Below are positions 1-64,000 of a stretch of DNA of 64,000 nucleotides, one piece after another. The notes under the pieces are model-generated. The model did no database searches and was not told the origin of the DNA. It saw only the letters and a list, made by a program, of their open reading frames with translations. Made by a program: the position numbers and the translations under genes. Numbering within the stretch: position 1 is the first letter of the stretch; every line of letters begins with the position of its first letter. Origin of the DNA: Psococerastis gibbosa (lineage: Eukaryota > Arthropoda > Insecta > Psocodea > Psocidae); NCBI GenBank assembly GCA_963971405.1, contig OZ020491.1, positions 13,820,855 through 13,884,854 on the forward strand. The letters run 5' to 3'.

Positions 1-90
1 ATCAGGAAGACCAGCTTTACATGCCCTCCGAAGCATTACCAGAAAATGCAGCAAGAGTAGTACTCGAACCAACAACCTTTCATTCATTAT
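1..90 (-). repeat. SINE-1 fragment (tRNA-derived), cut by window edge
   Basis: Minus-strand piece of the SINE described at 20738. It keeps the segment complementary to 'GGAGGGCATGTAAAGC' and a degraded B box, then changes into unrelated sequence near 90. The tail lies outside the window. Confidence 0.75.
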
Positions 91-126
91 TTTAATTTCA
101 TTATAAAAATAGGTTAATCGCATACA

Positions 127-275
127 TACAAATTTAATGAATGTATCCGATTAACCTCTTCAATCGCCTCACTAAGTAACCTAATAGGCACTTGTGTCGA
201 GTTACGACACGTCTCCGATCGCAAGGGATGTCAAGACTCACACAAGTAAAAGCACGCTACCACTTTGCCACCGAA
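127..275 (-). repeat. SINE-2 copy (candidate second tRNA-like SINE)
   Basis: About 150 bp shared with 47030, 53125, 55083 and 55608. Read on the minus strand, the head resembles a pol III A box (TGGCAAGGTGG in the 55083 copy), followed by a weak B-box-like stretch. The invariant middle is TCGAGTTACGACACGTCTCC. The tRNA origin is an inference; the repeat status is seen directly. Confidence 0.65.
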
Positions 276-335
276 GTCGCTAGTTTCAGGTGAAAGTCTG
301 AGTCCACAATGCTACTCTACTTGTCCTGCTAAGTA
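276..335 (-). repeat. SINE-1 head fragment joined to SINE-2
   Basis: The complement of the SINE-1 A-box region (GAAAGTCTGAGTCC...CTACTCTACTTGTCC) directly follows the SINE-2 copy, giving a composite of the two families. No body or tail of SINE-1 is present. Confidence 0.6.
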
Positions 336-715
336 ATATTTAAATTGATAACACAACAAATTATGTTTTCAAATTTAACTGAAACTATTCCCTAAAATAT
401 TCGCCCAACTTCATTCAATGCATCGTTAATTGCTGACTGACAGCTAGGGGCGCTTGGGACCATGCATCCTTCCTAGTTCCGACAGTCGGAAACTAGACTA
501 CGATGAAGTTAATTGCTCTGGGATATGGTAAAACGCGACGGGGAAACATATAAGTGGTCCTCTGGCTTTAGAATATTTTGCAAAATTTGATAATCTAGAG
601 TTAAATAATGTAAATGCGTAAATTAAGGTACTGTATGTATACACAGAGCATTGAGTACTTATACTACTAGATGTAGAAGTATCTCATACTGGGCTAGATA
701 TTTTTGCTTTCCAAT
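336..715. other. Unclassified AT-rich DNA
   Basis: I see no gene, tRNA or strong repeat here. It is moderately AT-rich with scattered stops in all frames. Confidence 0.5.
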
Positions 716-1577
716 TTATACGTAGTATAAGGAAAGCTTTGTGATGGTCCAAATTTTCGATTCCGAGATTTCAACGGATTTACACGTTTTCAGGTCCCAG
801 GAACCCAAAAAAGTGGTTTTTACAAAATGTCTGTCTGTCGGTCGGTCTGTCGGTCTGTCTGTTCGTCGATTTCCGGGCAAACTACTCGGTGGATTTGAGT
901 GAAATTTGTCATGTAGGTTCACAAAAATCATACCTCGGGACCATTTTTTTTTTTTTTTTTTTGGGCTAACTCAATTTGGGGGGGTTTTATTTTCAAAAAA
1001 CTCCAAAAAAACGTCTAAAAAAATTATTTCTCAAAAACGGCTCGAATGATTTCTTTTAAATTCTCGTAGATTGTAGTCGTTATTAATGTTGACAAAATGC
1101 GGGGGGTCGCTTGCCCCTTGATAGTTTGCTTCTGGGGGTAAAAAAATAAAAATAACTAAATTTTAATGAAAAAATGACTAAAAAATGCGAAACCTTTCTA
1201 TCGATGATTTCTACCTTCAAGCATGTTTTAGGTGTTAAATTGAGTAACGAAGCCGGAGAGGTTGCTTTCCCAAAAAAATATTTGGTTTTGCCCAAAAAAT
1301 TATTTTTTGAAAAAAATGATAGAAAATTCGCGCTCAAATGCATTGCATGCCCTGCCATTATTGCTGTGTGGTAATTAATGTGTTTGTTTGACCTATCGAG
1401 AATTTACCTCACTTCCAGTGACGTCAGGTGGACAACCGCCCCCCCCCCCCCCCCCGAGATATCGGAAATTTAACCATAGGAAAAATATTTGCCATAAAAT
1501 TACTAATTTTCTCTATCTAATAATTTTGATAAATTGGAAAGCAGGTTTGAGTGAACTCGGACCGGTTTTTTTTTTTT
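716..1577 (+). repeat. R1 element, near-complete copy a
   Basis: About 860 bp. It begins GCTTTCCAATTTATACG and ends near ACTCGGACCGGTT, with a subterminal GATAAATTGGAAAGC that is the inverse of its start. Inside are a variable (TCTG/TCGG)n tract near 828-870, a poly-T run, a C-run near 1440 and the block GTGACGTCAGGTGGACAACC. The same order recurs at 5313, 8741 and 36404. Translated pieces look protein-like only because the repeat recurs; there is no conserved long frame. Superfamily unknown. Confidence 0.85.
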
Positions 1578-1599
1578 TTTTTTTTTTTTGCGTTCTACC

Positions 1600-2340
1600 A
1601 AAATAATTAGAAAAGCTTGTACAAGTCTTTTTTAACAGTTTCCCTTGTCCCTTATCGAATTTGGCTTGTGAAGCATTTGGATTGGAGTTTGTTGTTTTAC
1701 AAAGCACACCAAGCGTTTGCTTTGGCTTAATTTTACTGCGTTTGTTATGAATAAAGAAATGAAGCAATCGGTGCATAGAAATCTTGGGGCTATTTAAACC
1801 AGTAGCCCACGCCATTGAAGTGGGCAGTTATTCCAGATGAGTAATAAATAATCCTCAATGGTTTGGGCCTTTATAACATTGTAATAACTGAGAGCGTTTC
1901 TGAATATATACGCCAAGGGCAGGCATAATTACTCGTAGCTGTGCCCTAAATATTGGTGTACCTACTATTGGTTCACGTAGTAATTGAGAAAGCTGGAAAT
2001 CTATGTCCATATAAGGAAATTAGGGCATGTCGAAAAGTGGGGAAAGGCCTAATCGCAGGGGTATCAATTGCAGTAGATTGGAGTTTAGGCAATAATGGGA
2101 TTAAAAACTTGTAGGCCGGTGTAGTGGTAGTTACTGTCTAACGTGTATTTATCGAAATTTTATAAAATATATATTGCATCGAAAGTCGATAACCAGTTCA
2201 GCCGAAAAGGCTATCCCATCTCCACCCCTTGGCTAGGGTCTTTGGGCTTTGCTAACTGGTGTCTACTAGGTTGGATCAGTAATGTCACTAAGTCATTCTC
2301 TCTTAAAAGGACATGCTAAGTACAAAATTAGCACCACAAA
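1600..2340. other. No recognisable feature
   Basis: Unique-looking non-coding DNA. No ORF, splice-bounded exon or inverted repeat stands out. Confidence 0.4.
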
Positions 2341-2349
2341 CTTTGTTGT

Positions 2350-2935
2350 TTATATTGACTATTTATTTTTAATTAATTAACAAAGCAAGTAATTAGAGAT
2401 TTTGCTCATGTAAGTTGTATAAGACTTCATGCATTATATAATAGGAATTGTTAAATTTTTGGTGCCTTAGTTCTTTCATAAAAACCGGTGGGGACTAAAA
2501 GTTCGCGTAATCTGGGATTTTTTGGAAAAACTACAAAACCGAAAAGTAAAAATACCCGTTTATTTGATGCATGAATTAGTCTGTTGCAACTTAAATGAGC
2601 CAAATTTGAATGAATGAATACTGACTTTTTTGTTCTATTACTAAGCCAACCTAGCGGAGTTAGGGCTATAAAATCCTCTCATACACGCAACTAGGAAAGC
2701 CCGGGGCCGCCTGCTTTACATGCCCTCCGAAGAATGGCCAGAAAATGTAACTAGTTTAGGACTTGAACCAACAACCTTTCGGGTGAAAGTCAGAGGCCGT
2801 TCCACTACTCTACATGTCCTAACTGATTGAATGATGCCTCTATCCACCCATCTATTTGCTGAGTTAATGAAATAAAAAATGGAAAGTATTTAATTTTGGG
2901 GTGCCAATTTTCTACGCAGCATATCCTCTTAAGAG
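2350..2935. mobile_element. P-family palindromic MITE, copy 1, interrupted by a SINE
   Basis: Two arms of the P element (see 2930) can be followed. The left arm is around 2360-2440, with AAGCAAGTAATTAGAGATTT and CTTCATGCAT. The right arm runs from 2560 to 2935 and ends TTCTACGCAGC and CCTCTTAAGAG. A SINE-1 copy at 2622-2822 breaks the right arm. The outer left end is too worn to place exactly. Confidence 0.6.
2622..2822 (-). repeat. SINE-1, nearly full-length copy
   Basis: Reverse copy of SINE-1. The tail lies at the left (CTGACTTTTTTGTTCTATTAC) and the A-box complement CCACTACTCTACATGTCC at the right. Pol III B box complement is near GGACTTGAACC. It lies inside a P-family palindromic element and so is younger than that element. 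Confidence 0.85.
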
Positions 2936-3317
2936 TATACAGCCCGTAGAAAATTGGCAGCCCGAAATTTAATACTTTTTATTTTTTTTAAATTAACTGA
3001 GCAAGTTATTAAAGATTTGGCTCATTTAAAATGTAGAAGACTACTTCATGCATCATATAATAAGGTATTTTTAATTTTCGAGATTGTAGTTTTTTCATGA
3101 ACACGATAATAATTTATACTCGGTATTGAATTAATTATTATCGTGTTTATGAAAAAACCACAGTTTCGAAAATTAAAAATACCTTATTATGTGATGCATG
3201 AAGTAGTATTCTACAACTTTAATGAGCCAAATCTTTAATAACATGCTTATTTAATTAAATAAAAAATAAAAAGTATTAAATTTCGGGCTGCCAATTTCCT
3301 ACGGACTGTACACTCTT
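2930..3317. mobile_element. P-family palindromic MITE, copy 2
   Basis: A 388-bp near-palindrome. Left arm: AAGAGTATACAGCCCGTAG, then TTGGCAGCCCGAAATTTAA. Right arm: TTAAATTTCGGGCTGCCAA, then GTACACTCTT. The arms reach ~180 bp each and meet around an AT-rich centre near 3120. Related copies are at 40722 and 43424. There is no ORF, so the element is non-autonomous. Confidence 0.85.
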
Positions 3318-3319
3318 TA

Positions 3320-3900
3320 AACTCCATCTAATCCACTGCGTCAGCTGGACCAACCCAGTTGTAAGTTCGGTCTCCTGGTACTGTGCATTTATGTCATTTA
3401 TGCCGTGCTACTACAAGTACAGGGACTATCTCAACACGCAACTTCGCAAAGTTTTTTGTCGTCCTTATTGTTATTGTTAATCTTGTGGGAGTCATTGTCT
3501 TGGGATTGTCACCGAGCCGAGCATTAGCCTGATTATTTAATTCATTATAAGCCTATCATGCGCCACTCCCTACATTTTCCGCCTTCAATTTACTTATTAA
3601 AGCTATATTCCCATGTCAAAGAGACCTTGGTTGCTGTCGTAATGCTCCGGTATTATGACCGCGGTGACAGGAAAGGAAGCGTGCAGCTGCGATTTTGATC
3701 TCATTTAACTAGCCTAGGAGTACTTGTGCCATTGTATAATTTACGATAACACACATGTACCTGATTCCGGCTGATTCGTGTATGGTTATATCATCTTTGA
3801 GTTTGCAAAGCATAGTGATTGCTATATTGACCAGAAAAGAGGGTTGTTCACATTCACAAAGGGTGGTTGTTTTGGTGAATATGAAGCCATGAGACCACAT
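3320..3900. other. No recognisable feature
   Basis: Unique-looking sequence between a MITE and a retroelement fragment. I see nothing coding. Confidence 0.4.
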
Positions 3901-3901
3901 A

Positions 3902-4180
3902 ACGAACGAAGAGGTACTTCAAAGGATAAACGATAAAAGATCCCTAATTACTTCCATTTCGGTGGGAAGAGCAAAATGGATGGGTCACCTGATCAGACAA
4001 GAAGGACTCCTAAGTACCATAATAGAAGGCACCAATGCAAGAGGGCGACCAAGGAAGGCGTACGCAGAAGACCTCAAGAAAGATATGAGATGCGGAACCT
4101 ACTTGGAACTAAAGAGAACGGCCCAAGACTGGGAGGAGTGGAGCAGGAGGTCGAAAGATTTGCTGCAAACCAATCGTTAG
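3902..4180 (+). pseudogene. Non-LTR retrotransposon reverse transcriptase, C-terminal fragment
   Basis: An open frame of 92 codons ends at a stop at 4180. It contains the segments RAKWMGHLIRQEGLL, IIEG, RGRPRKAY and DLKKDM...EEW. This order is the familiar C-terminal tail of arthropod RTE/Jockey-like reverse transcriptases (family knowledge). No palm-domain motif (F/YADD) or endonuclease precedes it, so it is a 5'-truncated relic. The frame opens upstream of the first start-like codon, as expected for an interior fragment. It cannot be assigned to a clade from this piece alone. Confidence 0.75.
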
Positions 4181-4304
4181 ATTGAAACTAAAGAAGAAGA
4201 AGCCATGAACAGGATCACAACACCGGATACAAAGAAGGAATACCACTCACTATGACTAAAACAAACAACAAGAACTACAAAATAGGCAAAATATACTGCA
4301 CGAA

Positions 4305-4718
4305 GGTGGCTATTCCACTTGTCAATATTCCGTCATTTGTGCATCAATAATTGATGAGATTTTTTTTACTCTATATCATTGTCCATTTTAACTTCCGCAT
4401 GTTAAAATTGATCAACGATCATAGAGTAAAATCACGCTTTGCAAACAATAACATACTAAAATTAAACAATGGTGTCGTCTGGAGATGATAAGTAATTTAA
4501 ATTAATTTCTTGAGAACGAACGAATTATTTCGTAATTTAGATGATAAAATTTCTTGTAGATTATAAAATAAAAAGAAACTTACAAAATTGGGAACAAAAA
4601 TGGTCAATTATTGAAGATAAGTGGAATGAGGTGTCAAAATATAAATGCAACATTGATGATATTTCCGTTATTGACATCATCAAAATTGAAGAAAAACTGA
4701 CAAGTGGAATAGTCGCCC
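4305..4718. mobile_element. Hairpin (H) element with ghost MADF-like reading frame
   Basis: Left end GGTGGCTATTCCACTTGTCA, right end TGACAAGTGGAATAGTCGCC. The ends are inverted repeats and match the copies at 35472 and 35916. The interior keeps a block also seen at 18290, 24915 and 60958: TTAAAATTGATCAACGATCA, then AAACAATGG. Here it is longest, with a 4541-4720 stretch reading ...DYKIKRNLQNWEQKW..., similar in feel to a MADF domain. Stops at the start mean it is not functional. Most internal sequence retained of the family. Confidence 0.6.
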
Positions 4719-4758
4719 TAATACCTATAACCTACCAATTGATATACTATATAACTGC

Positions 4759-4853
4759 AAAGGCTTTCACGGCCGGAGTCGAATGAGGAACCAGTAGAAT
4801 CCGGGCTGATGGGACTTCGACCACGGCCCATCAGCCCGGATTCTACTGGTTCC
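4759..4853. repeat. Penelope-like element terminal piece in head-to-head palindrome
   Basis: AAAGGCTTTCACGGCCGGAG, shared with 28010 and 31529, leads into two perfect 27-bp arms at 4787-4813 and 4827-4853 around a 13-nt spacer. The arms contain GTAGAATCCGGGCTGATGGG and its complement. The sequence is the end of the Penelope-like element found at 28010. Confidence 0.7.
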
Positions 4854-4860
4854 TCAATTG

Positions 4861-5289
4861 ATATACTGTAGATAAACATTTACAAGCTAGATAATTATGC
4901 CTCATGAAGGGTAAATTAAGTAGCCGATTGATTTTCAACCCAGGGAGAAAATTGTAGGCAGATAAATGAACTAGTCTAGCGCCCATTTTGTGCGTCAGCG
5001 ATGACGTAAGAAAGGACTGTAACTTGAACCGAATGAACTGTCGGAAGAATGCAATATATTTAAGTGTAATTCAGGAAAAGTGGTTTGGGTAAGACATGTG
5101 TTTAGTCTATTGTTTATCTGGGTGGTTCTCACTGTTTATCACCACTCTCTCATGAGTTCTCTCTAATCTAGCTGGATAATACTAATTGGATCTCTTTGAT
5201 TTGAAACTTTCTCGAGCAGATATTTCACTTTGGGGGAGGACCTCCCGGGCTTTACTCACGGTTGTAGATTTGTTTTTGATAAGAAGGAA
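4861..5289. other. No recognisable feature
   Basis: Non-coding, no repeat that I can match elsewhere in the window. Confidence 0.4.
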
Positions 5290-6215
5290 GAAACAAAGGA
5301 AATTGTCTTTATTGCTTTCCAATTTATACGTAGCATAAGGAAAGCTTTGTGACGGTCGAAATTTTCGATTTCGAGATTTCAACGGATTTACACGTTTTGA
5401 GGTCCCAGGAACCCAAAAAAGTGATTTTTACGAAATGTCTGTCTGTCGCTCTGTCTGTATGTCTGTCTGTATGTCTGTCTATTCGTCGATTTCCAGGCAA
5501 ACTACTCTGTCGATTTTGATGAAATTCGGCATTTAGGTTCACAAAAATCATACCTCCGGACCATTTTTTATTATTTTGGGCTAACTCAATTTGGGGGGGG
5601 TTTTATTCTCAAAAAACTGATAAAAAACGTCTAAAAAAATTATTTCTCAAAAACGGCTCCAACGATTTCGTTTAAATTCTCATATATTGTAGTCGTTATT
5701 AATGTTGACTTGCCCCTTGATAGTTTGCTTCTGGGGGTAAAAAAATAAAAATAACTAAATTTTCATGAAAAATGACTAAAAAATAATTTATCTGCTAAAC
5801 CTTTCGATCGCTGATTTCTACCTTCAGTCATGCTTTAGGTGTTAAATTGAGTAACGAAACCGGACAGGTTGCTTTCGCAAAAAACATTTTGGTTTTGGTG
5901 AAATTATTTTTTTTGAAAAAATGATAGAAAATTCACGGTCAAATGCATTGCCTGCCCTGCCATTATTACTGTATGGTAATGTGTTGGTCTGACTTATCTA
6001 GAATTTACCACACCTCCAGTGACGTCAGGTAGACAACCCCCCCCCCCCCCGCCCCCAGATATCGAAAATTTAGCCATAGGAAAATTATTTACCACGAAAT
6101 TACTAATTTTCTCTAACTACTAATTGATAAATTGGAAAGCATGTTCGAGTAAACTCGGACCGGTTCTTTTCCATATGGGCGAATTTGGGCCTTTAGCGGG
6201 CCACTCTTAAAATAA
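5290..6215 (+). repeat. T repeat split by R1 copy b
   Basis: AAGGAAGAAAC...ATTGTCTTTATT at 5290-5312 and CCATATGGGCGAATTTGGGC from 6169 are the two halves of a short repeat. The uninterrupted version is at 37326 and 21397. The R1 element lies exactly between them, so this locus defines R1's ends. Confidence 0.75.
5313..6168 (+). repeat. R1 element, near-complete copy b
   Basis: Same layout as at 716: GCTTTCCAATTTATACG start, (GTCT)n tract at 5435-5485, C-run near 6040, ATTGGAAAGCATGTTCGAG and a CGGACCGGTTC end. It sits between the halves of the T repeat. Confidence 0.9.
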
Positions 6216-6285
6216 ACTCGTAATGCAATGTTAAAAATAATAACTATTTTCTAGCTATCTAACTAATTATTACTGCTGCCCTATT

Positions 6286-6636
6286 GTGGCGATTTGGGAT
6301 TAACATAATACCGGGGTTTATTCAATTTTATTGAACAAATGAGTGCAAAATGCGTGGGAAATTCAAATTCATAAATTAATCCTCAGCTATATTTTTGATG
6401 AGTTTTCAATTTTTTCTCCCTTTGATACGTCAATTAAAATTCTTATTATATTTCATTTTACATTTTTATGTTTATTAGTATTTCCTTCAACTATACAACT
6501 ATGCAACCATTCCCTTGTATTCCAATAATTTATTAATTTGAATTTCCCGCGCATATTTTAACACCGCTACGTGACACCTTACTAATGCGGTATTAACAAA
6601 TAAACACCGGTCTTATGTTTATCCCACATCACCATA
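6286..6636. mobile_element. Q-family inverted-repeat MITE, copy 1
   Basis: Outer inverted repeats are TGGCGATTTGGGATTAACAT near 6286 and ATGTTTATCCCACATCACCA near 6617. Inner arms are GTGCAAAATGCGTGGGAAAT and ATTTGAATTTCCCGCGCAT. Related copies are at 18489, 31316, 37190 and 45478. No coding sequence. Confidence 0.75.
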
Positions 6637-6639
6637 ATA

Positions 6640-7130
6640 GTGCTGCTGGAACTGGGAACTCCAAATTTTTCATGTATTCTTTTATTTAATTTTCCTGTCC
6701 GTAGAGGCTATATCTATTTAAGGTGGCTCCCTCCATCGTTGGTTAAGGTGGAAAGTACAATCGAAAGGAAGCATCCATGTTTTTTCTTGTCATACAGTCG
6801 TAGTGATCTGAGATCATTGTTGAGGCATGTTGTTTTCATTATAGTGATGATCAGTAACGTTCTGTATGTGGACGTGGTAATTATACACATGAAAGTGGCA
6901 GAGAAATGGTCAGAGGTTGAGGCCAGTTTTCGATCGTTTACCGCATAATATAAGTGATTTAGTGGTTTCTATTCTATAATATTACAAGCGTGCCTATACT
7001 TCCTAGTCAATACATAACATTATTATGTATAGTTCGTTGTCTGCGCCAATGGCTAACATGTGGACTTTAGATTTGAAGAATGGAGATTTTGGAGCATGCT
7101 ATATTTGGATGAAGCAGCAGTCTTGAGCCG
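6640..7130. other. No recognisable feature
   Basis: A 102-codon open frame occupies 6640-6948, but it has no recognisable domain and no splice or codon signal, so I do not call it a gene. Confidence 0.35.
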
Positions 7131-7134
7131 AAAT

Positions 7135-7297
7135 CAGGGACGGATCCAGCCCATTGAGGGGGGGGGGGGGTAGCTGTGGGTCAAAATGGAACAAACTAAC
7201 CTAAGGTAGTACAAGTAGTATCGATTAAATTAAATTATTATCACAGATTTACTACATTTGGGGGGGAGGGGGGTACAGCTATCCCCTGTATCCGTCC
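7135..7297. mobile_element. Short G-rich MITE (W family)
   Basis: Left end CAGGGACGGATCCAGC and right end ATCCCCTGTATCCGTCC share an inverted GGACGGAT core. Between them are two poly-G runs and ATCGATTAAATTAAATTA. Diverged relatives are at 15498 and 22622. It may be hAT-derived, but no clear 8-bp duplication is visible. Confidence 0.5.
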
Positions 7298-8149
7298 ATT
7301 GCCGTGGTCTAGCGACTAGACTTTGTAAACACATGTGCCTATCATAAAAAATATACATGTTTTTTAATATATACGGATTTCCCATAAGGACAACTTAGGT
7401 CATGACCTAGGCCAATTTCTTTATGGAAGATGTTGAATAAAAACGTTCGTACTATTTACAATATTATTTCATTATTATTAATTGAAAATTTGACTATAAA
7501 TCAGTTTGTCTTTTAACATTTTTACATTTGCTACAAACCACTGCGTATTGGATTTACCTTTGCTTTCCAATTTAGGCTAAAAATTACCTGACGTACTAGT
7601 GTAGTAAAGCGAGAATGTTTAGTTGGGGGAGGGGTGCGAATTCGTCCATTGACCTAGTCCAAAAAAATGTTTAAATCCGGGCCGGGTTTTAAGTGCATTG
7701 TAGGGACAATTACATTTTAAACGCCAAATTAGCATTTTAAACGCCAAATTAGCATTTTATAGTTAGTATCGAGAAAAATCCAATAACTCCCATGTTTTGG
7801 CATATTTTCCTTGTTTTTCTAGTAAAGGTACCCCACTGTATCAGAAGTCGAATGAAAATGCTTTTAATATGGAAGGAAAACATCCCATTTGCAAGGGAAT
7901 TCCTATTTTAAGCAAGGGTTGTCTTATTTACATGCCTCTGACAACGTTCCTTCCATAAAAAATTTTATGAGCAATTTGTCCCTATACCTGCCCATGCAAA
8001 AATTCGAACTAAATTCGGCTGTAACTCAAAAACTATAATTTTCCGACTTTTACTTCTGATGGGTTTCTTTAAAGCCAAATCAACGATATAGAACCAAATT
8101 TTGTGATTTTATGAGGGCTAGCTAAACTGAACCTTTACCGTTTTTCATA
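7298..8149. other. Non-coding DNA with a 23-bp tandem duplication
   Basis: At 7713-7755 the unit CATTTTAAACGCCAAATTAG is directly duplicated. The rest is unremarkable. Confidence 0.45.
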
Positions 8150-8289
8150 GGCGCTTATTCCACCAACGTCAATAGTGATAGTAAATGTAGTATTGACGTG
8201 GTAGCAGACATTAAAGACAGTCTAAAAATGTCTGCTACTACGTCAATACTACATTTACTATCACTATTGACGTTGGTGGAATATGCGCC
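8150..8289. mobile_element. Hairpin (H) element, 140 bp
   Basis: Two 63-bp arms, 8150-8212 and 8227-8289, are nearly perfect inverse copies around a 14-nt loop. Ends are GGCGCTTATTCCACC and GGTGGAATATGCGCC. The arm carries the family core GACGTGGTAGCAGACAT at 8195-8211. The right flank is TTA, the left flank ATA. Confidence 0.9.
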
Positions 8290-8687
8290 TTATTACATCT
8301 GCCGGCCGCACAAATTTCCAGCTCATACTGGCTCCAGCTTGTCTCTCGGTCTAGCCCCCCTTGTTCCAGCTCGTCCTCATGTGTGACATGCGGGCTGAAT
8401 GTGCAAAGACTGTGAGTCAACTTCCTCGGCGCGAAGGCCGCGGTTCGCTTCCTGGTCGTACCTTGTATAGCCATCGCCGTGTGTCGTGTCAGTGCCAACG
8501 GTTTTCCTCCATATAATCTGCCTTGTCATGCCCTTTCATGTAATCCTAATTAAAATGGGCCATGCGAAGAATTCTGAAAACAGCGTCTAAAATTCTGATT
8601 GCACGCTGAAAACACAATCCGAAAGAAAACAGCACTGTTTAAAGGTTAATATATATATTTTTTAATGATCCTATATATATATAGCGG
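8290..8687. other. No recognisable feature
   Basis: GC content rises between 8290 and 8480. No gene signal found. Confidence 0.35.
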
Positions 8688-9720
8688 CCCATTGGTCCCT
8701 TGTCCATGTGTCAACGTCCCTATGGCTTTCGGGCATTATTGCTTTCCAATTTATACGTAGTATAATGAAAGCTTTGTGACGGTCGAAGTTTTCGATTCCG
8801 AGATTTCAACGGATTTACACGTTTTAAGGTCCCAGGAACCCAAAAAAGTGTTTTTTACGAAATGTCTGTCTGTCGTTCTGTCTGTCTGTGCGTCGATTTC
8901 CGGGCAAACTACTCGGTCGATTTTGATGAAATTCGGCATTTAGGTTCACAAAAATCATACCTCCGGACCATTTTATTTTTATTTTGGGCTAACTCAATTT
9001 GGGGGGCTTATATTCTCAAAAAACCCCAAAAAACGTCTAAAAAAAATTATTTCCCCAAAATGGCTCCAACGATTTCTTTTAAATTCACATACATGTATAT
9101 TGTAGTTGTTATTAATGTTGATAAAATGCGGGGGGTCGCTTGCCCCTTGATAGTTTGCTTCTGGGGTTAAAGAAATAAAAATAACTATATTTTCATTAAA
9201 AATGACTAAAAAATATTTTTTTTGCGAAACCTTTCCATCGATGATTTCTACTTTCAGGTATGTTTTAGATGTTATATTGAGTAGCGAAAACGGCTTTCCA
9301 AAAAAACTATTTGATTTTGTGCAAAAAAAATGTTTTTGAAAAAATGATAAAAAAATCAAATCAAATGCATTGCGTGCCCTGCCAGTATTGCTGTGTTAAT
9401 GTGTTGGTCTGACCCATCTAGAATTTATCTCACCTCCAGTGACGTCAGGTGGACAACCCCCCCCCCCCTCCCCCGAGATATCGGAAATTTAACGATAGGA
9501 AAATTATTTACCATGAAATTACTCATTTTCTCTATCTACTTATTTTGATAAATTGGAAAGTATGTTCGAGTAAACTCGGACCGGTTCTTTATATTGTTTC
9601 CGTATGAATTTTTGGCCATTGGCAATATGGTAGATGTCCTCGATGTCAACCTACACCGGCTACAAGTGATAATACAAGTTGAGACAAGCTCAGCAGAAGA
9701 TGCAGAAGGAGAAAGCATGA
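8688..9720 (+). repeat. U repeat split by R1 copy c
   Basis: TTGGTCCCTTGTCCATG...GGGCATTATT (8690-8740) and TTTCCGTATGAATTTTTGG (9597 on) flank R1. The unbroken counterpart is at 10089-10260, so this is a second empty-site pair for R1. Diverged U copies are at 15655 and 39780. Confidence 0.6.
8741..9590 (+). repeat. R1 element, near-complete copy c
   Basis: Same terminal and internal blocks as copies a and b. The (GTCT)n tract is short (8862-8890). C-run at 9458-9475. Confidence 0.9.
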
Positions 9721-10088
9721 CTTAACTGAGTACAGATACGAGTCTTAGGTTAATGTTTAGCTTACTGCCTAATAATTGGAATATAATATCGAGTAGTGTC
9801 GAGTCCTTGTCCAAAAATCACCTCATCACCATCACCAATTAGAACAAATGCTCCTAAGCATATTGATTTGTATGTTACAAGTCTGTGGGCATGTTGCTGA
9901 CCACAACATCCCAAATAGAGCAGTGGTCATGGGAGAGTATCCTCGACCTGTGCTCAGCGCAGCAGTCCGAGTTGCCACGATGATCACCTATCTTCGCCAG
10001 AAAAAGCATATAAAGAAGAAGATGATAATGACAATAACACTGTCCTGAAGGACTTTTTATGGACCTACACCTACTAAGATGACCCTTT

Positions 10089-10260
10089 GGTCCCTTGCCC
10101 AATGCCAACGGACATTACTTATGTTGTTCCCGTGTGAATTTTTGGCGGTTGGCATACTGTTATACGTCAATCTACACCGGCTGCAAGCGATAATGGACAA
10201 GCTGGGGCAAGCTTACCATTGACACAATGGAGCATGACTTCACTAAGTACAGATAAAAAT
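10089..10260 (+). repeat. U repeat, unbroken copy
   Basis: Matches both flanks of the R1 insertion at 8741, including CCGTGTGAATTTTTGGCGG and CTACACCGGCTGCAAG. Function unknown. Confidence 0.5.
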
Positions 10261-10870
10261 CAAGGAGACAGTTCTTCGCGGTTGGTGCTGTACCTACAGG
10301 GAACTTGATTTCGCCTAACTTTTCCTCGTTGGATGGGAACGAACCTGATACCACTCGATTGCGAAGGTTAATTAGGTCTTTCCTGCATTGACGATGTTTA
10401 CCGCGGGCGCCGGCTCATTTGACACAGAGGTCGTCTGATGTCCGGAAACAAGCAGACGAAAGGAAGAAGCGAAAGCCGATCCCTGGATAGGCTAGAAAGT
10501 CAACGGATTATTCTTAGAAAGAGTGGTCCAGTTCTGAGACAACATGTTTATTGAGAGCGCACTTACACATGAGATTTATAATTATGTTTTCTTCAATTGA
10601 AAATGCTTTTCTATGTGGCTGTATTAATTTGCACATGTTTGACAATTTTACGGTTGTATCCAATAAAACCATATTGGATTATAAAACTAAGTCTCACTTG
10701 AGATTAGGAACATACTACTTGTACAATAGTCCTAGTTTCATTATTAATTTTGGTCTAATTCATACAAGAGTAACAAAATGATAGCAGAAATAATTTTGAA
10801 ATTGTGATCAATTCTATTTGTAATTCAAGATGGCGATTTCTGCGACACTAATAACTGAGAAGTCGCTTTT
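10261..10870. other. No recognisable feature
   Basis: AT-rich in its second half. No exon or repeat identified. Confidence 0.35.
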
Positions 10871-10874
10871 TCTG

Positions 10875-11100
10875 AGTTAATAAGTCCCAATTGGAGTTCC
10901 ACCCCTCTCGCGGCATATCAACGCCACTCGTTTTTTGTACAGTCAAATTTCACAGTAAATATTTATTTTAGAGCTAGACAAAAGATTTAGGTATTAGATG
11001 AAGTATTTCTCGACATTTTGATACATGATATGTGGCCGTCATTAACACCGATTGGCCACAATCTTTAGAATCTATATGTGCAAAAATACAAAAATGGCGT
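10875..11100. repeat. V repeat, copy 1
   Basis: Shares with 54668-54970 the ordered blocks CGGCATATCAACGCCA, TTTCACAG.AAATAT, ATGGCGTGCG / ATGGCAACCGCACG and ATGTATCAAAATGTCGAG (part inverted). Heavily diverged. Confidence 0.45.
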
Positions 11101-11103
11101 GCG

Positions 11104-11168
11104 AGCCCATTGTCAGGGGAAGGGAGCGACGTTTCGGAAGTGGGTGTTGTTACTCCCATCATCAGGCT
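11104..11168 (-). repeat. Hammerhead-like conserved stem block, copy 1
   Basis: On the minus strand: CTGATGA, then a potential stem GGGAGT...ACTTCC, then GAAACGTC. The same ~65-bp block is at 29479 (+), where the stem partner is ACTCCC; the difference keeps pairing by G-U. The ribozyme reading is an inference. Confidence 0.4.
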
Positions 11169-11640
11169 AAGGCCATAGAATGACTAGCTCTCTAACCACT
11201 CGACTGCGGCCCTCGCCGTTACACCATTGCTATTAACCTTTACTAATAAACTATTTCTAAGAGTTTCAAAAACCATAATGAACGCGACTCGTACCTTTTT
11301 GGAATTGCGATATTCAGTCCTGAAAGCCTGTGTCTTCCGCCCTACCATCTAGAGTCTAGACCTTTCTCCTCAGTGATGTGTATTGTGCCTGCTGATGCTA
11401 CTGTGTATACCTACTGACCTCCTGGTGTACCTGACCTTGTAGAGATGGACAACTTTCTGTGCCAAGAGATGTCTTTTAATTGCCCCATTCACAAGCATGT
11501 GTTGTTATCCTGACCTCTTTGTCCTACGCACGCCTAATTGTGTGGATGGAACTAGTTTTGAATTTAGCTGCACTTTCTTAAAATGTTTTGGCCATAAATC
11601 CGTTTCCATGGAAAAATGACTATTGAATGAAGTCCCATGT

Positions 11641-11790
11641 TTTTCTTTAATTATATCTTAGTATAAGACAAGCTTTGTGATGTTCAAAATTACAGACGGA
11701 TCTAAAAAAAAACATTTTTTTTTTTTTTTTTAAACAAAATATCTGTCGGTCTGTCCTGTTCACTGGTTGCGGGCGTCTGAAGTACTCTTA
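11641..11790 (+). repeat. R1 fragment, diverged
   Basis: AGTATAAGACAAGCTTTGTGA, a poly-T run and ATCTGTCGGTCTGTCC match the first 150 bp of R1. Confidence 0.55.
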
Positions 11791-12820
11791 GTTTAAAGCT
11801 ATGAAATTTGCCAATTTCAGAGTCACGACACTACTGTGCTTCTACTGTAGTACAGGTGAATGTACAGATTACTGCTTTAGTACCGTACCTCTATAAAACG
11901 GTCATTCAGCAGGCTGTTTTGATTCATTATATTCATTCATTTATGTCCTATATATATATTATATGTCCTAAAATGCTTGTATTGTGTGAAGAATGCACCT
12001 CTATACTCCACTAAAGCCTTGCTTGATGCCAAAAATCGTTAGACGCCAGGGGTATCCAAAAATATTGCTTTCTCATTAATCGTGAAATGTAAGGAGAATG
12101 GTCCGCTGTTTACAAAAGTATGAAAGTAGCGAGAATTAAAGGTTTATTACGATATGTAACTCTTGCTAGGATGAAGCCACTAGTCTAATTTTGTATATCG
12201 GCCAGAGCGACAATATACGTTCACAAACTATAAACTACCCTAACACCACAATCAGCATAGAGTTATTGATGTTTAACATATGGACTTTTATCTCTATGTA
12301 TAATTACTGTGGCAGTATCTTTTCAGATTGGGATGGAGTAAGGTTATTTTAAGTTCGCTTAATTTTTGCAGTGGGTTGAGAACTGGTTCGTTACATTCGT
12401 TACACCCCTGGATGCGCCGCAGTGCCCGGTTTGGCCTTGTGGGGGCCCCTGGGTCCGAATTGTGTGGGGGCCCTTTCTCGGGCAGAATAGTCTACACCCT
12501 TACACGAATATTCCACTATATCTTCTTATAATATAAAAATGAATCTGGACCTGGACCACCTGGACTAATTTGGACAATTTTTTTTTTTTAAAATGTTTAT
12601 TGAAGTTCAACAATGGTTATTACGGCGAAAAAAATTCGAATAATTGCCGGAAAACCCCTAAAATCAGCCCTTTCCTTTTTCCCATACAAACTTTTTCTAA
12701 CCAAAACATTGAGTCAATTTGAGCTTATGTTTCGCTTATAAGCGAAATTCTCTTCTTTGCCTGTGTCCGGACCTCAAAAAATGGACATCACAAAATAATG
12801 GTGAGCTTTCCATGTCCATA
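11791..12820. other. No recognisable feature; short GC-rich patch
   Basis: 12390-12485 is rich in GGGGGCCC-type strings, like 50090-50330. Nothing else is identifiable. Confidence 0.35.
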
Positions 12821-12821
12821 A

Positions 12822-13003
12822 GCTAAGTGCAAGGGACTGTTCGAGAGGGGTCACGAGTTGTGGAGTGCCGCTGTGCCGGTACCTGAGTTCGGGGATGTGT
12901 GAAACGCCAGATGTTCATATTATTTTGTTAGGTAACTGCTTGGTTAAGCTAAGTGCAGGGGACTGTTGTGGAGTGCCGCTGTGCCGGTACCTGCTTGGTT
13001 TGG
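12822..13003 (+). repeat. Direct duplication of ~50 bp
   Basis: AAGCTAAGTGCA..GGGACTGTT and GTGGAGTGCCGCTGTGCC appear at 12822-12883 and again at 12952-13003, about 125 bp apart. Confidence 0.6.
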
Positions 13004-13039
13004 ATTCAACTACTAAATAGGGCCACTACGACCATTCTC

Positions 13040-13335
13040 AGGTGTCATGCTAGCCCCGAAGGGGCGAGCGGCGTAATGCCCAATGCGAGGCCCCGAAGGC
13101 CGCCCGCCCGCCGCCGCCCCCTTATAAGATAGAGACACAAGATGCTAAATAGAAGAGAGTACGGCGATTTATCATGAATGCCACGGCACGTACCAATGTC
13201 CCGCCAAATATTTCGAAAAGTGTATTTATTTGCTTTAGTTTGTTGTTTTAGTTTTTTTAATCTATTGTGATTTTGTATTTTGCGGCTTTGTGTTGGCCCT
13301 CCTGGCCCCATAGCCAAACCCGGCACTGGGATGAG
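13040..13335. other. GC-rich block, no gene seen
   Basis: 13050-13125 is strikingly GC-rich (CCCGAAGGGGCG, GCCGCCCGCCCGCCGCC) inside an AT-rich region. A 93-codon minus frame crosses it, but no domain is recognisable. Confidence 0.35.
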
Positions 13336-13996
13336 GTGTGGCTTTTAATGGTGGTAGGTTTCAAGCGAGGCTTTAGTGGAGTATACCTGCGAAAAAAATC
13401 TGTGGAATGTCCAACCCGAAAAGAAGAGTACAAATAATAGGCTCCATAATCTGTAAAACTATATTATTTTCATGGGTGGTCTGTAGGTTTTAAATTGATG
13501 GAACTACCAAAATATAGAGATACTAAAGCGCGTGTTGGCTTGAGGCAGAGTTAGAGTGACTACGTTTTGGTGCTTGGCCCACATGAAATTCCTAAATAAT
13601 ATTCATTAAATTGACTAGCAAATTTATTTCTTGGTCCAGAAAAATAGCATCTGGTCAATTTCAGAATTTTGTTTTTTTGGTTTTTGAGGTCTTATAGGAA
13701 CCTTACCGTATGCTTACCCTGTGGCCCCATTACACGTTCAAACATTACTACTACTCTTTCAGCGTTATTCTTGCCCCTTTACGTCTACTCTCGATTAAGC
13801 TGTAATGAACGAGTCGAGAAATTGATCACCATTGATGGCTTGTCTTATTACAAGAGTAAGCCGGACTTTAAGTAATGAAGTTTCTAATGAAGCATGCGAA
13901 ATAAAGCCTCTCATTCACAGGTCCAAATCCATTGAAAATGTAAAAAAAAAAAAACGCTGGTTGAGAACCCATTTTTTGCAACCTGTTTGTGTGTTT

Positions 13997-14352
13997 CTAA
14001 CGCCTGCTTTCAGCATTTCTGCGTTAAGCAATGCTGCCAGCCTGGCGGGGGAGTGAGTTTGTTTGTTAACTTGAGGCACCCTAAGGGCAGACTCTTTCAC
14101 CTCGGAGGAAAGGGGAATTGACGACAGGGTGGACCTCCTGATTATAGTGGATTCCGAACCACTTGAGGAATATGGTAAAGTCACACGATTTAATCGGAGG
14201 TGAGCAGGATTCGACACGCACGTAGACTGACTGGTATAGTCTCAGCGCGTTATCATGTCCCACCATGTTCCCCTGCCAACGCTGTGCACACTACCAAGTT
14301 TGCCGCAGTTTGAAACATGCTCTGCTCTCATGGATTCAACATGGTAAGGCAA
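13997..14352 (+). repeat. R3 repeat, full copy
   Basis: Starts AACGCCTGCTTTCAGCATTT, contains GGCACCCTAAGGGCAGACTC and CGCGTTATCATGTCCCACC, and ends TCAACATGGTAAGGC. Copies are at 21956/24636 (split), 29652 (reverse) and 57107. A B-box-like GTCGAATCC occurs on the minus strand, but no convincing A box, so I leave the class open. Confidence 0.85.
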
Positions 14353-15497
14353 CCTTGGCAACCTTGTTCAGTGTTTTTCCCACTGATAAGCATGCCGCAG
14401 TTTCCATTTTCCAGCATCCGGTACACTGGTACACACTTGTATTACCTTTAGACCTTGCTGTCCAGAGTGAATCATTATTAAACGATTGTCAGGACAACAT
14501 TTGTGAAGAACTTGAGAAAATAAATATAAATATTCGTGCCAGCTTAGTATTCTTGGGTTGTTTTACAAGTGACGCTGGGAATGTTGCTAAGCGCCCTAGC
14601 TCTTTTTGGACCAGGTCTGACATAGAATGGCGTACCGCCTCATCAGTGGGAGTCCGTTAAAGGCATAAGTATGTGGGATATGCGAATTCCACGCCAGCCG
14701 GCTAATTGTGCGTTAAATCCTAGTCAATGACTAGAACAACTACCATACTTGATTGCATTTGGCCTTAATCCCACCTCTTCAACGTGTGGCTGTGGATGGA
14801 TTCCATGCCTCTTTAAAATTTGCTGAGTAAACTGTGTCACCCCTAGCATCTGTTATGCTTTGTTCCATTTGGATACCTGATGGTATTAAAATAATTTGAT
14901 GAGTTGCTACTCTTAAACTAGCTAGCTCATCTGTAGTTCTTTAATGACGGGAACCTTAATAGGCTTAATTTCTTTTCTCTATATCACTGTGGGTGAAAAT
15001 TTAAATTCGAATGACTTTACAATTTCATTACAGACTGCATATTCACCCTTTTTCAAGAACCTCCCAATTATTACTTTCTTAGTTCCGCACTCAGGACTGG
15101 CTCGTAAGGGTGTGAGTGTTCAGAGAACATGAGCGCCAAATGACAGGAAAATATCAAATGAAAGAAAAAGAAATAGGCTATATAGGCTCATATTTGTGTT
15201 AAATGTACATATAGTATATGGCGTCACTGACACTGATTGGTCACAGTGTTGTGGAATTATTTCCTTGCTTTTTCGACAACCATATAGCACAACATTCGAT
15301 AATAATTCCATAACGGTGGTTTTTATGGTACTTTATTAGTCCAGTCTATTTAATTAATTGCGTTATGCGGGTATTATGGTCTTGAGCCAGGCATCACCGT
15401 GACTAGCACGCAGGGTTTTGTATAACAAAACTTACGCAGAATGTCACATTCTACTACCTATTGTAACCATACCTTACGCAGTTTCATGTTTAAGGCC
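14353..15497. other. No recognisable feature
   Basis: An open frame crosses the end of R3 into 14660 but has no domain and starts inside the repeat. Confidence 0.35.
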
Positions 15498-15860
15498 TTC
15501 CTGGTAAATGGTAATCCATGTGTGGTGGGTCAAAATTGAATAAACCTACAAATTTAGTATCGAGTAAATTATAACGTAATAAATAGATTTTCAACAGACT
15601 TACAAAATTTGATGGGAGGGGGGGGGCACCTGCCCCCCTATATCCATCCTTGACCTTGCCAAGCCCCATCGTTTCCGAATGGAATTCTTGCCATTGGTAG
15701 ACTGGTTTACCCCTCGATGCCAACCCATACCGACCACAAGTGCCATTGGGCAAGCTGAGACATGCTTACCATTTTTGACATTGTACCCGGCGTCAGCTGA
15801 CTCAGCTCGACTTAACCAAGTATGGGAACGAGTCTGACGGCCACATACTATAAGTACATC
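15498..15860. repeat. Diverged W and U repeat pieces
   Basis: 15498-15655 resembles the W element (GGGTCAAAATTGAATAAAC, G-run, CCCCCCTATATCCATCC). 15655-15860 resembles the U repeat (CGATGCCAACCCATACCG, CAAGCTGAGACATGCTTACC). Confidence 0.45.
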
Positions 15861-16001
15861 CAAATGTAGAGGATATCTTTAATTCTTTACTAATATCTCA
15901 GTGATGGCCCACGAGCGATCGATATCTCCTATGAAATTTGGCTTTTCTGAAGTCACTTGACCCCCCCCCCCCTTTATAACCATCAAACTACTTATATATG
16001 A

Positions 16002-16085
16002 GGACATGTAGAATAGTGGTACAGACTCCTATTTTCACCTGAAAGGTTGTTGGTTCGAGTCCCACACGTCAATATTTATTTATTT
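16002..16085 (+). repeat. SINE-1 head fragment
   Basis: A box TAGAATAGTGG and B box GGTTCGAGTCC are intact; the body is missing and the unit runs straight into (ATTT)n, as if internally deleted. Confidence 0.75.
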
Positions 16086-16456
16086 ATTTAAATTGGTGGT
16101 TTCCCCCTGAACATATAACGTTTTAAAAAAATAATAATAATGAATTAAATCTGCTATTGTATTAAAATAGGTTTTCAAAAATTGTCAAATAGCCTATTCA
16201 ACTTTTTTTTTAGAAAATCCGTTATGATATGTTGAGCTTGAAGCCAGGGCCGTGCCGTCCATTGAGGCAATGAGGCAGCTGCTTCAGGGCGGCACTTCCC
16301 GAGGCCGAGGGGCGGGAAAACGGCAAAAATTAATTAAATAATTCACAAACTAAATTTAAAAAAATTTAAAATAAATAAAGCATAAATGTTTTAAACATTA
16401 ATTGCGGGATTTACTTTTAAAAGAAATAGTTCCCGCGTGATTAAACAGAAGCAATA

Positions 16457-17749
16457 CGAGGGCGGATTGAAAAGTCCGTAGAAAATCCGAGGGATGGCGC
16501 CACTCGTCAAGGCCAAATATCACCTCATTTAGCGAACTGTCTGATCGGAACTCAGTCAAAGTTTGAGCGTTATTCGATCATAATTGACATCACAGTGATT
16601 TTTTAAGTTCGGGGAGTTGCAGGTAATTGTGAGCAATGGATGAAAAAGAATTTCGAGTCGTTATTAAGCATTATTTTTTAAAGAAGAAGAATGTGCAAGA
16701 AACGAAAAAAAGCCTTGATAAACATTATGGGGAGTCTGCTCCGTCAATTAAAACTGTTTATAAGTGGTTCTCAAATTTTCGTACTGGGCATATGGGCACA
16801 GAAGACGCCGAACGCTCTGGGCGGCCTTCTGACGTCACTACGGCAGAAACTGTAAAAAAAATCAGTGATTTAGTGCTAGGAGAGCGTCGAATGAAACTGC
16901 GAGAGGTAGCTGACATTGTGGGGATCTCGAGCGAAAGGGTTCACAATATATTACATAATCACCTTAAAATGAGAAAATTGTCAGCAAGATGGGTGCCGCG
17001 ACTGCTGACAGCTGAACAAAAACACCGTCGCGCCGAGCTTTGTGCAGAGAATTTAAAGCTGTTTCAACGAGCCCCCAAAGAATTTCTTCGTCGTTTTATA
17101 ACGGTAGATGAAACTTGGGTTCATTTTTACACCCCAGAAACGAAGCAGCAGTCTAAGCAGTGGGTAGCCAGTGGAGAACGTGCCCCGAAGAAGGCAAAGA
17201 CCGTCCAGTCAGCAGGCAAGGTCATGGCCACCATTTTTTGGGACGCAAGAGGTGTCATTTTCGTAGATTATTTAGAAAAAGGAAAAACGATTACCGGCAC
17301 CTACTACGCATCCCTTCTTGACCGCCTTAAAGCAGAAATTCAAACTGTGCGCCCCCATTTAGCAAAAAAGAAAATTCTTTTTCATCATGACAATGCGCCG
17401 GCTCATACCGCAGTGTTGGTGACCTCTAAAATTCAGGAATTAAAGTTCGAACTATTGCGCCACCCTCCTTATTCCCCTGACCTGGCACCGTCCGATTATT
17501 TTCTGTTTCCCAATATGAAGAAATGGCTTGGAGGGAAAAGATTTGGCTCAAATGAGGAAGTAATGCGCGAAACAACCGAATATTTTGCAGGGCTCACGGA
17601 AGATTATTTTCTGGGTGGAATAAAAAAACTTGAGGGAAGATGGACCACCTGCATTGAGCGACAAGGGGACTATGTTGAAAAGTAGTAGTAAGCATTGTTA
17701 ATACATTGTACCAGTTTAGAGTTTCTACGGACTTTTCAATCCACCCTCG
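16457..17749 (+). mobile_element. Complete mariner transposon
   Basis: 1293 bp, bounded by TA at 16455-16456 and 17750-17751. Inverted ends of about 28 bp start CGAGGGCGGATTGAAAAGTC on the left and CGAGGGTGGATTGAAAAGTC on the complement of the right, with one difference in that stretch. Length, TA duplication and terminal repeats are all typical of the mariner family. The ORF inside is unbroken. Confidence 0.97.
16636..17685 (+). CDS. Mariner transposase, intact
   Basis: 349 residues, the usual length for mariner transposases (about 345-350). It excises and integrates its own element by cut-and-paste at TA sites in the nucleus. The N-terminal half has the paired helix-turn-helix region that binds the terminal repeats, with the linker SGRP at 61-64. 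WVPRLLT at 119-125 matches the conserved WVPHEL motif with two changes. The catalytic D,D34D triad is intact: D158 (TVDETW), D252 (HHDNAPAH) and D287 (YSPDLAPSDYF). The start lies 179 bp inside the left end, a normal position. Its sequence resembles the irritans group (SAGKVMA, DYLEKGKTI). There is no stop or frameshift, which is rare for an old copy and suggests recent arrival, possibly by horizontal transfer. Confidence 0.96.
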   Translation: MDEKEFRVVIKHYFLKKKNVQETKKSLDKHYGESAPSIKTVYKWFSNFRTGHMGTEDAERSGRPSDVTTAETVKKISDLVLGERRMKLREVADIVGISSERVHNILHNHLKMRKLSARWVPRLLTAEQKHRRAELCAENLKLFQRAPKEFLRRFITVDETWVHFYTPETKQQSKQWVASGERAPKKAKTVQSAGKVMATIFWDARGVIFVDYLEKGKTITGTYYASLLDRLKAEIQTVRPHLAKKKILFHHDNAPAHTAVLVTSKIQELKFELLRHPPYSPDLAPSDYFLFPNMKKWLGGKRFGSNEEVMRETTEYFAGLTEDYFLGGIKKLEGRWTTCIERQGDYVEK

Positions 17750-18128
17750 TAAGTAAAATATCAGAACAATTTGAACTTTTACGCTCGAAATTAACTTTTT
17801 GTTTTGTCAATGCCTTTTCAGGAAGGCAGGCTGCCAACTTAACCTAGCCTAGGGGCGGCATTTTCTGATTTTGCTTCACCTACAAATAAACAACGGCAGT
17901 CGGCACGGCCCTGCTTGAAGCTGTCCTAGTTGTTTTGGGGGCGTGGGTGGAGATAGGTTGTGGCATGTACTGTATGAAATGGCCGCCTACTCTCCATCTG
18001 GACTATCACTATGAGTGTTTAGATAAGTATCTTGACGGACATGTAACGGTCGGCCACCGGACGGATATTGTTAGATCTGGAGAAAGACCATTTCAGGTAT
18101 TTCAGTGGCTTCCTTAAACCTACTGTAA

Positions 18129-18448
18129 GGCGCCGTTTCCACCGACCTCTAAGTGCAAAATACACATACGGTGACGTGGTGGCAGATATCATTAATAAAG
18201 GCGGGGTTTCCACCGACCTCTCATTGCAGATTGCAAATGACATTGACGGAAATTTTTGTTTTACTCTCTGCCATAGTTAAAATTGATCAATGATCATACA
18301 GTAAAATCACAAACAAACTAAAATTAAAAAATGGCGTCATGGGTTATGTTAAGTACAAACATTTTAATAGATTTCTATAAAAAGAAAAATTCAAATTTCC
18401 GTCAATGTCATGTGCATTCTGCAATGAGAGGTCGGTGGAAACCGCGCC
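18129..18448. mobile_element. Hairpin (H) elements: half copy plus complete copy
   Basis: 18129-18199 is only a left half (GGCGCCGTTTCCACC ... GACGTGGTGGCAGAT). The complete element 18200-18448 follows, with 56-bp arms (GGCGGGGTTTCCACC / GGTGGAAACCGCGCC). Its centre keeps AAAAAATGGCGTCATGGG, reading M-A-S-W and on to ILIDFYKK, shared with 24837 and 60893. Confidence 0.85.
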
Positions 18449-18488
18449 TTAAGTGGGTATAGTCTGACTTCTTTCTTCAGCCCGATCA

Positions 18489-18795
18489 TGGCGATTTGGG
18501 CTTATTATAATACCGGGTTTATTTTTTAAGACCGCAGCAGTAAGGTTGTTAAAATATGCGCGGGAAATTCAAATTTATAAATTATTAGAAAACAAGAGAA
18601 TGGTTGCATTGTTTTATAGTTCTGTTGAAGGAAATACTAATAAACATTAAAATGTACAGGTAGAATTTTGAATGTGTTCAATTTAAAACTCACTAAAAAT
18701 ATTAATTTATCAATTTGAATTTCCCGCGCATTTTGCACTCATTTGTTTAAAACAATTGCACAAACCCCGATGTTACGTAAATCCCAAATTGCCAT
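18489..18795. mobile_element. Q-family inverted-repeat MITE, copy 2
   Basis: Ends TGGCGATTTGGG and CCCAAATTGCCA. Inner arms are ATGCGCGGGAAATTC and GAATTTCCCGCGCAT. Confidence 0.75.
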
Positions 18796-18799
18796 ACTA

Positions 18800-19411
18800 G
18801 GACTGATGAAATCAACAATAGAAGTCCTTTATACTTGTTTTGAAGTTGTGCACCGGAACGACTTTCAAAATGGATTTAATTCGTTATTGGAACGTTGTGG
18901 CCTCTTATCTCATAGAGGTATTCAGATAGCTCCGTTTAGATATAAATTACAAGGTAGACGCATTACAGTGGACATTGCTGCACTTTCATGCGTCACCATT
19001 CTGTCACCATCTGGTCATTTCTTTTCCTTGGAGCATGTTGATAGTGAAACTCGTGGAGAAATGGTTGTTTAGCGAGTTGGAGGCTGTCCGCCTCATCCCA
19101 AATGAAGGATGCCACAATTATGGTTTGAGGAAGGTACCTGTACCTAGCAATTATATTGCGACATTCTTGATGAACCGGCTGTTGCATTTTTTTGCAGACG
19201 TGGGAATTTGCATAATGACGATTTTATTGAGCTGTAATATAGGGGTTAATTGAGCATACGGCTATAATTTCCTACAGTATTTGGCTGGATATTTCTTAAT
19301 TTACAAAGTTTTGCTTTATTATAAGGCTAATAATTTACGCAATAAGCATATCAGAGGATACTGTCCCTGGATATCCCTTTAAGTAACACCTTAACGCTTA
19401 ATTCCATTTTC
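18800..19411. other. No recognisable feature
   Basis: A 109-codon and a 92-codon plus-strand frame overlap here; neither has a domain or repeat match, so both are treated as chance. Confidence 0.35.
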
Positions 19412-19414
19412 TAA

Positions 19415-19550
19415 GGCGGGGTTTCCACATACGTCAATGGTCAATGGTAAATCTGGTATTTTAGCAGACATTAAAGACATACTAAAAATGTCTGCTACCA
19501 CGTCAAAACCATATTTACCATTGACCATTGACGTATGTGGAAACCCCACC
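19415..19550. mobile_element. Hairpin (H) element with TAA target duplication
   Basis: 136 bp, ends GGCGGGGTTTCCACAT / ATGTGGAAACCCCACC, directly flanked by TAA on both sides (19412-19414, 19551-19553). The right arm contains TGTCTGCTACCACGTC, the complement of the family core. Confidence 0.9.
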
Positions 19551-19713
19551 TAAAATAATGTTGCTAATCAAAGTTTCGTATTTTATGCATAGGCAAAAGA
19601 AAAATTGTGATTTTTTTTTTAATACTGACATTCTACGTAATTCATAGATAATCAACTCATACAAAAATTATAAATTAATTTAAATCCTATGTTTAATTTG
19701 AATGTTGACGTGG

Positions 19714-20150
19714 AAGAAGGCGTTAAGTTGCATTAGTAGTTTTTTTAATTATGGAAGGTGTTATGCTGTATATGGGATGGGCCCGGCAGATTTTTAAGTC
19801 CTGCCGAAGAAGCCACATTACGCACATAGAAAATGAAGACGTCAGGGGAAAACCCGGAAAGGTGCACTTTTGGTCGAAATTGAGATAATGGTGGCATTCT
19901 TTTCAGTTTTTAACGTAGTTTTAGACGACCTAACAAAACCGGAGAAAAACAAGTAAGGTTCTGCACAAATTGCGAGGGAAAAAACAGTATACAGCTATTT
20001 TAAACTTTAAAATTAGATTTCTGAAAAATTAACTTTTGGTCACCTTTCCGGTTTTTCCCCTAACGTCCTCAAATACAAATACTACATGAAAGTGTGAGAT
20101 AAACTCCTTCCATGTAACACCTTTTTTTAATGCACTTTAAATCCTTCTTC
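19714..20150. mobile_element. M-family MITE, copy 1, with internal inverted repeat
   Basis: Ends AAGGCGTTAAGTTGCATTA and TTAATGCACTTTAAATCCTT are inverted repeats shared with 32626 and 48355. An inner inverted pair, GGGGAAAACCCGGAAAGGTG (~19850) and CACCTTTCCGGTTTTTCCCC (~20040), is almost perfect. Confidence 0.7.
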
Positions 20151-20493
20151 CTACATTTATACTGCTATTATGTTTTTGGATAATAATGCAAGACAGCTAC
20201 TAGGCTGTAAATTAAATGAAAAATATTAAGTGTTAGATTTAAGGGTGATACAGGGGTGACCAAAATATGGAGGGGGTATTCTCTTGAAATATTTATTTTT
20301 GATTACCTTTTTTTTCTCAGTGTATTAGTTAGCGCATTCAATTAAAGACTATGCAAAGGCAAGTTTTTCTGTGAATTGTGAACACTAGATACGTGATTGG
20401 CAACAGGAAGACTTAATACTGAGTGTTGTGGATAGCAGAAATCGGTAGTGACTATTGCTGAATATGTCGGGAAAGCTATAAACCAAAAACAAG

Positions 20494-20633
20494 ATGGCGG
20501 TAGTGATTCAAATAAAAAGACGGTGTGTATCTCTGCCCGAGAGTGCGGCCCGTGTTATCCTGTGCACTTCTGATCTCCATAACATTCCTAAGAAGAGGGA
20601 CACGCTGCCCAACTACGAAGAACTCAAGCTAGA
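20494..20633 (+). CDS. Probable first coding exon of an unrecognised gene
   Basis: The start codon lies in CAAGATGGCGG, which matches the TISU initiator found at housekeeping genes with very short 5' leaders. An in-frame TAA at 20479-20481 excludes an earlier start. The frame runs 46 codons (MAVVIQIKRRC at the start, DTLPNYEELKLE at the end) and breaks two bases into a codon at a strong donor, AGA|GTAAGT. Composition is less AT-rich than the surroundings, as in real exons. I do not recognise the protein and found no following exon. It could be nested in the large 5' intron of the downstream phosphatase gene, or be an independent gene. Confidence 0.5.
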
Positions 20634-20737
20634 GTAAGTATTATGGCGTATAATGAAGTGTGAATCGGACACCACCAGTTCATGTAGTTTTTTGTATTTT
20701 CTCAAATTTATCATGAAATATCTGTCATACAACCAGG

Positions 20738-20935
20738 ACATGTAGCGTAGTGGTACGGACTCTGACTTTCACCCGAAAGGTTGTTAGTTCGAGTCCCACA
20801 CTGGCTACATTTTCTGGCCATGCTTTGGAGGGCATGTAAAGCAGGCGGTCCTGGTCCCGGGGGCTTTATAGTCCTAACTTCGCTAGGTTGGCTTAGTAAT
20901 AGAAACAATAAAAAGTCCTTATTTATTTATTTATA
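20738..20935 (+). repeat. SINE-1, full-length copy
   Basis: tRNA-derived SINE of ~195 bp. Pol III A box TAGCGTAGTGG (matches TRGYNNARNNG), B box GTTCGAGTCC, body CTGGCCATGCTTTGGAGGGC, GGTCCTGG...GCTAGGTTGGCTTAGTAATA and an AAACAATAAAAAG/TTTATTT tail. The parent tRNA is not identifiable by eye. Confidence 0.9.
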
Positions 20936-20982
20936 AAATGAGATGATACGTACAGTTATAACGCAGACGATATGCTCTAGTG

Positions 20983-21090
20983 CAGGGGTTCCCAAACGTT
21001 TTTGTCCGTGGACCACTAGATTATTTTATGATTTTCCGTGGACCACCATGATAGGAAATTCTTTAAATCCTAGAACCAAGATCAAGTAGT
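20983..21090 (+). mobile_element. hAT-type left end fragment
   Basis: CAGGGGTTCCCAAACGTTTT followed by GTCCGTGGACCACTAG is the characteristic left end of many animal hAT elements. No matching right end was found, so this is a truncated copy. Confidence 0.6.
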
Positions 21091-21396
21091 TAGTGCCTAC
21101 AATTACGTTTGTTTATTTGTTTAGGACTGGTTAATAGTTCAGTGCCAAGATTTACTGTATTTTATTTAAAATTTCCAATAACTCAGCTGTTTTATTTACA
21201 GAGGTATTTACTATTCACTGTAAATTAAGAAGGTTTTGATATGATATGACGTAGCCGCAGTACTATTGTAACACCGTTTGACCACATGGCGTGAACAAAG
21301 GCATGTTTAGTTTTTGCAGGATAACAGTGCTTACATGTAAGCAAGAAATGTAAAAAATAGGTTTGTCTGTTTCTGTTATAAGTAAGAAAGGAAGAA

Positions 21397-21450
21397 AATT
21401 ATCTTTATTTTCCATTTGGGCGAATTTTGGGCCCTTCGGCCCGCTATCAC
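21397..21450 (+). repeat. T repeat, unbroken copy
   Basis: GAAAATTATCTTTATTTTCC and GGCGAATTTTGGGCCCTTCG match 37326 and the two halves flanking R1 at 5313. The palindromic GGGCC..TTCGGCCC core is typical. Confidence 0.6.
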
Positions 21451-21955
21451 AATTAACATGTTATAGGCGTAATTGTAAACCTATTTATACTTTGTATAGC
21501 ACATTATGTAACGTATTACAAAACTGATTTTTTGTCTGCAATCCCCATAAAGACTGCCATTTGTAAATAACTCATCATCAATTATGACCTTTGCGTCTAC
21601 CTTGCTCGACAACATAATTTAGAAACAATCGCCAATAAAAAGTAGTACAGCAGAAATAGCGCAAAACCAGTGTAAATATTATGTCATTTAATTATTACAA
21701 GAAAGCTATTGTTACTCGTGTTATTATTGGTTGGCCTTCATTTTTTATAATAAAGTTGTGATCCGGCACGAGGAGAAACCTCACGTGAGATGAAGCAGTG
21801 GATGTATGTCTATTATAATCACGTGCATCTGCCATGTTTGAATTAAATTAATGATTTCAAAATGTTCTGCAAACAAATGACGGCCCAGTCATATCGACGA
21901 AATTAATTACTTACAATTCGTACTAAAGAAAATATGTTGTTATAGTTGTTTTCTC

Positions 21956-22087
21956 ATCGCCTGCTTTCAGCATTTTTGCTATAAGCCACCCTGTCAGCCT
22001 GGCGGGGGGAGTGAGTCTGTTTGTTAACGTGAGGCACCCTAAGGGCAGGCTCTTTCACCTCGGGGAAAGGGAAGTGACACACGATTT
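21956..22087 (+). repeat. R3 repeat, left half
   Basis: CGCCTGCTTTCAGCATTT to CACACGATTTA; stops there. The remainder of R3 resumes at 24636 (see findings). Confidence 0.75.
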
Positions 22088-22290
22088 AGGCCCTACAGCT
22101 TGGAACTCCGATGTCAACAAATTTTGTTTACATTCTTTACAAAGACCATTCCCATTATTCCACAGAGGATATAAGCACGGTACTATAAAAATATAAATTT
22201 TAAATAAAAAGCGATAAAATCATAGTTAATAATGAACATAAGTTATTTATGAATATACGTTTTATATATATAATAATAATAATAATATAC

Positions 22291-22292
<2 letters not shown>

Positions 22293-22333
<41 letters not shown>

Positions 22334-22530
22334 AGTCTCGAGGCATGATTTTTTTGAACTTACATGCCAAATTTCATCAAAATCGACTGAGTAGTTTCCC
22401 CGGAAATCGATGAATAGATAGACAGACAGACAGAGAGACCTCAAAATGTGTAAATCCGTCGAAATCTCGGAGTCGAAAATTTTGACCATCACGAAGCTTT
22501 CCTTACTACGTATAAATTGGAAAGCAATAA
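22293..22530 (-). repeat. R1 5' fragment with long poly-A
   Basis: A ~39-bp A-run at 22293-22331 is followed by the minus-strand R1 head (CTCGAGGCATGATTTTTTTG ... AAATTGGAAAGC). The A-run corresponds to the T-run inside R1. Confidence 0.8.
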
Positions 22531-22621
22531 TTTTCTGTCGGTGCAAAAGAGCAAGCCTCCAATGCTCCCCAGGTGAACTGCCTGAATGGGGTCCCTCTGG
22601 CCATTTTCCTACAGGACCAGG

Positions 22622-22760
22622 GCAGGGACGCTGATCGAGTTCATTTGTTATTTGGGGGAGGGGGGTAGCTGTTGTGGTCGTAATAAAAGAAATATATGCA
22701 TAATCGATTAAATTAGAGCGTAATAAATTAACTAACGACAGATTTTCTACATGGACTGAT
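22622..22760. repeat. W-family fragment
   Basis: TTTGGGGGAGGGGGGTAGCTG and ATCGATTAAATTAGAGCG match the W element. Confidence 0.4.
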
Positions 22761-24630
22761 GAATGGAGAAGGCATTGGTACGAACCATACAAGTTTGCAT
22801 ACTTCTTCGAGTGCAGAGTATATTTTTCCCATTATTATTATTATTATAATAAAATAAAATACATACGTTCTGTATTCATCTGCAAGCTTCTATCTTCGAA
22901 TGCAGAGAATATAATATATATTATTCTAAATTGGAACGGACGAGAACGACCGATCATAGTTCCGTTTGAGGACTCCACTTCGAGTTTTTATGCTTACAGT
23001 TCTTGCCACATTATTTGCATCTGGATATAGCGTTTCAATCATTTCCACGCCTCAGTAGTCAGGCACTGAGAACTTCCCTGTTAGGGACGGAATCCTGCAA
23101 GATCGTCTACTTTGACAGCAGCGTTATTGCCTTTTGGCCATTTAAGCTTTTGCATATAGATATTTAATACTTCGGGATAGAACCTTTTCCAGAAGTGCTG
23201 TTTGGTAGATTTTAGCTGATAAAAAAACCGAATGTGTGCTTAAGACCGCACAGCAGAAGTGAAAACTTCATTGACAAGTTAATATTTATTAACTTCTATA
23301 TAAATCAAATTTTTTTACTATGCTCTTTGTAAGCATGCATTAGCTATTTTTCTCTTTCGTTTTAATTCGTCATCAAGTTTATTGTTTTGATCCATCGTCG
23401 ATTTTCCAACCTGAAAAAGACAGTAGTCAAATATACATACATACATGTTATTATAACTCATGAGTCATGAAAATAACTTGTATCTCAAACATATTTATTT
23501 TTGAATATAGGAAAGTAAAAGTTCACATTAAATAAAAGGGGTTTGTAAAGTATTATTCAAGGAAACAATCGATTTATGCTAAAAAAAAAATTATATTGAT
23601 GTTATTTAATAAGACGTCGTCTATGATGGACAAAGGTTGATTGATTGATTTTACACAATTTAAAACTAAATCTAAAGCCTAACTTACTAAATCTTACTTT
23701 GAAAAAAGAACGGTGGAAAACCCTTAAGCAGTTTGAATATTTTTAATAGACAACGCGGCCGAATAAGGCCTATCGTGCGCACCACCTGACATGTAATGGG
23801 AAAAAATACCCTTTCAACCTGTTTTTCGCCAAAACACGGAGACCATTTCGCCGTGGCCCATTTCCACTTTCCTTCGATTTGAAATTTAGAAAAACTAAAT
23901 GCAATTTAATATATATTTTTAACAGCAGTAACAATTTAAACCTAAATACCATGTTAAGTTTTCTGAATGTAACCATAAAAATTTTAATAGGCCTAAACAG
24001 AAACTCAAATCAACTTATCTGGCATCTAGGTTTTTCCCTTGTCTTTTCGGAATCCTTTACGTTTTTTGGCTTCCTTTCACCCATATTTTTAAACGTTTAA
24101 ACGGAAATAACAACAGAAATTACTTAATAAAATAGCTTTTTCTGTTTTGCGCATAGACAGTATTTTTTTGTTTGTTTACTTTGGTCGTGGTCCATATAAT
24201 CTAAAACCACGATTACGGTCTGCTCTGGTGGAAATCCAGTGAACTAAAATTATCAGTCATGAGTCATCAAGCAATGGCTGTCAACATGTCGCAATTTTTG
24301 TGATTAGTGTATTCATTATTTGTTTAGTGTTGTGTTATAACTTATAAGTGAAAATTATGTAAAAAGGAAACTTTCACCATGTTCTCAAATGTTGTAGGTT
24401 TATTTCTCAGATTGCTCAGATTGGTTTCGCATTAGGGAAAAGAAAAGTCTTAATCTCAGCTTCATTCTTTATGCTTAAATTAATTTTAATTTAGGTAATA
24501 AAATATTTTTTTGTGTTTGAAACCTTTCTATTTTTTAGCCCTATTCATTTTAATTACATGGGCAAAACAAATTTGAGGAACCCTTTCCATAACTGCATGC
24601 TATATAAAACCCCAAACCCCTTCCTCAAGC
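22761..24630. other. No recognisable feature
   Basis: 1.9 kb of AT-rich non-coding DNA. It is the interior of the insertion that splits R3. Some GATTGATT and ATACATACATAC simple repeats; no transposase-like frame. Confidence 0.4.
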
Positions 24631-24635
24631 CCCGA

Positions 24636-24807
24636 TCGCCTTAAATCGGAGGTGACCAGGGCTCGACACGCACGTAGACTGTCTGGTATAATCTCAGCGC
24701 GTTATCATGTCCCACCATGTTCCCCTGCCAACGCTGTGCACACTACCAAGTTTGCCGCAGTTTGAAGCTTGCTCTGCTCTCATGGATTGAACATGGTAAG
24801 GCCGTTG
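24636..24807 (+). repeat. R3 repeat, right half
   Basis: Begins TAAATCGGAGGTGACCAGGG and ends ATGGTAAGGCCGTTGGCA, completing the copy started at 21956. Confidence 0.75.
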
Positions 24808-24836
24808 GCACTAATGAAAATATGGCACACCGTTTA

Positions 24837-25196
24837 GGCGCCCATTCCACATACGTACATCGTCAATGAAAATTATGAAATTGAAGGACATTTCAATTTT
24901 ACTCAATGCCATTGTTAAAATTGATCAATTGATCATAGGGTAAAATATTAGAAGTTCTTTGGTAAAATCACAAACAAACAAACTAAAATTAAAAAATGGC
25001 GTCATGGGATATGACAAGTACAACTATTTTAATTGATTTCTTTAAAAAAACGCATTTCTATGTAAAAATTATAATAAGGATTAAATAATAAGGCGACGAA
25101 GAAGGAAGAAGGGGAATGGCCCCCATCAATGAGAAATTGAAATGTCCTTCAATTTCATAATTTTCATTGACGTTGTACGTATGTGGAATACCCGCC
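24837..25196. mobile_element. Hairpin (H) element with TTA target duplication
   Basis: 360 bp, flanked by TTA on both sides (24834-24836, 25197-25199). Arms of ~70 bp: GGCGCCCATTCCACATACGT / ACGTATGTGGAATACCCGCC. The centre keeps ATGGCGTCATGGGATATGAC, reading MASWDMTSTTILIDFFKK, the best-preserved ghost N-terminus in the family. Confidence 0.9.
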
Positions 25197-25199
25197 TTA

Positions 25200-25940
25200 T
25201 TAATGGTAGAACATGAATAAGTACAATTATCCCCATAGACAACACTGACAGTAATACAAAAACAGCAACACACACAACACATTAGATTATGGACCAAGAC
25301 TGAAGTTCAGAATTTACATTAGCATTTTTTATTATTTATTATTTCGATTTACAGATTTAGAATGTACAATGGTAGCTTGTAGTGTTGTGGTGCCAGTTTT
25401 ATATTTTGTAATAATGTTTATATATAGTTGGGCTAGAAATTAGTTCGTGGTTAGTAGGAAGCAATTTCAGTGTTAGTTAGGTATTGATTGAGTGCTACCC
25501 TGGCTCGCCGCTGGCACCTATCATGCGGGGCACTTCAGCTTTGGTTCACTGATGCAAAAAAAATTAAGAAAACACGAATTATTATCACTATTATTATGAC
25601 ATATAAACTTGTTGCATCATATATAGCGTTTACTGTGCGAGCCCCCGACAAGTTTATTAACTAAGGAGGACTTGTATTACAGTGGTATAATTTATAACTT
25701 ATTTTGAAATATATTCCTTCGCCGCAGGAGAGTACCGGCCGAAATCTCCTTGATGAAGGTTAATTGTTTTTAGAAACATGTTACACTAATGCCAGCTGTA
25801 CAAGTCAATATTCAATGTTTTATCACTGGTTTAGCCTCACAACTGAGCCGGTGATTAAAATAATTAAACTCTCAATAAGAGTCTAGGTCTGAGGACTGCT
25901 AGAGTATCCTCTCTGAACCGCTGCACTATTTGGGATGTTG
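25200..25940. other. No recognisable feature
   Basis: Non-coding, AT-rich. A few short simple runs only. Confidence 0.4.
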
Positions 25941-25945
25941 TGGTC

Positions 25946-27450
25946 TGAGCCTAAATTTTAAAACCACCCTCCGTTCAATCAAAATGATATATATTTGTAT
26001 ATATATATATGTATGTATGTATGTATGTATATCGATTTTAGGAAACACTAACTTCCGTAAATATTATCCGATTTTGATGAAACTTGGCACAAAAGTTGAT
26101 CATGCAAATGTCTTGATCGAATTCGTTAACCAGCTAGATCCACTATTTAGTTACATGATGGTGGCCGATTGAAACCTTGTATAATTCATATCTCAGTTAA
26201 TATTGGTCGCAGAGGAATGAATTAAAATCTGACTGAAAGTCCGTATTATTATCTACGATAATGGTAATCATCACTTTTTACGACAAATCAACCATTTTAA
26301 GATGGCATCCAGTCAAAGTGAAAATAATTTGATAAATAAAAGTTCATAGTCGGCATTGTGGAACACAAGAGTGTTTTGTGTGTTGATGTTGTCTCGGAAA
26401 AATAATGTGGTATTTTTTATTTGTTATTATTGTACATACAGTATATAGCGTAGGTAGCGTAGAGGAAAAGCAGGGTCTGCGGAATCTCCCTCCTCCTGAT
26501 CGGCCAGAGCCGAAAGGGATTTTAGGGAGATTCATCTACCTATTGTTCGACTTTCGGAAAATTTCTTCACAACTTTTCATTTCATGACCCCCTGAGCCTA
26601 AAACCACCCTCCGTTCAAAATGTTATATATATGTATATATATAAATATATATGTATATCGATTTTAGGAAACACTCTAACTTCCGTAAATATTATCCGAT
26701 TTGGATGAAACTTGGCACAAAAATTGATCATACAAATGCCTTGATCGAGTTCGTTAACCAGCTAGATCCGCTATTTAGTTATAAGATGGCGGCCGATTGA
26801 AAACTTATATAATTCATATCTCAGTCAATATTGGTCGCAGAGGAATGAATTAAAATCTGACTGAAAAATCGTATTATTATCTACGATAATGGTAATCTAC
26901 ACTTTTTACGACAAATCAACGATTTCAAGATGACGTCCAGTCAAAGTAAAAATAATTTAATAAGTAAAAGTTCATAGTCGTCATAGTTTGGAACACAAGA
27001 GTGTTTTGTGTGTTGATGTTGTGATCGGGAAATTAATGATTTTTTTTTATTTTCTATTACACATAGCGTCAGGGGCGTAAAGTTGGGCGGGGGGGGGGGG
27101 GGGCACGGTCCACCTTGCCCCCCCCCCGCTCCTTTTGGCTTTACCCCCCCCCCCTGTAAGACGTGGTTCTTACTTCATAGTCCCCTTTGCAGCAATATGT
27201 ATGTAAGCATTCTTTTTTTAGCTTTGTAAAATCTACAGCTATACTTTACAACTATTAAAAAATGCGTAAAACTCTACAATTTTTCTATTATATTATCAAT
27301 TTTTTCTTCAATCCTGCCTGATGACGTCATAAGGTCTACTTAGTTTTGCCCCCGCCATCATTCTAAAACTTTACGCCTCTGGGTAGCGTAGAGGAAAAGC
27401 AGGGTCTGCGGAATCCCTAAACTTGATCGGCCATAACCGAAAGGGATTTT
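25946..27450 (+). repeat. Tandem duplication of a ~645-bp unit
   Basis: Unit 1 starts at 25946 and unit 2 at 26591; both begin GAGCCTAAA..CCACCCTCCG and continue through a TATA/ATGT microsatellite, CGATTTTAGGAAACACT, GATGAAACTTGGCACAAAA and GGTAGCGTAGAGGAAAAGCA. Unit 2 is broken by a hAT MITE at 27070. Confidence 0.85.
27070..27381. mobile_element. hAT-like MITE inside tandem unit 2
   Basis: Ends CAGGGGCGTAAAGTT and AACTTTACGCCTCTG are inverted. The 8-bp flanks CATAGCGT and GGTAGCGT agree at six positions. Unit 1 at ~26440 is the empty site. The interior has facing poly-G and poly-C tracts (27088-27105, 27117-27156). Confidence 0.8.
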
Positions 27451-28009
27451 TTTTTATATTTTAACGTACAACTTGACAATTAATTTTTTCACAATGAGTA
27501 TTTATTAATATTTATTTAATTTCTTGTTTATACTATCACGGGGTTTCCCAACACGATGGTGAGTACCTCCCCTACTACTAGACTAGTTAAATCTCATAAA
27601 AACTAGAAAGTTCAATTTTCCTCAGTTTTTGCCGATAATAATTGGATTGTCTTGAATGAATTTGGGTTGTGAGTAGGTGCGTGCCTAGCCTTGAACTCGG
27701 TCTAGTCGAAATATATCCCACGCTGACTAGAGTCCGTGACTTGGCTACACCATGATCCTTTGACCCTATCGCATTCTTTGCAAACTCTGTCATTATCCAA
27801 TCAAAATTTCATCGTTGGCTGGAAAAATTGATATTAGGTGATATTTCCGTCGAAGGTTTTTTTTACCTGCAATTGTCTAAGTAAATTGTTGTGGCTAGTT
27901 AGGCATTAATCTACTTCTTCCTCGGCGCTGTTGCTCTTGGCTTCTCGCACCAACTCTCCCCAGACATCCCGGTTTTCCTCTGCTAATCCCGCTGACATCG
28001 TAACAGCAA
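27451..28009. other. No recognisable feature
   Basis: Non-coding; grades into the Penelope-like element terminus at 28010. Confidence 0.35.
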
Positions 28010-28173
28010 AGGCTTTCACGGCCGGAGTCAAATGAATAACTAGTAGAATCCGGGCTGATGGGCCGTGGTCGAAATGAAAGCGAACTTCCAAACGTTTCGT
28101 CTACATCTGCGATTGACATCTTCAGTGGAACTGTGTAGACTTCTTGGCAGGGGGGTGTGCTCTGATATTTATA
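28010..28173 (-). repeat. Penelope-like element terminal region
   Basis: On the minus strand this follows the GIY-YIG frame directly. It contains CTGAAGA...GAC-GAAACG (28093-28125), then GACCACGGCCCATCAGCCC and CTCCGGCCGTGAAAGCC. The same end recurs at 4759, 31529-31855 and 54280. Penelope-like elements are known to carry terminal repeats with hammerhead motifs, which makes this stretch a candidate. Confidence 0.65.
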
Positions 28174-29405
28174 CTAAGCAGCGGGGGGGGGGGGTGTAGG
28201 CGGAGTCATTCCCGTCACTAATTGGCTCCCTACTACCTCAACCTGATTTCCGGATGATGACACCAGTTTCTTTGTTGTAGTCTTCTTTAAGGCTGGATAC
28301 CAAATTCTATTGACCTTTAGTCCTTCTTCCTTTCTATTGAAGTTATGCGGGTGCTTGTAGATCTCTATAGCCTCCCTGTGTAACCGGGGGTGGTATGAAG
28401 AAGTTGTAGAAAGTACTGCAGCATCTTGAAACTGTATTATATGACCGGTTTGTGTTAGAACATGCTCAGCGATTGCAGACTTCTCCGACTGTAGAAGACG
28501 GCAGTTTCGTTTATGTTCATCAATCCTGGTTTTTAAGCTTCGTTTTGTAGTACCTATATAAACTTCTCCACACGAACACGGAATCCTGTAAACACCTGCT
28601 GACGTCATTGGGTCCCGGCTATCCTTGGCTGATCTGTACAAACTATTTAATTTTCGCGTAGGCTTGTAAATAGTCTTCACATTGTGCCGTAAGAAGAGTT
28701 TACCTATACGATCTGAAACTCCTTTGATGAACGGAAGGCAGAGTAGGCTAGTACTCCCGTCTCCCGACTCCCAGGAGTACTAGTATTTGGGGGTGCGTAG
28801 TGGCGAGCGGACCTATTCATGCGGGGTCGGATGGTGCGGGGTATTTCTCGTGCGCTGTGTCCATTCGATGATTGCAGTGCCGTGTCTAAGTGCTTGAGTT
28901 CCCGTTGAAGAAATGTTGGTTTGCAGATCCTATTGGCACGGTGGATGAGTGTCTTCATCATGGCTCGTTTTTGGCTGGGATGATGGTTGAGTTCTTGTTC
29001 AAGTATCTATCCTGTATCACTGTGTGGCCCTGAGTTCCGTCTTCTTTCTTCGTTACCAGCACATCAAGAAAAGCCAAGCTGCCATTGTCCTCCTGTTCCA
29101 TCGTGAATTTGATGTTCGCATGAACCGAGTTTACATGATTCAGGAATTTCTGCAGGTTCTTTTGGCCATGACTCCATACCACAAAAGTGTCATCAACATA
29201 CCGGAATCAACATTTCGGTTGTAGAGGGGCTGAGTTTACAGCCGTATTTTCAAAGAACTCCATGTAGAAATTAGCGACTACTGGACTGATTGAGCTACCC
29301 ATCCAATTGTTCATAGAAGGTCGAATTCCATTGAAAATGCGTCGTTGTCTGCACGTGGTGGAACAAAGCAGTGATGGCATCCGAGAATTTTTCTCTCAGA
29401 TCGTA
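28174..29405 (-). pseudogene. Penelope-like retroelement, 5'-truncated and frameshifted
   Basis: Minus-strand reading gives, in order: reverse transcriptase motif SISPVVANFYMEFFE (near 29260), YVDDTFVVW (near 29185), FLDVLVTKK, a linker, and a C-terminal GIY-YIG nuclease with AGVYRIPCSCGEVYIG and KTRIDEHKRNC (28470-28600). RT followed by GIY-YIG is the hallmark of endonuclease-bearing Penelope-like elements. It is dead: a stop replaces the residue before FRYVDD, and frame shifts occur near 28985 and 28710. The N-terminal RT fingers are missing beyond about 29405. Confidence 0.93.
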
Positions 29406-29478
29406 TAGGTAAACTCTTATTACGGCACATTATGAAGACTATTTACATCTCTATTTATCTATCATTTATCTCTTTGCT

Positions 29479-29545
29479 AAGCCTGATGATGGGAGTAGCA
29501 CCCACTCCCGAAACGTCACCCCCTTCCCCTGACAATGGACTCCGC
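29479..29545 (+). repeat. Hammerhead-like conserved stem block, copy 2
   Basis: CTGATGA at 29483-29489, stem strands GGGAGT and ACTCCC, then GAAACG from 29510. See copy 1 at 11104. Opposite in orientation to the Penelope-like element next to it. Confidence 0.4.
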
Positions 29546-29651
29546 CCTTAATTTTAGATGACTGCCTCTAATGACTATTAACACAGCAGGCGATGTAAGT
29601 CCAACTAACCCTTTGTTAAATAATAATAATAATATTATACATTAGTCATTA

Positions 29652-30016
29652 ACCTTTTGCCAACGGCCTTACCATGTTGAATCCATTAGAGCAGAGCATG
29701 TTTCAAACTGCGGTAAATTTGGTAGTGTGCACAGTGTTGCAAGAGAACGTGGTGGGACATGATAACGCGCTGAGACTATTCCAGTTCAGTGCGCGTCGAG
29801 TCCTGGTCACCACCGATTTAATCGTGTGACTTTACTATGTTCCCCAAGTGGTTCGGAATCCACTATAATCAGGAGGTCCACCCCGTCAGTCAACTCCCCC
29901 TTCCCCCGAGGTGAAAGAGTCTGCCCTTAGGGTGGCTCAAGTTAACAAACAGACTCACTCCCCCCGCCAGGCTAACAGGGTTGCTTCCAGCAGAAATGCT
30001 GAAAGCAGGCGTTAAA
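29652..30016 (-). repeat. R3 repeat, full reverse copy
   Basis: Reverse of the 13997 copy, from GCCAACGGCCTTACCATG to TGCTGAAAGCAGGCGTT. Confidence 0.85.
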
Positions 30017-31105
30017 AACAACAGTCATTAACCTTTACCCATAGATCTATTTGCTAGTTTCTCTTATTTCTTTAGTAACTACCTTTGGATACTGTTGTTT
30101 TTTGCTCCTGGCTGACCTGCGAGTGAAATAATTGGGTGGTGGGTTGGTGTGAACGACCGAATACCTACTCCGGGGGCGTCTGCCCTCTATGACGGATGGT
30201 TTTGACAAGAAATGTGGGGTTTGGAGTCGTGCCCATCTACTGGCCCACCTACCTCAACCAATGACTTGGTTTTTTTTTCTTTGCCTTGAACCTCAGCTAT
30301 TACGCAGTACATTATGCTACATTTAATTATTTTACTGCCCATAGCTTATGGTACTGCGATAATGAGCTTAACATAGTCAATTGTGCGTAAGTCATTCTTA
30401 GCGATGTTTGGCTAATACAGCATTGTATTTGGGGAGGGTTCCTTGCCCAGTGCATAGTGGAATGATACTGATGTGAAGTCTACAGCGTACCCATCCGAAT
30501 TCCTGTGAAATAGATTATTATGTATAATAGTCTCTTTATTAACTTCGTACAACTTACTGCCACTCATTGTGAATAAAATAACTTTGAAAAGTTAATAATC
30601 ATAAAATACTTGAAGAGCCAAACCGGTTGTATATTTTTTGATTATAACCTAAAACTTAGTTAACTTAATAACTTAGTATTTATTTGGTTCGCAATGGGAA
30701 ATGGATTTTTTTTCAACTGTCCTACTGTTGGACAATTAAGTCTCATGATCACTTGAAAAGTATCGGAGCATTGGAACATGAGGGTGTAGTATTTGTTACT
30801 GAAACTGTTCAAGCTATCGTGAGACACCTTGATGAATATAATTGAAATCTTTGTTTATGCCAATACTTGCATGAAATTGAAGAAACTCGTTTTTCCTATC
30901 CCAAAGCACTAAACGAAAATATATCACATCATTCCTCATGTTATGCAGTCCCGTTAAGTGTTGGCGAATATTACTTTAATAGCGGTGTTCAGAAAATAAT
31001 ATATTTATATACTGTATATAAATAGTTATGAAGAATCCCCAATAATTGTTATTGAAAATAATTGTTTGCTTTGATACTAAGACTATTATTTTTCCGTTGT
31101 TGCAG
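30017..31105. other. Sequence upstream of the first csw exon seen
   Basis: Probable intron of the csw gene. Near 30540-30640 is a diverged repeat with GAGCCAAACCGGTTGTAT, also at 47606 and 51795. No N-SH2 exon found here. Confidence 0.45.
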
Positions 31106-31268
31106 ATGGTTTCATGGGCATATTTCTGGGAAAGAAGCGGAGAAAATGGTGCTAGAGAAGGGGAAAAACGGGAGCTTTTTAGTACGGGAAAGTCAACGTG
31201 AGCCTGGTCATCTAGTGTTGTCTGTCAGAACTGAAGATAAAGTAACACATGTCAAAATTAGATGTAAG
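31106..31268 (+). CDS. csw: csw exon: C-SH2, first half
   Basis: Acceptor TTGTTGCAG, donor AAG|GTAAGA. It encodes [12 protein letters not shown]...GSFLVRESQ...VTHVKIRCK; the arginine of FLVRES is the phosphotyrosine-binding residue. Ends in phase 0. Confidence 0.95.
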
Positions 31269-34200
31269 GTAAGACAACATTTAAATTTATGCATCAGGAG
31301 TCTGATCCAGGCGTTTATAATACCGGCATTTATTTAATCCCCTGGTAGTAAAAATGTAAACAAGATAATTTTATAATGGAAAGTGCTATTCAAAATTTGT
31401 TTGTTTACAGTTATAATCCTAGGGTATTTATTTAACCCCGGTATTATAATCGCCCCGATCAGGCTGCTGGCTGCAGCAGCAAAGTATAATAGTAATAGCA
31501 GTTATTACAGTATTATTAGTATAATTACAAAGGCTTTCACGGCCGGAGTTACGAATCAGTAGAATGATAGGCCGTGGTCGTTCTGAAAGACTACAACAAA
31601 GAAACTGACGTCATCATCCGGAAATCAGGATGAGGTAGTAGGGAGCCAATCATGTGCCGCCACCCGCCATCACAGCACAGCTTGATATAAATATCAGTGC
31701 ACATCCCCCTGGCCAAAAAGTTGCTGTTGAGCCTCCGAGATGCAATCATAGAAGTCCACGCAGTTCCACTGAAGATGTCGATGAAACGTTTGGAAGTATG
31801 CTTTCAGAACGACCACGGCCTATCATCCCGTATTCTACTGATTCATCAAGGATTATTAGTAATATATCAACACAAACACACACCACTGCACTTTCAAATT
31901 CACTGTATTTTAAACTGCATTGTATTAATTTTAATTAAATTTTGTAAAAATTTCCACCTATAAAACGGGCCTAGCCCATAGGGAAAAGAAACAAAAACCG
32001 TAAACTGTATTTTGGAATTTTTTTTTGGTTTGATTTAGGCTAAGTGGTAGCTCCGAGTACTAATCTGTCAGTAAGCTTTCATGAGGGTTTATAGGACTTA
32101 ATTTCAACAGACAAATCTAGGCTGTTGTATGCAGTCTTCTTCAAGTTACAGCCGGCTGGCTGGTTGGCAGCAAGATGTGCCTCCACATTTTTTGACCCTA
32201 GCGTGACAAGTCATTTTTGTACTTAGTGCTGGGGATTTATGCTTCGATTTTTATTGATTGTTCAATTATATATATACTTACTTACTTACTTACTTACTCC
32301 CCTCGATCCTGACACGCCCTCTTCAGCTCCAGCTTCAACTGTATTGGCCCCTACATCCAGTATGGATCGATAAAGTTTTAAACGTGTCATAATTTTAGGA
32401 TGGAAAATATGATGTCGGCGGAGGGGAAAAGTTCGAGACGCTAAGTGAGCTTATTGAGTACTATAAGAAGAATCCTATGGTGGAAACCAGTGGCACAGTC
32501 ATCCATTTGAAACAGCCTTTTAACGCTACAAGAATTAATGCTTCAGCGATAGACACAAGGGTCAGGGAGCTTCTGGTAAGTAAACATTTGTTATGTAACT
32601 GCTAACCGTAAAAGGTCCTGGGAAAAGAGGCGTTAAGTCACATAAGCACCCCAGATTTTATAATGGAAGAGCCCGTCCTCTCATATACTGTATATATTGT
32701 ATATATTTGAAGGGTCCGGGAAAAGAAAATATTGTATGTGAAAGTGTGGGGTATATAAAATACTTTTTTAATGCGACTTAACGCCTTTATCCGCAATCTT
32801 CAACATTCTACATTACGGGCTCATTTATTTAATAGGCCGGTTGGGGTTGGTAGCCTAGCGCTTAGTGCCGTTGGCTTTTGCCACCCGCGCCTCATTTTTT
32901 TTTTAAACTTGATGTTTCACAATGTGCCCCTTTGCTAGAGGGTGAGAGATTACACCTTTCCTTTGCTCAGGTAGCTGTGTTACTCCCTGAAGCAAGCCCT
33001 AGTTTAGCTTCGCTATGGTCCTGGTATCATTCGTCCCCGTACTCTGAATTAGAAAGGATGGACATTTGGACATGTTATTGATATCACTCTTCGAAGGGTG
33101 CTGGGTGCACATTGATCGGACTGGTCTCATAGCAGGTCGCTGCACACAACTTTATAAAATAGCAGTTAGTAAACGACGCCATATTGGTTCAACGTCCCTA
33201 TCGATTCTCGGATAAAGGAGCTGCTTGTTATATAATTAGTTAACTTTCCGCTCGACATCGCTGGGTTAATGCCGAGATTGAATGACAGTGTGGGCGGGGC
33301 CTGCGTACGCACGTGGGTGTGTTGTTTGTCCGAAATTGTTGCAACTACCTTGAGGTTTGGTGCGTGTTTCGTCTATTTCGGGCATTTTGAATGTCTATGG
33401 CTTTCGCCACTCTTCAACTACCTACTGCCTGCGCTGGTATTTTTACCTCGGGTCTTTTGTTATTTTCTGCTGCAAGATAGAAATCGGACTTAAGTTGTTA
33501 TATTCCCATTGCAACATTAAACTATTAAGGAGCAAAACTCGACTAACATACTGTATGTATATGGGGTTGTTCCTTTAAAGGCTGAAGTTTCCAATTTCTT
33601 TTGTAAACATGACTAAATTAATTGATTCCTGTGCCACAGCCGGAAAGATATGAAAATGGTCTAATGAAACATTAATGAAAAATGCAAATTTCGCGGTAAA
33701 TTTGATTTTATTCCGGCTGAGGTATTATTACTCTGGGTGGAAAAAACCAAAGTGCATTAAGCAAATTTTATAGAATAGTAGTTGGGGCAATAGTCAGGTT
33801 TTTGAAATTGTTCATAAGGCAATTTTCATATTTTTGCGGCTTGGGGTATCGTTAACATTGTGCTGCTCATTTGCGTCGATCAGTTAATTTCAGCTAACTT
33901 CTGATTTAATTCTTCTTGTTTTTGGTACCCTCTTAATTGGGCGCAGAAAAAATAACTGTTGTGGATGGTAGCGAATTTGAATTAGTGTGACTGATATTCG
34001 GTATGAATGTAGTTTATTAAGGCTACAAATATTCCAATTAAAATATCGTTGATATGTACAGTTAGGTGTAAGAGAGCGCAATATGGCCTAATCTCGCTGT
34101 ATTTCTACATCTTTTTTCAATAAAGACTTTATTATTATTTTTACTATTATTATTTAGAGAAGGATGCACCTGCAATACAATTATGATAAGTTTAAACAGG

Positions 34201-35322
34201 CCCCCCTACAAAAAAAAAAATTATCTCGAGGTATGATTTTTGTTAACCTATATGCAAACTTTTATCAAAATCGGCCGAGTAGTTTGCCCGGAAATCGATT
34301 TCGTAAAAACCCCTTTTTTGGGTTCCTGGGACCTCAAAACGTGTAAATCCGTTGAAATCTCGGAATCGAACATTTCGACCATCACAAAGCTTTCCTTATA
34401 CTACGTATAAATTTAAAAGCAACAATCATAGATCCGCTTATGCTCCCTACTACCTACTCCCTACACTAATCAGCCATCAGATAAAGATAAAGATTCTGGA
34501 TACTGTGTGAACTTGGGGTAACTTACCAGCAACATTGCACTTCTGCGCCATTGTCACTGATCCTATCTCTGCACCCCCGTAAAAGCGTCTATAAAATAAG
34601 TCTATTTTAGTTTTCGTTGTTTGGTTGTTTGAAATAAAACGATAACAGATTACTAGGTGTAGGCCTACCAGTGTGAATTTCTGCTACGCCGCGAAAGCAT
34701 TAGCCCAGTTCTGATATAGTTTTCCTTGTTTTGGGTACCGTGTTAAAAACCTCTTAATTGCCCACAGAATGATAAGACGATAGTACCTATAGATACTGTG
34801 TGAACTTGGTGTAACTTAGCAACAAAATTGTGCACTTCTGCGTCATTGAACTCATTCCTGAGTCACCGTGAAAACTTAAGTTTTCCTTGTTTGAGTATTT
34901 AAAATTCTTAATTGTGTTTTAAAAAAAAAAACAATATGCGTGACTATAATGTCCCAGACCTACCATTGTGATCTCGGGGTATCATGAACAATGCCCGCTT
35001 TCGCGTCATTGAACCTTATTCGGTGTCACAGCGAAAATATCAGATCTATTTTAGTTTTCCTTGTTTGGGTGTTTAAAATCCTTAATGCTGTGACACTATC
35101 GTATTATCCTGTCTAATATTTCCTTGTAAGGTGTATCACTTAATTTTTTTACTACTCAGTCTGTGCTGTTTACTATAATGCAGCGTGCGACTGTTAATTT
35201 TCAAGGTTTATTATTTCCTGTGATTGTTATGTTTTGTCATTATCCTGAATCCTGTTGTCGCCGTGGGATTATTACTATTTTCCGCTGTGTTTCGTTCTTT
35301 TTTTATGCTAGATTACTGAACC

Positions 35323-35354
<32 letters not shown>

Positions 35355-38300
35355 GTCATGACGTCATTGACGTGATGACTAGAGTTCTATGTAGAAGAGA
35401 TGGGGCATTCGTTTCCCGCCAAAAATATATTTATTTAATTTCTGCTTAATTGGCCATGTCTCCTACGATAAGGCAGCTATTCCACTTGACAATAATCCGT
35501 CATTTGTGTTTTAATAATTGATGAGATATTTTTTTTTTTAAACAAAAATCTCATCAATTATTGATGCACAAATGACGGAATATTGACAAGTGGAATAGCC
35601 GATTAAGCTATTGAAAAAACGTGGCAGGTTAAAAAAAAATGGCGCACTCGTATGTCCCATCTCCCCTCTATAGATTTCAAGTGAGGACCTCTGAATGTTG
35701 AGTCCATAGAGCACCAAATATTGTCCCGGTAAAGGTGTTTCAGTCCAGTTTCACGAGCGAATCGCAGCACACGTTGTAGGCCCGGCGCCAGGAATCTCGG
35801 TCGGCTCTATGCGAGAGCTGGACATTCTTCTATGACATTCTATGGGTTCATAATATGTCAATATGATGAAATGATAAGATAATGAAAATTTGAGAGTCCT
35901 GGTGGCCTCGTGCATGACAATTGCTGTTTGTGCATCAAAAATTGATGAGATGTTTGTTTTAAGGAGACTATTATGTAGGTACTTAACTTATCAATTATAA
36001 ATTAAGTTGTAATATGGTAGAGACTTATTTTTGATGCATAAGTGACGGAATATTGACAAGTGGCCTTAACAAAGCATTATTTCATTGTGGATCTCATTAC
36101 AGAAAGAAAATGCTGCGTCAACAGGGAAAGCTGGATTCTGGGAAGAGTTTGAAAGCTTGCAGCAGCAAGAATGCCGGCACTTGTTTTCCAGAAAAGAAGG
36201 CACCAAACCTGAGAATAGGAACAAAAATAGATATAAAAATATTCTGCCTTGTAAGTACATAATTTATTACTTTTGTATCTTTATCCAGTAGTTTTTGTGT
36301 GTCGTATTTGTTAACGCATCGTGAATGGAATAAGATTATAAACCACGGATAAAAGTATTTAACTTATCTGCTATTGTTACGCATTGATTCATTTGTTAAA
36401 AAGAACTGGTCCGAGTTTACTCGAACATGCTTTCCAATTTATCGATTAGTAGAGAGAGAAAATTATTATTTTCATGGTAAATAATTTTTTTCCTATGGTT
36501 ACATTTCGGATATCACGGGGGGGGGGGGTCGTCCAATAGGTCAGGCCTACACATTACCAGACAGCAATAATAATAATAAATAAATAAAATAATAAATAAA
36601 TAAATAAAAATTTTTTTTGCACAAAACCCAATAGTTTTTTGGAAACCAAACTATCCGGTTTCATTACTCAATTTAACACCTAAAACATGCTTGAAGTTAG
36701 AAATCATCGATAGAAAGGTTTCGCAGAAAAATTATTTTTTAGTCATTTTTCATTAAAATTTAGTCATTTTTATTTTTTTACCCCCAGAAGCAAACTATCA
36801 AGGGGCAAGCAACCCCCCGCATTTTATTAACATTAACAACAACTATAATATATGTGAATTTAAAAGAAATCGTTGGAGCAGTTTTTGAGAAATAATTTTT
36901 TTAGACGTTTTTTTGAAGTTTTTTGAAAATAAAACCCCCCAAATTGAGTTAGCCCGAAATAAAAAAAATGGTCCCGAGGTATGATTTTTGTGAACCTACA
37001 TGCCAAATTTCATCAAAATCGACCGAGTAGTTTGCCCGGAAATCGACGCACAGACAGACATTTCGTAAAAACCACTTTTTTGGGTTCCTGGGACCTCAAA
37101 ACGTGTAAATCCGTTGAAATCTCGGAATCAAAAATTTCGACCGTCACAGAGCTTTCCTTATACTACGTATAAATTGGAAAGCAATAAGAGTGCAAAATGC
37201 TCAGAAATTCAAATTAATAAATTATTGGAATTATTGGAAAGTTCGTTTCACTGATGATACCTTATGTAAAATTACCAGTTCAAATTTTGGATTTTTTTAA
37301 ATGCTAATTTCGCTTATTATTTTTAAGAAAGAAAATTGTCTTTATTTTCCATATTGGCGAATTTTGGGCCTTTCGGCCCACTCTTGCAATTAACCCATTT
37401 TATTGCAAGTTATACCATTAAATGAATAAGGCTTAAGGTATATTATTTGCCACTTGTATTTAAAAGTATTATGCGTATCAAGGGTTATAAATAATTTGTC
37501 TAAATCAAAGGGAGATAAAGTTTTAAAAAAAACTCGCCAAAAATATAGCCGAAGATCAATTTATTTATTATAATTTCCGCTCATTTTGCACTCTTTTTTT
37601 ATCAAATGAATCAATGCGTAACAATAGCTGATAAGTTAAATGCTTTTATCCTTGTGACGTGACACCTTGGGCTTATTCAGAATAAGTTAATGGTGGACAC
37701 CGTCCTTACACCTTTTGGATTACTTCTTTTGGTGCTTACTACGGTCGTATTTATACTATGTGTGCTTAATTTGTATTTGTATTACAGTTGATCACACCCG
37801 AGTTAAGTTGAAAAACGTGGATCCAGAAGTGCCGGGGGCGGAATACGTAAACGCAAACTACATTCGACAGGAGATTGAAAATGGCACGCCCAGCTCAAAC
37901 CTAAAGTGCTACATCGCGACGCAGGGCTGTCTGCCTAGCACACGCAACGACCTGTGGGCGATGATCTGGCAGGAGGATACAAGGGTTATTGTCATGACAA
38001 CAAAACAGATCGAGCGTGGAAAGGTAGGTGTTACAGGGCTAACTGGAGCACCCAGTAGGTATCACAGGGTGAACTGCAGCACCCAGCAGCTATTATCATT
38101 GAGGCTTATGGAAACATCAACGCTTTGATATCTTAGCAACTGGTGCTGCCATCTACAAAATGACCTCACAAATGAACCTCATTCATACTTATCCATTCAA
38201 CGTGGTTTTGATCGTCCTGCCTTTCTTCTACTCTGGGGAGTAATGTGCAGGGTTCTCCTCGCCGGCATGAGTTACACGCATACCAGCTATCTTATCTTAT

Positions 38301-41300
38301 AATGTTTTCTTAATCTCGGCTACACTGCACTGCCGTGCTAGGGAAAACTTAATTGAGAAAACATTTCCATAAAATTTCCTCCTTCTTTTGAATGTCTTCT
38401 GCTACGAGAGCTAAGCTAAGGAATTGGGTGGTGTCTGTTCACCAGTTGTCTCTCTTTTTTACTTAATCGTGTAGGCACGCAGTGTATCGTATGCATTATG
38501 TAGCCATATTGGTCTATTGGGCCTCCTTCGGAGTATTCATATTACACTTATTATTACAATGAATTCTGTGCTTTTCTTGCACTTTCTTAGTTAAGGCATG
38601 CTCTACTAAGTCCTGCTTAATTTGTCAACTTCCCTATGGTTCGAGTATTCCTACCATAGTAGAGCAACTCAATAACAGCCTCACTCAATTACCAAATCCC
38701 ATGTGACCTGCAGATGCGACTAGTCTGATAGGTTACTGGCAATATGTACACTGTCATTGGGGCCATGGAACATAGCAGAACAATATGCAGTGAATTGTAA
38801 TTATTTGTTTGTTGTGCAGAACAAATGCGCGCAATATTGGCCAGAGCTGAATGAGACTGAAACCTATGGGCCCATTCAAGTGGAGCATGTGAATGAATTG
38901 AGTACAAATGATTACGACCTGAGGGAGTTCTCCGTGTCGAACGAGGCCAACCCGACTGAGAAGAGAATTGTCTACCACTACCACTTCCAGGTAATTCAAT
39001 ATCAATATTCAGGTATGTTTTAAGTGCTAAATAGAGTAACAACACCAAGGTTGCTTCCCCTGAAAACAGTTTTGGTAATGTAGAAAACACTATTTTTTGA
39101 AAAAAATTATTAATAGTCCGTGCCGAAATACAATTGAATAGCATACCTTGCTATTATTATTATTATGTAGCATTATATTGGACTGTAGATTTAAGTCTAT
39201 GCAATTGTCTTACCAGACGAGGCAGCCGAAATTTAGCACTAGGAAAATTATTTACCAAAGAATCGTGGTGCAGTATTTTGGTACTTATACTATTAAAATA
39301 ACTAGGAAAACATGTACAGTTTTACTCGCACTGATTCTCTGTATAGGGTTGTAATGACTAGGACCTCAGGTGGCCATTCTCACCCTAAACGACTGATTGA
39401 AGGCCTTGAAAAATTGTTAATCGAGAACCGCACTTAATAAATTTTGAGGCTATGTTTTAAAGTGTATGCTAAAGCGTACCATAGTTAGAACTTCATAACA
39501 TAAATTATGTATTTTGTTCAGGCTTGGCCCGACCACGGAGTGCCTGCAGACCCCGGCTGTGTCCTAAACTTCCTCCACGACGTCAACATGAGGCAAGAGT
39601 CCATTCCAAACGCCGGCCCCGTCCTCGTCCACTGTAGTGCTGGTATCGGACGTACGGGAACCTTCATTGTAATTGATATGATTCTCGACATGATTAAACG
39701 TCATGGTATGTACACTCGGCCCCTTTGGAAATTATCTGCTAACTTAAGCTATGCTGGACTCATTCACGAAGTCGGTTAAGCTGGGCTCACACTTTTTACA
39801 ATGTGTCCATAGTAAGCATGTCTCAGCTTGTCCAATGTGGCTTTTAGCTGGTGTGGGTTGACATCGAGGACGTGTGCTAGTTTGTCAATGGCTAAAATTC
39901 ATGTGGAAACAGTACTAAAAATGTCAGAAAAATCAATGAGATCGTTGCACGGAGGTCTTGTGTCGAACTGTTCGGGGACATTGTCAATAAGAGGCAAGTA
40001 GACTCGTGGCTTCCTTGCAAGATTATGTTACCTTATTTTACTCGTAATAGATCAAATTAAGGTCGTCGTAGTTCGTGATATTTAATTTCAGTAAACGAGC
40101 AATTAATAAATGTTGTTGTCAAAGAGTGTGTGAACTTGAGTAATACAAGGAGTCTTTCCTTTCTGTTAAGAAATTATTGATAAACTTGAAATTGATTGTA
40201 TTGCAGGCTTGGATTGTGAAATTGATATTCAGAGGACAATTCAAATGGTACGGTCCCAGAGGTCAGGGATGGTCCAAACAGAGGCTCAGTACAAATTTGT
40301 GTACCTGGCTGTGCAGCATTATATTAATACACTTGCCCAAAGGCGGCAAGCTGAACAGGTACGTCTAGACGTTTTATTTGCCCACGGTTCGATAAAACCT
40401 ATGTACGAGGTAGGTAGGTATGATAACTATTCTATGGGTGTTGCGTTCCAGTGTGATTGATTCCTCAACTTCCTGAAGTTTTACCACGAAGCGCCAAGAT
40501 AATTGTTGCGACATAATGCAAGTTGCGCAGTTGCTGAATAAGGAAGATTTTAGTAAACTGATCAAATACTGTGTTGGGTTTGGTTCGATCAGCCGGTGAC
40601 CCGACTGGATTCTTTTGGTAAAAATGTATCAAAATTGCTGAGTGACATTTCTTCTGTCACGCCAAGAATTAAACTTTCAATATATACTTAAGAATAAGGG
40701 CGTCGGTGCACCAATTTGACCTTAAGAGTGTACAGCCCTTAGGAAAGTGGCAGCCCGAAATTTAATACTTTTTATTTAATTAACTAAGCATGTTATTAAA
40801 TATTTGGCTCATCAAAGTTGTAGAAGACTACTTCATGCATCATAATAATAAGGTATTTTTAGTTTTCGACATTTTAGTTTTTTTTATACAATCCGATTAT
40901 GCGTGAAAAGTTATTGTTTATAAAATATTTGCATGTTTATGAAAAAACTACAATTTCGAAAATTAAAATATCTTATAAAATGATGCATGAAGTAGTCTTC
41001 TACAACTTTGATGAGCTAAATATTTAATAACATGCTTAGTTAATTAAATAAAAAATAAAAAGTATTAAATTTGGGGCAGCCAATTTCCTACACTCTTAAG
41101 AGGGCATGGAATTTAGAAAATCAGCACGCTAAAACTGGAAATGTTTGTCTTTTAATTATTTTAGTACGCAATTTATTAAAGATTCAAGTTGTAGAACATG
41201 AAAGATACTGGGCACTAAACTTCACATTTCATTTCAGGTTTCAATTAAAAACGTGTTATTATTGAATGAAATAGTCCTCAAGATCGTGAATAGACTAAAT

Positions 41301-41670
41301 CTTAAACTTGCCTATTTAATTAAATAAAAAATACAAACACTGTGATTTTAGGGTGATTGCGTGGTGGGAATATCTACACTCCATATCCTCATAAGATCTC
41401 TTGTGAATTGGATTGAACAAAATGATAAAAATGAATGAACTTAGTATACTATTTTCATCAGCAAATGTTTCCCTTTTACAGAAAAGTCTTGCTGTTGGCC
41501 GGGAATACACAAACATCAAATACTGCGGGGACTGCAAGTCCGGAACTGAGGGCCCCATCTCACTGGCCCCGACCAAGACCGAGCTCCCGAGGCCCCCTGA
41601 AGACCTGCCGAGACAGATGTATGAAAACCTTCCCATGAAGGGATCTTCGACACGGAGCGCCATTTACTGA
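31106..41670 (+). CDS. csw: Corkscrew / SHP2-type non-receptor tyrosine phosphatase (eight exons seen)
   Basis: Orthologue of PTPN11/SHP2, a cytoplasmic tyrosine phosphatase that acts downstream of receptor tyrosine kinases to promote Ras-MAPK signalling. Exons: 31106-31268, 32399-32575, 36103-36250, 37788-38023, 38820-38990, 39522-39705, 40207-40358, 41482-41670. All junctions are GT-AG and the phases join cleanly. The domain order is C-terminal SH2 ([20 protein letters not shown]), the [12 protein letters not shown] linker, then PTP with the WPDHGVP loop and [10 protein letters not shown]. The tail keeps two YxN sites, REYTNIKY and MYENL. The first exon begins at the last base of a codon, so upstream exons exist; the N-SH2 domain, which autoinhibits the enzyme, was not found in the window. 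Unlike Drosophila csw there is no long insert in the PTP domain. Confidence 0.96.
31316..31458. mobile_element. Q-family MITE, short copy in csw intron
   Basis: Inverted ends TTATAATACCGGCATTTATT and GGTATTTATTTAACCCCGG...TATTATAA, starting about 50 bp downstream of an exon donor. Confidence 0.6.
31529..31855. repeat. Foldback of Penelope-like element ends in csw intron
   Basis: The left part repeats the 28010 terminus (AAAGGCTTTCACGGCCGGAG, GGCCGTGGTCGTTCTGAAAG) and the right part the same terminus inverted (CTTTCAGAACGACCACGGCC). CTGAAGA...GAAACG is at 31769-31788. The middle holds no RT sequence. Confidence 0.65.
32399..32575 (+). CDS. csw: csw exon: C-SH2, second half
   Basis: 59 codons, phase 0 on both sides. 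[13 protein letters not shown] and [14 protein letters not shown] are near-invariant SHP2 C-SH2 segments; [14 protein letters not shown] begins the linker to the PTP domain. Confidence 0.95.
32626..32796. mobile_element. M-family MITE, copy 2, in csw intron
   Basis: AGGCGTTAAGTCACATAAG at the left and TTTTTTAATGCGACTTAACG at the right. Centre is TATA-rich. Confidence 0.65.
33820..35110 (+). repeat. Degenerate tandem repeat, ~200-300-bp units
   Basis: Recurring blocks in the same order at ~33840, ~34510, ~34800 and ~34980: GTGAACTTGGGGTAACTTA-like, ACTTCTGCGCCATTG, TTTTAGTTTTCCTTGTTTGG and CTTAATTG. R1 (34219-34424) is inserted among them. Confidence 0.5.
34219..34424 (-). repeat. R1 5' fragment
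   Basis: Minus-strand R1 head from TCTCGAGGTATGATTTTTG to CTACGTATAAAT; it lacks the (GTCT)n tract. Confidence 0.8.
35321..35355 (+). repeat. (TAT)n microsatellite
   Basis: About eleven uninterrupted TTA/ATT triplets. Confidence 0.9.
35472..35602. mobile_element. Hairpin (H) element in csw intron
   Basis: 131 bp; arms GGCAGCTATTCCACTTGACA / TGACAAGTGGAATAGCC. Left flank is TAA. Same subfamily as the 4305 copy. Confidence 0.8.
35916..36065. mobile_element. Hairpin (H) element, left end degraded
   Basis: Inner arms TGTGCATCAAAAATTGATGA and TTTTTGATGCATAAGTGACG pair; the right end TTGACAAGTGGCC is kept. The centre is the TTAAGGAGACTATTATGTAG block also found at 42835 and 63463. It ends ~38 bp before the next csw exon. 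Confidence 0.65.
36103..36250 (+). CDS. csw: csw exon: SH2-PTP linker and PTP start
   Basis: Encodes [19 protein letters not shown]... to [11 protein letters not shown]. Ends one base into a codon (donor CTT|GTAAGT). The linker matches SHP2 almost word for word (FWEEFE.LQQQEC). Confidence 0.95.
36404..37184 (-). repeat. R1 element, near-complete reverse copy in csw intron
   Basis: From GAACTGGTCCGAGTTTACTC to CGTATAAATTGGAAAGCAAT. It has lost most of the (GTCT)n tract. Flanked by AA on both sides. Confidence 0.9.
37190..37596. mobile_element. Q-like inverted repeat enclosing a T repeat
   Basis: AGAGTGCAAAATGCTCAGAA and TTCCGCTCATTTTGCACTCT are inverted ends. Inside, 37326-37395 is the complete T repeat (GTCTTTATTTTCC, GGGCCTTTCGGCCCACTC). 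Confidence 0.6.
37788..38023 (+). CDS. csw: csw exon: PTP domain, N-terminal part
   Basis: With the previous exon it restores a Phe codon, giving ILPFDHTRVKL. It encodes [29 protein letters not shown] and [14 protein letters not shown], all PTP landmarks. The short loop between NANYI and YIATQ lacks the long serine-rich insert of Drosophila csw. Donor AAG|GTAGGT. Confidence 0.95.
38820..38990 (+). CDS. csw: csw exon: PTP domain, middle
   Basis: 57 codons, phase 0. Begins [12 protein letters not shown] and ends YHYHFQ, directly before the WPD loop of the next exon. Confidence 0.95.
39522..39705 (+). CDS. csw: csw exon: PTP catalytic core
   Basis: Carries [18 protein letters not shown] (general-acid Asp in WPD) and the P-loop [10 protein letters not shown] at 39630-39659; the nucleophile Cys codon is 39633-39635 and the Arg codon 39651-39653. 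Both catalytic elements are intact. Ends in phase 1 at CATG|GTATGT. Confidence 0.97.
40207..40358 (+). CDS. csw: csw exon: PTP C-terminus with Q-loop
   Basis: Encodes [20 protein letters not shown], the Q-loop [11 protein letters not shown] and VYLAVQHYI. Donor CAG|GTACGT. Confidence 0.95.
40722..41100. mobile_element. P-family palindromic MITE, copy 3, in csw intron
   Basis: 379 bp with ~170-bp arms (TTAAGAGTGTACAGCCC, GGCAGCCCGAAATTTAATAC / GTATTAAATTTGGGGCAGCC, CTACACTCTTAA). 41101-41400 may be another, more decayed copy. Confidence 0.85.
41482..41670 (+). CDS. csw: csw terminal exon: C-tail and stop
   Basis: 63 codons ending in [11 protein letters not shown] corresponds to the first SHP2 tail tyrosine and MYENL to the second; both are YxN Grb2-SH2-type sites. 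The proline-rich stretch [12 protein letters not shown] lies between them. The tail is much shorter than in Drosophila. Confidence 0.95.
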   Translation, partial: KSLAVGREYTNIKYCGDCKSGTEGPISLAPTKTELPRPPEDLPRQMYENLPMKGSSTRSAIY

Positions 41671-42750
41671 GACGCCTCTGCGTAGTTTTTCATGGTTCAC
41701 TTTGACAAAAACTTTAAGTTTGCACATGTCTCGATAAGAAACCGTACCTTTTGGGCTACTGCGTTGCATGGGTTTGTAGCCTTGCCATGAAGGACATAAC
41801 CCCCCAAAACCCATTACATCACAGGATTTTTTACCAGTGCCAATTTGTCTGGTACCTTAGGTGCAGTGACGGGTGCTCACATTTATTCCATTGTACATTT
41901 TCACCTTTTTTGTATTATTATTGTTATTTTATAACTAGATCTGACGTTCATTTTTGAATTACGTATTAATCCATTGTATGGCTTAGATATCAAAGTTATC
42001 CCACCTAGCACACCATGTTCTCAACTCGCCCATTAATTTCCCTCCAAGAACAATGTCATCTTACCGCCACACTCCCTAACTGCTGTCCTAGTTCATCGTT
42101 TATTCTGTTTCGTACCTTTTTACTTTTATTTTTTCGACCAAAAACCTCAGATGCCACTGTAGACGGGAATATACAGTAGGTAAAATAGTTGTGGCCATTT
42201 CCATGTGCAATTTCACTGTTTTAGCAGTAATGTTGTTTCCTTATTGGCTTTTCTTTTAAACATTGTATTTTAGCAACTGTGATTACACTAATGTGTTAAT
42301 ATTAGATTTTGTTGACATTATAATACAATAGATAGAATTTCAGTATATAATTATACTCGTACTCATGTATAAAGAACGTAGTAACTGTGGCAATGGTGTT
42401 GTTGCCGAGTTTTTTCTCTTTTCTGTACTCAGAAACCCCAGTTGGCCAGTTTGATGGTCGATGGACAGTAATTGTCTTGCCAGTACGCATGAGAAATATT
42501 GTATCTATTGTTAAAAGGAGTAGGGTGAGCCAGTAATAGTGGGACTAGTATTTGTGTTATTGTTAGCCAGTGTGTGAAGAATGAAGTGTAGCTATTTGTG
42601 ATAACGTTATTTAATAATTTAACTTATACCAACATGCAATTTAGGCATTTTCACATGCATTATCAGCATTGGATTTTTCATTTGTGAATTGTGATACCCC
42701 AGTGTTCCGCATTAAATACGCATCACACGCCAATACTCTATGTACCGCTA
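41671..42750 (+). other. csw 3' UTR and downstream sequence
   Basis: No other gene is visible. I found no canonical AATAAA soon after the stop, so the 3' end cannot be placed. Confidence 0.4.
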
Positions 42751-42751
42751 A

Positions 42752-42967
42752 GGCGGCTATTCCACCGATGTCGTTTTTCAATGTGAATGTGCATGACGTG
42801 GTAGCAGACATCATTAATAAGTCTACCATATTTTAAGGAGACTGTAATGTAGATACTTAACTTATCTATTATAAATTAAGTTATAATATGGTAGAGACTT
42901 ATTAATGATGTCTGCTACCACGTCATGCACATGCACAATGAAAAACGACGTCGGTGGAATAGCCGCC
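42752..42967. mobile_element. Hairpin (H) element, 216 bp
   Basis: Arms of ~85 bp with few mismatches (GGCGGCTATTCCACCGATGT / ACGTCGGTGGAATAGCCGCC). Core GACGTGGTAGCAGACAT at 42795-42811. The loop holds the TTAAGGAGACT..TATAATATGGTA block. Flanks TAA and TTA. Confidence 0.92.
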
Positions 42968-43423
42968 TTACTCTCAAGGGCAGTCTCATTACAAAACGGA
43001 ATGTTGATAAGTGCCTGGTGGAAAGGCCATAAACTGTCATGTGCAGTATGAACACTGATACCTCTGCCTTAATATCAGTTACACTTCGGAATGTACTTTC
43101 AAATTCCATGAAGCGTATGTTGCTTGTACCAAATTGTAAATAATGGTTGAAAATGCAATGGAAACATAAAAAAAATTCTGCATTACGTTTATGGACCGAT
43201 ACAAGGATATCTAAGCTTTTTATGAAGTAAGTTAGCCTAGAAATTGATCTGCTTTTCTTGGCCGATTGATTTTGCGCTTCGAAAAAAATTGAAAATGCCT
43301 ATTTATATATAGTAATTTGGTTCTCTACTACCATGCTTGAAAATACTCAATTGTTATCAAATTTCTTTGTTGGCCAAATTTGGGTTGATTCAGGGTTGGC
43401 CAATTTTTACATTCCAATTATCC

Positions 43424-43620
43424 TCTTAAGAGTGTACATTCCGTAGGAAATTGAGAGCCCGAAATAAGTTTTTACCAAAAATTAATCCTATTACATGATG
43501 TGAAAGTCTTCTAGAACCTAAATGAGCCAAATCTTTAATAACTTGCTTAGTTAATTAAATAAAATAAAAATAGTGTTAAATTTCGGGCTGCCAATGTCCT
43601 ACGGGACGTACACTCGTAAG
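43424..43620. mobile_element. P-family MITE, shortened copy
   Basis: CTTAAGAGTGTACATTCCGT and ACGGGACGTACACTCGTAAG at the ends, CGAAATAAG / TTAAATTTCGGGCTGCC inside; the centre is reduced. Confidence 0.7.
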
Positions 43621-43638
43621 CAGTTGAAATTGCGCTTA

Positions 43639-43802
43639 GGCGGCTATTCCACCGACGTCGTTTTTCATTGTGCATTGCATCAGACATCATTAATAAGTCT
43701 CTGCCATATTTTAAAGGAGACTATTATGTAGACTTATTAATGATGCCTGCTACCACGTCATGCACATGCACAATGGAAAACGACGCCGGTGGAATAGCCG
43801 CC
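43639..43802. mobile_element. Hairpin (H) element with TTA target duplication
   Basis: 164 bp; TTA at 43636-43638 and 43803-43805. Ends GGCGGCTATTCCACCGACGT / ACGCCGGTGGAATAGCCGCC. Close relative of 42752, with a partly deleted left arm. Confidence 0.9.
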
Positions 43803-43828
43803 TTAATGCATTGTAATGCCGGCAATGG

Positions 43829-44034
43829 TATAAGTCCACGCCGCAAAATGAGAAAGTATGAACATGGAATGTTTTGATCCTGTGCAACACTAAAAATATT
43901 CTTTGCACAATTTTTGTTATGCCTTGCATCCAATGCAAGAAGGTAACACAAAATGGTGCAAAGAATATTTTTAGTGTTGCACAGGATCAAAACATTCCAT
44001 GTCCATACTTTTCCCAACTTGCGTGGACTATATA
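43829..44034. mobile_element. S-family hairpin element
   Basis: Inverted arms of ~75 bp: TATAAGTCCACGCCGC...GGAATGTTTTGATCCTGTGC and GCACAGGATCAAAACATTCC...GCGTGGACTATA. TA flanks on both sides. Single copy in the window. Not related to the H family ends. Confidence 0.8.
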
Positions 44035-44316
44035 CATTCTCAAGAATACAATCTATTCATTTCTCCTATCCTCCAGGAATCTCTAAGTTTGCCTTCAGTT
44101 TCACTGTCGGTTTATCTGTGTGTATTGATTTATCCTACCTTCATGGTATATTAATTTGACTTCTTTGAAAGCTACCTGTCTATACAATAATATAATCTAC
44201 TGTCTATATTATATTGATTATCAAATTTAATGCCTCGCCACTATACTATATTATCTACTAGTGTTAGTCGGGAAAATTACACAGGACAAAATTATAATTT
44301 GTATTATAAATACTTA

Positions 44317-44404
44317 TGAAAGTGATAATTCCTACTGTATTATTTTTCCTGATAATTCCTACTGTATTATTTTTCCTGATAGTTCCTACTGTATTATTTT
44401 TCCT
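44317..44404 (+). repeat. 27-bp minisatellite, three units
   Basis: Unit GATAATTCCTACTGTATTAT plus TTTTCCT, three tandem copies with one A/G change. Confidence 0.95.
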
Positions 44405-44544
44405 CGTAATATAAAAGAAATCAAGCAGTGCTTCATCTGCGGGTAATCGTGTATCATGTTAATTAGAGCGGCTCCCATTGTAGGAAATTTCGTCCAGTAT
44501 TCCGATACTTTTCAAGCGATAGTGGGACCGAGCCTAATCTCACT

Positions 44545-44580
44545 GGACTATAAATATAAATATATATATATATATGACTA
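44545..44580 (+). repeat. (TA)n-rich microsatellite
   Basis: ATAAATATAAATATATATATATATATAT tract, mixed then pure TA. Confidence 0.8.
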
Positions 44581-44790
44581 GCCCAATACTCTACACCAGT
44601 CCCACCACGCTTGGAAATGAAAGAATACTGGACGGGACCCCCATGCACTAGAACATAGCAGTGCCGGGCAGAAGTCCTTCCTGATGCCTTCTAAGGGTGG
44701 TGGGCACAGCTCTTCAAGAGATACATGACAGTGTAGGTATTTATAAAAAAAAAAAAATAAGGTACAGTGTAAATTGCAAGTAACATTTCC

Positions 44791-45414
44791 CAATTCGTAA
44801 CAATCGAAACGGGCTTGATCTGACTCGATTCACATACCCTACCCCAATACTCTCCCTTAACATGATAACTTTCCATTCGCATCGGTAACCCTCGGTATTG
44901 TGATGAATGCCGGGAATACCCAAGGCAGCCTAGCTTACTCGAAGCTTACTGTACGCGAGACGAAAGTGAAATCATGCTATGAGTGGTTACCGGGTAGACA
45001 ATTCGTAACAATCGAAACGGTCTTGATCTGACTCGATTCACATACCCTACCCCAATACTCTCCCTTAACATGATAACTTTCCATTCGCATCGGTAACCCT
45101 CGGTATTGTGATGAATGCCGAGAATACCCAAGGCAGCCTAGCTTACTCGAAGCTTACTGGACGCGAGACGAAAGTGAAATCATGCTATGAGTGGTTACCG
45201 GGTAGACAATTTGTAACAATCGAAACGGGCTTGATCTGACTCGATTCACATACCCTACCCCAATACTCTCCCTTAACATGATAACTTTCCATTCGCATCG
45301 GTAACGCTCGGTATTGTGATGAATGCCGAGCATACCAAAGGCAGCCTAGCTTACTCGAAGCTTACTGGACGCGAGACGAAAGTGAAATCATGCTATGAGT
45401 GGTTACCGGGTAGG
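44791..45414. repeat. 208-bp satellite, three tandem units
   Basis: Units begin at 44793, 45001 and 45209 (CGTAACAATCGAAACGG) and end GTGGTTACCGGGTAG. Only scattered single-base differences separate them. Each unit contains TCACATACCCTACCCCAATA and CTAGCTTACTCGAAGCTTAC. I do not recognise the unit as an rRNA or snRNA. Confidence 0.95.
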
Positions 45415-45477
45415 TGATAGAGTAAGAACATCCCTCATACATAGTCCCAACCTCAAAGCAGTTCAGCGGGCCTATCA

Positions 45478-45605
45478 TGGCGATTGTTTTTAATCTTAAA
45501 CCTGGGATTAAAAATGCAAGCAAGATAGTTTTAGAATGGAAAGTTATTTAACATAGGTTTGTTTATATTTTTAATCCCAAGAATAAGTTAACACTAAATG
45601 GCGCG
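45478..45605. mobile_element. Q-related short MITE
   Basis: ATGGCGATTGTTTTTAATCTTAAACCTGGG matches Q ends loosely; inner arms GGGATTAAAAATG / TTTTTAATCCC pair. Confidence 0.4.
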
Positions 45606-45961
45606 CAGACCATTTCATTTTCTATTTATTTCAATGCTACATTCAGTGCCTAAAGCATACGTGGATTTTGTGGTCGACACGGCCCAGCGAAATATGTACA
45701 GTGACGATAAATATGGCGCAAATAATCACAAAAAATGGATTTTTGACAAGCCTCAAGTCCATGGCACTTCTTTCCACTGTAAAGGCTCGTCACTGTTTGA
45801 ATTGCCACTCAGATGTGAACTTATTGCCTTTATGCGTTAGTAAAAAAAAAAAAACACTGTAATTAAATAAAATGCTTGCGAGATTCTTATGAGATCCGAG
45901 TAGTGAGCCAGTGCCAGACGACGTTACAGTGAAGATGAAGGGTGACGGTGGATATGATTTC

Positions 45962-46036
45962 TTAAATGCCTTTGTAGCTTCTGTATGAGAACACTGTACT
46001 GACTAGGTAGAGAATGCCGTTCACAAGAGTTATTAC
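45962..46036 (-). CDS. MARVEL-like gene, last exon
   Basis: 24 codons plus [23 protein letters not shown] is the fourth transmembrane segment. Acceptor TTTGCAG. Confidence 0.9.
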   Translation of the reverse strand, partial: VITLVNGILYLVSTVFSYRSYKGI

Positions 46037-49000
46037 CTGCAAATAGAGATAAAAAATTAATTATTTCAAGGATTTGGCTATTTAAGAACAGTATAGGCCA
46101 AAAAAGGTAACTAGGCTTGAACTCCTCAAGTTCAAAAATTAATTAGGTGTCTGGCAACCACATATGATAAGGCTCGAACGTCATTAAAGCCAATATGCTT
46201 AGCGCGGATTTGATTTGTAAGGTATTCTTTCTATCTCTGCTAACTAGCCTTGTCCATAAAGTCCACTTTAACCTGTAGGTCATTTCAAATTACATATAAC
46301 ACTACAACCTCGAACGAGACCTGATTTTAACATTGTTAAAATAATGACAAAAATGCTATATAGGCCATTTCGTCAAAAATAAAAAGTAAATATGAGTTTT
46401 TATCAAGGAACATGCCACGCTGTTAGTTTACAGTTTGTGGAATTGGAAAATCGGCTTATGGTGTTCTGTAAATTGGTTAGTCCGTACAGAAAGTCATGAC
46501 ATGTAGAGTAGTGGTACGGACTTTCACACGAAAGGTGGTTCGAGTCCCACACTACCTACATTTTCTGGCCATGCTTCGGAGGGCATGTAAAGCAGGCGGT
46601 CCCGGGTCTTCCTAGTTGAGTGTAAGAGAGGGCTGTATAGCCCTAACTCCGCTAGGTTGGCTTAGTAATAGAACAAAAAAATTTGATTGTCTTTTAGGCC
46701 ATTTAATACTTTAAAATTATATGGCATCAGCAATTTTACGACGTTTGTCGACTAATAAATTCAACAAAATTAAAGGTTAGTTTTCAATTTCAATTAATTC
46801 ACACAAGCTTTTATAAGCTATTTTATTAAATAGGTACGTGTTATCACCTACTCACCCCGGCAGCCATCAAGGCCTCGTAGTAATAGTAACTGCGGTGCCT
46901 GTCGAGCTCGACAATGAGAGCGATTCCAGCAGGTGTCAGCAGAGCAAATGCGACTCCGTGGTAGATGAACTCCTGTGACACAAACCACCATTTTAATTAT
47001 TTTTAATTATGATCTTCGATGGCATAATACTAACTTGTTCGTACTTGTGCGAATCTCTACACATCATGCGTTCGGTGACCTGTCGTAACTCAATACAGGC
47101 ATTACCTACAGAGGTCAGAGGTGACTGGAGAGGTTATTCGGAAAGCCAAATATATATAGGCCTACTGAGGTACTAAAACGATCTAATTGCCTAATTAATT
47201 AAAGCCAAAAATATCTCATAGCGACGTTAAGCTGAAGAATGTTTATGAATATGTTCTCATGTTGTTTCGTATAACTAGTATTACTTACAAACATTGTCTT
47301 GGGCAGTAACGTCGCAGTCGAGAGCGACAAAATACACGCCAGCAAATTAAGTGCGGTTGCTATGAAGAACGTGGGTACCATCAGGAGAATGAAGAGGTAT
47401 TCGGATGCGACTCTGTTCTGTGCATAGTAGTGACAAATTAGTCCAAGACTCACCGCGCCAAGGATCTGTAAAAAAAATAAAGAGGTTAATATTATATTTG
47501 TCAGTTAAGTGGTATCCCAAATTTAGGACTACCTAATTGTAGCCCAATGAGCACAACTGTGTTTCTTTTTTACACTTTTGGTTACGGTACACTTGACAAT
47601 TGCGCGAGCCGAAACCGGTTGTATTTTTATTATAGGGGTATGACGTAAAAGCTGTACTAAGAAATAAGTGCAAAAAAGTAAGTCTTACGAAGATAATTAA
47701 TTATGTACAGTACCTATGTAAGCATACGTGTACTAACTTTGTTTTGTGCATTTGTCTGGTGGCTACGCTTCCTCATCTACTCCTTTTAGGCGATCAGGTT
47801 GCTATACAATCAAAAGAATGCCAACGCAATAGTCTCGCCCTTTTTGCCATCTAGCGGTAGACTGCCGCAACATTTCCGTTTCCTCTAATACGACAATTGA
47901 CCTCCTATTCTTTTGTACTTCTAAGCAATGTCCCTCTCAATGGTGGGAGCAAGGCTTAGATTATATCATGCAAATTTTACGTTCGTCCAGACTCTAGATA
48001 CACACTTCCTCAGTCACCTCCTAATATTTTATGTTACTTTTTTGTTCCGTCACACAAAAAGGATAACAATCTAGATTTCAAGAAATTTCACTGAAGAACT
48101 TTGTGGGCCTACCGCCCAAGAGTACGTATATAACCACTTCCCCATGTAGGTTTTTAATTGCAGCCCTTTGCTTGAAAGGAAGCGAGTTACTACAATACAA
48201 GGTGCCTATTTGTCTGCGAGGAGTTGTCATGGAAACCGCAGCGCCCACCACTGACTGTGAGAGATAAGACGCGATCAAGTCACCTGCTATTCAAGCATGA
48301 CCTCCGTGCGTTCACTTCAATGTATTATGGGCATCATACACTGCCCGGTGGGACAAGGCGTTAAGTCGCATTAAAAAAAACTAGACTTAAATCATGAAAG
48401 GAATATATCAAATTCCTCCACTCTTACACAAATATTTTTTTTATGTACGCCCTACTCCCGTCTATATTATAATATATGTGAAAAGGAGAGTTTTCCAATG
48501 TGAAATCCAGTTTTTAATGTGATTTAACGCCTTCTTCCACCGGAGCCACCAATAAAACAGTCAGAAAACCTTCAAGTAAGTTAGGGCTGTAGCCTTTATC
48601 TGGGAAGGGGGCTATTTTGTAATCGACAAATTTCACAGAAAATATTGATCCTAAAGCTATCGTTGTGGATGCATAGAATAGAAGAAATGTTCTTACACTT
48701 TGACATGTAGGTGGGCAAGGTGGAAGTCACTATAAGACCAATTGAGCACAGCTATGAAATTTTCAATAATCTCATTCTTTCATAATAGTGGCTAATCATT
48801 GTTTCAACTACATTGTGAATTGTGATTAGTTATTAAAATGTAGTGTAGATGAACATTTCTTTAATCTATAAGTCGACAATTTTAACTCTTAAATCAATAT
48901 TTATTGCGTCATTTAATTTTGTACATGGTAACAACGGTCTTTGGGAAATGGGAGTCCATAAGTCACTGAACAGACACTTTTTTGGGTTCCAGCAGGAACC

Positions 49001-52000
49001 TAAAAACGTGTAAATCCGATCGATCATTTCGACCGTCACAAAGCTTTCCTTATAGCCTACTACACTAACGTATAAAAAGGGAAGCAAAACCTAACATAGA
49101 AGAACAGCCGCACTCGTTATAAAGCAAGCACTGAAAAACCTTCATGGAAGGATTTAGTCTATAATCAAAACTCAGCCGCCTTCAAGATTATTTCCGTTTG
49201 ATTTGACCTACATCGCAGGAAGTGAGGAGAGAGGTAGGCGGGTCTGCTGTAAAAGTATAAGACGCCATCAGTCAACATTAAGTCAGTCACGAACGCCCAT
49301 AAAGTAAGTTAACACAAAAGAAAAATTACGTGCAGTAAGCAACTGCCCTTCTTTCATCCGCTGAAGAAAAGAATTAATTGAAAGATCAAAGTAGTACGAT
49401 ATTTTCCATGGAATGTGTGACGACCTACTAGTGATGGAGTCGGGTGGGTTCGATTTTTTGGAGGGAACAAAGGATTTCTGGAGCTACCCGCCACTCCTCC
49501 TATGCCCAGCTATTTGGAAAGGTGGCCTCAGGATTCAAAAAAATCTTTTTGGCGGGCTCGAGGGTCTCATTTCATCTATATAGAACTACTAATAATACAT
49601 CAAAAGAGAAAAAAAATCAATCCTCAAATGGATGAAAATCTAACCTATGTAGAGCCAAGACATTGCATCCGCACATTTAACCGATAGGTACGGCACAGTC
49701 TTTCTGTGCCAAGGTCCATACCTCGCCAAGATTATTGCTTTCCTTTTAAGGAAGAGCCCGTGAATTCATGCCCGGATAAACGAATACTTACTTTAAATGC
49801 AGGGGGTTGCTTCCAGGGCAATGACAATGGAAGCACTTTACCGACAAAATGTACACCTTTCTTTATTAATAACATAAAGGAAGACTCAATGCGATGATTA
49901 CTACAGGAACAGCTGTCTCCCAACTACCAATCACTTTAATAGTAAAGTACATACAACAAGATGCTCTGAATAGAGAAAACTATTTATGATATAGTTTACC
50001 ACCCAAAAACTGCCGGAACATGACTTACTTTCCATGTACGACATTCCAGTAGGCCTACCTTATAAACGGTGGGGTAAGGGAAGGGTAGCAAGTTACGCAA
50101 GGCTGTCTATAGGGGCCCCCTTTGACCGGGGGCCCCTGTAGACAGCAAAAAAAAAAATGTAATTGTTTGGGGATTTTTTTGAAAAAATATTCAAAAATTA
50201 AAGAAAAAACTAATTTAAGAAAAGAAAGAAAGTTTAAAAACAAAAACTAATTTTACGCCAGGAATTAAGTAGTTGCAAAAAATTGTAGGGGGCCCCACTG
50301 CTCTGTCTTGCGTAAGGGCCCCCCCAAAATTTGTTATGCCACAGCTTATAAATTACTAGCAACTGTTGAAATTTACCATCTTTTTTTAATTTATTTATTT
50401 TTACTAAAACTTACAATTAATTCATTGCCATTTTGGCGGACTTTAATTACTAAAAAAACTTACTTTTTAATAATATTCACTTAACTTAACTTTTTTTTTA
50501 AACCAAGAATAAGGAATAAATGTATATTTCGCAAGCTATAAAAACATGTAACCATGTAAACCTTATTTTTCGATTGTTATCACAATTTTAAAATTTTCCA
50601 GGCGTTCTATATTCCCTAGTAAATGCCGCACCCAACTAAAATTAACTAATTTTATTGGAGAAGGATGATTATTTTGTTAATGGCAAGAGCTTTTAAATCG
50701 GGCGATGAGCAACGCCCTATCCAACCACTGGCGATGACCCATTTCTCGGGCCAGAGTGTGATGACCCCTGTGACGTCATCAATTCCACACGTGCGCCTAT
50801 GCTCAACAGGGTTCCAAAAAAGGGCGGTTTATTTGCATGTTGTAATCAGTTATACAGCGCAAGCCCGATCAACAGATTTTCCTTGGAAAAGTGGAGATGT
50901 TGCCGCCTTGGAATCTACAACTAAGCCGTTACAAAATGACACGTGATAAAATTTCACCTTATCAGCATATATCATGTTCAATTATTCAGTGCGGAATACG
51001 CTCTCTAGTAGGCCTACTGTTGGTTTATTTATAAAAACTAAAAGTACATCAACATAACAGCAATATTTCGCCCTAACACCACTAATCATTAGGCTACGTT
51101 TAATTGCTAAAAAAAAAAGTTAACACGCTACACATTTTGATTGTGCAGCAGATAAAATAGATAAATATTGACTTTTTTGTTCGATTACTAAGCCAACCTA
51201 GCGGAGTTAGGGCTATAAGCCCTCGCTTAGACTCAACTAGGAAGGCCCGGGACCGCCTGCTTTACATGTCCTCCGAAGCATGGCCAGAAAATGTAGCAGA
51301 TATATAAATATTTAATATATAAATCCACGAAAACAGCTTGACAGCGCATACAAACTACTTGCACAAGCCCTAGTGCAAACCGCAAAGCAGTGAAAGTGTG
51401 GGTAATTTTGGTTTTAATCCCATATTTTCCACTGTATTTAGAGTAACTGACACAGTTTTGAAATTTTGTGAAAATATTGGCTGACGGTGGATAGAAGAAA
51501 TGAGTGCATGGTTTAATATTCTGGCCACTGGCCAAGAATGCGTCCTGACATCATCGCCACATTTTACGGGGGAGCCACTCACTCTCTGGAGCCATAATAA
51601 AGTCCCTCCTCCAGTTTCTGAAAACTAGCCTAGTCATTGACCATAGTAAAGGCATATAAACATAATAGTCTCCTTAGTAACTTTGTAAAACTTGCTGTCA
51701 CTCATTGTTAAAATTAACTTCGCATAGTTTTACGAATAAAATAAAATTAAAAATTTGTTATATCTGTTTTCAATCGCACTTGACGATGTCGTGAGCCGAA
51801 ACCGGTTGTGAATTTTTAATTTAATTTTATTCGTAAAACTATACGAAGTTAATTTTAACAATGAGTTAGTAAAGGCAGTTAGCCTGCCTACCTAGTTAAT
51901 CGATAATCCCACCTTACTATCTTACTTACTTCCTTCCTCCAGTAGTTTCATGTTATTTGCCGTCTAAATACAGCTCAGTGTAAATACTATGATTGATATA

Positions 52001-52802
52001 ATCCAAAGGCAAGCAACATCTTTAGTACGTAAGAGCCTAAAGTTACAACATATAAAATTGGTCTAGTGCCAATAAGGCCTAATGGTTATCTTACATTCAT
52101 CGTATAGGTAGGGGAAAGACGCGGCTGCCGGACATGTTCATAATATCCCAAATAGTGTAGTAGTCAAGAGAAAGCATCTTTTACCAGCCCTCAGGCCTAG
52201 ATCCTCATCGGGTTGTGTCACGGCGTTTTTCCTTTCGCTGTACACCTCAGTAGGCTACATCAACAGCTTTCCATACGCACCCAGTAGTCTACCTCAGTGT
52301 TATAAATAAATATTGACTTTTTTGTTCTATTACTAATATACTATTACTAAACCAAACTAGAGGAGTTAGGGCTATAAAGCCCTCTCTTACACTAATCTAG
52401 GAAGATCAGGGACCGCTTGCTTTACATGCCCTCCGAAGCATGGCCAGAAAATGTAGCAAGTGTGAGACTAGAACCAACAACCTTTCAGGTGAAAGTCGGA
52501 GTCTGTACCACAACTCTAGTGTTTTAAAATTTCTTATAATCCTAGGTCTCTCCTGTCCAGGCTATGCTTGTTAGAAAATAATGCATTTTCAAAAAAACTG
52601 ATAAAAAAAATTCATAGGACGCAACGAGTTTCCATTTCCCACAGGATTTTTGACTAATTTCATACGAATTTAAATATTTTCAAATTACCGTTTCAACGAG
52701 TTTTAGTAGCCCAGGAACGGTTTTCAAAAATCCGGTGTTTACTAAAATAGCCGAAGAGGTCGTTGTGGTCGTCGTCCGAGTTACAGTTACTGAGTGCGAC
52801 AT
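45962..52802 (-). CDS. Four-pass MARVEL-like membrane protein, complete
   Basis: Four minus-strand exons: 52689-52802, 47289-47465, 46856-46972, 45962-46036. All are phase 0 with GT-AG junctions and join to 160 residues ending in TAA. The N-terminus is [20 protein letters not shown], then [17 protein letters not shown]. Four hydrophobic segments follow: [54 protein letters not shown] and [18 protein letters not shown], with short cytoplasmic ends. This layout fits the MARVEL/CMTM-plasmolipin group, which acts in membrane apposition and trafficking. The exact orthologue is not certain. An acceptor (TTTTTAG) 15 bp upstream of the start shows a separate 5' UTR exon. The 5.2-kb first coding intron holds SINEs, MITEs and a candidate plus-strand promoter. 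Confidence 0.9.
46494..46683 (+). repeat. SINE-1, near full-length copy
   Basis: A box TAGAGTAGTGG; B box GGTTCGAGTCC; the anticodon-arm region is shortened. Tail TAGTAATAGAACAAAAAAAT. In a MARVEL-gene intron. Confidence 0.9.
46856..46972 (-). CDS. MARVEL-like gene, third coding exon
   Basis: 39 codons; third transmembrane segment and a charged, tyrosine-rich loop ([18 protein letters not shown]). Acceptor GTCACAG, donor GGG|GTGAGT. Confidence 0.92.
47030..47145 (+). repeat. SINE-2 copy, head truncated
   Basis: TACTTGTGCGAATCTCTACA, GACCTGTCGTAACTC and GAGAGGTTATTCGG match the family. Confidence 0.6.
47289..47465 (-). CDS. MARVEL-like gene, second coding exon
   Basis: 59 codons, first two transmembrane segments. 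Acceptor TTTACAG, donor TTT|GTAAGT. Confidence 0.92.
48355..48537. mobile_element. M-family MITE, copy 3
   Basis: AAGGCGTTAAGTCGCATTAA / TTAATGTGATTTAACGCCTT. 183 bp, AT-rich centre. Confidence 0.75.
48977..49088 (-). repeat. R1 head fragment, diverged
   Basis: TTTTTGGGTTCCAGCAGGAAC, AACGTGTAAATCCGAT and TCACAAAGCTTTCCTTATA. Confidence 0.7.
49256..49304 (+). promoter_or_regulatory. Candidate TATA/Initiator promoter followed by a donor site
   Basis: TATAA at 49256-49260 precedes an arthropod initiator TCAGTC at 49283-49288 (the A is 29 bp from the first T of TATAA). A strong donor, AAA|GTAAGTT, follows at 49304. It could start a nested plus-strand transcript with a tiny non-coding first exon. 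No downstream coding exon was recognised. Confidence 0.35.
50102..50145. repeat. GC-rich perfect-looking palindrome
   Basis: GCTGTCTATAGGGGCCCCC and GGGGGCCCCTGTAGACAGC face each other across a ~6-nt loop. More GGGGGCCC strings follow at 50288-50325. Confidence 0.75.
51167..51297 (-). repeat. SINE-1 body/tail, head missing
   Basis: Tail ATTGACTTTTTTGTTCGATT to GGCCAGAAAATGTAGC; the pol III boxes are absent, so the copy is 5'-truncated. Confidence 0.85.
51702..51865. mobile_element. Inverted-repeat element with CCGAAACCGGTTG loop
   Basis: ~52-bp arms (CATTGTTAAAATTAACTTCG / CGAAGTTAATTTTAACAATG) around a loop with GTGAGCCGAAACCGGTTGT. The loop motif recurs at 30622 and 47606. Confidence 0.75.
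52305..52527 (-). repeat. SINE-1, near full-length reverse copy
   Basis: From ATTGACTTTTTTGTTCTATT to GTACCACAACTCTAG, with a short internal duplication of TACTATTACTAA near the tail. Confidence 0.88.
52689..52802 (-). CDS. MARVEL-like gene, first coding exon
   Basis: 38 codons from ATG at 52802 to ACG|GTAATT. The exon itself starts at 52817 after an acceptor, so 15 bp are 5' UTR. Threonine run at residues 10-15. Confidence 0.88.
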
Positions 52803-53124
52803 CTTGTATCAGGTCTCCTAAAAATAAAAAAAATACAGAATTAGGAAGACTTCGACCATTCTTCTGACTGTCAAAATAAAATTTCTTAGTGACCACATTT
52901 AATGACTTAATTGTAGAAGTAAGCATACAAGTATTATCAAGGTCTTAGGTTTTATTTGTTCGCTTAGGACTGAAATTAACAATTAAGAAAACCTCAAGAG
53001 CTGTATATTCTAATCTAAAGCGGGGAAAAATATTAAAAATGTAATTGTAAAATTCTCTACGCCCATGCCACTCCACGCCAATGAACGTGACCACATTCCA
53101 AGTCAGGATTTTTTTTCTTTCCCA

Positions 53125-53270
53125 TACAAACAATTCAATCCGAATAACCTCTTCAGCCGCCTCTGTAAGTAATACCTTTGTTGAGTTACGACAGGTTTCC
53201 GATCGCATGGTGTGTAGAGACTCGCACACATACGAACAAGCTACCACTATGCCATCGAAGGCCATAAATT
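53125..53270 (-). repeat. SINE-2 copy
   Basis: ATAACCTCTTCAGCCGCCTC, GAGTTACGACAGGTTTCCGA and CTACCACTATGCCA. Confidence 0.65.
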
Positions 53271-53713
53271 TTCTATTTATAAATATACAATACTTAATAT
53301 AAAGTTATTATTAGGCATATTTTTTCTCTATTCTTCGTTGAGCTTAACCATGAATATACGGAAACAGCTGTAGGTTGGTCACTCGGAGACATCCCATTGC
53401 TTCTTAGCGTATTTTATAGTTTGCCTAAATATTTGTAAATGTATGTATGTATACAGTATGTATTTGCAGCACTGATCTAATGTGCCTGACATTATCGGCG
53501 AGCGCCTGTGGGCTATGAATACCGAATGAATGACGTTATGATGATGATCACTGAGTCGAAAATAGTGTGTCAAGGTATTGAGGCAAGCTTTCCATATAAG
53601 CCGACTATAGCAGCTTTGGAGGTCTCTAACAGGAAATCGCAACTGGAGAATGCAATCCCAAGTTAGCACTTCCAGTGGCAGTAAATGATAACTAAAGCGT
53701 AGTGTACTTGTCA

Positions 53714-53850
53714 AGACATGTAGAGGAGTGATACAGACTCTGACTGTCACCCGAAAGGTTGTTGGTTCGAGTCCCACAATAGACTTGCTACATTTTCTGG
53801 CCATGCTTCGGAGGGCATGTAAAGCAGGCGGTCCCTATCTCCGCTGGGGC
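53714..53850 (+). repeat. SINE-1, 3'-truncated
   Basis: A box TAGAGGAGTGA (one change), B box GGTTCGAGTCC, body to AAAGCAGGCGGTCCC, then unrelated sequence. Confidence 0.85.
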
Positions 53851-54279
53851 AAAAAAAGTCAATATTTACTTGAAAATAGAGGACACCAGACCAAGAAAAG
53901 AAGGGAGGCAGGACGCACCACGAGTCCAAGATCTCTGAGAACACTGAATGAAAAGGCAAAGGTTGCGCTATAAAAAGGCATGAAGTTATTGGAGGCGGTT
54001 GCGGGAGTCGGTCGGGTACAAACATAAGAAAAGCTCGAAGTTTGTTTATTTACATAGAACATAGTCTCATTTTAAAATACGTTTCCCAAGGTTTATAAAT
54101 CAAAATCAAAAAGCTGTATATTTTTACATTTTTTTTTTTCCAATTATAGGGGTGACTTACCGCAGGACTAGTCCGTGTGCGGTTTAGGCTTTTATACAAA
54201 TAACTCAATAACTACAAATAACTGTATGGAAACCAAAGTAGAATTATGCTTGTTTTGTTGTTGTTTTAGTGTATTAGTA

Positions 54280-54365
54280 TAATCACGTAGGCTTCCATGG
54301 CCGGAGTCTGATGAGGAAACAAAGGAATCCGAACTAATAGGCCGTGGTCGATCCGCTCGTACTCC
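54280..54365 (-). repeat. Penelope-like element terminal fragment
   Basis: AGGCTTCCATGGCCGGAGTC, TGATGAGGAAACAAAGGAAT and GGCCGTGGTCGATCC match the 28010 terminus. No coding part attached. Confidence 0.55.
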
Positions 54366-54667
54366 TATAAGAAGGAAACACTTTCTTGCCTGGCCCAATG
54401 CAAGCACGGAATGACAAGCTTATCACATTATGTTTCGGCACCCGGCTATAGATGGAGCATGAATGAAATTAGCAATTGCTTAGCTTGTAACTGACTGAAA
54501 TTCAATGTTAAGTTCTCTGTTCAATGTCTTTTTTAACAAATTTTACTCAATTCTTTATCATTTATAGCTGAAGGAATTGCGAATTATATAGCACAAGGCT
54601 ATTGAAGCCGGAAACCTATTTCTTTGTCTCAGCACGACAGGAAATTCTTGAGTGCTATTAAGGTCCA

Positions 54668-54970
54668 ATCGGAGTAACCCCCCCCCCCTCTCCCGCGGGA
54701 TACCAATCAACGCCATTTTGTACAAAGTCGAATTTCACAGAAAATATATACTGTAGACCTATATATAAGCCTACATGCCGTCAATAGCACCAATTAGCCA
54801 AAATCGTCAGAATAGATACGTACAAAATGGCAACCGCACGCCTTGCTACCCGTTGTTTATAGAAATTAATTCTGACGAATTTAGCCAGTCGGCCCTGGTC
54901 ACAGCCACATCATGTATCAAAATGTCGAGACATATTCTTTCTAACGCCTAATATAATTTTTATAAATTAT
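54668..54970. repeat. V repeat, copy 2
   Basis: Shares the blocks listed at 10875. Contains a facing pair around 54785-54910 (GCACCAATTAGCCAAAATCG / CGAATTTAGCCAGTCGGC). Confidence 0.45.
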
Positions 54971-55082
54971 AAGTATATTGCAAGAGGTTAAAATACAATG
55001 AACTAGATAACTTAGGTTTCAAATTTCAACCCCCCCCCCCTAATCTAGTCTAACAGGCTTCCATTCGAAATTTTTCTAGATA

Positions 55083-55255
55083 GGACGAGAACTAATATTA
55101 TAATTCCATTTGTGGCAAGGTGGTAGCGTGCTTGTACGGCATACTTGTGCGAGTCTCTACGCACCTTGCGGTCGGAGACATGTCGTAACTAGACACCAGA
55201 ACCTATTGAGTGACTTAGTGAGGCGATTGAAGAGGTTAATCGGGTAAATTCATCA
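55083..55255 (+). repeat. SINE-2, best copy
   Basis: TGGCAAGGTGGTAGCGTGCT (A-box-like), GAGTCTCTACGCACCTTGCG, GGAGACATGTCGTAACTAG and GAGGCGATTGAAGAGGTTAA. Confidence 0.7.
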
Positions 55256-55607
55256 AATTGTTTGTACGCGATTTAACCTTTTTTTTTTTAAGAAAAAAAA
55301 GTATATATACATATTAGCTACCGAATGACCCATTATCCTAGTTAAGTTGCATTACACGTGAAATAAACTGTCGATCGGCGTGAATTTGTTTGTTTACGGC
55401 CGTATGTTATAGGCTACTTAACAGCCCCTTCATTGAATAAGAAGTGTCCTTTACATCATGGGTTAGTTCAGTAATAATTGAACAAACGCAGACGACTACC
55501 AAAGTAACTTTGCTTATCCATCCATCCCCATACTTGCCGCCACAATCATGCTGAGTAGCTGAGTAAGTCAGGACCGCTGGATAGGTAGATTTTTTAAAGG
55601 CAAAAAA

Positions 55608-55760
55608 TTTAATGAATGTATCCGATTGACCTCTTTAGTCGCCTCACTAAGTAACCTACTAGGTATTTGTGTCGAGTTACGACACGTCTCCGTTCGCAAG
55701 GTGTGTAGAGACTCGCACAAGAACAAGCACGCTACCACCTGTCACCAAAGCCGATTAATA
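55608..55760 (-). repeat. SINE-2 copy
   Basis: Reverse of the 55083 copy, only ~350 bp away; starts TTTAATGAATGTATCCGATT. Confidence 0.7.
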
Positions 55761-56144
55761 CCCAAGACAAAGTTATTCCAGATATTTCATAGTATACAAA
55801 AGAGGATCTAACGTTAAAACTAGAACTAGGTGAACCACAATGGAACGGATTAAAAAGCAGTTGGCTCAACAAGATGTATAGGATAGGTACCCACCTTTTT
55901 CTACGATAGGCAGGGAACCTATGACGCGAACTTGACTGACTAGCGCGATATAAACAACACTGACTCACTACCCAGTATCCACTGGTGACTCCCAACACAA
56001 AACGAACGCCTACTCTATACACGAGTCCCTTACAACTGACGCCTCATACAAAGCGGGCTCAGATAACCCGACTGGTCGTTTAATTGTAATCTAACATACA
56101 CCTCTACCATATTCATATCATCACCAGAATACGTCTTGTGCTTT

Positions 56145-56965
56145 CCTATTTAAACGGTAGCATAAGGAAAGCTCTGTGATGGTACATTTCGATATTTCGC
56201 CGGATTTACCCATTTTGAGATACCACGATCCCAATAAAGTGGTTTTTCGTTTTTACGAAATATCTGCCAGTCCATCCGTCGATTTGTGGACGAACTACTC
56301 GATGGATTTCGATGAAAGTTGGGATGTAGGTACAGAAAAATCATGCATCGGGACAATTTTTTATATTTTGGCGGGGTTTCCACCGACGTCAATAGTGATA
56401 GTAAGGGTGATATTGACGTGGTAGCAGAAATTTTTCGACTGTCTTTAATGTCTGCTACCACGTCAATAACACCATTACAATCACTATTAACGTCTGTGTA
56501 ATCTGCGCCTTAGGGCTAACTCAATTCTTGGGGTTTTATCCTCCAAAAATTCGAAAAATGTTCCAACGATTTCAATTGAACTCACGTATATTGTAGTCCT
56601 CATTAATGTAAACAAACCCCACTAGGCCGCATTCCTCTGCATTGTTTACTTCAGGGGACAATATTCGTTTAATTAAATCAATTTTCATTTTCAATTGCAT
56701 TAAGTAATTTTTCTAGGGACCGTTATATCAATGATCCATAACATCAGATATATTTTAGGTACAAATACAGTAACAAAACCAATCAAGTTCCTTTCCCAAA
56801 CAAAGTTTTGGTTTTGTAGAGAAATATTTTTTTAAGAAATTATTGATAATATATATAATTGATAAGCATAACATGCTACCACCATTGTGTAGTATTATAT
56901 TGAGCGGCTAATTCTAGTCAATGCAACCCTTTTATCGATTAACCCAGTCGATGCAGCCGGAACTT
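56145..56965 (+). repeat. R1 element, old diverged copy with H insertion
   Basis: CATAAGGAAAGCTCTGTGATG, CCGTCGATTTGTGGACGAAC and GGCTAACTCAATTCTTGGGG follow R1 order but are far more diverged than the other copies. An H element interrupts it at 56370. Confidence 0.7.
56370..56509. mobile_element. Hairpin (H) element inside R1
   Basis: 140 bp, GGCGGGGTTTCCACCGACGT / ends ATCTGCGCC; core GACGTGGTAGCAGA at 56415. Right flank TTA, left TTT. Confidence 0.88.
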
Positions 56966-57106
56966 AACACTAGGACAATTAATTACCATAGAACCAGGCT
57001 CGTAACCTGAGGGGGGGGGGCTGCAACCAAATTTTATGACCTTACATTATATAGAATTGAACTTTCCAAAAGTGCGACATTTCACTAAATACTGTTGTTG
57101 TTGTTT

Positions 57107-57452
57107 CTAACGCCTGCTTTCAGCATTTCTGCTTTAAGCAACCCTGTCAGCCTGGCGGGTGGAGTGAGTCTGTTTGTTAACTTTAGGCACCCTAAGGGCA
57201 GACTCTTTCACCTCGGGGAAAGGGGAGTTGACTAACAGGGTGGACCTCCTGATTATAGTGGATTCCGAACCACTTGGGGAACATGGTAAAGTCACACGAT
57301 TAGATCGGAGGTGACCAGGACTCGACTTATACCGCCTAAGCGCGTTATCATGTCCCACCAGGTTCCCCTGTCAACGCTGTGCACACTACCAAGTTGCCGC
57401 AGTTTGAAACATGCTCTCCTCTAATGGAATCAACATGGTAAGGCCGTTGGCA
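57107..57452 (+). repeat. R3 repeat, full copy
   Basis: AACGCCTGCTTTCAGCATTT to AACATGGTAAGGCCGTTGGC. Confidence 0.88.
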
Positions 57453-57623
57453 ATTAAATACTATATATATAATAGCCCACCTTGAAATAAAGTCCTGGTT
57501 ACGGGCCTGCATAGAACTAATTATTATCATGGTACAGTACCTAAACTTATAGATAAAGTAGGAAAGTATGTACTCGTACCAGTTTTTGTTGTAAAGCATT
57601 GCATGTTAATAGGTTTTCTGCTA

Positions 57624-57870
57624 TACACTGTAATATTATATGGTATATATAACACCGACATCAAATTAACTTTGGTTGAAGAGGTAACCTCCTCGTTATA
57701 GTCCAGCGGTTAATACGACGCCCCGGTTAGGCGTAGATCGTGGGTTCGAATCCCCAAGCCCAGTTTTTTTCATATGCTCTAATTTCGTTCATAACGGGGA
57801 GGTTACCTCTTCAACCAAACTTAATTTGATTTCGGTGTTATACAGTATATACCATATAATACTACAATGT
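57624..57870. mobile_element. Long inverted repeat with a tRNA-like loop
   Basis: Arms 57624-57700 and 57791-57870 pair over ~75 bp (GAAGAGGTAACCTCC / GGAGGTTACCTCTTC; AACACCGACATCAAATTAA / TTAATTTGATTTCGGTGTT). The loop is a tRNA-like sequence plus a T-run. The 5' acceptor strand of the tRNA is replaced by the arm. Confidence 0.8.
57696..57763 (+). tRNA. tRNA-like sequence, damaged
   Basis: A box TAGTCCAGCGG, anticodon arm ACGCC-CCGGTTA-GGCGT identical to the 58018 copy, B box GGTTCGAATCC, 3' acceptor CAAGCCC and a T7 terminator. One base is lost in the T arm and no 5' acceptor strand pairs. Probably not functional. Confidence 0.5.
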
Positions 57871-58017
57871 ATTGAATAAACCATTGCCTTTATGCAATTA
57901 AGTAAGCTTACAGACCTGTTCGGTTAGACAGTTGTGTAGTTGTGCTAACCTGTCTAGCAACACGAATCATGTCAAATAGCGCATAAGTAGAGGATTTGGC
58001 GATTACTGGGCTAGCCG

Positions 58018-58090
58018 GGACTTGTGGTCCAGCGGTTAAGACGACGCCCCGGTTAGGCGTAGATTGTGGGTTCGAATCCCGCCAAGCCCA
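58018..58090 (+). tRNA. tRNA-like gene with apparent GGT anticodon
   Basis: Folds as a full 73-nt cloverleaf. Acceptor GGACTTG/CAAGCCC has one A-C mismatch; D stem GTC/GAC; anticodon stem ACGCC/GGCGT; T arm GTGGG-TTCGAAT-CCCGC. Internal promoters TGGTCCAGCGG and GGTTCGAATCC are perfect, and TTTTTT follows at 58092. The loop CCGGTTA would give anticodon GGT (Thr), which eukaryotes do not normally use, and position 33 is C, not U. So this is more likely a tRNA-derived repeat or pseudogene than a working tRNA. It shares ~30 bp of 3' flank with the 57696 copy. Confidence 0.55.
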
Positions 58091-58623
58091 GTTTTTTCCA
58101 TATACTCTAATTTCGTTCAGGTTTTCAGCACCAATTTTGTGTTGATGTGCTTAAAGCTTATTCTCATGAATTAGTAAGCTTAGCAATGAATAAGAACATC
58201 AAAAATTTCGACTTTTTTGGACTTATTGAATTACAGTAGTTTTGTTTCTATTGAGACACGTATGATAGCGAGATAGACTACTGCAGCTGCAGCTTATTGG
58301 ATCGTTATAAGAGCAAATAGGAGTGCCCACTTTACGGGTTTTTAGAACAAAGTCAATATTCGCAAGAAATAAAAATGAAATGCTGAAAGCAGGCGTTGGA
58401 AAACAAACAAACAAACAACGTAATTAATGAGTACCCAGGATTGGACTTACCCATTGTTTTCCAAATGTAGGTTCCGTTGTCCACTGCACGCTCATCATGC
58501 CACCAGTTGCCAGCTTGCCCTCACTAAGCAAACTTACTTCTCCAGTTGCGGACGATGCACTTCTTCAACGCCCAGTTCGAACATCTCATCATCCGATATA
58601 AGCACCCCTACTACTCCCTGCCT

Positions 58624-58752
58624 TGAGAGATCTTTCTTGTGATCTTCAATTTGTTACGATTTCACAAAACCTCTTTGACACTGCTCACAAGAAAGTTCAA
58701 TGTTCTTCACAGGCTATTCTGTTGCAGTAGCTTGACACGTTGACTCAACAAA
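58624..58752 (-). pseudogene. Decayed C-terminus of the zinc-finger gene
   Basis: The same frame continues past the TAA as FVES.CQATATE, then TAG, then PVKNIELSCEQCQRGFVKS, then TAA, then QIEDHKKDLSR. This is one more partial acidic repeat and a C2H2-like finger behind three in-frame stops. Confidence 0.75.
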
Positions 58753-60581
58753 TTACTGTAATATTGTGTCCTTTTCTTCTTCAATTTCTTCTTTAATTGT
58801 ACCCCATACAAGCAGTTTTGCATCATCGCAAAGTTCAGTGTTGTCCACAGACTCCTTTACGGTGGCAACATGACACTTGGACTCAACAAATTCCTGTAAT
58901 ATAGTCTCGTTCTCTTCTTCAATTTCTTCTTTAACTGTGTGCCATACAAATAATTTTGTATCCTCGCAAAGTTCAGTGATGTCCACAGACTCCTTTACGG
59001 TGGCAACATGACACTTGGACTCAACAAATTCTTGTAGTATTGTGTTGTTCTCTTCTTCAATTTCTTCCTTAAGTGTACGCCATGCAAGCAATTTCGTATC
59101 ATCGCAAAGTTCAGTGTTCTCCATATAATCCTTTACACCAACAACACGATACTTTGACTCAACTATTTCCTGTAGTAATATGTCTTCTTTAATTGTATCT
59201 GTAATTGGACCAAATGCAGGGACTTTTACATCACATGCAGCAGCAGAACCCACAGCCTTTACAACGTTATTGCGATGCAGCTTCGAGTTAGTATGCACAA
59301 TAAGGGTATATTTTGAAACATAACGTTTCTCACACAAATTGCAAGAGTATGGTCGATTATCGTATGAAAAATGCGCCAAAATGTGGTCCTCTAAATCGTT
59401 TTTACAACAGAATTCTTTAGAACAACGGCCACATTGAAATCTACTGTTTTCACAAATACATCCGTGTAGAGGGTTATTAAGTTGATGCCCGCATTTTTTG
59501 CATCGAGAACCACCGTTTGTTTTGTTTTTAACTTGTACAGTGAAGGCTAGACCCTGCCGATCAGCATCTGGCCGCACTGTTGTGTTTCCGTGTAACTTGG
59601 AATGAGTGTGATAGTGAAGAGCTTGTTTAGAGAGTAAACGTGCTCCACAGAACTTACAGCCGTAGGGCCGTTCATTGTATGGAAAATGGGTGAAAATATG
59701 CCTCCGCAAAATGCATTTTAAGTTGAATTCTTTATAACAGTGGCCACATTGAAATCTGGAATTTGCACATGGAGGGTTTAGTGGATCATCATCATGTTGC
59801 CGGCCACATTTTTTGCAAATGATACCTTTACAAGCTATTTCTTTAACATTTACAGTAGAGACACGGCACTTGGGATCAACAACTTGCTGTAATATGTCGT
59901 TTTCTTCCTTAATTGTGGCACATCCAGTTAGACTCGCATTGCCAGAAGTAGCAGCATTTGCAATTTTTCTACGATGTAATTGTGAAAGTGTGTGCCCGTT
60001 TAGGTTTTGTTTAGAAATATAACGTGTTCCACACAACTTACAGCCGTAGGGTCGGTCACGGTATGGAAAATGCGCCACAACATGACGCCGCAAATGTTCA
60101 ATGTGATAATATTCCTTGTAGCAATAAGCGCATTGACGTCTGCAAGTGCTACAAATGTGTCCGAGCAGAGGGTGAAAATACTGTTTACCACATATTTTAC
60201 AACTACATCCACTGGAAACCGTGCATTTTAAAATATGCCTTTCAATTGCTCTACGCTTATTATCAGTGAAATGTTTTAAACAGAAATAACATTGGAACCC
60301 TCTGTTAATTTTAGTATGATGACTCTTCATGTGACTTCTCAGTTCATACCATTTAATATATCCTTTCCCACAGACTTGGCAGCGGCGCTGAAAAGTGGTA
60401 TCGTTTGTTACTTTTCGTAGATGGCACTGCAGGGAGTAATTACGAACAAACCGTTTGTCGCAGTGGTAGCATGCATAACTCATTTTAGTTTCTTCACTTT
60501 CATGAGTAACTAAATGTGTTCTTAAAGTAGACCGTATCTTGAAGCTCTTCCAACAAATATGGCAACTATGCGGTCGCTTAC
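58753..60581 (-). CDS. Zinc-finger gene, last exon
   Basis: Starts after TTGTTGCAG at 60582-60584, two bases into the Gly codon, and runs 608 codons to TAA at 58753-58755. Finger 3 (YACYHCDKRF) has lost its second His. Confidence 0.93.
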
Positions 60582-62798
60582 CTGCAACAATAATATATTG
60601 TAATCTACATGACGGGGTTACATCCTAGCGCTTGTTAGCCGCATGCGACCTCATTCAGTCGTCTAGCTAGGAATGGAAATTGACATACAAGACTGACAGC
60701 GGTAAAAATTAAAATCTCTAATTGTATGTCAATAGTACTTTACTTTATCCAACGTCCACTCTTGGCGATACCGCCATGTGGTGCCGCGCCTGCCAGTATA
60801 GTGACGATATGTCTTTGTTAAGGTGCCCATTCCATTGACCGGCTAGGGCTATTTCCAAAAATGGTGACGTGGTAGCAGACATTCAAGACTTAGGTGGCGT
60901 TTCCACCGACCTCGCATAGCAGAATTGACGGAAATGTTTATTTTCCTCTATGCCATAGTTAAAATTGATCAATGATCATACAGTAACATCACAAACAAAC
61001 AAACTAAAATTAAAAAATGGCTTCATGGGATATGTTAATTACAAACATTTAAATAGATTTCTATAAAAAGGAAAACAAAAATTTCCGTCAATGTCATTTG
61101 CAATCTGCAATGCGAGGTCGGTGGAAACGCTACCTAAGTCTTCAATGTCTGCTACCACGTCACCGTTTTTGGAAATAGCCCTAGCCGGTCAATGGAATGG
61201 GCGCCTAAGGCTCTGGATCGATTGACAAGTTAGAAGGTGGGTATGTCAATAGTGGTTAAATTGTTATAAATTTTTGCATATGCCGAACATATTTTTTCTG
61301 GGCCCTATTGGGTCTAACATGACAAAACAGTTGAAAGTCGTCTGCTTTGGCGGGGATTCCACCAACGTCAATAGTGATATTAAATGTTTTTTGACGTGGT
61401 AGCAGACAGTTTTAGACTGTCTAAAAATGTCTGCTACCACGTCAAAAAACATTTAATATCACTATTGACGTTGGTGGAATCCTCGCTTTTGGAGTGGGTA
61501 AGTTTTACTACCGTATTTTACAGGTTTAAATAATTCCCTGGGTTATTTATTATGTTGTGTTGGTACTAGGCCTGCTGTAGTGACACTGTTACGCCCCAGG
61601 CCTAACACAAGAGCAGACGCTCTTCTTGGCCTAGGCTCAGGGCTGAGGACAGACGGCAAACCTCTGTTGTGTAAATGTTATATCGGTCGTCACGTATGTC
61701 CTTAGCCATAATGTATAAATCACGAACCTTGGGTTCGAAGAACGAGAGAGTTTGGAGACTATGGATAGAGTAGTTAGAGTCGATAGAGTCTAGTGAGACA
61801 GAACTGATTCACCATGTGAGTTGATAAACGGTGCAAGTAGGAGTAAGCTCCTATGGATGTATGAGTAAGTACGTTATCATGTAGCCCTTACGTAACTAAG
61901 TTGCCCCCCCCCCCAATTCATTATGTTGTCCCTTGTCCCTTAAATACTTAAGTTGTCCCTAAGTTATAATGTGGTATTAATGTTTTGTGTCTTAATATAA
62001 TATAAGGTATTTGGTACCATCCTATTAGCTTATATATATAATTCCCCTCTCATAAGTCCACTCTGAATACTCTAATCTATAGAAGGCCCCAATTAGTGGT
62101 ATTCGGAGTGTGACAGACACGTATCTCTTCTTAAAAACCTTGAAGCAAATAACTCTAAAGAAGTTGAGCTAGATTATGATTATTATTTCTGTAGAGATTT
62201 TTATGCCATCAACTGACTTAGTCATCATTTGGAGGAAGATTATAATCTATATTATGTTGTTCTGTGAATTACTTCAACTAAAGTTTTTGTTTGGTAGGCT
62301 TGATTTATTTATCGTTCCAATTCGAAGAAGGGACTACCCACAATTATATATTATATTATTGTATTGATCCAATTTCAATACAAAGTGTACGCTACGATAA
62401 AATTCTATACCGCAAGGCTTCAGTATGCGGTTTCGCTTTTGGATATACATGTAATTCAATCGCAATACAAATAGTTAGTTAATCAATTCAGGCTAGTTGT
62501 ATCAGTTCGCTATATTAGGTTGTTAGTAAATAGTTAATTCTGGTTTTTAGTAACTTCTGTTCGCAGCCATTTGTCTAAATTTCTTTTATATATTGCTAAA
62601 TGAAAGGTGAGTGGAAATGAGATTAGTAATATAAACTCTTACCGGTATGAATGAACATGTGCAGTTTCAGGCCTTCCTTCTTTTTGTAGCGTTTTCCACA
62701 CAAGGTGCAAGCATACAGCCAGTCCAGTTTACAGTCGTCTACAGATATTTTCGAATCACTTTCATTCTCATGATTTAGAAATAAAGAGCTCTTCGTAC
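58753..62798 (-). CDS. C2H2 zinc-finger protein, C-terminal two exons
   Basis: Exons 62643-62798 and 58753-60581. The junction rebuilds a classic finger linker, H-T-G|K-R-P. Finger 1 (YACTLCGKRY...HMFIH) is in the first exon and at least ten more C2H2-like units are in the second. Three ~77-residue modules follow one another (residues 93-170, 222-298, 327-403 counted from the Met at 60483). Each has a CKxCG pair plus two fingers, with (F)AHFPYxxRPYGCKxCG between them. The C-terminus is three ~47-residue acidic repeats (ILQEFVESKCHVATVKES, KEEIEEE). Probably a nuclear DNA-binding protein; no KRAB, ZAD or BTB domain is visible, but N-terminal exons are outside. The Met at 60483 is internal, not the start. 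Confidence 0.93.
60822..61205. mobile_element. Hairpin (H) element with TAA duplication, host of a nested copy
   Basis: Arms of 69 bp with three mismatches (GGTGCCCATTCCATTGACCG / CGGTCAATGGAATGGGCGCC), core at 60866-60882. TAA flanks 60819-60821 and 61206-61208. In the zinc-finger intron. Confidence 0.93.
60893..61134. mobile_element. Nested hairpin (H) element in the loop of another
   Basis: 242 bp, GGTGGCGTTTCCACCGACCT / AGGTCGGTGGAAACGCTACC. Centre keeps AAAAAATGGCTTCATGGG, but its ghost frame has a stop. Inserted at the centre of the outer hairpin (TTA left, TAA right). Confidence 0.93.
61349..61487. mobile_element. Hairpin (H) element
   Basis: ~139 bp, arms nearly perfect over 62 bp (GGCGGGGATTCCACCAACGT / ACGTTGGTGGAATCCTCGC). 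Core GACGTGGTAGCAGACA at 61393. TTT on both sides. Confidence 0.92.
61587..62115. mobile_element. Solo LTR of a retrotransposon
   Basis: 529 bp beginning TGTTACGCCCC and ending GGAGTGTGACA, flanked by the identical 5-bp duplication GACAC (61582-61586, 62116-62120). TG...CA ends with a 5-bp duplication are diagnostic of LTR elements; the TGTTACG start is common in the Gypsy group. A TATAAATC at ~61711 could be its promoter. No internal coding region, so the element was reduced by LTR-LTR recombination. Lies in the zinc-finger intron. Confidence 0.9.
62643..62798 (-). CDS. Zinc-finger gene, penultimate exon
   Basis: Acceptor TTTTTAG, donor ACCG|GTAAGA. Encodes an acidic lead (LNHENESDSKISVDD) and one perfect finger, CTLCGKRYKKKEGLKLHMFIH. 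Begins two bases into a codon, so at least one more exon lies upstream. Confidence 0.88.
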
Positions 62799-63456
62799 CT
62801 AAAAATAATTAAATTCATACGGTTATAAGGCTGTCAATGTATTTAAGCAAGTACAGAATAAGAAGTTGTTAGCATCAACCCGTTTTAAGTAGGGCTCAGA
62901 ATATGATATGCAGTATAGGCAATTACGACAACCCAGTACCTAGGTACTCACAATACATAACTACAGTTATGTATTCTAAAGTTCCTATGCAGCAGTGAAT
63001 ATTATGTTTGAATTGTATTGATAAACGGTAAATAGACGACACTTCATCAAATAAAAATATACTGTATATGTAATTGATAAATGGTGAGAAATGGTAATTA
63101 CACAAAAGAACCTCCATCGAAATATGGGTCTCCTTCACTATAGTCAAATTTATGGATACTGGTATTTCATTTGCAGGAGAAAGTAGATTAACTGAAAAGA
63201 AAGCTTGCAGAAGAACCATGTTCTATTCTATGAAAAAATTCCCCCGTTGTAAAAAAATCTCTTTCAGCTCTGGCCGATTAAGTTTAGGGTTTCATAAAGT
63301 ACCGAGTGACTTCTTTTACCCTCATCAATGATAACATATTGCACTAATAAAAACACTAACAAATTTTTATAAAAATCGCTGACCCTGTTTTCGCCCTTTT
63401 GAAACGCTGTGTAGACTATGAACTTTAATAAAACTCATTTGTAATTTGAAATGTTT

Positions 63457-63530
63457 ATTTTTAAGGAGACTATTATGTAGATTATGTAGATCAATAATAA
63501 ATTAAGTTATAACATGGTAGACTGATCGTA
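63457..63530 (+). repeat. Hairpin-loop block without hairpin arms
   Basis: TTTAAGGAGACTATTATGTAG and AAATTAAGTTATAACATGGTAG are the loop sequence of the H elements at 42752 and 35916, here on their own. Confidence 0.55.
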
Positions 63531-63663
63531 TTAATGTTGTTATAACTAATTATAACTGAGCGTCAAGCACACTTCAAGAAACACGTATAGGTAGGCCTAT
63601 CACGTAAAGGCGTAACATCGCTCAGTCCATTCAGTACTCATAACTATGCTTTCTTAATTGAAT

Positions 63664-63727
63664 AACGCTAGGTTGGCTTAGTAATAGAAACAATAAAAAG
63701 CCCTTATTTATTTATTATTTATTTATA
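63664..63727 (+). repeat. SINE-1 tail fragment
   Basis: CGCTAGGTTGGCTTAGTAAT and an AAACAATAAAAAGCCC tail, then (TTTA)n. Confidence 0.8.
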
Positions 63728-64000
63728 ATGGTCTCCTACACTTAGTCTCCACCCATCAAAACGTCAAAAAACGATCACAACCACTTTTAAATGTTGCCTG
63801 TTTCTGTAGACGAGATTCAAAAAAAGAAATGAAGGGCCACGCCCGAAAGCAATTCTGGGAAAGCTGTTATTGTTGTTTTTGCTAATAATAAATCATTATC
63901 CGACAGAGCGAAACGAAGCTGGAGTCGCTCAATACCTTTAAAAAAAGTTCGCAATTTATTAGGGTCCGTACCATTAATTTGTATTTTAAAAATGGCCAAT
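63728..64000. other. Unclassified window end
   Basis: A 60-codon minus frame reaches the window edge but shows no recognisable domain or splice site. Confidence 0.3.

Follow-up and report, generated by a model that had tools for sequence, protein, structure and literature searches.

Results

Thirteen related elements were found in the window (the whole 64-kb stretch of DNA analyzed here), and both ends were present in 12 of them. The terminal sequence of the 13 elements is approximately GGCG-N4-TTCCAC. The 12 with both ends range from 132 to 413 bp, are non-coding, have paired inverted ends and occur in multiple copies, as is characteristic of MITEs. A scan of the window with a degenerate end pattern, which was derived from the same elements and is thus a partly circular test, gave 17 sites on the plus strand and 15 on the minus strand. 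These formed 15 inverted pairs of less than 600 bp, comprising 11 genuine element pairs and four cross-combinations, while 30 Markov shuffles of the window contained just zero or one inverted pair each. The family of MITEs with common ends that had been proposed in the first-pass annotation is real, subject to the corrections below. The right end of one element (35472) is eroded and was missed by the pattern. All statistics reported here were obtained from one 64-kb window, with related copies treated as independent.

Four of the hairpins plainly belong to one subfamily: 8150 (8150..8289, 140 bp, flanks ATA/TTA), 19415 (19415..19550, 136 bp, TAA/TAA), 56370 (56370..56509, 140 bp, TTT/TTA) and 61349 (61349..61487, 139 bp, TTT/TTT). 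Both arms of 8150 and 56370 carry a core, TGACGTGGTAGCAGACAT, at offset 45, and both arms of 61349 carry it at offset 44; in 19415 the right-arm core is intact and the left-arm core is partly deleted. Two longer hairpins also contain the core, 42752 (42752..42967, 216 bp, TAA/TTA) at offset 43 in both arms and 43639 (43639..43802, 164 bp, TTA/TTA) in the right arm with one mismatch, the left-arm core being deleted. Element 60822 (60822..61205, 384 bp including a nested element, TAA/TAA) has the core at offset 44 in both arms. Nested at its tip is 60893 (60893..61134, 242 bp, TTA/TAA), with a TGACG motif at position 45 of the right arm and position 34 of the left arm, which has a deletion. Element 18200 (18200..18448, 249 bp, AAA/TTA) is likewise an insertion, each arm having TGACG at position 45 without the full core. 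The core near 18200 belongs to the separate element that 18200 interrupts; the left end of the latter lies at 18129..18199 on the plus strand with the core (two mismatches) at offset 44, and no right end was found in the window. Element 24837 (24837..25196, 360 bp, TTA/TTA) carries TGAAG at position 46 of each arm, also without the full core.

The longest member, 4305 (4305..4717, 413 bp, GAA/CTA), has an interior akin to those of 18200, 24837 and 60893. Its start had been described as a long hairpin, which it is not, as it is one end of an element whose two ends match over only about 20-32 bp. The 35472 hairpin (35472..35603, 132 bp, TAA/TAA) has two arms that each match the left end of 4305. 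At approximately 35911..36065 a remnant without clear ends is a chimera in which arm pieces of the 35472 type flank an interior of the 42752 type, and a further fragment of 42752-type interior (63459..63540, plus strand, 79.8% identity) has no recognized arms. The description of the elements as almost entirely stem fits the shorter ones but neither 4305 nor 18200, 24837 and 60893, which have arms of about 55-68 bp and a longer loop. Taken as a whole, the elements look like ordinary non-autonomous DNA transposons, many with a hairpin form.

TAA or TTA was present at 18 of 25 flanks against a background of 5.6% (P about 1e-17, assuming independent flanks). The 3-bp flanks were identical in six of 12 elements (five TWA and one TTT), compared with 3.0 expected from flank permutation (P 0.034), and were unequal in the other six, so that a 3-bp TWA duplication is a property of the set rather than of each element. 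The exact flanks reported for 19415, 24837, 43639 and 60822 were correct on checking; those of 35472 (TAA, at the eroded right end) and 61349 (TTT/TTT) are also identical. Seven elements have TWA on both sides, and in two of them (42752 and 60893) the middle base differs. The 60893 flanks, AAGACTTA and TAAGTCTT, would fit a 2-bp TA duplication within a perfect palindrome. Four paralogous empty sites for 56370 in the window support its boundary and about 3 extra bp, and these empty copies carry runs of T rather than TWA. The piggyBac and Kolobok transposons duplicate TTAA (4 bp) and hAT transposons duplicate 8 bp. An exact flank duplication was seen in none of the 12 elements at any length from 4 to 8 bp (exact matches only), which disfavors both TTAA and 8-bp duplicators.

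The 17-bp core (with at most two mismatches) was found in 13 of 25 arms and eight of 13 elements, with 13 matches in the window and none in 20 shuffles. The earlier statement that it recurs in most elements holds to this extent, the full core being absent from 4305, 18200, 24837, 35472 and 60893. In all 13 core arms it lies 43-46 bp from the element end. A short form, TGA(C/A)G, begins at this distance (43-46) in 18 of 25 arms, with just two other occurrences within the first 80 bp; it is present without the full core in three further elements (18200, 24837 and 60893). Neither 4305 nor 35472 has the inner motif in either arm, which counts against the reading preferred below. An inner motif kept about 44 bases from the end in most elements, amid arms that otherwise differ in large part between subfamilies, is the noteworthy feature of this set. 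The sequence TGACGTGG, which we take to resemble a bZIP (XBP1/ATF6) site, occurs 13 times on the two strands of the window, 12 times inside elements and once outside, at 19706.

The core had been suggested to be either a transposase-binding site or a conserved hairpin-RNA segment. In the latter case it would be kept as part of a small-RNA precursor, with selection on the RNA maintaining the complementarity of the arms. In each of five short hairpins tested, folding was far better than in shuffled sequence (z of -13 to -25), and in four short core hairpins some differences had changed in step on the two arms (35 in-step versus 71 one-arm columns, six overlapping pairs summed), but inverted duplication by itself accounts for pairing. 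Considered alone, the full core shows a weaker contrast between end and midpoint: with the nested element removed from 60822 (SD 15.6 bp), it is 5-9 bp away from the element midpoint in nine of 12 arms. The only exceptions, 42752 and 43639, keep the end distance, with cores 48 and 22 bp away from the midpoint. The short form keeps its end offset even in elements with far longer loops, lying 18-130 bp from the midpoint overall and at least 72 bp from it in 18200, 24837 and 60893, and the core has been lost from one arm in two of eight core elements. No Rfam matches were obtained in the elements at the gathering threshold. The fixed distance of 43-46 bp from the end, maintained with longer loops, favors a DNA end signal and a putative protein-binding site, and we regard a role in hairpin RNA as very unlikely.

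Arms and interiors differed in how well they matched in some elements. Among 4305, 18200 and 24837, the left arms had 9-11 matches at positions 15-43, equal to the shuffled level in ungapped comparison, whereas the aligned interiors (27-36 gap columns) match at 78-90% of the ungapped columns. When gaps were allowed, the 18200 and 24837 arms (positions 15-60, motif included) matched at 27 of 44 sites with four gap columns, above few-gap controls. The left arm of 4305 is identical to the right arm of 35472 at 29 of 29 sites (positions 15-43) but matches the opposite arm of 4305 at 17 of 29. From its sequence, the 35472 hairpin seems to be two inverted copies of the left end of 4305, itself longer and not palindromic. 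Given this doubled end and the mismatch between arms and interiors, arms seem to have been remade as inverted duplicates and exchanged between elements, as described for Galileo. Counting against the preferred reading, an arm's own partner was the best or tied-best match in just 17 of 24 arms.

The core could instead be simply inherited, a marker of common descent of the arms without function. The subfamily of 8150 is clearly of one descent, and the 42752 and 8150 arms are weakly similar (15 sites, shuffle P 0.006). Weak similarity was also seen for 42752/60893 (P 0.005), 24837/8150 (0.010), 18200/42752 (0.011) and 24837/42752 (0.020), all five values being uncorrected for 28 pairs. Because some pairs retain such similarity, not all arms are unrelated. 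However, 60822 shares its core with 8150 and 42752 while its positions 15-43 match theirs at the shuffled level (P 0.41 and 0.98), and 18200 and 24837 carry the shorter form at an unchanged offset. Descent alone appears distinctly unlikely as an explanation of the core.

No autonomous parent with paired ends was found within the 64-kb window, the tested interior pieces gave no significant Pfam match, and no DDE transposase was seen in them or in the 10 ORFs scanned with Pfam out of the 18 of at least 110 aa. The ATG-led frames of 18200, 24837 and 60893 have 39, 30 and 11 codons, and their three peptides gave no Pfam matches. No match to MADF or Myb was significant in the tested interior pieces; the best, SANT-like in a 4305 interior piece, fell below the cut-off (E 0.074) beside an unrelated match (E 0.078). 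Neither the end-plus-core pattern nor an interior 20-mer had any match in viral contigs. The sole end-plus-core match in bacterial and archaeal genomes, in a Paenibacillus alvei contig, had no second arm in the surrounding 200 bases and was taken as chance. A search of literature text with the core, the complementary sequence, the shorter core and one end, with most subscription papers and repeat databases outside its scope, gave no hits, and the titles and abstract openings of MITE, Harbinger and insect papers contained no obvious description of this family.

Discussion

PIF/Harbinger terminal inverted repeats often start with GG, and the ends of these elements are short terminal inverted repeats of this kind. 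PIF/Harbinger is the best assignment for the MITEs, though not a proven one: of the original proposal of probable PIF/Harbinger-derived MITEs, the MITE nature and the TWA target were borne out, and the superfamily was left unproven, with no parent found in the window and no DDE transposase in the pieces and ORFs scanned. Some other DNA-transposon superfamily, known or undescribed, whose target is TWA-like would be consistent with the missing parent, with the unequal half of the flank pairs and with the TTT and possible TA duplications. We consider this unlikely, as 3 bp and TWA agree with PIF/Harbinger in the parts of the published descriptions available to us, and no element has an exact 4-8 bp flank match.

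Our preferred reading, which we think probable, is that these are non-autonomous PIF/Harbinger-like MITEs with outer and inner end signals, whose subfamilies arise by end copying or arm exchange. A two-protein system encoded elsewhere would mobilize them in trans. The outer signal (approximately GG-Y-R-N4-TTCCA) would be the cleavage site, and the inner signal, beginning 43-46 bp in, is a candidate site for a DNA-binding (Myb/SANT/MADF) protein, present as TGACGTGGTAGCAGACAT (at most two mismatches) in eight elements and as TGA(C/A)G in three more. Sequence between the two signals would be free to vary. A new subfamily could be born when one end is replaced by an inverted copy of the other, or when recombination between copies swaps their arms, and the outcome would be near-perfect hairpins with arms very different from one subfamily to the next.

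A stronger form of this proposal, possible but doubtful in our judgment, is that the tip and +44 signals suffice for each end, and that repeated re-palindromization renews all remaining arm sequence on both sides simultaneously. If so, hairpin MITEs would arise again and again from single ends, having a mobilizing protein in common and nearly no other sequence, and homology-based repeat finders would call them unrelated. Should the mobilizing protein bind DNA at the +44 motif, this motif offers a direct handle on the parent and a means of grouping MITEs with little common arm sequence. In addition, 4305 and 35472 provide a concrete example of how a hairpin MITE was seemingly born from a single transposon end. 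Otherwise, these are ordinary non-autonomous transposons.

Several known systems share parts of this organization. As far as the available parts of the reports describe them, Tourist-like PIF/Harbinger MITEs such as mPing are also short and non-coding with inverted ends and a 3-bp TWA target; the mPing duplication is usually TAA (TAA/TTA target), and two proteins are required (PMC2836001). In contrast, many elements here are long hairpins with no known parent, and an end-anchored inner motif is common to subfamilies with differing arms. In zebrafish Harbinger3_DR a Myb-like protein recognizes a 9-bp subterminal motif, according to the portion of that study consulted (PMC9710019). The motif here, a putative binding site of 5-18 bp located 43-46 bp in, is likened to it by placement and not by motif sequence. 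A fish MADF protein bound its own TIR-containing promoter by ChIP, and no specific motif was found there in the section available (PMC11893794), an observation that counts against the binding-site reading of the core. Drosophila Galileo, in the accessible part of its description, differs in its superfamily (P), its 7-bp duplications and its far longer TIRs, but is alike in the lengthening of TIRs by recruitment of internal sequence and in its chimeric arm and interior combinations, with copies carrying both TIRs of one subfamily and the interior of another (PMC3573991).

Elements, ends and target sites

Ends resembling GG-Y-R-N4-TTCCA were present on both strands of the window. Twelve two-ended elements of 132-413 bp were recognized (4305, 8150, 18200, 19415, 24837, 35472, 42752, 43639, 56370, 60822, 60893 and 61349, each named by its start, with L and R marking left and right arms), together with a left end only at 18129, because element 18200 sits inside it, and one remnant near 35916. 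The family, remnant included, covers about 4.2% of the window (2,699 bases). Inverted pairs of ends less than 600 bp apart numbered 15, versus 0-1 in 30 shuffles, for an end pattern derived from these same elements; 11 of the 15 were true elements and the remaining four were cross-combinations. All counts come from one window, and the copies are related by descent.

The three flanking positions read T, W and A in 10, 13 and 11 of 13 left flanks and in 11, 12 and 11 of 12 right flanks, and TAA or TTA (TWA) was found in 18 of 25 flanks versus a background of 5.6%. Both flanks were the same in six of the 12 elements (TAA at 19415, 35472 and 60822; TTA at 24837 and 43639; TTT at 61349) and unlike in 4305, 8150, 18200, 42752, 56370 and 60893. 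The exact TTA/TTA or TAA/TAA flanks that the first-pass annotation claimed for 19415, 24837, 43639 and 60822 were thus borne out in all four. Seven elements had TWA on both sides, identical in five; since flanks so rich in TWA give 3.0 chance matches on average by permutation, identity per se is only modestly significant (P 0.034). Element 56370 sits in a dispersed repeat; at four further copies of this repeat within the window, the sequence runs across the site without insertion. Alignment to these empty sites supports the GG..CC boundary plus about three additional bases, a count blurred by the site being a T run and not TWA. In the case of 60893, which is nested in 60822, the flanks are also compatible with a perfect palindrome in which 2 bp (TA) were duplicated at the tip.

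Position of the conserved motif

The 17-bp core (up to two mismatches) occurred 13 times in the window and in none of 20 shuffles. In 13 of 25 arms it lay 43-46 bp in from the element end, on average at 44.2 (SD 0.9). With the nested element removed from 60822, its distance to the midpoint was 5-9 bp in nine of 12 arms (SD 15.6 over all), the exceptions being both 42752 arms (48 bp) and 43639R (22 bp). Because only these two elements deviate, the full core alone tells end-anchoring from tip-anchoring solely through them. The short form, TGACG or TGAAG, separates the two better: in 18 of 25 arms it begins at 43-46, among them both arms of 18200 and of 24837 and 60893R, all of which have no full core, and its distance to the midpoint ranges from 18 to 130 bp. 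Being end-anchored while the midpoint distance varies, the motif is best interpreted as a DNA feature tied to the element end. Seven arms have no short form at 43-46: 19415L, 43639L and 60893L, which look deleted at the motif position (60893L has it at 34), plus both arms of 4305 and of 35472, where no short form is seen.

Arm divergence and possible exchange

Partner arms agreed at 17-29 of 29 sites (positions 15-43), and the own partner was the best or tied-best match for 17 of 24 arms; 4305L, 18200L, 35472R, 42752R, 43639L, 43639R and 60893R were nearer to another copy's arm. When the left arms of eight elements were compared, 18200/60893 and 4305/35472 were clearly alike, five pairs were weakly similar (P 0.005-0.020 without correction for 28 pairs), and 60822 showed no significant likeness to any other. 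Those of 4305, 18200 and 24837 matched one another no better than shuffles; the alignments of their interiors agreed in 78-90% of columns without gaps and contained 27-36 columns with gaps. In the remnant (~35911-36065), arm pieces of the 35472 type enclose an interior of the 42752 type (73 of 81 columns). Both 35472 arms matched the left end of 4305 (98% over 60 bp and 90% over 59 bp) better than its right end (80% over 35 bp), so that hairpin 35472 looks like a doubled left end of 4305.

The outer 8 bp had a higher density of arm mismatches (18 of 96 sites) than the sequence further in (32 of 515; Fisher P 0.0003). Across the 12 two-ended elements, the two arms differed at 10 of 48 sites in positions 5-8, which look like an unread spacer, versus 40 of 563 elsewhere (P 0.003). 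CpG decay may account for some of the mismatches at positions 3-4.

Neighbouring features

The window looks eukaryotic and animal-like, judged by an open mariner-type transposase frame of 350 codons (16633-17685, +; Transposase_1 E 1.1e-26, HTH_48), a frame with C2H2 zinc fingers (58753-60624) and an exon-like tyrosine phosphatase stretch (37691-38128), which in the PDB matched SHP-1/PTPN6 best, closely followed by LAR and PTPN11. A tRNA-Thr gene with a GGT anticodon was found by ARAGORN and Rfam (58018-58090, +). Six copies of one tRNA B-box-like stretch (up to four mismatches; 16044, 20778 and 53756, +; 78, 2777 and 52483, -) are perhaps a tRNA-derived SINE family. The frame at 28174-28779 (-) contains what we take by eye to be a GIY-YIG endonuclease-like stretch, possibly of a Penelope-like element; Pfam gave no match for it. 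Further long inverted repeats with ends unlike the GG..CC family (2931-3317, 40766-41057, 43853-44011, 51700-51866, 55144-55721 and 57633-57857) are perhaps additional MITE families, and the left flank of 43639 is similar to the 2931 and 40766 types (82-85%). The dispersed repeat lies at 864-1009, 5477-5616, 8877-9032, 22320-22426, 36909-37091 and around 56220-56600; the 22320-22426 copy ends at the 56370 junction.

Assignment and comparison with known systems

PIF/Harbinger is the favoured candidate assignment and probably the correct one. The best reading is that the elements were moved in trans by a PIF/Harbinger protein pair, in which the transposase would work at the element tip and a Myb-like protein at the motif near +44, a putative binding site. 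In the cited text on Harbinger3_DR, a 9-bp subterminal motif is recognised by its Myb-like protein (PMC9710019), and elsewhere a passage describes a requirement for two proteins, duplications of 3 bp and excision that is usually precise (PMC2836001). A fish MADF protein bound its own TIR-containing promoter by ChIP, the cited passage reporting no motif there (PMC11893794). It is only a guess that 18200, 24837 and 60893 have in their interiors the start of a gene for such a DNA-binding protein: their ATG-led frames span 39, 30 and 11 codons, and Pfam found no significant match in the interior pieces tested. The arms may have been re-made by recombination and recruitment, a likeness proposed here to Galileo, which, as described in the cited portion, offers a precedent for such re-making (PMC3573991).
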